From: Microbotryomycetes sp. JL201 | Lineage: Eukaryota > Basidiomycota > Microbotryomycetes | Direction: 5' to 3' | NCBI GenBank assembly: GCA_033819885.1 | Contig: JAQYUZ010000002.1 | Span: 372,001-436,000 of the forward strand | DNA: 64,000 nt | In this document: positions 1-64,000 of the stretch, in pieces | How positions within the stretch are numbered: the stretch's first letter is position 1 | Layout of the letters: each line of letters begins with the position of its first letter | Made by a program: the position numbers and the translations under genes | The notes under the pieces: model-generated | Databases searched by the model: none | Told to the model about the DNA's origin: nothing | What the model saw: the letters and a program-made list of their open reading frames with translations, nothing else

Positions 1-632
1 GCGCGTTGTCGGACACGGACAAGGTTGGGTCTGCCAGCACGCGTTGCCTCTGATAGTCTTTGAGCAGAACGGGTTTGGGCTTTGATTGCTGACGAGTTGC
101 TGCTGACTGCTTCGAGCTTGATCCGATGGCAGATTCTTCCTCTGCAACGCGCCGCCACTCGATGTTGTCAGGACTGGCAAGGATTGTGCGCTGGACGCGG
201 AGACGAGCAGAAAGGGGAGAGAGAGAGAGGGAGAGCTCACCATCAAACACCTGTCTGCCTTGCTCGTACACACTCGGGTCCTTGTTGCGAATCTTGGCGA
301 GTGTGCGCAGAATGGCGGCGTCGACGGCTGGCGTGACGAGTTCTGCGTCAGAGTCATCGTCCGACAAGCTCTCGCTGTCTTCAGAGTCGTCTTGCAAGTC
401 TTGAAGCGACATGTCTTTGCCGTACTTGTCCTGGACTGCATGCACGGAGTGATCAGAAGCACAAAGCGCAAACACCATCACGTGGCGCAGACTGACGCTT
501 GCTGAGCTCCTCCGTCTGCTTCTTCTTGTGGTACTTGTCTGCAAAGTCTTTGTTGATCGACAGCAGTCCGTCGTGGCCGTCGTCGGCCCACTCGGTTTGC
601 GTTTGCTCGTCGCCGCCGTCATCATCAGACAT
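1..632 (-). CDS. KRI1: KRI1-like ribosome biogenesis protein, 5' part only
   Basis: This is the amino-terminal part of a Kri1 homologue, a nucleolar factor needed for 40S subunit maturation. Exons read 497-632, 241-435 and 1-141 (complement); the rest lies beyond the left edge. The start is the ATG at 630-632, giving an acidic opening (MSDDDGGDE). Conserved family blocks follow in order: LSINKDFADKYHKKK, then ELSKLQDKYGKD across intron 1, then LVTPAVDAAILRTLAKIRNK and DPSVYEQG, then VFDEEE across intron 2, and KPKPVLLKDYQRQRVL. Intron 1 (436-496) and intron 2 (142-240) use gtcagt and gtgagc donors. The gene is divergent from CTK3, with 186 bp between start codons. Identity is firm from several spaced motifs; only the far 3' limit is unknown. 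Confidence 0.85.
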
Positions 633-818
633 GAGCCGAGACTGGCCCCGCTCTCGCTTGCGTCCGTCTCTTGCTGCTGTCATGTTGGCGTGTGGGGCCG
701 AGTGCGTGCACGAGGCCAGTGTGTCAAGGGTTGTCGGCCTGTTTGCGCTTGGCCGCGCGCGCTTTGCTTTTCGCGCTCAGGCCCCTCCGCTCGACCCACT
801 TTTGCCTCTTGACCCGAG

Positions 819-2145
819 ATGGATCCGTTCGAGGCGAGTGGGATCGATGTAAATGCGACAAGACCTTGACGCTGACGCGCGCGCGCGCACGCGTGCAGGT
901 GCGGCTGCAGTTTGTGACGCTCTTGTCGCGCTTGAGCTCGTCGCTGCAGAGCATCCACAAGTGCACATCGTTCGCGCTCAAGCACTCTAGCAGATGTGCA
1001 GACGATATCTGGGACTGCCTGATGGAAGAGTGCGCGCGCGCGTCGCTCAATGCGCGCATCAACTTGCTGTACCTCGTCGACCAACTGCTCGACCTGCAGC
1101 CAACGACAGCGCCCGCCGCCCAGCCACAGTCACTTCCTTACACGGCATTTGCAGCGCGAGACCTGGGCACGCTCGTCAACAACGTCGTCCCAGCATCTCA
1201 GCTCGGCTCGCTCAACCTCATGAGCGCCACTCAGGCAAGTCGCAAACGCGCACGCGTGCGTCTGTACACAAACACACGCTTGCTAACAGCTACTCCTTCC
1301 TCTGTGCGACACAACTGCCAGGTCTTGCAATCTTGGAAGACGAGGCGCGTGTTTGATGCAGCTGTGCTCGACCCAATCTTGAACCAGCTCAGCGAACGCA
1401 GAGCCTCGTATGTTCCTCCTCTGCGGCAACCCTTGATGCCCAAGCAGCTGACTATGGAGGCGATGATGATCTCTCGACTTTAGCATGCGCAAATCGTCGT
1501 CGACAGACGCAAAGCATCCGGAACCTGACAAACAACTCGATCAGCTTTCGAGAAACGATATTCTGAGGCGGATAGAAGACGATAGAGAGAGGGTCAGACG
1601 CACCTCCAGATTATTCGCACGACTGATCGCGCTGACTCGCCCGCGTTCCGTAGCACAAACGACTCCGAGAACGAATCTGGGTCTTGCCCGTTCCGACAAC
1701 AATCTTTACAATCTCTGCTACTCCTGCTGCGCCAGCAGCAAACGCAACCACATCTCTCCCGTCAGCCAAACCATCCCCAACCTCGCCCGCCTCTCCATCC
1801 GACCTGCCTCAAACTCCAATACCACCTAAATCCCTATCAAAGACCACCCGAACGAAACAACTCGCAACATCAGAAACAGCGTCAGCACCTTCAACAAACG
1901 TGCAATCGGCTTCACCAACATCACCGTCATCGCCGTCGAGTCGGCTCGGACCTTTTTTGCCGATCGAGATCGAGTTTAATCAACTGTGGGACGCGGCAAA
2001 GCAAGACCGTAAAGACGATCTCGACCATGATAGTAATCACGACGAGCAACAGAACGAAACAAGGACGAAAAAGATTCGACTAAGCGAAATCGACATTCTC
2101 GCCATGAAGCAAGAGCGCCAGAGGTGTTTCGTTGACGGCATGTGA
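819..2145 (+). CDS. CTK3: CTD kinase subunit gamma (Ctk3)
   Basis: This is the Ctk3 subunit of the CTDK-I kinase complex that phosphorylates the RNA polymerase II C-terminal domain. Exons are 819-833, 899-1234, 1322-1407, 1484-1592 and 1654-2145 (345 aa). The family start MDPFE-VRLQF is rebuilt exactly if intron 1 uses a gcgagt donor at 834; a gtaaat donor at 849 would insert five residues. Intron 2 (1235-1321) has a gcaagt donor and a tgctaac branch site, and its length is a multiple of three. The N-terminal CID-like helices include FALKHSSRCADDIWDCLMEE. The C-terminal domain reads ILRRIEDDRER-HKRLRERIW across intron 4, then EIEFNQLWDAAKQ and ILAMKQERQRCF near the end. It faces KRI1 and converges on UTP20. 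Confidence 0.88.
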
Positions 2146-2358
2146 ACGAAATTAACGGTCTTGTTCGATCGTCACTTGGAATGATGACGTATCATCGATT
2201 GTTGTATCTGTATGCTCCTCAACAAGAACTCATAGAGTAAAGCACGACAATGTATACAACAGCATTCCCGAAAATCTCTAGTCAGAATCATCATTCTTCT
2301 ATTCAAGCAAAACAATCCACCATGTCCTCACGTCACAGTCAACGATAACTTTCCGACA

Positions 2359-5300
2359 CTACTCCTGTCGTCTCTTCTTGCTACTGCCGAGTCTGCCTTT
2401 GGCGTCTGCAAACGCTGCATTCTTGCGCTTGCGCTGTTTCGCTTTCTGGTCGTTACGTTTCGCCTTGCGTTTCGCTTCTTGTTCAGGGTCATTCAATACC
2501 TGGGTTTTTCGAAGCACCCAAAGAACGCAAACGCAATCCCGTCAGCACTCTGCTCGATCGATGGCAAGAACAATCACGTTCAAGGGAGGAAGGAATCGCA
2601 AACTGACCTGTTGAGCTCTCATCGTCTTGCGCTCGTGTCGACGTTGAACAGCTCGTTGGCGAACAGAGTTGTACGCGTTCGCAAACACCGTCGAACCGAC
2701 TTTGGCTTGCAAGACTTCTTGAACTTCTTGAGCCAGCGTTTGCAACTCGCCTGTGCGTGCACATGGGAATGTAAACGTCAGCATTGCGCAGGCCCGCGTC
2801 TTGACAGAGAGTACCCATTTTGTGCTTACCCATTTGTGGATCTTGAACGTTTGGGTCTTCGGTCATCCGGAACAAAGGCGTCACCATGTGAACGAGGAAC
2901 TGTTCAACGGTCGACTTGTCCAGGAACGACACGGCCGCAGCAAACCACCTCAGTATTGAAGCGGGTTGCAAAGACCATTGGCCCTGGATCAACACATAAG
3001 GTCAGCTTGACGCTCCTTTGAACGAGTCTCGAGAAAAGGTTCGGTGACTGACTGCTTCAGAATCAAACATGCTCGGACGATGAGTATGCGCCGCGCGAGC
3101 TTGAAACGACATGCGCGTAAACAACCAGCGCAGAGGATCGTTCGCCTTTGTCTGCTCTTGCGACTCGACAGGCTCCTCCTCTTCTTCATCGTCGTCGTCA
3201 CCGTCTTGCACGCTCGAGTCTGAATGTTCATCGCGGCCGATTTGCGCTGGTCGTCGAGCAGCAAAACACTTTGCCGCGAAGAACAAGTTTTTGACAACTT
3301 GCATCGCGAGTGCATCATTCAAATGACGACTCTTGAGCTGCAAGCACGACTTTTGACAGGCGTCCAACAAGCTTGCATTCGACAAAGCGTGCGCGTCCGG
3401 TAAATCGGCTCGGTCTTCGAACGCAGCGCTCGAAGCAAACAAATTGCCTAAAAGACGTGCAGCCGAGGTGCGGATCCAATTGTGCGGGTACAGCAAGTGA
3501 CCTCGGACCGTGGACCACAGCATGGCGTTGCCAGAGTCCTTCTCGCCGCCGTCAGACACGAGCATTGGAAACGATTTGTGAACGTGTGCAAGCGCCTGCA
3601 AAGCTTGGTACGGCAATTGCCACGCCGACTCGAGTTGACTCTGATCTTCGTCTTCGCCTTGCTGCTCGGCCGCGCTCAACCGGTCCGCGCTCGTTTCGAG
3701 AACATCTGCGAGAATGTCGACCACGTCTATCGCCGCGGCCTTGCCTTGTTCGTCGCCTTCGAGGGCCTCGACAGCGACGCCAAACAGTTGTACGGCCGTT
3801 CGAGCAAGTTGAGGTTGCTCAGTCTTGCGAGCCCAAGTTCGCAGCATGACCAACAGCGTCGACTTGACGTCACTGTCTAATCGCTGAAGCAATACTTTGA
3901 CGAGTTCTGCCGCCATCTCTCGACATTTTGTAGAGTCATCGTTGGCAACGACCATGACGAGGCTGGCAAAGAACAGTTCTGCAGAGTCCGCAATCAAACT
4001 TGCGGCAAATTTGTTGAGAATGGCGCTCAACAGTTCGAGCACCGAGAGCCGTCCGCTTTCGTACACAAACGACAAATTCTTGGCGAGGAATGTCAAGCTT
4101 TGTCGCAATCGTCCACGACCTTGAGGGTAGTCGAGCAAGAATTGTAGGTAGATCGACCGACAAATCTCGCGAACATTGCTTGACTGGTTTGTTACGAGGA
4201 CTTCGGCCACCTTGTCCATGAGGTCGTAAATCTCGGGCGTGACAAACTTGCGCGACATGATGGCGCGCAGCAGCTGGAACAAGGTCGCTTGTCGGTCGGC
4301 TTCCTCGAGGTCGGGCGCGATGAGCTGAAGGAGAAAGTCATCAGAATACTGACCGCCACAATGTTGAACAATCGCAGACAACCAACTTACGTTCAATAAC
4401 TCCGTCAACTGCTCGTCTTTCAAAGTGGCTGTCTTGATGTCACGTATAACGATCGCCAACGTCCTCAGCGTCGATTGAGTCAGCTCAGACTCTGTGCTGC
4501 CAGACCTTTGCACAATGTTGAGCATCTGCTTCACGAGCACCGGAGCAGCATTCTCGACGTTCGACAGTTTACACCGAATAAGTGACGCCATGGCCCGCAT
4601 ACCGCGAGCGAGAACGACAGACTCTTCAGAATAGAGCGTGTTGCCAACAAGCTTGACGAGCGGTTCGAGTCGAGCCAAGACATCGTCCGACTCGAGGTCG
4701 AAGTGACCTTTACGGAACGCAGAGTTGAACAAGTCGAGACCAAAGCTAACGAACCGGTGAGCGTTCTTGGTGTAGTGGTCAACTTCGTCGTCTCCTGCTC
4801 GAGTCAGCTGTACATGATAGTCCGCCGCCGCCTTCTTGTTTTTCCGAGCTACCTTTGCTTGCTTCAGGAAGGTCGAGTTCTGCGAAATAAGCGAATGGCA
4901 AAGCTCAAGAGTCGATGCAGAATCAAGTCGAGAATTTGCTGTCAGGCCAGCAGCCAACGCTTTGAGCACCTCGTCAACGTCCTTGAGGGTCTTAGCCGAC
5001 TCTGTCGCAGACATGGCGTCTCGGCACGGTTGCAGCAATCGAGAAATCTTTGTCGGAGAGATGAAGCGAGCAAGAATTTGGAACGAGTCGATGCTCTTGA
5101 AGGACTTGACCTCCTTGAACTTGGTCTTGGCCTTGAACTCCGTCGATGAACGTTCCTTCTGCGGCGTCCCAAAAACATCATACCCGATGAGTGGGACTAC
5201 CTCTTCAAGGCAGCCGTCGAAGTCGACCAGAGTGACGTTCTCGAGCTCGGACAGTCGTACAAGCACGGCGTGAACGGTGAAAGCGAGCACGTGCAGCTGA

Positions 5301-8300
5301 GGCCCTCGTTGCAAAGCGCGTCTCAGCTCTCGCACAGCAGGCAAAAGCATGGTGGGCGTCGTGGCAACGATGTTGCTGATTGTTTGCCGTGTCGCGTCAC
5401 GTACGCTCTGGTCCTTGCTCCGCAATATCGCCGCCAAAGCCATCATTAGTGCAGACTGTTGCACGTCGCGATCTGTGCCAGGCAAGTGCTGAATAACGGC
5501 CGAAGCGCCTTCGCCGATCGGAATCCTCATTTCTTCGTCTGCTGCGTCCCGCTTTTCGACATACGCAAGCAAATCTGGCAGCAGCTTGGCCATAACGATA
5601 CCGCGCAGGCGCTCATCTTGCTCGAGGTCAAAGTGGAAGCCCTTCAAAATAGCGACGAGAGCCCTGACGCAAGGTTTCTGCGCCGTGCCAGGAGTCTTGG
5701 CCAGCTTGAGGTAGTGACTCGCCTGTCTAATGTACGCCGACCAGTCTAGATGCTTGGCGATGCGCGCGAGGCATTGAACCGTCTCATTGACGAGGTCCGC
5801 GTCTTTCCCACCCTCGGCATTGACTATGAATTGATCGATTAACGGCAGAAAGACATCGGCCACGACCTTGCTCTTCATCGAACCCCGTTCGACCTCTTCT
5901 GCCAGTCGTCGCAACGCTCGAGTGCGGCGATGGACTTGGATGTGTAGAACATTATAGAAGAAGTTCGCTTCTTGGTCCCCGTCGACGAGTAAACACTTCA
6001 GTTGGTCCAGTTCTGGTACGCCATCAACTTTTTCGACCGCGCTAGCGTACACTCCCAACACTTCGGCGCGAACAATCTCGAGCTTGTTGCGCATGCAATT
6101 ACGCAACCCGGGCAGCAAGACGCGAGTGAGTGTTGACCGCGTCTCGTCGTCGATAGTGTTCGCGGCAACTTCGATGAACCGTCGCAGAGAAAAGCTGGCA
6201 TTGCTTCGGATCGCGAGCTCTTCAGGATCTTGAACGAAGAAGAGCATGCAATTGATGAGAGGCATCCATTCGACGGCAGTCAACTTGTCGAACAACTGCT
6301 CTTTGAGTAGGTTGAAAGCCGCCAAACGTCGATCAAAATCGGGCTCCTCTGATCGTTTTACAGAGTAGGAGTTGAGCTCTTGAACAAGCTGCGCGACCTG
6401 GCTGAACGATGTCTCGACCTCGGTGAAAGCCCTGAATGCAGCAACGGCCTGAAGACGAGCGTTCCTCGTCCTGGCCGTCAGGAATAATGCCGACACAACT
6501 TCGAAGCACCGCAGTTGCAAGGCCGACGACGAGTCTGGTCGAGCAAGGGGATACAAAGCCGAGAAAATTTTGAGCAGGTCTGTCTTGACCTTTTCGGGTA
6601 CGACCTTGTTCGTTTTACGCAGCAGAGGTACGATCAATGACAAGAGCTTGAGAGCTTGCTCCTGATCCTTGATGTAGGGCGCAAGCGCGCACAAGACTGA
6701 TATCTGTCGTTGTGCAAGTTCGGCGCGCGCGTCCGCCGAGGCCGAAGTCGATTCGAGGAGACCCGAAAGCTGAGAGAGCAGAGTCTGCACGCTCGGTCTC
6801 ACAACGGAGCGACCAATGTCACTGTCTTGACCGCCCTCTTCGCTTGCAAAGTCGAGGAGATGCATGACGATGTCGAACACACGCAAGACTACTGTAGGCT
6901 TGACATTCCGAACGGTGAGGACGCGATACAGAGACGGTAGCAATTGACCGTCGAACCGGACGAGGAATTCGACGAGGTCGCGGCGCGCAGCCCAAGAAGC
7001 AAACAGCTCGAGCAAAGCCGAAGGAGCCTGCGCGTTCTCCATGGGCAAGGTTGGCAGGCGTGGCGAGATTATGTCCGGGAAGGCAGCCTCGGCGTAAGGA
7101 GAATAGTCGAAAGTCACTTCGAGCTTGAAAAAGTCGGTCCATCGCTTCAGCGCAAGCTGCCTGATGTGACGAAGAGGAGCCAGTGCTACCGCGTCGTCTG
7201 ACTCGTTTTCCTCGTCCTCCTCTTCTGCTTGCTCGGCTTCGTCCTCCATCGGCTCGTGCTGCTCTCTGTCAGCCACTTCGTTCTCGATGCCTTTTTGTGC
7301 AAAGTAGAGCAGATTGAGCGTCGAACCCATCAGATCGTGCCATCTGTGCACCAACTGAATCCCCAAATGCTTGATGATGTCGGCGAGCAAGCTCAAGAAA
7401 CCGACCTGTCGACGTCCAGGAATATTGGGCGCCGTCTGAGCAAACACGAACGGCCTTCCAGCTTCCGAAGCAAGCAGCTTGTGTAACGGGCCAAGTGTCA
7501 GGTCGACGAGCGTGTCGAGCTCTTGCGGCGAACAGGTTTTGAGGGCGCCAAGGATGGCTGCACGACGACCTGCCCGGCCTTGACCAGAGCTGGCGCTGGC
7601 GCGTCCGAGCCTTGATGTCATGATGCCGTACGAGATTCGAATAATAAGGGGCACGACGTCGGCGCGGTGGCTCGGATCGAGACCTCCGGCGTCTGTTGTC
7701 GAAACAAACTGCAACAACTCATCACGCAACTTGGTCGGCTCGAGCATGTTACGAAGTCGGTCGGCGTTGGCATTGACGGCCGGAACTTTCCAACGTAACA
7801 GGCAGTCGAGCGCAAGCTTTTGCACAGCAGCGTCAGGGAACGCGAGCTGACGACGAAACAAGGTGTCGAGCTCGGTGGACCGGAACAACGCCTTTGGGCT
7901 GCTGAATTTGGCAAACAGCGCGAGCCATGCGAGCAACCGTTGCTTACGCTCCTTTGTCGTCTCTTGCTCGTGCACGTAGCGTCGTAGCTGCTCGTTGCCC
8001 TCAATCTCGTCCTCGTCGCGTTGAAAGCAGCCTAAAAATACTTCGACAAAGTCGCGACTGTGCTTCTGAGCCAAATCCGGAAGCGCGCAAAACAAAGCGA
8101 GTAGTTGAGCTTCATAGCTCTGGATAACGAGCCTGTCGGTCGTGATCTGCGGCTGTGTGACGATTCGAATATGAGGCGGAATTCGGGGCGCTCACGGGCA
8201 GACACTTCACTTACATCCTTCAAATGATCCAGACCAGCTTCCTGAATATCTTCTGGTCCAATTGCGGCAAACATTTGACGCTCAGCCACCACCCTCGTTC

Positions 8301-11300
8301 TTGGGTCCTCAACATGGAAATCGCGCAACTCCTTCTCCTCAAAGACGGGCTCCGAGGCAGTCAAGGCCGTCCGTCGGGCCCACGTTGGCTTCTGAGACAC
8401 ATACAAGTCGTCGGACCGTGTCGCTGCCGACAACAATTGCGTTGACGTGATCTGCCAGACTTGCTCTGCATACTTTTCAGCCAAGAGCGAGAGAGCTTGG
8501 ATCGCTTCGGGCCAGACGGGTTTAAAGTTGAGCTTGAGCATGGCTGTGAGTCAATTCTGTCAGTCGGTCGACGATGACGGGACGATGCGGCGGAACGGAC
8601 CGGTGAGGTAGCGAATAACAATGTCGAGAATAGGTCGAGTGTCCTCGACGTTATCGAGTTGGGCATGTGCGATAATTCCGATCTTGCGGATCTTCATGCT
8701 CTTTTCGCGCGCGCCCATGACCGTAAGCGCCAAATGTTCGACCTCGATGCATTTCGAGATCAGATCGGCTTCGATGCGCTTGTCGTTGGCGGGGAAGAAA
8801 GCAGCCACGAGCCGAAGAGAAGAGAGCCGTAGAAGCGAGTCTTCCGACAAGAGATTGCGGTGGATGGAATGGATCAATGAAGCAGACTCTTCATCTTGAG
8901 CTGAAGTCGGGCTGAAGATGGCGAGATTTGAGACGCTTGCCATAACACCGCGATGCCAGGAGTATCGATCGACAATCTTGAAAGCAAGCGGAGCGAGGTC
9001 GGCTGTAGCAGCGCCGGTCACCGTCTCGAGGGCGACCGCGAGAATTTGTGCCGGATTTGCAGGGCTCGACATGTAATCTGCTTGGGCCACGTCCGCCGAG
9101 CTGTCTGCATATCTCACACACAGCTGAACGAGGTCGCTTTGCAACGCCGTCCGCGAAGACTTGAGTTTCGCTACAATTGATAAGGCGTCCAAGAGTTCAG
9201 TGTCCTGTGTATTGACCATCAGCCATGGGAAGCACTTGTTTTGAGCTCGCAAAGACTCGCCTCTGCTTCGCTCCTCTGCGCAAGATCGCTCTCGGCTGCC
9301 GCCGCTTGAATCACCTCTGAACAGCGGCTTCGCAGGACTTGCTCAAAGAGACTCGCAGAGACCGATGTCGAGGACAACATGGTCGTCAAACGACCCGTCC
9401 GAGCCAGTCTGGCGACCAGAGCCATCCATTTCCTACCAGCAGATGACTCCAACCCGCGCTTGCCGTTTGTGAATAAAATCGGCGACACGAAGGCTGGAAA
9501 CTGTGGCCAATCGAGTTTGTCGAGTATACAGAGGATGGCACACCCAGCGTCTAGCAGTTCGCTCAGGGCGCTCTGCGCAAAAAATCCCTCGAATGCAATT
9601 TTGAATCCGCCTGAGAGCAATTCTTGCAAAGACGCGGCTTGAGCAGCGCTCAGAATGAGTGAACTGTAAATGTCGACAAAGTGGCTGTCGAGATGCTGTT
9701 GTTTTGTGACAAACTTGGCCAAATCTGTCAGGCTGCTGAGCACGCGCGATTTGGCCGTACCTAAAAGTTCTGGCCGGTCAATTCCAAAGTCGCCGACAGC
9801 GTGCAGCGACATGGACTCACCGCTGATTCGTTCACCTTTCCTTGTCGTCAGTAGTGTTTGTAGTGCCCCAATGGCCGCTGACTGGCTGGCCTGATCGTCT
9901 GCCTGGGTGACGCCTCGCAAGACCTCCTCAATGACAGCGTCGATCGGCTCGGCAGTTTCGACGTGAGCCGCAATGACAATAAGGACGTGAGTGATGACGT
10001 CTCGCGGTAGCTGGCAGCCCGAAGATGCTTTGTCGAGTGCTGAAGCATACATAGATCGCAAGATTGCAGGCGTGCGAGAATGCAATACTTGGTTCGCCGC
10101 CTGTTGGAAGTGGCGACATTCAGAATCGGGTCAGGTGCACGGAAAAGGCTTCTGACTCACGCAACAAGCTTCGGCGGTGAGCCACGTCAAGCCTTCCGCC
10201 AGCAGAACTGAGCTACCGTCTTCCTGTCCGCGGCCTTTGCCCTTTGGCCGCAATAGGGTGTGACCTCGTTTCCTGATTTGACGGTGAGCGCCGTCATCTT
10301 GCTCGACCTGGGCCAAATCATCAAACAGCTTCCCGAACAGCGGCTCAATTTCGCCTGATAGTGAGCCATTCTTCGACGTCGACCTCGCTTTGCGAACGAG
10401 GAACGCAAACGAGCTGGCTAATAGCCGTCTCGTCTGTGGCGTCGTGCGGAAGTGAGCCGGCAGGGAAGTTGAAAGTCCAGAAAAACTGGTGGAAGAAGTT
10501 TCTTTACTGGTCGACGCCACCGGCGCAGCGTCTTCACCGTCCATGTCGGACGCATCATCCTGGTCGCTTGCTGGTTCTTGATCCTGTTTAACTTCGTGTC
10601 CCTGCATCGAGTCAAGTTGCTTGGCAGGTGCTCCAAGACCGCGTCTAATGATTTTCCATATGACATCGAGACTGCCTGCGTCGCCGGGTGGCGCTGCAAG
10701 AATGTGACGACCCAAGTCTCGAAAGATCGCTCCAAGCACGTCGTACACGCGTTGCAGGAGCTGTGGGGTTGCTTGAGTGAGCGGCGACGGGATCGTTAAT
10801 GCGACGAGTGTTGTCAAGATTGTGGGCAAATATGGCAGCAGGAGCCTGTCGAGGTCGGTCACGAGTGGCGGCAACAGGCTGAAAAGCGACGAAATGTGTC
10901 AAAGCGGCGCTTCTGCGAACAGCAGTACGTTGTGGGCCAAAGAGCTTGTGCACTCACTCTAGAATCGTCTCCCCACAGAGCTCGACGTCGTGCAGTGGCA
11001 AGGTCAAGCTTGAGCAAATGGCCAGGACAATGTCGTCCCTGTAGTGCACGACGAGCGGCAGGCTGCGAGCCTTTGGCTCTACGGCCCTGTAAAACTTGAC
11101 GAACGGCAATGATAGATTGTTCAAGTGAGACTGAGCCAATGCGTGGCCAAAGAGTGAGTGCGCCTCGTTGTCGGTCGCGAGCGCTTCGTCCTCGCCCTCG
11201 AGCATGTCTCTCCTGTCCTGCACCCGCCGCATGTCGACTTGCATGGACCTCATACGCTGTGCGGGGCTGACAAACTTGAACTGGCGCCCTTTGATGAGCG

Positions 11301-11454
11301 GCTTGAGGCCCTGCTTGTCGATGCGCTCGCGCCGAGTCAGTTGCGCAGCCGCATGCGGCTTGGCAGCTCGCTTGCGTCCCGGCGCGTGAGCTGATGCATC
11401 ATGACGGAGCGATCTGAGCGTCCTGGACTGCCCATCGCGCGTCGTCGTGCCCAT
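2359..11454 (-). CDS. UTP20: UTP20, U3 snoRNP / small-subunit processome HEAT protein
   Basis: This is a giant HEAT-repeat component of the 90S pre-ribosome (DRIM/UTP20 family), needed for early 18S rRNA processing. Exons (complement) are 10958-11454, 10161-10878, 9261-10100, 8601-9204, 8215-8543, 4391-8146, 3053-4324, 2830-2983, 2608-2750 and 2359-2499, which gives about 2817 aa; yeast and human proteins are about 2500-2800 aa. Diagnostic blocks are PQTRRLLASSFAFLVRKAR in the first third, then DLEEADRQATLFQLLRAIMS and LQFLLDYPQGRGRLRQSL in the DRIM region. The C-terminus is Lys/Arg-rich (KRKAKRNDQKAKQRKRKN), as expected for a nucleolar protein. The start is the ATG at 11454. Intron 9205-9260 needs a gcgagt donor to restore frame; intron 4325-4390 (gtaagt) is 66 nt and read-through in frame. 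Confidence 0.88.
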
Positions 11455-11853
11455 CGTCAATGTCGTCGCCGAGCGCCGAAGCTGTTTAAAAAAGTTGCGT
11501 GCGAGCACGAAAGCAGGACAGCGGGCACGACGAGCACAGTCTGATCAGATCTCCGACGCCCGACACTCTAACGAAGCGCTCCTCACTCACAGTTGCGGCG
11601 GTCGAGTGCGAAGTGTCAGTCCTAAAACGCCAAACCCCACGCAATAACAGGGGGTCGAGCGGCGAGCCTCCAACGTTGTACACATGCGAGCGACTTGATC
11701 GGAAAGATCCGTGCTTTAACCCTTCTATATCATCTGCGGCAGTAGAGAGGCAACGCTTCAACCGAGGTGTGCTTTCAAACGATGAGTTCAAGCTGCGCTC
11801 AGGCCTCTCTCTGGTTTGCACCTGTCCCTTGCCCTACCTCGCCCAGCACAAGC
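11455..11853. promoter_or_regulatory. Divergent intergenic region, UTP20 / thioesterase copy 1
   Basis: About 400 bp lie between the UTP20 start codon and the first thioesterase start codon. Both promoters must sit here. I see short open frames on both strands but no family motif, and no clear TATA box next to either start. Confidence 0.4.
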
Positions 11854-12792
11854 ATGACCGACGAGACTCTACCGTTTGGAGTTGCTGACATCAAGGCTTA
11901 CAAGGCTGGCAAGCATTTCGCACTTGAATATTGTCAGCTTAACGGGTTCGAAGAGGTCTGTCCAAATCCGAGCCGAGGAATTAGCGCAGGCAGGTCTGCT
12001 GAACGAACGTCTCGTGTGACAACTCGCAGTGGTCACTCGCAGAGATTCCCGTCCAGTGGAATGACCAAGGTGAGCTCTCACTGCTAAAGAGCGAGTCGTG
12101 CTGTTCGGTCGGCTCGGGTCGAGGAATCGGTCATCCAAGACCAATTCTCCCGCGACAACTGGCAATAAATCTCACGGCATGGCCTCGCTCAGATCCGAAC
12201 AGACATCTCAACAATGCAGTCTATGCGAAATACCTCGAGGTGAATGAGTCCCTAATGCCGTCACGTGACCTCATGAGACTGATCTGGCCCTGTTTCTTTC
12301 CCCTGACAGGCCGGCCGGGTTGGCTTCCTCACGGGCATGATCACAGGCTTGAGAGCAAAAGATCCTTCGATGCCAGATCTACTCAAAATTGGTCCCCTCG
12401 TGCTTGCTCAAGTCTTGATCAACTATGAAGTCAGTAGCTCGAGTTACGGGCAATCCCACAGACCCACGCTAATAATTGGCGTCGCAGCGTCCGGTGTTTG
12501 CACCAGATTATCTGGCTATTGCCCATCGAGTGAAAGCCGTCAGTCTCAAGAAAATGACGCTCGAGTTCTGCTTCATTTCATACAAGTAAGTCCCTCGCAA
12601 TTTTCCCGTGAGCGATTTCTACCGTCTCATGCATCGTCCTCTAGCCAACGCAAGAAGGTTGCCGGCGGTGAGGTTACGATGGTCTCATTTGACCACGCCA
12701 CCCAAAAGGTGGGCGAGCATCACCCGGCGGTTCACAAATTCTTGTTGGAAAGGCTAGCAGCTAGCGAGAATAAACTCAAGGCGAGGTTGTAA
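11854..12792 (+). CDS. Hotdog-fold acyl-CoA thioesterase-like protein, copy 1
   Basis: This is the first of three tandem paralogues. Exons are 11854-11955, 12030-12069, 12193-12239, 12310-12429, 12488-12585 and 12645-12792 (184 aa). The core motif DPNRHLNNAVYAKYLEAGR matches the D-x-x-x-H-x-N-N signature of 4HBT/YbgC-type thioesterases, where the Asp is the catalytic residue. No signal peptide or membrane segment is visible, so a cytosolic or mitochondrial-matrix enzyme is likely; the substrate cannot be read from sequence. All donors in this copy are GT (gtctgt, gtgagc, gtgaat, gtcagt, gtaagt). Intron positions and phases match those of the two copies downstream, which shows descent by duplication after the introns were in place. 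Family assignment is good; physiological role is unknown. Confidence 0.8.
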
Positions 12793-13827
12793 AACAGCTT
12801 TGCTCCTCGCTCCTTCTGGAGTTGCCGCAAACGCGGCTCGGTGTTGCACTTTATCGAATCAGGGAGTCCCATGTGCAAGATCCTCTTTGATGATCTTGCG
12901 ACTTTGTTTTGGGGCTTTTGGCATTCTTGCACAGTCTTGTGATGACGTTGCTGAGTAGAGAGGACTTAAGGGCGTCGAACGATTTTCACTCGTCGCCTAC
13001 GAACACGTCTACGACACCGGCTGTGCCATATGAAGTTGCCTCAAGCGCGGCTGCACACAGGCAGGCGTATCGTGTCTGAATTTGGTCACGGAAACAGTTT
13101 CATTTGAAGTTTGTGCTGCAAAGCCGGCATTCGACGACCGGACGGTCCCGAAAGGGTGACTCTGTTCGCGAGCAATGACGAATGGCAGAGATGCCTCTCC
13201 AGTGCAATGTTTTCCAACCCAGTATGAGCCTCGACCCAGTCAGCCTAAAGGTGTATCGGATTGAAGCGGTGTGCTCAACGCAATCTGTAGATAGTTGCTG
13301 ACATGCTCGTCAAGCTTACGCACGAGCAACATTCCAAAACTCGTGGGTGCACAGAATATTTTGGGGTAGATGTGGCTGGGTTCTTGCCATCTGACGTGGG
13401 ATACGACCACGGACATCCAGCTTTGCTCGAATCCTTCACAAAGAGATGAGAAGGCCCGAAAGGAGCAGGCGAGTGTGCGATCTTTTCACCAATTTTGCCA
13501 AATCAAAGCCATTTTTTGCCATGGGCCTGCTCTTATGCGCATGCTCTGCACCGTGAGGTTCGAAATGCTCGCCTGTCCGAACTCGCGGATGTCCGCGAGG
13601 GTCTGACGCCACGCCAAAGCTCGTTGCTCCGCCTCTTGCCTGAGAGTCTGCGGTTCATCCTGCCTTCTAAGTCAACGCTCCGAAGCAATGGTCGTCTTTC
13701 CGATGGTCCGGCTGTCCGTACCATCCTGACCTCCGGCGTCTCCACCGAATGCCTACCCGGCAACACCGACCTACGCTTTTACTGCATCGGTTCAGGCATG
13801 CTGTCTCTGATCTTTGACCCTATCGAC
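12793..13827. other. Intergenic stretch between thioesterase copies 1 and 2
   Basis: About 1 kb without a gene I can support. I looked for a degraded fourth thioesterase (the HLNNAVYAKYLE and SMPDLL blocks) and found none. Short open frames on both strands lack motifs. The stretch must include the copy 2 promoter. Confidence 0.5.
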
Positions 13828-14647
13828 ATGTCATCCACACTAATCTCTGTGCCATACGGTGTTAATGATGTTGCGGCCTACCAGAGAGGCAAGCAGTTTA
13901 CGCTGGATTTTTGCCGCCGAGATGGCTTTGAAGAAGTCAGTACAGTCAAGCTCGTAGTCCGGCCACATTGAACTGACCAAGGTCGCACATGGAGCAAGTG
14001 GTCGCTTGCCGAGGTTCCTGTGCAGTGGAACGACGAAGGTACAACAAGGTCTCAAAATGTCTACGTCGACCAGCGGCGAGCGCTCACTTTGATCCTCTCG
14101 ATAGACCCTAATAAGCACGTCAACAATTTCGTTTACGCCAAGTACCTCGAAGCTGGTTTAGCGGGGTTTCTATACGGCATGATGGAGCAAATCAAGAGTA
14201 GAGATCCATCGATGCCGGACATCTTATCAAAAGGGCCGTTCGTGATGGCGCAGAGCATGATCAAGTGCCAGGCGAGCGGATCCGCTCCGATGATTAATCG
14301 CACGAGAATGATTCTGAGAACCTCTTGTACAGCGCTCCGTCAGATCGCCAGACTATATTGCCATCGCGCACCGGTGCAAAGAGGTCAATCGCTCGAGAAT
14401 CCTTCTTGAATTCGCCATGATCAGCCTCCAGTAAGTCAGTCCGCTCTTTCTCTCCGACTGCCCTGATCAACTACACTATAGGCAGTGCAAGCAAGTGTCC
14501 AGTGGCGAAGTGCTCTTGGTGGGGTTCGACCAAGATTCCAAAAAAGCGGCCGAACTTCATCCATCTGTCCATCAGTTTTTGCAAGAGAGGACACATGAGA
14601 GTGATAGAAAGCAGAAAAGTCCAAGCTGTAATCAATCGTGTATTTGA
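13828..14647 (+). CDS. Hotdog-fold acyl-CoA thioesterase-like protein, copy 2
   Basis: This is the second tandem paralogue, 192 aa, with exons 13828-13935, 13999-14038, 14105-14271, 14333-14430 and 14482-14647. The catalytic-type motif is DPNKHVNNFVYAKYLEAG. Compared with copies 1 and 3 it has lost the intron that normally follows YAKYLE: the exon runs straight on into AGLAGFLYGMMEQIKSRDP. The next intron (14272-14332) has no usable GT and needs a gcgagc donor after codon CAG, because the following exon RSVRSPDYIAIAHRCKEV lines up with copy 1 only that way. The C-terminal tail is longer and Ser/Lys-rich (ERTHESDRKQKSPS). Function is as for copy 1; the substrate is unknown. Confidence 0.78.
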
Positions 14648-14732
14648 TGGTGACCGTCAAACAATGCGGAGCTCGAGCCTCTCTGAATAGCCGGAACCTG
14701 CAATCGTTTTCAAACCAAGAGCCCGTCTCCCC

Positions 14733-15605
14733 ATGTCGTCTGTACCATTCGGTGTCGCAGATGCTGACAAGTATCAAGCCGGAAAGCAAGCTGCACTCGA
14801 CTACTGTCGAGCTCATGGTTACGAAGAGGTCCGGCCGGCCCGAAGCTCCTAGCCGACACATTCCACCGGAATGCGCTGACATCGCATCGGATCATGTGCT
14901 TGCAGTGGTCTTTAGTTGAAATTCCAGTACAATGGTCGGAGCAAGGCGAGTACGAAGGCGACCTGGAGCGACTGATCGCTCTTCCGGCTCGAGCTCAACC
15001 GGCAGCTGATAAAATACAATCGCAGATATGAATGATCACTTGAACAATGCCGTCTACGCCAAGTACCTCGAAGTGCGTTTGCATGTTCTCTCAACTGGCA
15101 CGTTGACGTTGAAACTCGTTCATTCGCTGGCAGGCCGGTCGCATCGCCTTCACCCGTGGTATGATCAGACAATTGAAAGATGCAGCTCAAATGCGCATGA
15201 TACTAGCTAGAGTGGAGCTCAATTATGAGGTGTGTACTTGCCGGAGAATATCGAAAATGTTCGCCACTCTAAAAAAAATAAAATGGACGCTTGCAGGCGC
15301 CAGCCTTTGCTCCAGACTATGTCGCCGTTTCACACAGATGCAAAGAGGTGAGCCCTCGTAAGATGGCACTGGAAGCCTGCATTTTTTCGTACAAGTGAGT
15401 TCAAGTCAAAGCTTTCGCAAGAGGGGGACCACCGTTGAAGGTTGGTCATGACATCGACAGCCAGCGCAAACGGATAGCAAGCGGCGGAGCAGTCATGGTC
15501 GCGTTCGATTATGACAAGCAGAGCGTCGGCCAGCTTCCGAAAGAGGTGTACGAATTCTTGCAGCAACGGCTCGCCGCAAGCAAAAGACAACAAGCCAAGA
15601 TGTAG
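14733..15605 (+). CDS. Hotdog-fold acyl-CoA thioesterase-like protein, copy 3
   Basis: This is the third tandem paralogue, only 85 bp after the copy 2 stop. Exons are 14733-14828, 14906-14945, 15026-15072, 15134-15229, 15297-15394 and 15461-15605 (173 aa). The motif reads DMNDHLNNAVYAKYLEAGR, keeping the Asp, His and NN. Intron 2 (14946-15025) has a gcgagt donor where copies 1 and 2 have GT at the same codon position. The middle exon is shorter than in its relatives and lacks the KDPSMPD loop, so substrate choice may differ. The gene converges on RBX1 with 125 bp between stops. Confidence 0.78.
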
Positions 15606-15730
15606 ACATAATGTGGAGGTAGGAAGAACTTTATTATTACATTGCACAGCAAGAGAAATCGCATGTGTGAGAATATCATTCAAACGAGAAAAGCGAAGGC
15701 GTGTGAGCACGCCATGCGGATACCGGCGGC

Positions 15731-16461
15731 TCACTTGCCGTATTTTTGCAACTCCCACTCCTCTGTGAAGCCAATCACAGACAATGTCAGAGAATTGTGG
15801 CGGTAAGCAAACGGTGCTGTTGACTGACTGTTGTCGAGCGGACAAACGTTGCGAGTTTTGAGCCACCGATTGATGCAATGGAAATGGAAAGCATGCTGCG
15901 CAGCAAGAAAACACTTTCATGAGCGCAAGGTTTTTAATCTGACGGAACCAAGCAGGTTCACATTGCAAATTCCCCATGCGACCGTGCCTGAAACAGAATA
16001 TCAATGAGCGTGTATGCAGCGAACCAATGGACGGGCGTGACTGACACTCTTCAGACGTGGCACTTGCTTGATTGGCTTGGCAATCGATGCCTGTGTAAAA
16101 CATGCAAGTCAGCTGCCCCACACGTGACTCGTCAAGTCGAGTCGGCGCCACTCACAGAGGTCCATGATGTGGTTCCGGCAGATAGCGCAATTGTCCTGTG
16201 AGCACAATGAGATGGAAAGAGAGGTGCACGTCAGCATGCACTCGAGCATTCGCATTCGAGCTCGGAACCCATCGAATGAGACGCACGACGACAATGTCTG
16301 AGCAACGCAATGCAAAGTCAGCTCAAGGCTAGAAATAGCTGTCAATCAATCAACCGACCCCATGCCCACAATGCGACGGCGTTCCACTTCTTGACTTCAA
16401 AGCGCTTGACGTTGGCAGCAGCGCCGCCGCCTGCAGCGCTCGCACTTGTGTCGACGTCCAT
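15731..16461 (-). CDS. RBX1: RING-box protein 1 (Rbx1/Hrt1/Roc1)
   Basis: This is the RING subunit of cullin-RING ubiquitin ligases; it recruits the E2 enzyme. Exons (complement) are 16359-16461, 16287-16297, 16156-16195, 16046-16090, 15962-15987, 15829-15895 and 15731-15762, giving 107 aa (human 108). The sequence is near-identical to the family throughout: [76 protein letters not shown]. All the zinc-binding Cys and His of the RING-H2 are present. Exon 2 is only 11 nt and encodes part of D-I-V-V. Six introns interrupt a gene of only 324 coding bases. Its start lies 53 bp from the IMP2 start on the other strand. Confidence 0.96.
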
Positions 16462-16514
16462 GTCTGTGTGTACCGCCAACATCATTTTAGTTAGCACTTG
16501 TCAATGTCGGTCAA
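16462..16514. promoter_or_regulatory. 53-bp bidirectional spacer, RBX1 / IMP2
   Basis: Only 53 bp separate the ATG of RBX1 (minus) from the ATG chosen for IMP2 (plus). The two 5' leaders must overlap or start inside the opposite gene. If IMP2 starts at a later ATG the spacer is a little longer. Confidence 0.5.
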
Positions 16515-17592
16515 ATGCGCACATATGGTGGCGCACCTGCCATGGCTGCGCCGGAGGCAAAGGAGGCCAGAGCGCGCGCTGTCTGCCTCCGACCTTGTTC
16601 CGCCGACATCCGCGCTGCTCGTCCGTTGCAACATTTCAGAGCACGCAACGAGAAAGCCGGACGACTTCGCACACTTGAGCAGGGACCAAGCCTGGCTGCG
16701 CCAGTCAGTCGAGCTCGGCGCCTGGTGCGAGTGCTCGCCTGGGCGCCCGTCGCCTTGTTTGTACACGAGCATGTCATATCTGTAGCAACAGTCAACGGCA
16801 GGTGAGGAATTCGCCTCGCCCGCGCTCTGAAGCACGTGCTGTTCGTAGCTGCTCACTTGACTACTTGCACGCCGACAGGTCCATGCAGGTGAGTCAAACT
16901 CTGCACTGAAACACCTCAATCAACTAACAACAAAAACGACCATCTCTACAGCCCACGCTCAATCCTGACAGTTCAATGCTTCAGCGTGACATTGTCCTTT
17001 TGAACAGACTCGCGGCCGTTCAATTGTCTGCCTCGCATGGCCAACAGGGCTTGCAGATTGGGGATGTCGTTGCCGTAAGGTGAGTTTCTTCATAGCCAAT
17101 TTGTAAACGTTGTCGGAAGAACCCGATCGCACGCTCCCATGAACAAGTCTCGCCAAGCTCACGCCACTTGCATGCACCGAATCTTTACACGACAGGTCGC
17201 CTGTCAATCCAGCATCACTCGTAATCAAACGAGTCATCGGTCTACCCGGATCGATAGTCAGAACTCTATCGTCGTATCCGGAGCGAACAGTCAGAGTGCC
17301 ACCAGGACACTGTTGGATCGAAGGCGACGAACCCTTTCACTCGAGAGACAGCAATACGTACGGACCCGTATCTTTGGCACTTGTCGACTCGAAAGTCGAC
17401 TGGATAGTCTGGCCGCCAAGGCAAGCGCGTGTTTCCGTGTCTCCGTCAAGTCATTCGAACCTGACACAAGTTTTGACAGTCGGATCGGTAAAGTGGCAAC
17501 AGGTCCGACAGACATTCACAAACGAAGTGTCCAGCCTCGTAAAGACTTTGTCATTTAGATATCTCATATCAATGCGTGTTGTAACATCGTAA
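16515..17592 (+). CDS. IMP2: Mitochondrial inner membrane protease subunit 2
   Basis: This is an S26-family serine protease of the inner membrane that removes sorting signals of intermembrane-space proteins. Exons are 16515-16801, 16879-16888, 16952-17079 and 17196-17592 (273 aa as modelled). A hydrophobic anchor (VLAWAPVALFVHEHVISVA) precedes the catalytic box VNGRSMQPTLNPD, whose Ser is encoded in a 10-nt exon. The second box, RSPVNPASLVIKRVIGLPGS, carries the catalytic Lys. GDEPFHSRDSNTYGPV matches the substrate-pocket motif that marks Imp2. The protein is longer than usual, with a charged N-terminus and about 50 extra C-terminal residues, so start and end are less sure than the core. Confidence 0.88.
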
Positions 17593-19514
17593 TCACGATT
17601 GCATTCGGACGACGGTGACGTTCGGAATTGCAAGCGGCAAACGATGTACGAAACAAAGATTGATGCGCATGATGGGCGCCAAGTATATCTAGGCGACTGT
17701 ACGTTGGAAAACAATCGGCTCGAGTCAGCATCGTGCCACGCCCGTCGCAAGATTCCATCAAATACGCAGGCGCACACGCGCACACACGCACGCATCATGG
17801 ACGAGGCATCAGAAATCCGATACAAAATTGATATCAACAGCAGGCTCGCCCAGGACAAGATGGGTTTGTACTTCCCGCGTCCCTTGAAGTGGCTCGCCTG
17901 AATAACTGTCCGCCCGTCGGGAGTAGTTTCATCTTGTGCACTCGCTTGCGCAGTCGGATGCGTGTGTGCATATGCGCGCGCCTATACAAATAAGACACAT
18001 TCGACTCACACAAAGCGAAAGCAAGACGGCATTTTGAGGTTCAAGTCGCATCTAAGCGTCGTCTGCAGACGACGACGGCGAGGCAGATTGAACGCTCGAC
18101 CGCAGCGCACTGAACACATCATACTATAGAAGCATGACGTGCTCTGTCCGGCGCGGTGAGACGTTTCTGTCTCCGAGAGAGTCAGGGCGTCGAGCAGACA
18201 GGCTTTGCTTGCAAAGGGTCGGCGAGGCTAAGTCGTTCAACTATCCGCATCTGTGGGTCAAAGCCGATAGCTCAGTAGGCTGTCTTTGTCCTCGAATTCA
18301 ACTGTTGCTGTCGTGAGAGGTCATATAAGGCTGAAACTTATAAAATGATAGTACGTTGTCCGCAGCACGGTGTAGGCAGTAAAGGACCGTTGGTCCGGGT
18401 ACAAAAATAATCACTCCTCATAGAAGAGAATGAGAGGGGACTCACGTTGATTTGTCAACCTGAACCCGCTAGAAGTCGAGGTCCAGTCAGTCAAAGCGCG
18501 AGCAGGGTGCGTCCTTGTTATGCCGCTCACACACCCCGAGCGAGGTGAATTTTATGGTTTCGGCAGCGACCAGACGATGCACCAAGCGGTGACCTCTGCT
18601 CTGGGCCACATGCAATCATGACACGACGAGCGTGTGCAAAGTGCTCTTCGCGACTGGTTTCCGACACTTGCAAAGCAAGCTTACTGTGACGAGATGTCAT
18701 ACTGCCTGGCGGGCTGAGAATTTGCATACAAGTCAGCGACCCGCTGGCTGACGGGTGGGCACGTGAGGATGATTGCGCTCCGTAAAATAAACGTCTTCAC
18801 AACGGCAAAGCCGCTCGGGGAAAAAATTAGAGAAAAGAGTTGAAAGCTCGTCATGGCGCAATGTGCTGGTGCTGTTGGTGCACTTGGCGAAGTCGAGAGA
18901 CCAGGAAAAGTCCAGGAACTGAGGCTCACCATGCCGCGCAGGCTGAGAAGGTAGTTGGGCAGACGCCATTACTAGACGTGTATCGCTCGCGTGAATGACG
19001 TGTGCATTGCAGCCTGTGACGACCCGCACCAACGAGGAAAATGTGTTAGCGGCCTGATTCGTAACAGTCACAGCGCACTGAGGCCAGCAGCAATCAGTTC
19101 AAGTGTAGATTGGACGTTCACACTGTCGACGCGGGCGCGCACAGGCGACGGTCGACTCGAGTCAGCGAAAGAAAACTGACCGCGGCCGCTGGTGCCATGC
19201 CTTGTGCTTGACAGCGCAAGAGCAGCAGCAGCGGCAGGTCCGATTGTTCCAGCTGTCGCCGTATCGGTCGCATCCCGTTGCTGTCGGCGCAGTCGGAAGA
19301 AATGGGCGACTCACGAGGGCGATGTGGCACGAAGCAGAGGCGCGCGCGCGCGCAGCCGACGCGATCGACACTTTAATAACATCAAATCCGCAGAGCGACA
19401 CAAAGTTCCATGAATGCTTTCAATCCTATCCAGCCCTCTTGACCGCGACGAAAAAAGCATGCGAGCAATGAAATGCCCACAATTGGTTGAGCTCAAGCCG
19501 CGTCGCTTCGAGCG
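17593..19514. other. 1.9-kb stretch without a supported gene
   Basis: No family motif is recognisable on either strand. A minus-strand set of short open pieces between about 18530 and 19340 has plausible gtcagt and gtgagc donors and a hydrophobic segment, so a small multi-exon gene there is possible. I cannot assemble a convincing product. No tRNA B-box was found. An 18-bp palindrome lies at 18057-18074. Confidence 0.4.
18057..18074. repeat. 18-bp perfect palindrome
   Basis: The sequence cgtcgtctg is followed at once by its reverse complement cagacgacg. It lies in non-coding DNA upstream of the BEM2-like gene. It could be a protein-binding site or a chance event; nothing else supports a role. 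Confidence 0.4.
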
Positions 19515-22500
19515 ATGGTGAGTGTGCTGCGCGGGCAGAGGCAGCTCAGTACCGGCGAGTGGAAAGAGAAAGGCTGACTCAGCTTGTGTGCGTGCCATGT
19601 CCAGCTCGGCCGCCGCTCAAAGAAGCGCCAAGGCTCCGTCACGTCCGTCGATGTGCTCAACGCACCTCAGCACGCGTCAGAAACGTCCGCAGGGCCGTCG
19701 AGAGGCGCATTCAACTTGCTGGTAGAACGGGCCAAGGGTGCGCTCGGTCGCGAAAAGGCTCGCACGAGCTCGGACGAGGGCCCGCGCGACTCGCAACCCG
19801 CACGGCCACCGCAGCAGCATACCTCTAGACATCCGCCGCGGGAGCTGCCGACAAGCACGTCGACGCGCTCATTCTTCAGCTCTGCTTCGAACAAGACGGC
19901 TTCCCAGGGCGATGGCGAGCCTTTCCCGCGTGCGCATATCCCCACGTCGAGCTCAATGTACGACCTCTCGGCAACGACAAAGGCTGCACAATCCAACCCG
20001 GGCCTGTTTAAGCGCGCAACAGCCATGTCGAACCCTCTCAAGCCGGCATGGTTAGCGAGTACCGCGCCAGCTCACGAATCATCTACGCCAGTGTCCAACG
20101 CCACCATGCTCGTCCCGTCTGCAAGCTCGCCATTGCTGTCCGTCAGCGACTCGAGTCAGGATCGTGGAGAACCAACAGGAGATTGGTCACGTATGCAGGA
20201 AGGACAAGCTCGAATGAGATCGAGAGAGAATGTTAGTTTGCCATTTCTCTTGCGAGAACCGTGGCTAACACGAAATTCGCGTGCCATCCAGCTGTCGCTC
20301 AGAAAGTCTGCGAGCAAATCGACAGAAGATCTCGCAAGCAGACGGCACTCGCGCATGTTCTTGGACGGTATTCCGCCGATGCCAATCATGTCGCGCGCGT
20401 CAACGGAAGACCTCTCACCAGATGTCGCAGGCAATCAGGCACGGTCAAGGGCACCATCGAGCAGCTCGACGTCCACTTCTGGTGGCAGAAGAACGAGAAC
20501 GACATCCCTCGCCCCGTCGGCCGCCCTCGATAGTTATCCATCGCCATCGCTCACAACGTCTGCCACGTCCGCTTCAACCTCGAGGAGTCCATCACCATCG
20601 CACGAGTTGACCGTCCCAGGCATCGGCGATAAAGCTCCGCCTGCATCACCGACGTTGACCTCGGGGTCAGGGGACAGGGACTGGAAGCGCGATTCGCAAA
20701 CGATCTGGTTTCAAGGGTTCCTGCTGCGCAAGGGAGATTATGTGCCTTTCACGCCAAAGCGGTCGCCAAGCTCGCCATCAGGGTCAGGCGCGACAGCTTC
20801 ATCGTACTTTGGCTCGAATCAAGTCCGGCCATCCAAGAGCGATCAAGACCTGCAAAGAGGCTGGAAGCCATACTCGGCTGTGCTGAAGGGATCAAAATTG
20901 TATCTACACAAACTTCCAGGAGACCTTTCCTCGACGGCGAGATACCTCTTTCCAACAACAAAAGTGGACGAGTCGCAGGCTCTGCAGTCCCTCTCGCCGA
21001 TCGCCAGTCCAATGCTTGGAGACGAAGGTGGCAGGCGGCGACAACGCACGTTTTGGGGAGCAGGTAACGACTCGCATCCGGCTCTCGTGCGATCCGAGTC
21101 GCCGACGAGTGGTCGGCAGACTATCAAGAGCGGGACACTGGAAGCGGCTATTCACGAGCTCGTTTTCGCGACCACAGCGACGAATCCCTTATCAGAGACG
21201 GCGTTTGATGAGTTCCGGCGGACGTTGTTGCTGGTATGGCCGTATCTGCCAGTCCCGGCTGGATCATTCGAACACGAGCTCGGTCGCTACGCCAAACTTG
21301 CACTCGATCGAGCCTCGGATCCACGCACGAGAGAGTCGTCTGCATCGACCGAAGCTGCAATGCAGTCTGCGACTCGCCTTTCAGATCTCATCGCGGTCAT
21401 CAGCGCGATGTATCCGCAAGACTTGCGTCACGTCGAACGTGGCAAGGCGATTTGGTCTGAACTTGGAAGATTGCTTCGTGATGTGGCTTCGACAATCGAT
21501 TCGCTCTTGCCAGACAGTAGGCAGGCTAATCAGCGTGGAGTTTCGGCAATCGTTAGCGGAGCTTACGAGACCCTCAGCAAGGCGTCGGCCACTTCACGGC
21601 CCTTGACAGAATGGCAACCCGTGCCTGGCACGCCGTCGACACCAAAGTCTACATCATCATCTCCAACGAAAACACGGAAGCGACCTGGCACCGAAAGCCC
21701 GGCCTACAACTTCGATCAGCTGCTCCAGCTGTCACCGCCCGCTCTGGCGGCTCAGATTCACATGTTTCACGTGGATCGCCTGGCCGCCATCAGCGGTAAC
21801 GTTACAGCGGCGAGACACATCTTGCGTACGGCCAGCCTCCTCTTGGCTTCAGAGGCGCCGAACAAGACGACTATCACGTCAATGTTTTCGTTCTCGGCCT
21901 CGTCACCACACTTTTTGACGCGGATTATACTCGACATGATCCTCTCCACTGGGACCTCAACGACGTCCAAGCCGATGGACACCGAGAACCGTGCCCAGCT
22001 GATCGAATACTGGGTGGCTGTAGGCGAGCATTTGAGGAAACGAGGCGACATGGCGGGCTGGGCGGCCATTGCCATGGCTCTGTGCTCTAGAGCCAGCACA
22101 AGATTGTGTCAATGCTGGATGACCGTTCCGCCGAACGTCTCGGACGTAGTCAGGAGCGTCTGGGCAACGTTGCTCTCAGACGCCAAGTTTGTGGACGGCG
22201 ATGCAACCTTCATTCACCCTGTAGCGACAATGTCAACTGATGGCACAGGTGTACCGTTCTTTGGCTCAATTCTTTCGGAAGCGGTCACGGAATTTGGCCG
22301 TGCTACGGCCAAAATGTCAGGCTCGGAACCGGTGATCGATTTTGCGCGCTTGTGCGAGCTGAGGACGCGGCTCGATAAGCTTAAACAGACCTGGACTCAT
22401 GAAGCAGTTGTTGATCTGGCCGAAACGCCAAATCAGCAGATCCAATTCTTGCTGCAATCTGCGTCTCGACTGCCTCCAGCGAAGGACTTGCCAACGCTTG

Positions 22501-25500
22501 GATCATACCTGCCGAGCTCTCTCGGGATTGAGCCCCGATTTCCGACTCAAGGCTTGAACACACAGACGCGCGCGCGTCCTGCAAGTGACGTCAACCCTCT
22601 GCTGCCGCTACTCAACGTCGAAACTTTACCTCACATCACCCTGATGGATCAGCAAAAAATTGGCGACGGTTCTTTCTTAGACGGCGGCTCGAATCGCAAG
22701 AAAGACATCGACGGCTTGAGGCGAAGAAACTCGTATCCACCGACCCCTGCTCGTCTTGTCGAACGCCTTGGCACTTTTGCAAAGCTACGTCGAGAAATCA
22801 AGAGCCGCGTAGACACTTTGCTTCCGTTTGCCGAAGGCGACATCGTCTTTCGCATTGTCACGTCGGCGTCAGTGGACGTCAGCCGTCGGACTTCTGGCGC
22901 CTTCGTGCGCACGCCAAGCTGGATCGAGACCAAGTCAAAGTCGAAACCCAAAAGCAACAGGGCCAGCATTGGTTCAAACTTGGCGCCTCTGAGTCGATCA
23001 TCGTCGAGAAGAGACAGCTCGCCAGTCTCTCAACGCAGCTCGGAAAGTGGCGCTGGCAAAGCCGTAGCGACGCCATCGGCAGAGCCGGTCCAGGTTGTCG
23101 TGCAGACGGCGACGGTCGAAGCCTTGATTGACACGATAATTCTTGGCACTGGTATCTATCGCACGCCTTCAACAGATGCTGATGGACAACCATCGTTGTC
23201 TGGTGGAAGATCACTCTCGCTGGATCGCGACGAGCTCATACACACCTTCTTCTCAGCTTATCATTCGTTTTCGTCGCCTCTGGCTGTTCTTGACATGTTC
23301 CGCAAACGATTCCTCGCCGCGACGAATGCAGCTACTGAACTGGCGGGCCTGACATCCGACCGACCGTTCCCCTCGTGGTCGCTTTCGCCAGCGCCTGTCG
23401 AGTCATTGACGGACACGGCCGTGCAAGAGTCTGCTGCGCGTATTCGCGTTAAAATTCTCGAGGCTCTGCGGTTCTGGATTGCTCATTTTGCGACGGACTT
23501 TCTTGACAGCGACGATCTTTGGTCGTCGACCTTGACGCTGCTAGACTACGTTACCGATCTCAAAGACTGGTCAAACGTCAGCGCTGCGGCACAAGAAATC
23601 AGACAAGAACTAGTTTCGGCAGCGCTGCGACCAAACTGTGCGAGACAAAGTTCGCATGATGCATCGGCAGCAAACACGGTTCGCTTTGATCGAGCGTCAG
23701 CAAAAGATCTGGTAGACCACTTGGATGCACTGTCTTGTACGAGTGCAAAGGACATCACCGGTAAGCTGCCTGTGTGTGCGCGCTGCTGCAGAGCGAAGTC
23801 TGATCAGCTGTTGACCAGAACGAGAGTTGCAACGATGGATCGACGCGCTCGAGATCAGCTCATTGTCAGATCCAGCAGCATGGTATTCTTCCCGACAATT
23901 GTCAGCGAAAGACGAGGAAGATGTGGTCATCGCGGACCCCTACTCGCATATGCTCGGACTGGTCACCGATTCTGCGCTTGCTAAGCATCTGCCGCTGTCT
24001 TTGCGACGCATTCTCGGTAGACATACGCTCGTTCGAAAATGGGTTCTGGCGCACCTGGTCGACCCGAACATCAGTGCGCGAGACCGACAGCTCCGCATGC
24101 TCAAGGCTCTCGAGATGATAGAGCATTGCCGCTCACGTATGGTCAACGTCGCTTTCGGAGGGCAAAAAGAGCCAGTCGAGACCCTTCACGACCCGACAAT
24201 CGCCAGTTTCGTTGAGCGCGCCGTCGTTTCTGCCATCATCGCACCAGAGTCTCGCTTGTTTGCAAGCTCATGGCTAGCCGTGGCATCGACTCGCGGGGTC
24301 GCGGCAATTGACTCTGTCTTGGTCCTTGTCCGGCGCGAACCGATAGCGACGCAAGAAATTTGCACTGTCGACGTGGCATGGGTCGTCGAACGCATGCTCG
24401 AGATTGTGACCCAAGTCGATAGCTTGTCGGATGGCATGGCCATTAACTTTGCCAAACGCCGATGGATCTGCAACATGATCAAGAACGCTGTCGAGCTCAA
24501 TAGATCCCAGCCAAATCAAACACTTGCAAGCTGGTCGGCGCTTGAAGGTCCTGTGCAAGACTCGAGCAGATGGTCCTGGAAGGTGCTCAAAGACGCGGCG
24601 GCAGCCGAAGGAGCAAAGTCGTCGCGCCCGATCAGACCTTTCGCTCGACTCGTTGTTTTACAGCAAGAGAAGTTGAAGCGCGAAAAGGTTGCCAAAGAGC
24701 AAATCTTGAAAGGTCAAAAGCTCGAGCAACAAACGCGCTTGCAAAAGGAAAAGGAAGTTGCTCGGGCCATGGACAGGAGTGTGAATGTGCGAGCGAGGAG
24801 AATGACCTCAATCTTCAACTTTGGAAGGTCAACGACACCTGTACCAACGAATCCGCCTGTCTCGCAGCCGACGCCTTCGGCTCACGCTCTGCAAGCATTG
24901 CGCGAATACGTTCCGCAAGCCAAGCCATATCTCGTTCTTGCCCTTTCAGGCGTAGACGCCCACGCTCTTCAAGATGCTCCACGGTCGTTCGTGTTCGAGC
25001 TGACAACGGAAGACGGTCAAAGATCATTGTTTCAAGCCCCAAACAAGCGGGAACTCGACACTTGGATCGAGCATTTCAAACGAAGCGGCTCTCAGATTGC
25101 TTTCAGACGAGCAACATTCTTGGCGCAGACCGCTTTGGCGGAAGAGTCGGAAGAAGTAGCGACGCGATCACCGAAACCTGCTCTCAGGTCATTGGGCGGA
25201 GGTGAGTGCTTTTAAAGTCTGGGCAGGTCGAGTGAATGTGGCTGACGCAAGCTTTGTACAGTCTTTGCGGTCCCGCTGTGGGATCTGGTGCAGAAAGAAG
25301 GTCGCGATGTGCCTCTACTCGTTGAAGAGGCTCTGGCGGCGATCGAGCGCAGAGGCAAGCAGGCTTTACAGAATTGGTTTCGCCTCGCTGACGTGTCTCG
25401 TTCATGCAGGTCTGTCTGAAGTGGGCATTTACCGCATATCCGGGGAGAACAAAGTCATCCAGGACATGCGAGACGGCATTGACCGTGGTCTCGAGCCAGG

Positions 25501-26576
25501 CGTCTTGTTCGCCACGACGGACGTCCACAACGTCACTGGACTACTCAAACTGTTTTTGCGCGAGCTGCCAGAACCTGTAGTCCCGTTCGAGCTCTATGCC
25601 GACTTTATCGCGAGCAACTCGATCGAAGATTACGACGAGCGGCACTATGCGATCCGAGATCTGATATGGCGCATGCCTCAGCCAAATTTTGTTTTGCTGC
25701 GCTGCTTGATGGAGCACTTGGACAAGTGAGTCGTTGTATCTGCAGCGGAGCTAACGACCCAGGTCTGACGGGGAACTGTGATCGGCAGGGTCACGGACAA
25801 CGAAGGGGTCAACGCAATGCACGCCGCCAATTTGTCCATCATTTTTGCTCCGTCAGTGCCTATCTGTAGCTTATCATGCGTCGCGAACTGACGTTCGAAT
25901 GGCTAGGACTCTGCTGAAGCCGCCGCCGGGACCAGCAGCGTTCGGCTTGTCAATGACGAATCTCGGACAAGCCGCGAACGCTATCAAGGCCATTATCCTG
26001 CAGCAGCACTGGATATTTGCAGACTTTGGCGCAGAAGAAACAGAGGCGTCGGCTGCAACTGCTGTTGATTCGGTGCCTGACGCCGAACAGTCCAGTGGCG
26101 ATTTGCAGGCGCAAGGCGAAGGGAACACGCTTGTCATCACGTCGCTGGCACAGCAAGCTTCCGGTGTCGGTCTCGGCCTGGCTTCTGGATACACGATTGA
26201 CCCAGGTAATCGTGACCAGGCGTTTGTCGCGTCTGAAGGGCTCAGTCTCGACCTTGCTTCAGCCGAGGGGCCTGTACACGACGAGTCTTGCCTTGCCACA
26301 CCCCAAGCAATGCAGATTCCAGGTGTGCAACACGCTCCTGTTGTCGACGTATTCACGCCCAGCTCTGCGCCGCTCGAAACGACTTCGTTCGCTGCTCCCG
26401 CTGAAACTCAGCTCGGAGAGCGGTTGCGACCCGTATCGATGACCTCTGCAGGGGCACCAACGACGCCTCCGATGCAATCGAGCGAGGGCTTCCTCGGTCA
26501 GTTGTCCCTGCCTTCGCCGTTGTCTCCATCTCTGTTTTCCGCTCGCGCCCCGACGTCGCCACCTCGCACCTCGTAA
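19515..26576 (+). CDS. BEM2: BEM2-type RhoGAP with PH and RasGEF-like regions
   Basis: This is a GTPase-activating protein for Rho-type GTPases in polarity and cell-wall control. Likely exons are 19515-19517, 19605-20231, 20292-23760, 23819-25201, 25262-25354, 25410-25725, 25789-25851 and 25907-26576, about 2207 aa (yeast Bem2 is 2167). Order: a Ser-rich N-terminus, a PH-like block around FQGFLLRKGDYVPF and GWKPYSAVLKGSKLYLHKL, a degenerate RasGEF core (LLQLSPPALAAQIHMFHVDR), a RasGEF-N-like block, a second PH-like block, then the RhoGAP domain. The GAP domain has the arginine finger in SEVGIYRISG and LKLFLRELPEPVVPFELY plus ANLSIIFAP. Intron 25355-25409 has a gcaagc donor. Start is uncertain: a one-codon exon ATG at 19515 followed by a gtgagt intron is the best fit. 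Confidence 0.83.
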
Positions 26577-27337
26577 CCTAATGTACCGATTGGCTAAATC
26601 AAGGTGATTTCAACCCCTGTTCGCCATTCACACTCGGCGTCGTTCTCGTCTACGGACATGATTTGCATGTAGTTTTATTGTGCCCCTCAGATCTTCAGCA
26701 TAAACATACGCGCACTCTTTCATTTTCGAATATTTCCTGTTGCATTCACTTGAGCTTTTTCCGATCAGCCGAGTCCGCGAGTGCAACAAAGCACAAACCT
26801 CCTTTTCTGGGTCAAGCAAGTCTGGCTGCGCACGAGCGGGCACGACGCTTCTCCTCACTTTGCCGCAAATCGGAGTCACCCAGTGTAAGGCTTGCAGTCA
26901 CTTTCATCGACCAAAATCGACATGCTACGTATGCCAAAGGTTCTCGGCTCCGCGTCGTATGGTTAAAGAAGCTCCTCGAACGGTTCGGGGAAAACTCGAG
27001 TTGTCGGTCGATTTGAGGTGACGGGCGTCGTTCGACGTGCACGACGGGACGGCATTGCGTTGTTGTGGACAGATTCGAGCTTTTGGATGCCAATTTGGAG
27101 CTCGACATGGGCCCGAAGAAGGATACGAGGGCAGGATTGTCACGACATGAGCCAATTCGACGTATCCACGATGATTGTCAACAATCCGTCACCGGCTCAT
27201 TGCTCCGACATATTCCTGTTGAAGAGCTGTTCGATCGCTGCCGAGAACGAACCTTCGCAACATCTTCAGATCACCAGACGGCCGTCCGAATCCGTGCTGA
27301 CATTCTCGCCTGCATATCCTGTCGCGATAACAGTGCC
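26577..27337. other. Intergenic / eL29 upstream region
   Basis: About 760 bp between the BEM2-like stop and the eL29 start. It holds the BEM2 3' end and the ribosomal-protein promoter. Short open frames on both strands carry no motif I recognise. A 5' UTR intron of eL29 could lie here but I cannot place one. Confidence 0.4.
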
Positions 27338-27780
27338 ATGGCCAAGTCAAAGAACCACACCAACCACAACCAGAACAAGGTCGGTCAATATGGCGCAGGT
27401 CGTGGACTGGACCGAGGCGCTGATGGTGTTTCCAACGCTTCTTGCACCGATAACAGAAAGCTCACCGCAATGGTATCAAGAAGCCGAAGACTAACAAGTA
27501 CCCGTCGATGAAGGGCGTACGTTTTGTGATCAACACTCGACTGTGGACAGCGGATCGCTTCGCGGATTGCTTACTTTCTCTTTTGTTGCACATATACAGG
27601 TCGACCCCAAGTTCCGCCGCAACGCTCGCTACGCTAAGCAAGGCACACAAAAGGCTGTTGCCGCAGCCAAGGCAGCAAAGGCTTCTGGTGAGCTACCTAC
27701 GCAACTGTGGCGCTTGTTCTGCCGTTCTCAGGAACTACGCTGACCTTTTCCGTTCAATGATGACTGTGATCATAGCATAA
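27338..27780 (+). CDS. RPL29: 60S ribosomal protein eL29
   Basis: This is a small basic protein of the large ribosomal subunit. Exons are 27338-27379, 27457-27516, 27600-27687 and 27776-27780 (64 aa). The sequence MAKSKNHTNHNQNKKAHRNG is diagnostic, followed by IKKPKTNKYPSMKGVDPKF across intron 2 and an Ala/Lys tail. The last exon is just five bases, CA plus TAA: a gtgagc donor at 27688 is joined to an acceptor at 27775, giving a tail ending KASA. If intron 3 is retained the frame stays open for 14 more codons. Introns of 77, 83 and 88 nt show no clear box C/D or H/ACA snoRNA. Confidence 0.95.
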
Positions 27781-28091
27781 ACGCTTCTGCGCACCTCCAC
27801 CCTCTCGACTGGAACTTGGGGACGTGTGGGAACGGTTTGGCGTACTGTGTCGTCTTGCGTGCTTGTAACATGATCGATCGGCGAGAGCAATAGGTCGTGT
27901 AAAAGAAAATGCGAAGGGCTTTCGTGTCTGTTGACGCTCTCGAGCGTGCTATTGATTGGTTCTCGAAGAGTTCGGCATGTGGCGCCCTGCGCTGCGCCAA
28001 GACGGCGCCTGTTGTCCACAGGCCGCTGTGTGCGGCTGCCTCTCACCCGCTTGTCGAACGAGTCGCAAGCTCGACTGCTCTCCACTCAAGC

Positions 28092-29576
28092 ATGATGGAA
28101 GTCGTCAGGCAGTGGAACGACAGACTGCAGCAATGGTGGGACGAGCAACCGCGCAGTCATCAAATCGCGCTCTTGGTTTGGTCTGCTTTCCAAGTCGCCG
28201 TCTTTATCGCTGCTCTGTGGATTGGTCCAGTCAGAATGTTTGAGATGTGAGTTCATGGCTCGGGTGTTGCGAGCGACGGAGGTCTCAATCAAGGGGACGA
28301 AGCGAAGTTGCGCGCTGACAGGTGCACGCGTGCGCTTGCAGATTAGCAGAATGGGCAGATGGATTGAGAGAGATGAGATTCGGCTGGCTGCTGTTACTCA
28401 TGACCATCATCGTCAGTCTCTGCACGCAGGCCGAGACTCTTGAGCCAAGTCACTGACACTGCACGCGACGGTCTTGTGGCGTCTGTAGATCACGTCGGTT
28501 CCCCCGTTACTCGGATACGGTACTGCTCAAACACTATGCGGATTCGCGTTTGGCGTTATCAACGGTTGGCTCTTGGGAGCAGCAGGGTGTCTGATCGGTG
28601 GCTGCTTCGCGTTCCTGTTCGTCCTGCACACATGTTCCGAACGTCGAGAAGCACTCGAGCGCTGATCTCGATGCTGATTCTTGACAGCTTGACGAGGAGA
28701 TTGATCGAATACTACGCACCAATGCTCAAAAGTAACTCTCACTTTCAAGCTCTTTCGAAAGCAGTCAAGCACAAAGGATTGCCGCTTATCGTACTCATTC
28801 GGTGAGAAAGCCCCGTCAGACACAATCTTTTCATGTGGCAAACGTACTTACTGCCGCCGGCTTGTAGATTATGTCCGTTCAGCTTTCCCTACTCGAACGC
28901 GTTTTTTGCTGCGGTCGAATCTGTGTCTGTCTTTCAATTTTTTATCGCGACGCTCGCCATCACTCCGAAACTTTTACTTCACGCATGGATAGGTCAACGC
29001 ATGTACTTGTTTGCAGACCCGACTTCGCGTCACTCGATGGACCCTCAAGCGAAACGATTGAACGCCATCTTTATTGCTGTCGGAACAATTCTAGGGTTCG
29101 CCGTGTCGTATTACCTGTACAAAATGACGATGAGATACGTTGAAGAGGCGAATCAATCTTCTGAAGACGACGATCGAGAGTACGAAGACCTTGAAGCCGG
29201 AGGAAGGTTGATGGATGACGTGGATGACATGTTGGACGAGGACGAGCATCATCGGGCATCGACGACACAAACGTCCAATGGAACAAGGTTGGCGACGGTG
29301 TATACAGACGACAGTCCAGCATTGGACAAGCGGCGGAAAGAAACAGAGCAAGATGATGATGATGATGACGACGAACCGACACCGAGACAGTCTACTGACA
29401 ACTGGGACGGGTTGTCGGACTTTGGTGAAGATGCGGGAAGAAGGAAGAGCATAGTCACGTTGACTGGCGACGACGAAGATGGCGCTTGGGGACTCGAGCT
29501 AGATCCGGTCGACGAGGCAGAGGGCGAGCACTCGCTTATTGACTCGCAACAGTTCCGGAAGGAGAGGAGAGATTGA
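28092..29576 (+). CDS. TVP38: TVP38-like VTT-domain Golgi membrane protein
   Basis: This is a SNARE-associated Golgi family protein with a VTT domain, embedded in Golgi or ER membranes. Exons are 28092-28246, 28342-28411, about 28489-28616, 28688-28801 and 28868-29576 (about 391 aa). Order: a first membrane helix (IALLVWSAFQVAVFIAALW), LAEWADGLREMRFGWLLLL, the core SVPPLLGYGTAQTLCGFAFG, then AVKHKGLPLIVLIRLCPFSF and SNAFFAAVES, a last helix (LNAIFIAVGTILGFAVSYYL), and a long acidic cytosolic tail. The third junction is uncertain: frame demands a phase-2 donor, which could be gttcgt at 28617 or a poor GC site at 28626. An earlier in-frame ATG at 27909 exists, but 28092 fits the family length. 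Confidence 0.82.
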
Positions 29577-29645
29577 CGGACACTTGGACACTGTACTGAA
29601 CAGATCAATGTAACAACATTTCTTCAAGAGAAAATCTCCGCTCTC

Positions 29646-31042
29646 TCAAGAGTAATAATCCAAAAACAGCAGCGTCGCGGATGACAAGAGCAAAAAGAAA
29701 AGAAGCACGAACCTGCTCTCTCTATTTCGTTCCTTTGCTTTTTTCAACTGCATGTTGCCGTCCTCGATGCTGCCCGTGACGGCGACGGCCTCTTCCCATA
29801 GTTTGTCTGTCAATTCTGCCTGCTGAGTCAAGTGCATCGCCAACTGCGACTGGAGGCTGGCAATCTCTAGCAATGATGACTCTGCATTCTTGAGACTCTG
29901 CAAGTCTGTCCTCGTTGCCCTCAAAAGGGCAGACTCTTCAGCTTCAAATTGTAGAATCTGTTGCTCGGTCAATTCGAGTGACCCGACCGCGTCTCCACCC
30001 AAGCCGTTGTCGTCCTCGTCGTCGTTGTCATCGTCAAAGCTGAACGCTTGTTGATCCCGAACAATGTTTGGTTTGTAGATGGACGGCACCTGACCGACCT
30101 GGTTGCGTTCTCTTGATTTGCCCTTTGCGTGTCCTTGCTGAGTTGAAGTTTGAAAGTCCTGCCTTGCTTTTACTGCCATCTTGCGACCGAGTTCGTCCAT
30201 GCCGGTTGCAGCTGCACCTCCAGAGCTTAGTGTGGCTGTTCGTTCGAGAGTGCGCTTGATTCTTAATTCCTGCTGCTGCCGCTGCATTTCCGACACGTGC
30301 GCGAGCATGTTGTTGAGGTGCAAGGTGACAAAGGTGCGGTGTGAGGCGATCGCGGCGAGCGTCTGATCTGGCCCTGTTGGACCGAGGCCGAGCATTCTCG
30401 TCAGGCCAGCGTTTGGGTTGACCCGGCTGGCGTGAGCGACTCTGGCTGCAGGCGGCGGACAGGGCGGAAACGTTCAAGACCAGCGGAAGACGAGCGAATG
30501 TCATCCAAGACTGACCCTTTTCGAGACCTTCGAGCTGCCTGACGCGCTCGACCGACTTGCGCAAGGCGACTTTGACGCCATAGTCGATCTCGTCCCGCTC
30601 GCGGTCGCTCAGCCACTTGACTCCCTCCCACGCCTGCAAGCCCTTTGCCGGGTCGAGCTGGCGTTGGTTGGCGTGCGTGTGTGCCGAGCCAGCGTGCTGC
30701 GCTTGCTGCTGCTGCTGCTGCTGCTGTGCGGATGACGAGGCGTTCAGGTCGAGGTACGCGCGCCTGATTGAATGTAAGAATTGGGCAAACGAGCGCAGAT
30801 TCGTGGCCTGACGTTATACGACGACCACGCGTGTTAGTCTATCTGTCTGTCAAGCAGCCAAGTCTGCGTCGAGAGCGTACGATTTGCTCTGCCTGGCGAG
30901 TCCATGCGTCGGGCTCGTCACTGTTCGGACGCTGCCTTGCGAGCTGCTGGCGGTGCTTCTTGACGCTGTTGGCATACTTGTGCTGCCTCTGGTCTACCGC
31001 TTCTCTGAATTCGCGGGTGCGGTCGTCTGCCGTGCGCGGCAT
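29646..31042 (-). CDS. UFE1: Syntaxin-18/Ufe1-like ER t-SNARE
   Basis: This is an ER Qa-SNARE for retrograde Golgi-to-ER transport. Exons (complement) are 30881-31042, 30516-30807 and 29646-30445 (417 aa). The N-terminus starts MPRTADDRTREFREAV, as in syntaxin-18 proteins. The middle carries WLSDRERDEIDYGVKVALRK. The SNARE helix ends in LWEEAVAVTGSIEDGNMQL, and a C-terminal tail anchor (FVLLFFLLLSSATLLFLDYY) closes the protein. An eight-residue glutamine run sits in exon 2. The gene converges on TVP38 (69 bp between stops) and is divergent from TFC1 (108 bp). Confidence 0.88.
30704..30727 (-). repeat. CAG/CAA microsatellite in UFE1
   Basis: Eight consecutive glutamine codons (seven CAG and one CAA on the coding strand) lie in a linker before the conserved WLSDRERDEID block. 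It is a likely site of length variation between strains. Confidence 0.85.
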
Positions 31043-31150
31043 TTCTGGTTTCAAGCAAAGTAAAAGACAGCCCCGAGTGGGCGATTCCCTTGACGCGCGA
31101 GCGAGGCACGTGACCTTGGCGTTGCCTCCGTCTGCCGCCCGCGCCCACCC
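31043..31150. promoter_or_regulatory. Bidirectional promoter region, UFE1 / TFC1
   Basis: 108 bp between divergent start codons, containing both 5' leaders. No TATA-like element is obvious. Confidence 0.45.
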
Positions 31151-33428
31151 ATGGCCACGTATGCGCTGACGGGGCAGCCGCAACTGGCCGCGATAGAGTA
31201 TCCAGGACCGGTCAAGGACGCGTCCATCGCCAAAGCCCTAGCCTCGGTCGGAGGCGTGCACGCCGTCGCGCGCGCGCTCGCCAAACACCAGCACCCTGGC
31301 TCACAGCACCATCAGCCAGGCACTGACGAGACGGCAGCGGCCTCAAAAGATGCACAAGCAACCACAAGGAGCGAGCTCGAGCTCTCCCTCGACTCGCGTG
31401 ACGCGTTTCACCACCCTGTGCCCGCAAACGTTGCGCGCTCAGCCAACGTCGTCTTGAAGTTGACCAAGCGCAAGCGCAAACGACCGCTCACGGACGACCT
31501 GGGCACAGTCACAGAGTCTGGCGTGTACACCGTCCACGTCGCAGGTATCGTCACGCACACAGTCAGGTTCAGAGGCGCGTCGCCCGTCGCATCAGGCTTG
31601 CTCACTCGCTCTCTCGACTGATACGCAATACCCATACAGCCATGGCAGACTTTCAATACAAGGCACCACTCGCAGACCCAATGACCCGACTGGCGCTCGA
31701 CCTCAAGAAACTCGATGGTACGTCTATGTGTCTTGCTTCCCCTTGACGCCACTGTTCGAGCCGCTGAGTGATGACCTCTGTAAAGCCAAAGCGCTGCAGG
31801 GATTCACGTGGCCAGAGCCGTCAGAAGAGTACGACGAGACAGCGTACCTGCCTCCACCGAGGTTCAGCAACGACGCAGTTCCAAAAATCTACGAGCAAGT
31901 CCGCCTCTTTTGCCCGCTCCAATCTCGGGTCGTGAGATCGCTGACATGGGGTCTGGCCACAGTTACAGACAGGCAGCCGGCGTCGGCATCGTAGAATCGT
32001 CGTCAAACTCTACCACAGGGTCCGAAGACGCACTCATGCGCTTGGCCAACCTGACTCGGCGAGGCACATCTCGCATCAAGTCAATCACGTTCGACTCTGC
32101 ACCGCAAGATCTGCCAATGCCAGTCGATGAAGACGACAAGGAAGCGATGAGAAAGGCATTCGACAAGGAAGAATACAGCTTCCAGGAACGCAAACTGATC
32201 GACCTGCTGCAAGATCGACCGGTGTGGACCAGGCTCGGATTGCTCAACCAACTGTCAGAGGCGGACAATCGTCAGCTGAGAGGGTATGCGGCAGTGACAG
32301 TCCTCGATTCAAAGAGAGCCAGTCGGTCTGACTGATTGGATCACCTTGGCAGCGACAAGACGGCGATCAACAATGTCACTTATACCTTCTCGGACGGACC
32401 CTGGGCCACACTGCTCATCAGACCAGGCTACGACCCTCGCACGGACCCGAACGCGCGATTGTGAGTGATTGTCGCCCCCGAGCGACAGCAAGGGTTCTGA
32501 ACTTGGACGCTTGATCAGCTACCAGAATGTCGCATTCCGCAACATTGCCAACGTCAGGCAAAAGGCAACGTCAGCGGCAGATTTGGCATCAAAGCAACAG
32601 ATTGTCACATCGGGCAAGACAGAGTGCGTTGATCTGCGCTCCTGAACAACCTTCTCCTGCTGAGATCCGCCTTTGGATCCTCCTGCCAGGCTTGCGCACA
32701 CGTTTGACGGCCGCACAGCACACTCTGCCGTTGGTAACTTTCAACTGTGCGACATTTCTGATCCACTTGCCGAAAGTCTCATTCAAGACTCGACCGGTGT
32801 TTTGGAGGCGCCTACGAAAGATGACGGTTGGTGGCACGGTGCATTCTTGGAACAGATTCGTCAAATCGTTCGGATCAAGTTTTACGGAGCTGTCAAGGGT
32901 CACGTTGTCAGTGATTTCGATTGTCAGCATTTGCTTGGAGATCCTCGAATTTTGATGGGTGAAGCGGCCGCGAAACCAGTCAAGGTCGGCGGAGGCGGCC
33001 GTCGCAGCAAGAAAGGAAAAGGAAAAGCTAGAGACGAGAGGTTTGACGGTTACGACGAGGAAGAGGAGGAAGCTGCGGGACACGAGATGGACTGGGAAGC
33101 GCTCGACGACTCCGACTCGAACGCAGAGGATGACACTGCCGAAGACACGACGATGGAGAACACGAGAACGTCGGTAGGACCTAGTGCGACGACCACTTTG
33201 AGACGCAAATCTGTCCTACCGCGTGTGGCAATGCCTTGGGAAAAGAGGAAAACAAGGGATATGAGGAGCGCGAAAAAGCAAACAGAGACGGAGGAGGAGA
33301 GGGCGCTCAAGCTCAGGAACGTGCTCAGGAAAAGGGGCCAAGCTCCGATGGAGGACCAATCGAATCGGCTCCATGAGCAATCTGAAGAGGCTAGTCGATC
33401 CCATTCTTCGTCGTCAGGCGAAGACTGA
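31151..33428 (+). CDS. TFC1: Transcription factor TFIIIC subunit tau95 (Tfc1/GTF3C5)
   Basis: This is a TFIIIC subunit that binds the A box of tRNA and 5S genes. Exons are 31151-31574, 31640-31717, 31786-31894, 31963-32283, 32353-32460, 32519-32623 and 32690-33428 (627 aa). Family blocks in order: AAIEYPGPVKDASIAKALAS, THTVRFR-AMADFQY, LPPPRFSNDAVPKIYDYRQ, SDGPWATLLIRPGYDPRTDP with ARFYQNVAFR, then TFDGRTAHSAVGNFQLCDI. The tail is long, acidic and Lys-rich. Two introns need GC donors: gcgcgt at 31575 (keeps FRAMADFQY) and gcaagt at 31895 (keeps KIYDYRQ in frame). Alternative GT donors would delete conserved residues or break the frame. Confidence 0.88.
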
Positions 33429-33688
33429 GCGGCAATCCGCACGAATTGCTTTGCCTGGAGGCGTTCGGTCCTTGCAAAGCTTGCAGCGATCTACATGTTG
33501 TGCAATCATTGGATCTTATTACCCATAAAGTGTGTTATTCTCTTGCAAAAATGAAGAGCAGTCGACTCGTTCTTTTGTTCCGCTGCCACGAGCACGTCTC
33601 ATTAGCGTTCGCCGGTTCAACCACAGAACAAGATCTTTGTAGGGTGTAGGGCACAGGAAACGGAGTGCTTTGGCCGCTGCGTGTGTGA

Positions 33689-36706
<3,018 letters not shown>

Positions 36707-37149
36707 AAACAGACGAGCGAGGGAATTTTTTTTTTTTCCCTTCTGTTGTGGTTGTCGGGTTCTTTCATGAACATTGAGGGGTTCTCACTACCTTGGTTTC
36801 TCCTTTCTTCATTGTTTTTTTTTTCTTCCTCGTCCTTTTTCCCTTTTATTTTCTTGCTTGCAACCGTGTTCAAATGTTGTGCACTCTACTTTATTCTTCT
36901 TTGGGAACAAAGGAAAGACAAAGGCAAAGCTGGAATTGACACGAACGAAACAGATTACGGCAAGAACAAAAAAAAAAAAAAAAAAACGACGAGAAACGAA
37001 GAGCACCAACAAACAAATCGAAACGCGACAAAAAGTACTCAAGCACTACAATATCAAGGGCACAACATGACTGAGGCTGAGGGAAAGGGGAGAGAGAGAA
37101 AGAGAGAAAATGGGTACAGTCAACATGGAGGGGTGCCAGAACTTGAGGC
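36707..37149. other. PAP1 / FHA-gene convergent 3' region with homopolymer runs
   Basis: Both genes end into this 443-bp stretch. It is unusually AT-rich for the window and holds a 12-T run (36726-36737) and a 19-A run (36968-36986). Open frames across it are low-complexity and not convincing as genes. Confidence 0.6.
36968..36986 (+). repeat. Poly(A) run of 19
   Basis: Nineteen consecutive A in the intergenic stretch. Its length makes it a likely site of sequencing or replication slippage. No flanking direct repeats or retroposed body mark it as an inserted tail. Confidence 0.8.
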
Positions 37150-40016
37150 TCAAACGTCTGCGTAAAACGAACCGAGGGCGGCCAGGCCAAAGAATGTGCT
37201 TACGACTCCGACGCTGAAAACAACTGACACCTTGATGGCATCCTTGATGATTCGACGACGTTTCGACGGACGGTCCTCAGATGCTAGCTTTCCTTCGTGG
37301 TCCGTGCAGTGGCGACAGCCGTCCATGGCGGCGACCACAGACTTGTCTTGTGATCGATCTTTGTCGTGAGGCTCTTCTGGCGTGAACACACGATCATTGA
37401 CCCGGTCCGCACCAGGTCCATCTTCAAACGTGCGCTTCTTGCTCCGAGATTTCTTGGCTAATCGAGGCTCGGACTTCTCGGCTTGCGCGCAAAGGCTGCG
37501 TCCCTTGGTTTTGACACACGACACATGTTGACCTGAATGCCTGCGCTTGTTGTAATCCTCCAGACTCATGCTCCCGTCAGAGTCGTCGTCGCCATGCGAC
37601 ACGTGAAATTTTTGAAAGTGCTCGGGATCTCTTTCTTTGCCTTCGCCGATGATGGAGCTTTGGCTGGCTACTTCACTGACGAGCGAGGTCGAGTCGTCCG
37701 TGCCATGGCCGTCTGAGCTACAATCAGAAAAATCCGAGCCAAACTCGGACGAGTCTTCGTACGAAGAGCGTCCGTCCGACCAGCGTCCCTCCGACCAGCG
37801 TCCGTCCGACGAACGTCCATCCGATGAGCTTTGATCCGACGAGCGTTCATCCGACGAGCTTTGATATGAAGAGTCGTCTGACATGTCGTTTTGAAAGTCG
37901 ACCATCCGGATCTTGGCTTGCGGTTCTGGCATACATTCGTCTTTTGATTGAGACACCTGAAGGCGTCTGTCCGTTCCGTCGTCGTGTTCTTTTAGGAGCG
38001 CTGCGAGGGTCGCTTCCGCCCGACTCCATTTTTCGAGCGCTTCGAGGTATTTCTTTCTTTCGCTCTCAATCGTTGGCGGGCTCAAACTGTGGGATTGCTG
38101 TAATTCTTTGACAACAGTCGGTTCTGAGACGTTGGATACTTTGTCAGCACCGTCATCATGCCGATTCGGCTTCGGAGCTCACCGCGATCCGTTGCAACAG
38201 ACAACACACTGGGACTGACTTGTGACTTGCCAAAAGGCTCTTCGTCCATGAGGGCCTCCTGAAGGACGCCTGCTTCGTCGTCCTCGCTCTCCCATTCCTG
38301 CCAGAGATCGTACCCTTCCTCCGGGTCCGAATCTACATCTGTCTGGATCTCGTCCTCATTTGCACTGCCCTCCTCCGACATGTCCTGGTCTTCTTCATCG
38401 AGATCGATGTCACCCACGTCGATGTTGTCACCCTCCTCGTCATCGACTGCGTCCTCTTCGTCAAAGTCAAGGTCAAACCCGTCAAGGTTTTGCTCAGACT
38501 CGTCCGCCTCGAAACTTCCTTTCGCCAAGCGAGGGCTGAGGTGAGCAAGTTCACCGTCTGCGACAGATTCCGATGGCGAAGGCAGGTGACTGGCTTGCGA
38601 GCTGGCATCGTCATCCTTGAGCAGCATGAACCTGTCTATTGAGAATTTTGTTGCCCTACGATTGTTCTGCGAGCTTGTGTCATCAGCCGGAGCTAGAATG
38701 AATGTCTCGATCGAGAATTTCGGAGCTGTGCGACTAAAGTTGTTCAAAGACTTGTCCTCGGTCTTGCTCTGCGGACTATCGGGAGAAGGCAGGCGAAACT
38801 GAGATGCTGGAGGTGGCGAGAAATGTGGGCTGTGAGACGCCATAGCGAATCGAGAAGCAGGGTCGATCGTGGAGGCCTTGGCAATCGGCTTGAGAAGGGT
38901 CACACTTGCGTGTCGCGCAGAGCTCGGTGCTCGCTGCGCGGTCGACGGTGGCAAATCTCGCAATTCACTCTCCGCAGGGCCAGGCTTTTCCTCGCCGTCT
39001 TGCTTGAAATCCAATCTAACTGAGGCGTGCCCGGAACCGAGCTCAGGTGAGCGGCGGATGATGAATGAAGCGCGATTGTCGTTCAAGTCGGGACTGGCAG
39101 ATTTGACGCCCGGATTGGTCTGCTCGAATTTTCTGTCGCCGTCGTCGCGCCCATCGTCCGTCTCCAAGTCGATCAAGTCCTGCTCCGAAAGGCCGAAACC
39201 TGGGCGGCGACCGGAGCGCTGCTGCTGTTCGCCTCGCGGGCGGGCGTCTTTTTCGACAGTGTTGTCCTCGTCATCAGATGGTAACCTGTCTGAACCGTCT
39301 TTGAATGCTTGCGCGCAGGTGTCTTTGTTCTTGGCGCCTGCGACTTTCAGGTCCGCCGACAAAGTGGGGCCGACGCGCCTTATCGGAACTGCAGGCGGAA
39401 GCGGCATGGCAACAGTCTCGGTCGGGCTGACGCACGCTGTGAACGTCAAAGGGCTGCAGATGGCTGTAGATTGAATCAAGCGTTAGACTCTTCTGGCGTC
39501 TGCCGATTTACGATGCTTACTGCCATCATCGCGCAGCACGCTGTGTCCGAACATGACTTGGGTGCCGCTCGTCAGCTGTTCCCGGACGACGGCAGTCAGC
39601 AAGAGAGCCTACGATACGTTCAAAAGTGCCACGACCGGGCTGCAGAGGCTTGCCTTGTACTGTGTGTGGGGCACGAGCTTGCGCAGCTTCGATTCGCCGA
39701 GCTCGCGGACAAAAGTCCCGTTCGCAGAGTCGAGGTCCTCGATCATCGCGTGCTTGTCGTCCACCCATGACACTCTGGCTTGCATCGAGCTCATGACGTT
39801 GCACCCCGGTCCTCTGAACGTGCCAGAGGTCAAGTCGAGGTGTTCGACTTTGGCTCTCGGACCGCGTCCGAGCTGCACAGAGCCGTCGACAGACGCGTAC
39901 CGCTTGATGAGTATGCCGTCGCTGTCAATCAGGCTGAGAGTCGCGCCTGACATCGTGGGCGAGCACAGATGCGCGGTGCAAGACGAACCGAGCGCCGAGT
40001 CGCGCGATCTGGCCAT
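37150..40016 (-). CDS. FHA-domain protein with C-terminal membrane anchor
   Basis: Exons (complement) are 39654-40016, 39521-39575, 38183-39463 and 37150-38123 (890 aa). An FHA phosphopeptide-binding domain occupies roughly residues 35-145: VQLGRGP, SSMQARVSWVDD, DLDSANGTFV, then YKLTSGTQVMFGHSVLRDDG spliced across intron 1. A Ser- and Asp/Glu-rich middle follows, with a short coiled-coil-like helix (SERKKYLEALEKWSRAEATL) and a Lys/Arg cluster. The last 30 residues form one hydrophobic helix (VSVVFSVGVVSTFFGLAALG), so the protein is probably tail-anchored. This layout resembles SLMAP/Far9-Far10 of the STRIPAK complex, but the FHA sequence is too divergent for me to assign it. Intron 39576-39653 uses a gcaagc donor. 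Confidence 0.72.
37769..37873 (-). repeat. 15-bp tandem repeat, seven units, in the FHA gene
   Basis: Seven imperfect 15-bp units encode a repeated pentapeptide of the type S-S-D-x-R or S-D-G-R-W. It is a Ser/Asp-rich linker, likely variable in copy number and a possible casein-kinase-type target. Confidence 0.8.
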
Positions 40017-40139
40017 GTGGGGGGCCCGAGCGCAGGACTTTTTCTGCTAGCCAACGCGCCGTCTCTCCCTTTCATCACCAATCGTGACAGAATCGAACCA
40101 GTTCTTTCGTCGTCACAGTGTCTACTAACAAGCAACACC

Positions 40140-40845
40140 TTACGCCGCATGCCAATTCTCAACTCTGCTCATTGTCGCGCCCGAGCGGGAAAAGTCGCCC
40201 GCTTGAACAAGCACGACAACTTGACTACCTTGCGACAAATTGAATGGGGCTTGATACTGAAGCAAGGTGCGTCCCTCTGCTGAAACCTCGTCTGTGAGCT
40301 CCGGGTCAGCGGCCAGAGTCAGCCCACTATAAGGACTCTGATATCGCTCACAGAATATGTTGTACTCGAAATTATTGGATCCAGGAGCAAGAATGATCAC
40401 ATGCTTCGTCACTGGACCGTTGTCAGAGAAAGTGGCGATGGACACGCTCGGGCATCCTGACAATCGACCACAGCTCGGACCATCGCGACCCGGCGCGTGA
40501 TCAACGAAATGTATTCTGTCGTCTGTTCTGGTGAGGGACAGAAGAGGTTCTGAGCCATCTGAGAGGCCGACCGAGCATAAAGTCGTCAAAGTGGTTTGAG
40601 TAGCGGGTTGCAAGTCGAGCTTGAGCTCGAAAGACCTGCAGGGTCTCGCATTAGCAAACGTACACATTTGGAGCGATAATCTCAGCTTGCCATGTCCATT
40701 CCTCGGAATTATGCGAGATAGAGGAGCTGAGCGGATTGCCGGCTACAGAGGCCTGCAACGCAACTCCTAAGTCATTCGAGACTGCCTGAGGTGCAGCTTT
40801 GGCGAGAAGAGCGAGGACGGCAACAATATGAATTGTGACGAGCAT
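40140..40845 (-). CDS. Small secreted protein of unknown function
   Basis: Exons (complement) are 40691-40845 and 40140-40635 (216 aa). The N-terminus MLVTIHIVAVLALLAKAAPQ is a clear signal peptide with likely cleavage after the Ala run. The mature part is predicted beta-rich (SFELKLDLQ, HVIILAPGS, SQVVVLVQAGDF), holds a few cysteines and ends without an anchor. The intron (40636-40690) has a gcaagc donor and a gctaat branch site; splicing joins EEWTW to SFELKL. I do not recognise a family. An extracellular carbohydrate-binding or effector-like protein is possible, but that is a guess. It is divergent from DRE2 (243 bp). Confidence 0.65.
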
Positions 40846-41088
40846 GGCGAGAGTGGGCAAGAACGGGGTAGTGGACAACCGTGTCACGTGACAGAGCACA
40901 CAAATTCGCATGAGAAAAATATTAAAAGTTGCCGGCGACACAGTGTGTGATTTGACGCCTCTGAAGATCAGTGACGCCCTGCCAGAGGGCTGTTTGTGGC
41001 TTGGTCAGCCGGCCAATTGTGCAACGCCAAATTCGCGCACTTGAGCATCTTCAGGTCGTTCCCAAGCGCACACAGCGGCACAATTAGC

Positions 41089-42436
41089 ATGGCACCCGTC
41101 ACGCTCGACTCGTTCATGTCATCGACAGATGACGTTGATCTCGGTGTGCCTGCCACGACTGGGGGAACGCCAGGCGAGGTCTTGCTCGTCAGCTCGCAGT
41201 CGGCCGCACAAGACGGCTCGTACCAGCAGGCCATGACCAACCTCGGCGCAAAGGGACGAGTCGATGCATTCATGGTTGACAGGATCACGGAAGGAGGTGC
41301 GTCGTCTGTCCTCGTCCTCGTCGCCCGCAGGTGCTGCGCTCGCTCGGAATCGGATCATGTCAGCAGCGCCGTGCGCGCCAGACTGCAGCGAGTGCTGCTG
41401 CTGCATCACCCCGCGGGAACAACAGGCGGCATTTATTGCTTTAATCCACCTCTGGCGCTGTCCGACTGTGATCCTGACCTCTGAATACTGTCGATTCGCA
41501 GCTGTCTCACTGGCGAGGTCACAATACAAACACGCCGCGCTTCTGCTGCCCGTCAGCGTCATCACTGGCTCTCTACTTGCTCTCATCGATCCGTCCTTGC
41601 AAGCGGGTGGATCGCTCGATGTGCTGGGCCCGGCAGCCGAGGACGATCAAGTGGCGAGCGAACTCCGGCTCGCAGGTTTTTCGTCCGTTACCAAGAATGA
41701 TTCTTCAGTAAGTGCCCATTCATGATACATTCTGGAAATCGCGACCTGACCTGGCCTTGCAATGCAGCTCACGTCTGTCAAGCCGAGCGGGAGCAGCTCG
41801 GCGCCGTTGTCCCTGAAACGACCAGCCGCAGATGGCGATTCAACAGACGGAGGTGCCGTGCCGCTACCCGGCCGGACTTCTCGAGCAGCGAAAGCATCCT
41901 TGTGGGCATTCACAACCGCCGCCGCATCCACGGCCGGCACGTCAACGCCAACGATTGATGAATCGACTCTGCTGACGGAGGCCGACCTCGAGAGACCGAC
42001 GCTCGTCAAGCGAGAAGATTGCGATGTGAAAAAGACGCGCAAGGCGTGCAAGAATTGCACGTGCGGTCTGAGAGAAATCATCCTGCAAGAACAAGACGAT
42101 CTGGTTGCTGCCGGCTTTCCGGCGCAGGGCGGTGAGCTGTCGGGAGCATCCGCGGACAAGCATGTCTTGCTGACATACAGAGCTTTGAGCAGGCGCGGCT
42201 GCTGTCGGTTCTGGCCAACAAAAGATGTCTGCGATGCCAACATCGTCTTGCGGCAACTGCTATCTCGGCGATGCATTCAGGTGCAGCGGCTGTCCATACC
42301 TTGGCATGCCCGCATTTGAGCCGGGTGCGCGCGACGATGCGATTCAGGCTCTGTATCGACTGGATACTGACTGTACGTTTGACCAACAGGTGAAAAGGTC
42401 AAGCTGTCCAACATGGATGACACCTTGACCGCGTGA
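41089..42436 (+). CDS. DRE2: Dre2/anamorsin, cytosolic Fe-S assembly factor
   Basis: Dre2 receives electrons from Tah18 for early cytosolic Fe-S cluster assembly. Exons are 41089-41296, 41502-41707, 41768-42131, 42193-42324 and 42390-42436 (318 aa). The N-terminal methyltransferase-like part is divergent. The C-terminal CIAPIN1 domain is unmistakable: [17 protein letters not shown] binds the [2Fe-2S] cluster, and [20 protein letters not shown] binds the second cluster through two CxxC pairs. It ends [18 protein letters not shown] across the last intron. Intron 1 is 205 nt, long for this genome, and the joined product lacks about 15 residues usual there, so a small internal exon may have been missed. 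Confidence 0.92.
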
Positions 42437-42797
42437 ATTGTTCTTGGTCTTGCAGCCTGTCATTTCCTTTCGTGTGTATGATTTGTTCCTTGCCGTGTAC
42501 GTTGTAACAACGATCCAGAATGCGCATTTCGCTGAAAGGCAAGGGTTGACGTTGCCACCCCACCGTGATGATCACTTCAGCGGAAGGGCTTTCCTGTACG
42601 AGGTGTTTCCAACCCCGTTTGACGAATTTCTGTGCTACATTCAGCGAGCTAGGGAATGTCGCCTGTCTGATGTCAAAAGTGGCGGCACGTGAGCAATGCC
42701 GCGTTCGACGTCAACTTGGGGCTTTGCCTTTCGCCCACCCGCGACAGTCTCGCCCAGCTCGACCACTGCTCATCGTCCGGCTCAAGACTCCACGAGA

Positions 42798-44526
42798 ATG
42801 CCGCCCAAAAAGTCTGCGACGGCTGCTGCAGCCTCGACGAAAGTCAAGCAGCCGCGAGCGGCGTCTGTCAAGAAGGACGCGCCCGCCGCGCCAGAGCATC
42901 CGCCGTTTGTAGACATGATTCAGGCAAGTACTTGATCGGCTACAGTACACCAAGCTGTAGCTAACACAGTCATCTCTGACTTGTGCATGCTATTTGTGCA
43001 ATACATCACGCGTTGCCGTCTCTGACGACGCGTTTGTGGCGGTTTGTTTTGATTGTCGGACGGCGAACCGAGCAGGAGGCCGTCAAGCAGGCAGGAGACG
43101 CTCGCACAGGCGCCTCGAGGCCCGCCATAAAAAAGTGAGCTCAATATTGGCCACCACACGTCGCTCGCGCACGAAAAACAAGAGTGTACAGGGCGCAAAC
43201 GGGAGGCGCGGGTGTGGGGTCTCCTGCGGGGGCGCGCCACTTGGTTTCGACGGCTGTACATTGGTATTCAGGCGACGACGATGGTCATGACATTCTTGGA
43301 AACTTTCTATTGTCCGAGACGACACTTGCTGACTATTATGCACCACGTCTGCTTCTCTTGTCTCTGCTCAAAACAACGCACACGCCGCGATCCTAACGCT
43401 TCCACCAATTTGTCACTGAACGCGTTTCGCTGGCGCATGCGAAATTCGCACAATGTCCATCGACATTGTAAAGTTCAGGTGGATCCTCAACAAGTACAAG
43501 CTCAAGGAGGGCGGCGTGTTCGACAGCCACATTGCCGCTGGTCTCAAAAAGGCCGTCTCGACAGGCAAACTCGAACAACCCAATGGACCAAGTGGCAAGG
43601 TCAAGATTGTCAAGCCTGGATCAACTGCCGCCGGCAAAGAGGTGCGAATTTACAGTCGTCATCTATCGTCGACAGCATGCCTCGTGCTGACTGGGACTGT
43701 CAACTTTTGCAGAACAAGGCGCCAGCTGCCAAAAAGACTGTCGCTGGAACTAAGAAGGTCAGTACTCTACCTTACACCCCGACTAGAGTCAAGCTAAACG
43801 AGTAGTCGAGCGCAGCCTGCTCCCGCCAAAGCACCGGCTGCCAAGAAGGCTGCGCCAAAGAAGGAAACTGCAGCGAAGAAGCCGGCGGTGAGCGTCCATG
43901 CAAAAGCCTTTCTGCCATTTTCAAGCTGACGTTCATTCCTTGTAGGCCAAGGCAACATCGGCTAAGGTGCGATTCCGCTTCAGGCATCGCGTGTCTGAGA
44001 CTGTGTTTCGGCTGACACGACTGCTCACATAGACGACTTCACGCGGAAGTCGAACAAAGAAGGAAGAAGTAGACGAAAAGCCTGCTACAGCAAAGAAGGC
44101 TGCTGCTCCTGCTGCCAAAAAGGCCGCACCGGCAAAGAAAGCGACTACCGTCAAGAAGGAGGCCGCACCAGCCGCGAAAAAGACAACAGCGGCAAAGAAG
44201 GAAGCACCCGCAAAGAAGACTGCTACCAAGAAGGAGACTGCGGACAAGAAGCCGACCTCAGCTGCCAAGAAGGTGCGTTTCGGCCACGGCGAACACAGAT
44301 GGGTGCTGATCAACCGGATCCTTTGTTTCAGACCGCTGCCAAGAAGGAAGTCAAGAAGGCTGCGGACAACACGAAGAAGAAGGTTGCGGCGGGTCAGTTG
44401 ATGTTTGTCACGTGTCGGAGAATGCGCAAAACTTAAGTCATTGCCTCGTTGTCGTTAGCCTCTCAAAACGCTGCTGCTGCCAAGAAGAGGGCGGCCCCCA
44501 AAGCAAGAGGCACGGCCAAGAAGTAA
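42798..44526 (+). CDS. HHO1: Linker histone H1
   Basis: Exons are 42798-42923, 43076-43134, 43479-43641, 43713-43757, 43816-43887, 43946-43966, 44033-44272, 44332-44392 and 44459-44526 (284 aa). A basic N-terminal tail leads into a winged-helix globular domain: PPFVDMIQ-EAVKQAGDARTG, ASRPAIKK-WILNKYKLKEGG, FDSHIAAGLKKAVSTGKLEQ. The C-terminal tail is the usual run of AAKK and APAKK units. Eight introns is many for a histone gene. Intron 1 has a gcaagt donor (42924) and intron 2 is 344 nt, the longest I placed in the window. The acceptor at 43478 is set by the junction AIKK-WILNKY, which matches the H1 fold. Confidence 0.88.
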
Positions 44527-44936
44527 ATTCTTGTACTGCTTCTTTCGCTTTGGCCTGTCCGTCTCGATACCCACCTCGGGCTGATGTACGCCGCTTGCCA
44601 TGCTGGCGGCCGTCGACACCATACCTTCGACTTTCATGACCTGATGTATTATTCCTTTCGACTTTTCCCGTTTGCTTCGATGCCTGTTGCGCCATTCGGA
44701 TCATGTCCTCTTGTCCCTTAGCTGATTTGCTGTCGCACTCGAGTTGACGAGGAATTTGCACCTCGTAACTTGTATGTCGGAGTGCTTGTCTTTGTTTCGC
44801 TTTGACCTAGTTTGCTTCTTTTATATCTCTTCCTTTCCGTTCCATTGTTGTCATCTCAAAGACATCTCGCCTCGTCAAAACATGCTCTTTCTTTTTGCCT
44901 TTACGCCACACGCTCGCCACGCTGGCGGCCTCTCAG
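44527..44936. other. H1 3' region and PSF3 upstream region
   Basis: About 400 bp that hold the H1 3' UTR and the missing first exon of PSF3. No ATG here joins in frame to the exon at 44937 by a standard donor, so the PSF3 start is open. Confidence 0.5.
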
Positions 44937-45909
44937 GAATATTGGGACTTGCAAGAGTTCTTTGCAGACGCACAAGTCAGTCGTATTCCGCGATGACTTT
45001 GTTCGCATGGAACTGAGATTGATTTGTTTCCGTGTTCCGATGCAGCGCCTGCCATGCAAGTTCAAGTACGACGTGCCTAATACGGGCCACCTCGAAGGCA
45101 CGGCGGACAAGGACGTGCGTGACAAACGGGTCTAACAATACTTTGTGTTGTTGCGAATGTACTGACGCGCGCGTGTGTGTGTGTGTTGCAGTTGCGCGCT
45201 GGTACGGCGCTCGAGCTGCCGTTCTGGCTCGCGAGCGTGCTCTACAACAAGTGCGTTTGCTGGTTGTGAGGTTGACATCGGGTTGCTACGAGCATTGAGG
45301 CAGTGTTCTCCGAGCAGAGACATGATTGACATGTCCGTGCCACGCTGTTACAACACGCGGGTCCGCAACGCGCTCGCCGCTTCGTCCTCAAACGTCGACC
45401 TGCGCAACTTGGGAGGAGCAGGCACGAGCTTTTTCAGCGGTGGAAACAAGCTATTGACCATGTCAGTTGGCCGTCGCGCGTGCGCGCCTGATGGCCTTGT
45501 CGATGAATGCGCGACTGATTTGTCCCTGTGGTTCACTACGCGTCGCAACGCGCACCGACTGTTTCATGGACGAATGTGCTTGGTATCAGCGTCGAGGATG
45601 AAGCACTCGTGACCACTCTACACACTGCATTCAAAGAACGCATGCTCGATATCCAAGACCAAAGTCAACATTCGTCAGCAGACTCTGGTGGCGAAGGCGC
45701 CGCGTACGAGTTTTGTCAGAGGCTCGATGCTTGGGAGAAACAATGTACGTGGAAGAGAGTCGATCGTTTCAATCGATTGAAGAGTTGCACACTCATCCCG
45801 CATAACCTGACGTGATCTGATCGTTCGTGTAGTGTTCCTCGTCGGAGAATCAGTCGCGAAAGACTACAAGGCTTGGGCAGAGACGAAATCTAGAAAAGGT
45901 GGTCGGTGA
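44937..45909 (+). CDS. PSF3: GINS complex subunit Psf3 (start exon unresolved)
   Basis: This is a subunit of the GINS tetramer that joins Cdc45 and Mcm2-7 in the replicative helicase. Exons are 44937-44975, 45046-45114, 45192-45250, 45318-45461, 45590-45744 and 45833-45909 (180 aa plus the start). Family blocks: EYWDLQEFFADAQ-RLPCKF, YDVPNTGHLEG, LELPFWLASVLYNK, then MIDMSVPRCYNTRVRNAL and LFLVGESVAKDYKAW. The exon at 44937 begins after a clear ctctcag acceptor and lacks a Met, so a short first exon lies upstream in 44700-44930. Intron 45462-45589 is 128 nt and contains no AG until its end, which fixes the acceptor. Confidence 0.85.
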
Positions 45910-46470
45910 AGACGCAAGGTTGGGAATCATGCGTCGTGCGCTATACCCGTTTCTGCTTTTCAAACAGCTCGTGTTGTCATTTGTATCTTGATGGTGTTGT
46001 CCCACGCTCGTGTCTTTACTACGGTTACAACAAGTTATTTTTCTTCCTGCGAACACGTTCCGCCCCTTCATTGGTCCTCAGTTCAAAGGTCGCGATCGTT
46101 CTGTGCCACTCGAACAAGCCGCCACTCGTAGAGCTCCATCCGTGCCTCTTTCGTCTACCGCTCTTTTCTGTTCTCTTCTGTCATGGTTTCTTGAGCTGTT
46201 TTCCGTTGCTGTCTTTGTTTCTCTTCTTCCTCTGCTATTTGCACGAGAAACCTAACAAGGGTGATGAGACGCAATAAAAGTCAGCCCTCGAATCGTAAAG
46301 ATACCGCTCCGGTAAATCGAGTTTTCAAAGTGACAACTGTCAGGCAGGGCTTTATGTACCCTAGACCTTTACATGTTGTTTGTCGATCTGACATCAACCA
46401 TGCCACGCCGTCACAAGCCGTCTCACAGGCCGTGTCGGAGAACGCGTATGTGTCTCGGAACAGACAAAGC
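45910..46470. other. Intergenic stretch, PSF3 / PKR1
   Basis: A T-rich stretch of about 560 bp at the convergent ends of two genes. No supported feature. A 3' coding exon of PKR1 could fall in its right part. Confidence 0.45.
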
Positions 46471-46722
46471 TCACCATTTGACACTCGCAAACAAACCAAC
46501 GCTCAACACCAACAAACTCAATACGTGCAAGTTGCCGTTAGTCAAGACGAGCATGACCAACAACGTAGCAAACAAGCTGTAGAACGAGTAGGTCATGGCT
46601 TTGATCAATCCAGAGTTTGTACCAGGTTCAAAGATGGAAGAAATGACATCTTGGAGTATTGATTTGGATGGCGGATCATCAAGCTGGCGTGGTGGTGGTG
46701 ATGATCTCGTCGGATTCGACAT
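46471..46722 (-). CDS. PKR1: Pkr1-like V-ATPase assembly factor
   Basis: Pkr1 is an ER membrane protein that helps assemble the V-ATPase Vo sector. One exon encodes 83 aa: a short polar N-terminus (MSNPTRSSPPPRQLDDPP), the family motif SILQDVISSIFEPGTNSGL, and two close hydrophobic helices (AMTYSFYSLFATLLVMLVL and LHVLSLLVLSVGLFASVKW). The start is the ATG at 46722. At the C-terminus the codon run AAA-TGG is followed by an in-frame stop that overlaps a gtgagc donor, so the gene may instead splice and continue; the yeast protein has a longer tail. The family match is good in the membrane part only. Confidence 0.7.
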   Translation of the reverse strand: MSNPTRSSPPPRQLDDPPSKSILQDVISSIFEPGTNSGLIKAMTYSFYSLFATLLVMLVLTNGNLHVLSLLVLSVGLFASVKW

Positions 46723-46931
46723 GGTTGCGCGCGCGCGTCCAAGGTTGTGACCAAAGCGCAAGAACATTCAAATGGAATGACGACGAGAACATGCTCAATC
46801 GCCAAACATATTACACCACCAGAAAGCAATACCCACATTGATCGCCTGCAGTTTTGTCATCGTTCAAGTGTTCTTTTTGCAAAGCTCGGGCCTCAGCCAC
46901 GTAAAATCCTACGCAGACAAGACGCACACAT

Positions 46932-49900
46932 TCAACCTGCCAGCTTGCCCTGCAACCTTCTCATCAACTCGTCAACGACAAGCGGATCAACCCTAGCCAA
47001 CCACTCTCGTTCAAACACCTCTGGTCCGACAATGGATTGAGCGAGCTCTAGTTGTTGCGTAATGACCGTACCGAGTTTCATCGAGTGGACCGGATTTTGC
47101 GACGACAGCTGATGGACAAGCGGAGCAAGCATCAGCATTCAGCAAGTCAGGCTCGTTTCACTAATCATTACGAAGATGGGCTCACATCTGCTCTGCGTTT
47201 CGACTCCAAAGTCAATTCGAAATCGGCTTCAATGTCAGACTCGTAATCCTGTAGGTCGTGATAGACTTCGGCACTGTTGAGGATAGGGCACTCTTTGTCA
47301 ACATGACAAAATATGCAACGGCGCTGATACCGTCGAACGGCCAACAAGACTTACTCTCCGTCTTCCGTCTCTTGAGTCTCAGACAAGACGCTGGTCCATA
47401 ATGAAACGATTTCCGGTAACCGAGAGAGGATGGCAGGCCTGGACGATCTGACGAGGTGCGCGAGCGCGAGCGCTGCAAGTTTGCGGTGACTCGCCTTTGT
47501 CATGTTGTCAAGCTGGGCAAACGACATTGTAAGCTTCGTCAAAGAAACCTGAATGCACGGAACCTACGCGGTCCGAGTAGACGATGATGAGGCGTGTGAG
47601 GATGTCCTCCGACGACAAACCAGTCTTGGACGATGCAGAGTCGACGAGATGAAGAAACACGTCTGCTCCGACCAGCACGAAGCGAGACACGGTCGCGAGA
47701 TCTGCGTGAGGCACATTGCATGCAGTTTCAGCAGACAGATTCGAATTGTCTGGCAGCCCCGACATCACACCGAGACTTGCATCGAGAAACGACCAAGGCT
47801 TGTCCTTCAGCTTGTTCGGTAATCACGGGCTGCAACACTTTAATAAAGGTATTTGACTGGTCAAACGCGTTGGCCCAAGAAGTCGCAGGAGCGAGTTGCA
47901 ACGTCGTGTCGACGGCGTGCAGAATCTTTTTGAGCGCGTCGAGCTTGATGTCGCCGAGAATGGTTTCGAACGCCACGGCCAAATCGACAGCGCAGACCTG
48001 GACAGATCGGGTGAGCACCTTGTCCAAGGAACCTTTTCTCGCTTGCATAGGCTCACATGCAGAACAACCGCTGCATCAAGCAACAAGTAGCTCTCGAAGA
48101 TGCACAAACATCTTGGGAGTACGTCGGTCGCGGCAGCGATGAGCGATGCAAGTGTCGGCAACAAGGCAACCATCTCGTTGACTAATGTCGAAGACCTTTT
48201 GAGCAAGGCCAACCACAACTCTAGCGCGTCCTCCTGAAGATAGACGTGCGCAGGCTGTGCCAAATTGCCGAGTTAGCCATATCAGATTGAAACAATGACG
48301 AAGTTACTGACTTGGCTTGGATTGACAGAGTACTGAATGATGGGTGCGCACTGGCTCTGAAGCAGCTGCGATTGATCTCCTAGCGCCTGGAAAGAATCCG
48401 CTATGAGAGAGACAGCCACGCTCGAGCGGATACGCCGATAGACTGACCTCGACCAGCTTGGCCATCGTGACAAGCACAGAGGTCTGAAAGTGCGGCTCAG
48501 CTGCAGTGGTCCACATCGTGTACAGGACCTCTGCCAATTGAGGCGCGAATGGCATGATCTTCAGACGGATCAAAGTCAACTTTTGCTCTTCGGCGGATAT
48601 GCAGTATCGCCCACATTCTCGCCGACTCTGTCGATGACAACGCCCAAAGTTTCGTTCAGTCGCTTCCTTGTGTCGGCCATTTCAACTTCGTCCAACAATT
48701 GAACGACTTGCTCAATGACGTTAGGCAAGTACGGTAGAAACGCCTCTTTGTCGAAATCCCACGTGTCGCACTTTACCAAACTTCGAGCTGCCGTTAACCG
48801 GATTGCAGTGTCTGTTGATTCGTTGCGACCCATCAGGTGCGTCAAAAGAGAGTACACTTTTGTCCGTTCGGCTGGCTTGAGATCGGCGTCAATGTAGTTG
48901 CCAACAAGCCAGGCTATCCGTCTGCGGATGATGCGTTGACTTTTAATGCTAGTCAGCTCAAGCTAAGCGTCAGACTTGGACGGCGATAAGAGATGACGCA
49001 CTTTGAATCTGTGCCTGCAGCTTCTGGAACCAGGCTGCCATCAAGCCACGCTCCAAAGTCGAGTCCATGAGGCAGAAAATTTGGGTCTTGTCCGACAGCA
49101 AAGTATACAGCCTCTTTCAGCAGCAAACCTTGCATATCGATAAAGGCTGGAAACGTGGTCAGCACGGACCGACAGAGTTGCACTCGGCCATAGAACTCAC
49201 ACGATGATTGCTGAAGCATTGCAGCCAAGCTCGGCATGATCAACTGACCATGTTCGGCAAGGAGCATTTTGAGCACGTGTTCGGCGCAAGGCTGACAAGA
49301 TGCGAGCGCCAAGGTCAACTCAGGTTGGAGTTTTGGGACCCAAAAACCTGCTTACCCTCAATTCAAACTCCCATCGTTCTGCCTCTTCCTCGTTCATCCA
49401 CTCTTCAGGGTCTTCAGTCCACCGCTCCAAATCTTCTGGTCTCAAAGGCAAGAGCTTGGTCACGAGCAGCTCTGTATACCTAAGAATAAATTCTGGGGCA
49501 AACTGCACGTCTTGACCATGTGCTAAAGAAGACATGGCTGATCGTAGCAGCAGCATTGATTGAACAACGAAACGCTCAGGGTATAAGCATGTGAATGAAC
49601 CTGCGGGGGAAGTGGCTCAGCAAAGACCGTCTGGTGAGGTTGACGCACGTGAGCGCACTCTGAATGTCCTCAACAACATTGTGGCTGGCGCCTTCGACGA
49701 CGGACCAGTAAGTTTCGACGATTTGCTGATTGCTCCCCATTTGCAGAAAGGCATTCTGATCTTGCTTGAACAGTTTAAGGTACAGCTTGCCGATTGAGAT
49801 GGTTTGTTTTGTCAGAGAGAGTAACGTCCGATTGGGCACCTCGACTGGACGACCCGCGAGCAGCGACACTCGTAGCTGAACTAGCGTGGCCACCTTCGCC

Positions 49901-51003
49901 AAGCCAGCTTGCCAAAAGCTCTGTGCAAACACAGCTGGTTAGCAGGATCGCCGACGAGATCTATGCGCGCTCTGACATGCTCACTCTAGCTGCCTCTTCC
50001 TTTTGAGGATCCTTGTAACCATACAAAACCAGTTTCCATAGAGATTTAAAGGACAGGAGGGCGAGTTCAATTTCTTCGATCTCTTGCTCTTGCGCAGCGA
50101 GACCGTCGCGTTGCAGCTTTGTTACAGTCGCTTCGAGCATTTGCTCGTGTAGCTGTCTCAACATGGGGAAGAAGATTGCTGTGACCTGAGCCATGATCGC
50201 TCGGCCTTTGGGCATTCTGTTTGAAGACAGCGATTTGATCATTTGGTGAATGTACAGGAGAGTGCGATGCAGGATGAGCCGAGCTCGAGTGGTGTCTTGC
50301 ATTGCCAAACCTTGCTCGAGCGAAGCGAGCAGAGTGCCTGGTAGCGCTTCCCTGTTTCTCGTAATGTCTCAGTCGCGCCTCGGTGGTGCATATCACAAAG
50401 ACAAACCAGTCTGTGCCATAGTCTAGACGCGCAATCTTGGCAATGCTGAGCGCGATCGTATTTGCCAGCTAAAGGCAAAATCTTGTGTCAGATGAATTCG
50501 ACCGGATCGCGACACACCGTAGCGAATCAAACACACCTTTCGGTCTGGCTCTTCGACAGAGTTGAGGAGTGCCGGTTTGATCATGTTCTTCTCCTCGACG
50601 GAGATGGCACTGCGAGGGTAGCAACGGGACTCGAAACTCAGCTTTGTAACTTGGATGGAGCAAGGGTTGGCTCTTTCAGCCAGCCCTACACATTCTGTAT
50701 CGATGGCGCACGATATTCGGGCCATGAACATGTCAAAAAGACTCACTGTTGTGCCGATTTCCTCCAAAACTTGTCGACGCCGTTCTTGAATTGGAGCGCG
50801 GCTTGTAACCTGATCTGAGCCCGAGTCGGCCCCAGTTCGAGCTGTTTGTCGCTGAATATCTGCACCAGTGAGGCGTAGTAGCCTGGAACGACGGCCCACT
50901 GCTGCAACTGGTGCAGACTGGCGTCTCGCTCTGCTTGAAGAGGTGACAATGCGGCGGCGAGAGCTTGCAGCACAGGCAGCAAGGCCTGCGGAGGTGCACT
51001 CAT
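46932..51003 (-). CDS. KAP120: Importin-beta family karyopherin (Kap120/importin-11)
   Basis: This is a nuclear transport receptor. Seventeen exons (complement): 50747-51003, 50537-50609, 50407-50468, 49985-50351, 49659-49920, 49356-49600, 49201-49291, 49002-49128, 48615-48948, 48448-48558, 48312-48386, 48057-48254, 47781-47997, 47568-47701, 47355-47512, 47186-47273 and 46932-47108, giving 991 aa (human importin-11 is 975). The importin-beta N-domain shows RLQAALQFKNGVDKFWRK and AISVEEKNMIKPALL. The mid-region has RPCAEHVLKMLL, KEAVYFAVGQD and RIIRRRIAWLVGNY; HEAT repeats run to the end. Every phase closes. Intron 47702-47780 needs a gcaagt donor. It is divergent from URA4 (127 bp). Confidence 0.9.
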
Positions 51004-51130
51004 GCCGGATGAGTCTGCTCCGCCCACGTTCCGAGGCCGTATCGGGGAGTGGGTCGAACGGTACGCACGAACGAAAGCCGGTCGCCCAAGGCGCTCGCGA
51101 CTTTTGACTGCCGACCACACACCGGGCACA
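51004..51130. promoter_or_regulatory. Bidirectional promoter region, KAP120 / URA4
   Basis: 127 bp between divergent start codons. No obvious TATA box; both leaders must be short. Confidence 0.45.
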
Positions 51131-52458
51131 ATGTCGGCGTCGACCAAGCTGCTGCGGCTGCCAAGCCCGTTTGATGCTCACGTGCACTTGCGTCAAGGCA
51201 ACTTGATGAAGCTCGTCGCGCCTCACGTGAGCAAGGGCGGGGTCCAGCTCGCATTCGTCATGGTCAGCCGTCTGTTCCGGACAGAAGCATGTCCTCTTGC
51301 ATTGACGTCACTATGTCCAAACATCTAGCCCAACCTCGTGCCGCCGCTGACGACGCCAGATCAAGCTGTGGCTTACCACAAAGAGTTGCAGCAGCTCGCA
51401 CCAGACGTCCACTTCTTGCCGTCGCTGTACCTCACGACAAAGTTGACGCCAGACATGATCAAACAAGCAAAGCAAGGCGGCGTCGTCGGTGTCAAGAGCT
51501 ACCCGCGAGGCGTCACCACAAACTCGGAAGGTGGCGTCGGCATGGAGGGTTATGGCGTATTCGATGACGTATTTGCAGAGATGGAAAGGCAGGACATGGT
51601 TCTCAATCTGCATGGAGAAGTACCGAGCGACTTGGACGGCAGCGTGAGTGGGACAGTGCGAGAGCTGTTCCGGACAAGGCGGTTGAAATCGCACTTTGAT
51701 GCAGGGCTGCTGCGTCCTCGACGCCGAAATTCGCTTCTTGCCCCATCTGAAAGAAATTCATCGCAAGTTTCCCAACTTGCGTATCGTGCTCGAGCATTGC
51801 ACCACAGCCGCCGCAGTCGAATGTGTCAGTCAAATGTTTGACAAGCCTACGCAGCAAGCCGAAAAGTGACTTTCACTTTGCATGCACGCAGGTGAAAACA
51901 TTGCCTGACAATGTGTGCGCTACTATCACGCCTCACCATTTGGCGTTGACGATCGACCACGCCGTGTCGTCGCCACTCAACTTCTGCAAGCCCGTCGCCA
52001 AGTATCCGTCTGACCGCGCCGCTTTACGCGCCGTCATCAGCGAAGGTCATCCTCAATTCTTCCTCGGCTCTGACAGTGCACCGCACCCGTCTGGCAGCAA
52101 GATGCCGACGATGAAGGTCAGTCGGGCGTCGCTCGATGGCTCTGAAGACGAAGTGACGTTGCCGAGTCCGTGCGCCGCCGGCATCTATACGAGTGCCAAC
52201 TTGATCCCGCTCGTGGCTACTGTATTTGAGCAGAGTGGGATTCCGCTCGAAAAGATGGCCGGGTTCGTGTCCGAGTTTGGACGGCGATTCTACAAAGTGC
52301 CGGCCCGTCCTGAGCACGATGTAACGTTGAGGCGGACGGACGGTCCTTCAGTTATTCCAAAAGCATTCGCGTACGACAAGGAGGACGGTGTGCGAGAGTA
52401 CGTTGTGCCGTTCATGGCTGGCGAGCGGCTCGATTGGGAGATTGTGCCGAAGGCATGA
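51131..52458 (+). CDS. URA4: Dihydroorotase (pyrimidine biosynthesis)
   Basis: This enzyme converts carbamoyl-aspartate to dihydroorotate, the third step of de novo UMP synthesis, in the cytosol. Exons are 51131-51262, 51329-51643, 51705-51824 and 51892-52458 (377 aa, normal for the monofunctional class). Metal ligands are all visible: FDAHVHLRQG (HxH), the carboxylated Lys in GVKSYPRGVTTN, His in NLHGE and in VLEHCTTAAA, and Asp in FFLGSDSAPHP. KMAGFVSEFGRRFYKVP near the end is typical. The first exon is fixed by FDAHVHLRQ and the start ATG has no in-frame rival. All donors are GT. This is a host gene of normal type with nothing missing. Confidence 0.95.
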
Positions 52459-53138
52459 CATGTCGGGTAAACAACGTAGACACACTAGTTATGAAAGGTT
52501 GGGACTCTTGTAATAGTTGTGTTGCAGGGCAAAGGATATTCTCGGACGAAACCTCAATTAACGATCGCGCTGCTGCGGAGGCGAGTTGATTGATGCGTCT
52601 ACACGCGGTTTCACTTAGTGCGTCTCTTGCCTGGCTCAGCTCCATCCCAAGCGCGGTCCGGGCACTCGGCACTCGACACTCATTAACATTCCAACTCTCG
52701 CTACGTCCGTTGCCCACCACGGCACAAAAGTTGTCGCTGGCCGTCCGCCTGTCGCCGTCGCATTTCGTCCTTTCAGCACGTTGCGGCTTTGTGGAAATCG
52801 AGCAACATCGTCCGACTCCACAAGGTTCATACAATCAGCAGCTGTATACACTGCTCACTGACGAGCTACACTCGAGTAAGTTCCAGTCATGCCCATGGTG
52901 CCAAAACGCTTGCAACCTTTTTTGGTGATTGTCCGCTTACAAAATCCGTCTAATCCGCTTACTACTAATGTAGACTACAAAGAGACGCGCCTGACTTTGT
53001 TCGCCCAAAAAAGACGCACTGCCCGCGAATCTGGTTTTGCCATCAGAGCGCGCCAGCATCACGCCGCTCTCTTGCGTGGACTCGTGTACATAAACGGAGG
53101 CTACCGACACGGACGGTGTCCCCTGGCTCGGCGTCGGA
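52459..53138. other. Region with conflicting open frames on both strands
   Basis: On the plus strand a frame from about 52593 begins MRLHAVSLSASLAWLSSIPS, which looks like a signal peptide, and ends in a gtaagt donor at 52874. On the minus strand a beta-rich frame (VASVYVHESTQESGVML) continues from about 53276 down to 52980. Both read the same DNA in part. I cannot say which is coding; one may be the 5' exon of the next membrane protein. Confidence 0.35.
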
Positions 53139-55460
53139 ATGGGGCACACGGGCGACGAGGCTCGAGCGCGACCCGTCGAACGTGACCAGGACGCGTACGT
53201 GCTCGGGCAGCATCAACTGGCACACCTCGCCGGACACTTTAAAGCGTTTGCACGCGACCAGCGCGTTGTTGCGCAACCGCCAGACGCCTTGCGCCTGAAC
53301 GACAGCGCTCTCGAGCGGCGCGCGTCAACGCGCCGAACGGCCAAACGCGCCCGCCAGCTCGAGCACTACCACGGCAAGCGCGCACAGCTGGACGACGATT
53401 CAATCGATGCATTCGACTGCCTCTACCTCGGCCAGAGCACAGACCAGGCGGACAAGGAAGAGTTCGAGGCGTATTGCGCCACAAGCAACGACGAGGTTGT
53501 CAACGACAGCGGGTTCAAACTCCGGCGAGACGCAAGTCATCGTGCCAGCAGCGACGTCGTGCAGCAGCACAAACGAGCTGCAAGATCCGATCGGGCACAC
53601 GCAGGTCACAGGCACGGCAAGCGCGTGCGCGACGCGTCCTCGTCTCGTGACGCGCACGCGACTGGTTTGCTCCGCCTTCAGGAGGACGGCCCTGCCCGAG
53701 CTCCCGAACAACCAACGCGGACAGCAACACAGCACCGCCTGCTTGCACGCCAGGCCACATCGGCAACGGCAACAGCATCGTCACTCGATGAATCCCAACT
53801 TGCGTCGCTCGAGGCAGGCTACGCGTCTGTTCGGTCTGTCCTCTCGACACGCAGCCTCGCAGGATCCGCCGTCCCCGACGCGCTCTTTTCATCGGTACTC
53901 AACGACATCAACAGTGCCCAGGCCGCTATTCAAAGCCGACAATCTGCCATCGAATCGCCAACGACGTCGTCTACCACCGCAGCCCCATCTTCTGCCGCCT
54001 CTGCAAGTAACCCAACGAGTTCAGGCTCGTCACCGCCAAGCTCAACTGCGTCTTCAACACTGTCGACCGCAGGACCTGGATCCACGGCAGAGCCGAGCAA
54101 GTGAGTATCTCGGGCAGCTGTGTCTCTAGCAATGACTAACACTGCGAACCCCTGCAGCAACAACCCGCACAGAATTCGAAACATTGTCGTGCCGGCCGTC
54201 GTCATACCGATCGGTCTCCTCTTGCTCGCCGTTTTGCTTTGGCTGTGTCTGAAACGGAGATCACGGGACCACGACAAGACCAGCGTTGGAGACATCTCGC
54301 ACCCTATGCCGGCCGGCGCGGCCGTGTCGGGCCGACAAGCTGCTGGTCAACATTCGAACGAAAGCTTTGCGACGTCGCCGTCTGCGATCGGCGTGGCCGT
54401 ATCGGACCCACAACCGAGAACGAAATGGGGTCGCCGGTCTTTCATCGAAGCTTTCGCGGCAGGACGGGCCGCTCGCAACCGAGGCCCCGCCGCTGAGCCG
54501 CAGGCGGTGTCGACGTCGACCGTACAAGGAGCAGGTCGCCAACCATCTGTCACAAACATGTCCGAGATTGCTGCCGGTGGCGCGCTCGCGGGTGGAGCGG
54601 CTGCAGGTGATCGACCATACAGTCCAACGACATACAGACCGGGTATGCAACGTCCACTCATGTCACCCGTCAGTCACCATTACGATCCGTTCGTTCAACC
54701 ACCATCGATCGTGCCGGTGCCGCACAGGCGGTCAAGCTCTTTGAGCGGCGCTTCGGTTGCTTCGCAGAGCGAGTATGAACGGTCTGAACGAGGTTCTACG
54801 GGCAATTTCGGCGCAGTCGCCGGGACCGCAGCGGCAACAGCAGCTGGAGCTGGCACGGTCGCAGCAGTTGCAGGACGAAGGGCTGGTGACGAAGACAACG
54901 AAGTCGAAGAGGTCCGCAGCGACTTGCCGCCCCCGATTCCACCAATTCCCGCCGACAGTGACTTGCCGTACCAGCAACACGGTGGCGCATCTACGGCCGC
55001 AAGCTCGGCATCTGTCATCGGAGGAGGCCGGATACGAAGGATGCAAACGGGTGACACGACGACTTCGGGCGAGGGCCAATTCTATACGGCCTCGAGTGGG
55101 GGGTCGATCGACTCTACGGGCAGTCACGCCAGTCGACATTTCAATCTTGGCGTCGCTGGAACAGGCGCCGGTCATAACGGAGCTGGCAGCATTGGCGGAC
55201 ACAGTGGGGGTCGACCCAGTGGTGGCAGCTCGAGCGAAGGTACAGACATTCCCATGTCGCCCCAGCAAGCTCCTGTCAATTTCGGCAGCAGCGGCAGTTC
55301 CGGTGCTGGATCAAACAACGACCACGGGTCGATCGGCACGCACGGCACGCCAAGACCAGAATCGCAAAGCAGTATGAGATCCGTCGGTGGTACGCCGAGG
55401 CTAGGTGCGGGTCATGGCAGCATGTCGGGCATGCGCAAGGGCGACGGCAGTTGGTGGTGA
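53139..55460 (+). CDS. Single-pass membrane protein with Ser/Thr-rich ectodomain; 5' half uncertain
   Basis: The last exon (54159-55460) and the one ending at 54101 are secure: a Ser/Thr/Ala/Pro-rich stalk is joined by an intron with a gactaac branch to IRNIVVPAVVIPIGLLLLAV, a single membrane helix, then a KRRSRDHD stop-transfer sequence and a 400-residue Gly/Ser-rich cytosolic tail ending GDGSWW. This layout resembles fungal surface sensors and mucin-like proteins, but no domain identifies it. Upstream, one frame is open from 53139 (AQLDDDSIDAFDCLYLGQST), yet an overlapping frame also looks protein-like (GETQVIVPAATSCSSTNELQ). So an intron or two is probably missed between 53300 and 53760, and a signal peptide exon may lie near 52593. 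Confidence 0.6.
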
Positions 55461-55630
55461 TCCGCGGAAAAGGTTTCAAAACAGTGTAGAATGTGTCTGT
55501 TCCCCCAGCGGTGCCGTTTTCTGATGTTGTTTCTTTATTTACATATCGTGGTCAAGCTAGCATCTCTGTGTAATTCGTGCTCGACGAAAGAGCGAGCGGG
55601 CAACTGAATCAACCAAAGAGCCTGTGTATC

Positions 55631-56481
55631 CTACTCTGCTGTGTGGTCCTTTCGCCAAGCATCGACCCATTGCACGATGCGTGCTATGTTGTCTTCAACC
55701 TGGTCTGGGCTTTCGCTCTCGAGCTCGACAACAATCTCTGGTACGTAAGACTCCCGTGCGTCGTCCAGAACGACATTCATGATCTCTGCTGTATTGTTTT
55801 CTTGAATCTTGTTGAGAGGATAACCCCTTTTGTACATGTTTGTCCCAGCAGAAACGGTTAGTCATCTTCTTTTGCGGTGGCAAAGGACACGAAGGGACAA
55901 ACCCTTTTGGCGCGGCTTACCTCTTTTCCAACCTGTCCCATAATTTTGAATGGTCGCAGCGTAAAACGACGACCAAGTCGATCCACCGTTCTGGGAAAAT
56001 GTCACAGCAGTGCCAATCAAACACTTTGCCGCCACTTGTTTGGAACGGTTCTAGCTCGTCCAAAAGCTGTCGAATCACGGGCAAGGCGCCATGTGCGTCA
56101 CCAGACAAGACGAGTTCAATACTTGAAATCTCAATCTAAGAATCTTTGTTCCGCACAAGCTCACCTTGTCCTCGTCAACGTCCCAACTTTGCCATTGTTC
56201 GTTCCATCCCGTGTGACACTCTTTCGCCTTGACCCAATCGTCACCAACGTTGACATGCTCCCACTTTGGCAAGCCTGCTTCATGTTCATCTCGTCGCTCG
56301 ACGTCGTGTTGTTGTAGTGCTTCAACGAGTTGGGCGCTCAACGTCGTCTTGCCCGTCCCTGGAGTTCTGCACTTTGATTCGAAGTCAGTTTCGAATTCCA
56401 TATATGTCTCCGAAAAACGATCAGAACTTTCCCCGTCACAAAGATGTTTGGTAACCGTCGTGATGCAGCGTCAGTCGTCAT
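55631..56481 (-). CDS. FAP7: Fap7/hCINAP adenylate kinase-like NTPase
   Basis: Fap7 is an AK6-type ATPase that acts in 20S pre-rRNA cleavage during 40S maturation. Exons (complement) are 56432-56481, 56165-56366, 55921-56066 and 55631-55826 (197 aa). The start MTTDAASRRLPNIFVTG runs into TPGTGKTTLSAQLVEAL, together the P-loop GTPGTGKTT. Other family blocks: DEDKLLDELEP, DWHCCDIFPERWIDLVVVLR, RGYPLNKIQENNTAEIM, ARESYVPEIVVELESESP. To keep the P-loop in frame intron 1 (56367-56431) must start with GA (gaaagt) rather than GT; its branch site (actgac) and acceptor (gtgcag) are normal. A sequence error at one base would be the simplest alternative. Confidence 0.9.
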
Positions 56482-56753
56482 TTTTAGAGTGCGAAACGAG
56501 AGTTTCAAAAGGCCAAGAAACGAACGGACATACTCGTCGGTTGCGGTCAGACAAACGCATGCATAGCCCCTCCTTGCCGATCGAATTCGTATCTCATTCA
56601 CGCGATACCGTGTACGTCGTTGTTCCCAATCTCTCCGCCGCTGCACGTGACTTGAAAATCAATAAAAAGGATACATGATATTCCCAAAGGCGATAGAATA
56701 TACAAATGATGAAAGTTCTGATTGAATGATGATGCTCGCTCCTTCATCCTGCG

Positions 56754-59700
56754 TCACAATCCAAGCACGTCAAGAGGCGTCTCCATGCCGTGAGCGCTGC
56801 CATAATGTGCACCATCTCCCAGAGGCGACAACAAGACCGAATAAGGCCTGAATCGAATATTCCTCAACCCATGAACAAGTCTCCAATGGACCTCACGAAT
56901 CTCGCCGCCATGATCCAACAAGCCGTCATGAGAGCGTCTATGGGACGGCAAACGCAACCTGGCTCGATTGGCGATGCGGGTCAATAGACGTGTGTCGTCG
57001 AGGTACGCTGCCAAGGCGGCGAGCTTGGCATCGTAGTGAGCGCCGTCTTCAGGCGATTCAGGATGGCGGCAGAGCGAGACGGCGACCGGGTGATACAGCA
57101 AATAGTTGAGGTGAGCGACAAACATTGGACGCAACGCTTTGCGGGATGCAGCGAATGTGGCATCGTGCTGAGGCACATCAGGGTCTGTCAACAATCGAAC
57201 GGCGTCCAGGAGATATGTTGGCTGCAAGATGACAAACAACTTTTGATCAGTCCCAGTGCCATCAGCAAGCAGGCAGGCAATAGCGCTCACATCAAACTGC
57301 AGCGGTTCAAATGGCAACTGCGGGACGTCTTGAGCAGATACGCGCTGGCCCATCGCGGCGTTCCAAGAAACCGGCGCCTGACCGTTCTCTGGCAACGGCG
57401 GTGGGAAGACATAACCATTCCCGTTCTCCGACACGATATGCTCTGCCAGTTCGTCAACGTCTGGCAGCACGCTCGCCTTTGGAGTTGCACGGTAGTACAG
57501 CGGGATCTGCTTAACGAACCGATTGGCAATCATGTCGGTCGCGACCTCCGAGTACGTCGAGTTGCCAGTCAAGTACGCCGCGACGGCGAGTTGCAAACCT
57601 TGCAAGCCAGACCAGGTAGCATCGAGGTCGTTGAGCCTCCATCCGCCCTTGCTTGCCTTCATCATCAAGCGTAGGCCAGGTTGGATCAGGTTTTCAAATT
57701 GGTCGACCCGCTTGACGGCCTCGGCTTCACCCGCACGAAGCTGCGTCTTGAAATAAGCTAGCGCGTCCATGTCAAAGTGCCATAACCGATCGGCCGAGAA
57801 GCCGCAGTCTTCGGCGTCTTCTTCATGCGATAGGCATCCGTCCTGGCCCCTCGCGACCCGGTCGTCGAGCTTCTCTAAAAAGTCGATGATGCCCTTGATA
57901 CGATTGACGTTGCGCAAGGTGACAGCTTGTACATCCCTTCTCTCCTGACTCGCGTGACCAGAAAACAAACGATGAACCCAGCCGGCCTTCGCGAATGCGA
58001 GGGGTCCTCGGTGCGGGTTTGGCTCGCCATTGTCATCGATCTCGCCAGCGTAGTGTGGCTGGTGCACTGGTGAGTTTGTTGGCGTCCCCTGAGCGCCGGG
58101 AATTGACCCCCAACTCTCTGCCGTGACGTGGTGACGGTCAGCAAACTCCCAGGGCATTGTGCGTCGATCAAGGCCCCGAGAGTACGGGATCGCACCAAGC
58201 CGCCACAGGAGCTCGAGCTTGGAGCGCCGGCCATACCGCATCGCCTCTTGAAAGTCCTCCGTCGAATCGTACCTGAAGCCAATTTGCGGCTCTTCGGGCG
58301 TCTCGGGCGCTGCACTTGTCCGGTGATTCGCCTCAGCGTCTGCCTCAGCTGTGCTGCCTTCGTGCGAGTGGTCGCGCGGAACCAGCGAGATCGAATTGTT
58401 GGCTTTGATGTCGTTGTTGTTGAGCAGCCGGGCCATTGGAATTATCAAATACCGAGACGCGTAAGGGCCTTCGCCCGAAATCGACAGCGTTCGCACAATC
58501 GAGTGCATTGCCGCGGGCGTCAGAAACGAGTTGCCATCTAGCGGCAGTATCCAGCGAGCATGAGGCAATGAGCGGCCGTGATGCAAAGCGAAGTTGCGAC
58601 CTCCATTCTGCAGACACATGTCTCATCAGCTGCAAAATCTCGATCCGGAGATAGTGCAGTCAAACATACATTGTTCATCGCGTACAAATTCTTCTCGTGA
58701 TAGACCCAATCGAGAGCGCGTAATCGTGCCAGAGTCCGCCGCTCGTCGTGCCTCTTGGCCATTCTTTGCGATTCCTCTGCAGTGACGATTTGCCCTTCCC
58801 ATTCTTGCCCAGGCTGAGGCGGCTGCCACGGCTGTTCCGGAGTGTCTTCGTGCCAACGTTCGTGGCCGACGCCCCATCCTGGTACGGCATCGACGCCCCC
58901 ATCCCATCGAAACTCGCGCCTTTGGTACTCTTCCCACTCGAACGGGATGACGAGAATGCGACTTTGCGGGACAGAGTACAGCTGCAGCAAGCTGATGATG
59001 GCATTGACCATGCCCTGATCGGCAATCCGGTTTAAAACAAAGTACTTGTCGACCCGTAGGCCCCCGAACTCGGAATGTTGGTGCCTGTTCTTGTTCTTGG
59101 AGCCGGAGCCATATGCATGCGAATGATGAACCTTGTGCGGGCCAAGAGGTGGCAACAGCGAAAAGTCACTCTCGTGCTGCAACATGAAAGCCAGATTGCG
59201 TAAAGTCTGACCGGCAGAGTGTCGCGGTGGTAGATCATTGCCGAGGATGCGGTAAAGCACAAGTGTGTCGCGCTCCGGGGCGTCAGAATGTTCCAGTGGC
59301 GGCGGTAGCGCTCGGTGTTCATTATATGCGACATGTGGTGCAATGCTCATCCCGCTTTTGATAGACTTGGGCGCAAAGCCTAGGCTGCTGGCGCGGGACC
59401 TGAATGAGGTTTCTGATGGAGCGCTTGATCCGCGGACATGTACCAAGACACCGAGCCAGCCGAGCATGGAGCTCAAACCTGAAGCCCTAAGCGGGGCCGA
59501 GCGACGCTCGATAACCTCAGGATGGATGAAAGCAGCGGGCCGAGGTCCTTTTGTCATACTCGTTGGTGGTGAGCTCCTTCTGGGCTGCTTCGTCGATTGC
59601 GTGCTGAAGCACACAATCAACACGGTCATGAGAATGCCGAACATGAAGATGCTACGCCTTTTGCTGTCGCTTCTTTTCGGCCGGTTCGTGTCTTTGCGCA

Positions 59701-60883
59701 TGACAGCCATGTCCTCTGGCCGCAAAGCCCAGCTAAACATGCGATTGTGGATCGCATTGCGCTTCTGCTCCGCAGCATGTTTCTTGCGCTCCTGTGTCTT
59801 CTCTTTCTCTTTTGCTCTTGCGTCTTTCGCAACACCCGTTCGCCTTTGCGTGATCGTTGAAGACGACCACTCACCGCCGAGCAAGTTCGGACTAAGCGAA
59901 GGTGAAGTTAAGGCTGGAGACGATGGCACTGGCGAGCGTTTAACAGCCGTCGGAAGGTCTTCTTTAAGCGAAGTTGCAGATGCTTTGCGCACGAGACCAG
60001 TCGCAAGCCGGCCGATCGGGTCGGTAAACGCCGCTAGGCGAGGCGAAGACGGTGCACGGTCCATCGGAGTCGCCGACAGGTGCGGACTGTTGGGGGACAG
60101 CAGCGATGGGGAGTGCGGTGCGAATGTTGGCGAAGGCAGTGTACTGCCTGGCGGCAGCAAAGGTGATGGCGGCAACGGTGTTGCCACAGCGTCCGCAAAC
60201 GACCGTTTAGAATGAGTAGGCAACCCGGCAGAGCTCAGACCCATGTCGATATTGAGTCCTTGGATAGAATCATTTGAAGGAGGCTTTGTGATGATGAATG
60301 ACGGTCTCTTTTTAATCCGGTTCGAGGTATCTTCAGGGTGACAGATGCGGTGAGTATCCATTTCTGCACTGCGAGTCGAGAACTCACTTGTTCCCGGGGA
60401 CGATTTGATCTGGGGCACGCTCAAGTTGACGCTGTTGCCGTCTGCGTCCGACCAGGGCGAGCCGACGCCCGAGATGCCCAGGTCAAAGGCGACATCCGCT
60501 GCGAACCTTGGACTGGTTGGAGCCGAGTTTGGCAGACTGGCATCATGGAAGATTTGGGAGGCTGACTGCGTATACGAGGATGAGGTTGAGGAAGACGATG
60601 ACGACGAGCGCTGCATGGCTGGTGACAAAGTCGTTGGCGACGGTGGCAAAGTCGAGAAACCAGGCGCGTCTCCGTCCGGAGATCCGAGATACGGCGACGC
60701 GTACACTGACGCGGGCGAGCTTGGCGAGGGTGGCGCGTGCACGTGAATGCTGAGCGGTTGCGCGTTCTGTGGTGCGTGCATGGCGTTTGGGCTGCGCAAC
60801 GTCAAGGCTGAGCGGCGACGCGTACGCGTGTGCTTGTCACCGCCGCCTTCGAGGTCGACACTCGGTTTGGTGGCGTGGACCAT
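56754..60883 (-). CDS. Type II membrane protein, glycosyltransferase-like plus alginate-lyase-like
   Basis: Exons (complement) are 60388-60883, 58670-60330 and 56754-58607 (1336 aa). The first about 430 residues are cytosolic, Ser/Pro-rich low complexity. One membrane helix follows (SIFMFGILMTVLIVCFSTQ). The lumenal or extracellular part has a block VLYRILGNDLPPRHSAGQTL, then VDKYFVLNRIADQGMVNAII and NNNGGRNFALHHGR, with WILPLDGNSFLT, a layout seen in fungal and bacterial proteins with a nucleotide-sugar-type fold. The C-terminal 450 residues resemble the alpha-helical alginate lyase or chondroitin lyase fold (FSADRLWHFDMDALAYFKTQ; LEWRL-type repeats are weak). A cell-wall or capsule polysaccharide role is an inference. 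Start is the ATG at 60883. Confidence 0.68.
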
Positions 60884-61586
60884 CTTAGTCGCGCGTTTGC
60901 TGAAACGGCCAGTCGTCACGAGTCGCGTATAGAACTGTCAGAGTCGCGAGTGGGCGCACGCGCCTCGACGTGCCGCTGATCTTTTTGGAATGGGCAAAGG
61001 TATAAACGAGGGGCGCGCCTGCACTGCAGGCTGGTCAAGGGACAGCGCGGACCGCAGCGAGCCTGCACTCGGTTTTCACGCGGCGGCGAGGGGATGTGGA
61101 GGAGAGCGAGTCGGTTGTGCGCTCGGACCGCTTTGACATTCCCTTCGTGCATGCGAACAAGGCTTCGAACGCTCAAGACGAGCAGCTGGCATTTGTCGGA
61201 GAAGCTTCAAGCTACAAGCTATCCATAGCCATTTTTGCGAATAAAGATAGCTTTGTTCGGCCGACTGGCGTGCTCCCGCGCCACGAGCTCCAGAAATGAC
61301 GGATCATTCAGCCGTCCCGCGTCGCATCAGTCAGGCTGCTCGTGCTTTGAATTTTTGTACAACAGACAGATTGACGTGACACGAATTCAGTTTCCTGCGA
61401 TCAACGTTCAGACCTCTGTCGTCTCCCTCTCGATGCAAGGCGTTCGGCGTTCTTTTCTTTCCGGAATCTGCGCGCTGTTCCGCCTCTGTGCCCATTCTCT
61501 CTCGCATCAGCAGGACAGCGTTCCGCTTCCTCTGTCCGCTGCCCCAGTCGCCACAGCCACTGCGGTTCGTTCTGCGGACCAAGAGG
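60884..61586. other. Intergenic stretch upstream of the large membrane protein
   Basis: About 700 bp. A plus-strand frame of 67 codons (61096-61299) has no recognisable motif. It probably holds the promoter of the gene to the left and the 3' end of the gene to the right. Confidence 0.4.
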
Positions 61587-62751
61587 GCTACCACCTATAA
61601 GAGTGACAAAAAGCTGAGATATCGCTGCTCCGCGTGCGCGTCAGCACTTACGGGCAAACCGGTAAACTTTGAATCCGAGCGCGAAATGGACAACGAGCAA
61701 GAGTGCACCTGCGGCAGGCACCATCCATGACCGATTGAACCTCGATGCACACGCTTCGATGTCGAGCGAGCGATGATTCCTCAAGCTATATACATGAAAC
61801 CATTCAGCTTGGGCGACACGTTGCCATGAAGGATCCCGAGCCCACCAAAACTCTACGAACGAAGGTTCATCGCGCAACAAGACGAACAAAAACACGCCTG
61901 CGATGATATAGAGGATGGAAAAGAGCTTTCAAAAAATAACCGAGTCAATTTCTTGTGCTTTGCCGACCGCGCGATCGATACTCAACTAATGCGAGCACGG
62001 CGCAAATTCTCAGGGCCTTTGGATGTAGCGTGCGATCGCCTTCGCTCTTTCTCGTCTCGGTCAGGAGCACGACGACCCCAGTGCTGTAGCGAAATGGGTT
62101 AGATCAGGTGACTACTGTCCTCATGTGGGAGCCTCGGAGACTCGCAAGCTCGGGGCACAGGCCAAAGCACCCAACACCATGATTGCGGCGAGCGCTTGCA
62201 TCGGACTGTGATGGAGATCTGAAGGACGTGGCGGACCAGTGACGTAACCCAAAATGAGAATGTTTGCTGAGTGGAGGTTGCACGTCAAATAATTTCAAGA
62301 GAGGACGGACAAGCACTGATTGCGGCGGGCTGCCAAGGGGCTCCTTACATCCTATGCACAGGAAACCACTGGTGGTAAAATGAGCGACTGCGAACACCGG
62401 AGAGAATCACCATAAGTGCGATGCGGCATCGCTTGCGAGGCGCGAGAATCCGACTGAACTCGTGTCACCACGTCTCAACCTATCGAGTGGATCTCGAGTA
62501 AGGGTTGTGGAACCCCGAGAAAGAGTACGCTGTGATAGTGGCAAGCTGGAGCTCGTGACTGTTGTACGGTCTCGGAGCGTTCGGCGCTCCCCGCCACCCG
62601 AACCGGTGCTCCATTCGTCATCTTGGTCGAGGTCGGAATCGCTGCTCGAGGTACGTGCCAAAGATGGTCTCGAGTCGCTTGTGTGTACCATATCGGACAC
62701 GATCCGTGCTGCAAAGATCCCGAGACCTTTGAACAAGTCCGCGGGACGCAT
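61587..62751 (-). CDS. Multi-pass membrane protein, exon structure not resolved
   Basis: The start is probably the ATG at 62751 (MRPADLFKGLGIFAARIVSD), only 66 bp past the acyl-CoA ligase stop. The first exon encodes a Ser/Thr/Arg-rich cytosolic segment with RTSSSDSDLDQDD and ends near 62415 at a gtgatt donor. Later pieces encode hydrophobic helices (NILILGYVTGPP, QALAAIMVLGALACA, LFSILYIIAGVFLFVLLRD) and a final one (WMVPAAGALLLVVHFALGF). A gtaagt donor at about 61652 leads to a short last exon. The four-helix layout with a Trp/Cys-containing loop before the last helix recalls fungal tetraspanins, but this is weak. Introns between 61900 and 62410 could not be placed with confidence. Confidence 0.45.
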
Positions 62752-62817
62752 CTCCTGGCCGTTTATGGCGAAGCGAATGTACACTCTTACACTCTTGGGA
62801 GGACTTGGACATTGGAA

Positions 62818-64000
62818 TTACAGTTTAGACATCAGTCTCTTGAGCCTATCTCTCAAAAGATGCTTTTGCACTGAATAGCCGATACAACGTGTCAATTCCT
62901 CTTCGTCCCATGCCCAATAGCTTACGGTGCTCACCTTTTCCTGTACTGGTTTTTTCAAGAGCTGGAATGAGCTCGACCCATTCCGGTATCGCGAATGCGG
63001 GCATCTTGCCGCGCGAGAACTGTTTCAACTCTCTCTCAAAATCGACTTGCTTGCCGTGCCACGTAGAACCCTCGCGCAAGACCACAAATGCGTGTGGCCG
63101 CTCGCCCCATTTTTCGTGAGGTCGTGCTACGCAAGCGACTTCAAGTACATCAGGGTGTGCCGACAAAGCAGACTCGATGCTCAGACTCGAGATGTTTTCG
63201 CCGCCAGAAATGATGATATCCTTGCTGCGGTCTGGGGCAGTACCTGATGGTCAGCTCGTGCTGACCAGACAACTAGTGCTCGATCAACAACTCGCCTTGA
63301 ATGGCAAAAGTGCCATCCGGTCTTCTCACAGCCAAGTCACCCGTGTGAAAGTATCCACCCGCGAAAGCCTTTTCCGTCGCCTCCTTGTTGTTCCAGTAAC
63401 CTTTCATGACAAGGTTTCCTCTCATAACTATCTCGCCGACTTCCGTCCCGTCAAAAGAAACTTCTTGCAGGTCACCTTCCTTGACGTTGTGCTCCTCGCC
63501 ATCGGGAACAAGTCGGACGACTCTGATGTCATCGGCCATTCGGAAGGCGTGTCCTTGTCTGGCCTTGTCTTCGTAGTAAGTCGGTGCAGACGGGTCGAGG
63601 AAGTAACCCTGTGTCATCGGACCGTACTGCCGAGAATTCGTGTAAGCTAGGGCGCGCTTCTTACGACAGTATGCTCGAGGCTCACCGTTTCTGTAAGACC
63701 ATAGACGTGCGTGATCTGGAAACCGAGTAGCTCGATTTGTTTGATCAGAGTGGCAGTCGGCGCTGCGCCAGCAACCGTTGTTCGAACAAGTTGCGGTGGG
63801 GCACGGGCCATTTTGTGCGTCGCAATAGACAATTGACTGATGTATGAGCCAAAACGCGTGAGAAACGATTCGCCAAGTCTGTCGATGAAAACTCACACCG
63901 TTGGTGCGCCGCAGTAATGCGTCACCCCTCTCTCCAAAAATGATCTCCATACTTCATTGTAGTCCCCGACTTGTCGAAGACAGAGCTGTGTCGACATTGA
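62818..64000 (-). CDS. Peroxisomal acyl-CoA ligase (AMP-binding), 3' part
   Basis: This is an ANL-superfamily acyl-activating enzyme; its 5' half lies beyond the right edge. Exons (complement) are 63897-64000 (continues), 63686-63836, 63296-63626, 62935-63231 and 62818-62870. Motifs in order: ERGVTHYCGAPTVQL, TVAGAAPTATL, HVYGLTET-YGPMTQGY, GEIVMRGNLVMKGYWNNKEA, FHTGDLAVRRPDG, then DRSKDIIISGGENIS hinge and the C-terminal Lys in EKTSTGKVQK. The protein ends RLMSKL, and the last three residues Ser-Lys-Leu are a canonical PTS1 peroxisome signal. Intron 63232-63295 has a gcgagt donor. The sequence resembles short- and medium-chain plant and fungal acyl-activating enzymes; the exact acid substrate is not readable. 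Confidence 0.88.

Follow-up and report, generated by a model that had tools for sequence, protein, structure and literature searches.

Does Microbotryomycetes sp. JL201 (Basidiomycota) carry many more GC-AG introns than other fungi, and, if so, does its splicing machinery read the second intron base (+2) less strictly? The question arose from a 64,000-nucleotide stretch of one contig (C12:372001-436000; hereafter, the window) in a genome assembly of 17,152,241 bases and 92 contigs. A first-pass annotation of the window had placed at least 13 GC donors among roughly 115 introns, which was taken as about ten times the fungal norm, and had suggested that 5' splice-site recognition is relaxed in this lineage, perhaps through U1 or U1-C. 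In the present study, we examined the donors one by one, estimated the frequency of GC-AG introns inside and outside the window, and compared the possible explanations.

GC-AG introns are the main non-canonical class in fungi, with a mean share of 1.009%, and Meyerozyma guilliermondii has been named as an outlier (Frey and Pucker 2020, PMC7072748). GC-AG is the leading non-canonical class in JL201 too, but there its share is raised. Judging from titles and the opening lines of abstracts, we found no report of a genome-wide GC-AG share in Microbotryomycetes.

All 13 proposed donors read GC on the indicated strand, and 12 of them have the motif GC[AG]AG[TC]; the exception is 31575 (GCGCGT). The sites are listed in Table 1. 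GC had been considered necessary at each of them to preserve a conserved protein. Homologues or in-window paralogues support the GC donor at 12 of the 13 sites, the remaining one (40690) being in a protein without a homologue. No Pfam family above the cut-off was found for this protein; its sole match (E 0.054, 14.1 bits, where the cut-off is 31) was weak and was attributed to chance. The GC donor at 40690 is plausible. It had also been stated that several cases (TFC1, KAP120, UTP20, and H1) have no GT alternative that keeps the family motif, which goes too far, notably for 31895 and 47780. Among the sites where a GT donor would also keep the frame are 834, 1235, 31895, 39653, 42924, and 47780, although the protein that results is worse. 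In the case of CTK3, the Pfam score falls to 108.9 bits when GT 849 replaces GC 834, to 113.0 bits when GT 1256 replaces GC 1235, and to 102.8 bits with two GT alternatives. By enumeration of donors, an in-frame GT combination is absent at 14946 (thioesterase) and 25355 (RhoGAP).

Three tandem thioesterase-like (4HBT_2) genes occupy positions 11854-15605 (+); their intron positions are in common and their donors differ. As GC and GT are found at matching positions in these genes, the two donors are interchangeable within one gene family.

A GC donor at 17421, not included in the first-pass annotation, may be an additional case with weaker support. Splicing there would yield a protein ending in ..IVWPPSRIG, which weakly matches the ends of solved signal peptidases. 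IMP2-like peptidases typically carry WPPSR.

Table 1. Predicted introns with GC or GA donors in the window, and two GT counterparts. Positions are those of the window; the slash marks the exon-intron border.
Intron	Gene or domain	Positions	Strand	Donor	Basis
GC-AG	CTK3	834..898	+	GAG/GCGAGT	Pfam CTK3 119.1 bits with both GC introns
GC-AG	CTK3	1235..1321	+	CAG/GCAAGT	Pfam CTK3 119.1 bits with both GC introns
GC-AG	UTP20	9205..9260	-	GAG/GCGAGT	Motif-blind spliced alignment
GT-AG	Thioesterase paralogue 1	12070..12192	+		Counterpart of GC 14946
GT-AG	Thioesterase paralogue 1	12430..12487	+		Counterpart of GC 14272
GC-AG	Thioesterase paralogue 2	14272..14332	+	CAG/GCGAGC	GT intron of paralogue 1 at same position, phase 0
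GC-AG	Thioesterase paralogue 3	14946..15025	+	AAG/GCGAGT	GT intron of paralogue 1 at same position, phase 1
GC-AG (additional, weaker support)	Signal-peptidase-like (S26)	17421..17479	+	AAG/GCAAGC	Gene finder choice
GC-AG	RhoGAP domain	25355..25409	+	GAG/GCAAGC	Full RhoGAP match, 142.5 bits
GC-AG	TFC1	31575..31639	+	GAG/GCGCGT	Spliced alignment; deposited JL201 model agrees
GC-AG	TFC1	31895..31962	+	CGA/GCAAGT	Spliced alignment; YDYRQ as in NB124-2
GC-AG	FHA domain	39576..39653	-	AAG/GCAAGC	FHA 29.0 bits vs 22.4 with GT alternative
GC-AG (possible)	Protein without known family	40636..40690	-	ATG/GCAAGC	Frame join only
GC-AG	Linker histone H1	42924..43075	+	CAG/GCAAGT	Linker_histone 78.2 bits vs 63.3 with GT 42909
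GC-AG	KAP120	47702..47780	-	GAT/GCAAGT	Motif-blind spliced alignment
GA-AG (65 nt, phase 2)	FAP7/AK6, P-loop	56367..56431	-	GGG/GAAAGT	Restores TGTPGTGKTT
GC-AG	Acyl-CoA ligase	63232..63295	-	AAG/GCGAGT	No gap across junction vs two solved ligases shown

For the motif-blind spliced alignment, we used our own protein-profile-to-DNA aligner, which required AG acceptors and permitted given donor dinucleotides, and which made no use of the donor motif. The profiles were built from relatives (22 for TFC1, 34 for KAP120, and 28 for UTP20), and JL201's own records were left out. The alignment covered KAP120, the TFC1 core, and both ends of UTP20, the middle of which is one long open frame. With GT and GC permitted, GC was placed at 4 of the 31 aligned introns (9260, 31575, 31895, and 47780). 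The addition of GC to GT gained 179.8 half-bits. Each of the 14 control dinucleotides gained 0.8-92.1 half-bits, always near these four sites. Once GC was permitted, 13 of the 14 remaining dinucleotides gained zero, and AG gained 4.2 at 9257. Solved UTP20 structures were too distant to inform about the GC site in this gene.

Our window models agreed with the JL201 protein records at 98% for KAP120, 96% for TFC1, and 97% for UTP20, and the differences seen were intron choices. It could be argued that nearby GT donors are used, as in the deposited models at 31895 and 47780, and that the GC sites are an artefact of expecting conserved proteins; the in-frame GT alternatives described above are in line with this idea. 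In the case of KAP120, the deposited model takes GT 47768 in place of GC 47780, which adds four residues (CKSR) that are absent from all 39 other sequences shown (two of these, P0036 and P0037, have unrelated irregularities close by, and P0039 ends just beyond). In the case of TFC1, GT 31899, four bases downstream, was chosen over 31895, so that the deposited protein reads KIYEQAAG, against KIYDYRQAAG in the GC version and KVYDYRQATG in NB124-2. The same model kept GC at 31575. The deposited UTP20 model is without 18 residues at 9260 that NB124-2 has. Thus, a deposited JL201 model was available for comparison at four GC introns, and at three of these it makes a GT-type choice that relatives contradict. 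As the GT versions make indels that are lacking in NB124-2 and other relatives and lower the family scores, as no GT combination keeps the frame at two sites (14946 and 25355), and as one deposited model itself chooses GC, we consider GT splicing at most of these sites very unlikely. The comparison suggests that GT-biased gene prediction damages JL201 proteins. A frequent non-GT donor class also spoiled gene models in the copepod Eurytemora affinis, in which GA and GG donors were reported for about 12% of introns (PMC5714493); the frequent class is GA and GG there, whereas it is GC in JL201, with GA seen once.

The claimed share of about 11% among some 115 introns was reproduced: 13/115 is 11.3% (95% CI 6.2-18.6, P = 2e-10 against 1.009%). 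On our own gene model of the window at penalty -8, which contains 133 introns, the share is 9.8% (13/133, CI 5.3-16.1, P = 1e-9 against 1.009%). We therefore estimate the GC-AG share in the window at about 10-11%. The curated set for the window comprises 84 introns (70 GT, 13 GC, and 1 GA), and its figure of 15.5% (13/84) is too high because small genes were picked for the claimed sites, which enriched GC. Forty-four of the 70 curated GT introns are in KAP120, UTP20, TFC1, PAP1, RBX1, and DHOase, and these were checked by spliced alignment or by alignment of the joined protein to a solved structure (RBX1 was joined by hand). Further GT introns were checked separately, whereas the placement of those in thioesterase paralogues 2 and 3 and at 1408, 17080, and 42132 relied on reading frames and the gene finder. 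In plain hexamer counts, for which no gene models were used, GC donors did not stand out from the background. Two self-training procedures were dropped: that of the splice model predicted too many introns, and that of the donor prior drove GC to 10.5% in the sample from contig C1 and 13.7% in the window. They were replaced by a fixed weight matrix with a single control dinucleotide per run.

The sample from outside the window was made up of C1:200001-400000 and C5:100001-180000, parts of two further contigs of this assembly that total 280 kb. Genes were predicted with an HMM whose donor weights were derived from the curated GT introns, and each run permitted GT plus one other dinucleotide at equal prior. 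At a prior of 0.01, 32 GC introns were predicted beside 605 GT introns, and the 14 controls gave a mean of 7.1 and a maximum of 10. At a prior of 0.04, there were 58 GC introns beside 595 GT introns (controls: mean 17.6, maximum 26). After subtraction of the controls, the GC excess in the 280 kb is 3.9-6.2%, which is below the window figure. When all non-GT dinucleotides were permitted together, GC accounted for 18 of 461 introns in this sample. Since, of the curated introns in the window, the HMM recovered 10 of 13 with GC and 64 of 70 with GT, the true genome-wide share is probably 5-8%, a figure that we infer from the sample. The window (11 GC and 119 GT) and the outside sample did not differ significantly (Fisher p = 0.14 and 0.62). 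GC donors are thus far above the fungal mean of 1.009% also beyond the window, in this control-corrected sample of 280 kb. The factor of ten proposed earlier fits the window, but the outside sample points to a factor of about four to six relative to the fungal mean.

Ten of the 32 outside GC cases, chosen for a recognisable domain, were scored against Pfam with and without the GC intron. In all ten, the GC version gave the better score for the main domain. The gain was under 2 bits in two cases (DEAD, 0.5 bits; DSHCT, 1.9 bits) and 11.4-59.8 bits in seven others, and in the remaining case a C1 domain was detected only in the GC version. For the DEAD protein, the GC version gave a secondary ResIII match that was weaker by 0.8 bits.

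Sequencing or assembly errors at true GT donors would be another source of C at +2. Such errors would not single out one dinucleotide at donors with strong contexts and across several contigs, and we regard the chance that they account for the GC donors as very small. The case in which an error of one base would count most is the lone GA-AG intron, predicted in the P-loop of FAP7/AK6. At this site, GA is the only donor among the 16 dinucleotides that gives TGTPGTGKTT, and the joined protein aligns with human AK6 with no gap across the P-loop. With human AK6 as the sole profile, GA gained 33.0 half-bits and any other dinucleotide at most 14.2; the 33.0 half-bits do not come from 56431 alone, as a second, doubtful GA intron was used in the same run. 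Thus, GA as the donor at 56431 is well supported by the protein comparison, a base error being possible. In the 280 kb at a prior of 0.01, GA (6) and GG (5) were at the control level (mean 7.1), so that the GA-AG intron of FAP7 seems to be an isolated case. It suggests some tolerance at +2 beyond C.

The surroundings of the GC donors bear on how they could be recognized. Among the curated introns, R-A-G at +3 to +5 is present in 12 of 13 GC donors and 30 of 70 GT donors, G at -1 in 11 of 13 and 29 of 70, and matches to CAG/GTAAGT with +2 ignored average 6.23 of 8 and 4.63 of 8, respectively (p = 1.4e-6); these curated GC contexts may be biased, as the first-pass annotation and the gene finder both sought strong donors. 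In the outside sample, R-A-G is found in 27 of 32 GC donors and in 28 of 100 pooled control predictions. As all of these were obtained with one weight matrix, the excess is not an effect of the matrix. Away from +2, the GC donors therefore appear to be stronger, not looser, than GT donors, as would be expected if they are compensated in a U1 duplex of the normal kind.

We think it likely that these introns belong to the ordinary U2-type GC-AG class and that, with a strong context as compensation, they accumulated in an intron-rich genome. In accordance with this class, they start with GC and end with AG in positions with protein evidence, and the remainder of the donor is nearer to the U1 consensus than that of GT donors. 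The normal major spliceosome would splice them. C at +2 would lose one base pair with U1, and the site would survive when NAG before it and R-A-G-Y after it pair near-perfectly with U1. GT-to-GC changes at strong donors would then be tolerated, and they would pile up to about 5-8% genome-wide and about 10% in the window. We infer that the introns are actually spliced and that near-neutral accumulation is the cause. In mammalian GC-AG introns, 298 GT>GC events against 40 GC>GT events were reported, so that GT-to-GC changes accumulate, and compensation by a strong remaining donor context was described (Churbanov et al. 2008, PMC2490688). GC makes up under 1% of donors in mammals, as compared with about 5-10% in JL201. 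The excess in JL201 is a raised instance of this known intron class.

The curated GT donors are themselves loose at several positions: among the 70, C accounts for 24% of the bases at +3 and 23% at +4, and G for only 41% at -1, while G reaches 96% at +5.

A change outside the U1 5' end (in a U1 protein, LUC7, U6 contacts, Prp8, or an RNA modification) might also cause +2 to be read less strictly, with GC and, rarely, GA being accepted. The one well-supported GA-AG intron, the presence of C at +3, and likewise at +4, in roughly one GT donor in four, and the divergence of the U1 candidate described below would agree with such a change. However, the context at GC donors is stronger and not weaker, GA and GG stay at the control level in the 280 kb, and the U1 pairing bases and the U1-C finger (read by eye) look canonical. 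We consider this explanation unlikely. The relaxed recognition suggested by the first-pass annotation may apply in a limited sense, through C at +3 and +4 of GT donors and the single GA-AG intron.

In the genome, the sole U1 snRNA locus found (L001:1501-1678, on contig C7) starts with AUACUUACCUUG and retains the A opposite the U at +2. Its first ten bases (AUACUUACCU) correspond to the canonical pairing region and are followed by UG where GG is usual. Past these ten bases the candidate is divergent, and its score of 31.1 bits is under the Rfam gathering score of 69.5. A search of the genome with the DNA of this locus found no second copy of U1. At the one locus found, the base opposite +2 is thus not altered to pair with C, contrary to the proposal of a change in U1. 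The zinc finger of U1-C, read by eye from two exons, is MGKYYCDYCDVHLTHDSAS/VRKAHNSGRNHLTNVREYY, which appears to match the usual U1-C motif. The U1-C gene (L022:1501-1740, on contig C19) has an intron within the region coding for the zinc finger, with a GTCAGT donor, also read by eye. An altered U1 or U1-C as the cause is not supported by the one U1 locus found or by this reading of U1-C by eye. As the GC donors have a strong context, as in known GC compensation, a change in either is not needed. If +2 is nevertheless read in a truly relaxed way with the U1 pairing bases unchanged, for which we see a small chance, the cause would be in a protein, U6, or RNA modification. In that case, +2 would be scored as one tolerable mismatch among others, GC would be common, GA would be possible, and the frequent C at +3 and +4 would fit in.

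Close parallels include GC-AG-rich algae, for which shares of 39.6% in Aureococcus, 22.2% in Micromonas pusilla, and 7.7% in Chlorella were reported (Iwata and Gotoh 2011, PMC3033335). A raised GC-AG share goes with an unchanged U1 5' end in both these algae and JL201. G+C is 69.5% in Aureococcus and 65.9% in Micromonas pusilla (PMC3033335), as compared with about 55% in JL201. As the latter is not extreme, G+C by itself does not explain the GC-AG share of JL201. The algal counts came from transcripts (PMC3033335), whereas the JL201 figures come from the genome sequence. With JL201, the short list of eukaryotes in which the GC-AG share is clearly raised gains a small fungal genome, and comparison with relatives, NB124-2 and JL221 among them, makes it possible to test what sets the cost of a mismatch at +2.

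Hamamotoa singularis belongs to Microbotryomycetes. In the bglA gene, cDNA-supported GC-AG introns were reported for 1 of 18 introns in this species and 1 of 21 in Rhodotorula minuta (PMC9142197). These basidiomycetous yeasts thus have GC-AG introns as JL201 does, but the figures are for single genes and not a genome-wide share. Odd borders (TT-GG and others) in a protease gene of Glaciozyma antarctica (PMC4100274) were set aside, as they look like alignment slips.

Other splicing factors were also searched for in the genome. Matches to the LUC7 family and to Methyltransf_10 are present; assignment of the latter as METTL16 is tentative because the family also matches bacterial genes. The ACAGAGA box of the U6 snRNA is canonical. 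The U6 gene (L033:1548-1614, on contig C63) contains an apparent 67-nt GT-AG intron directly after ACAGAGAA, adjoining the catalytic box. U6 introns are known in related red yeasts.
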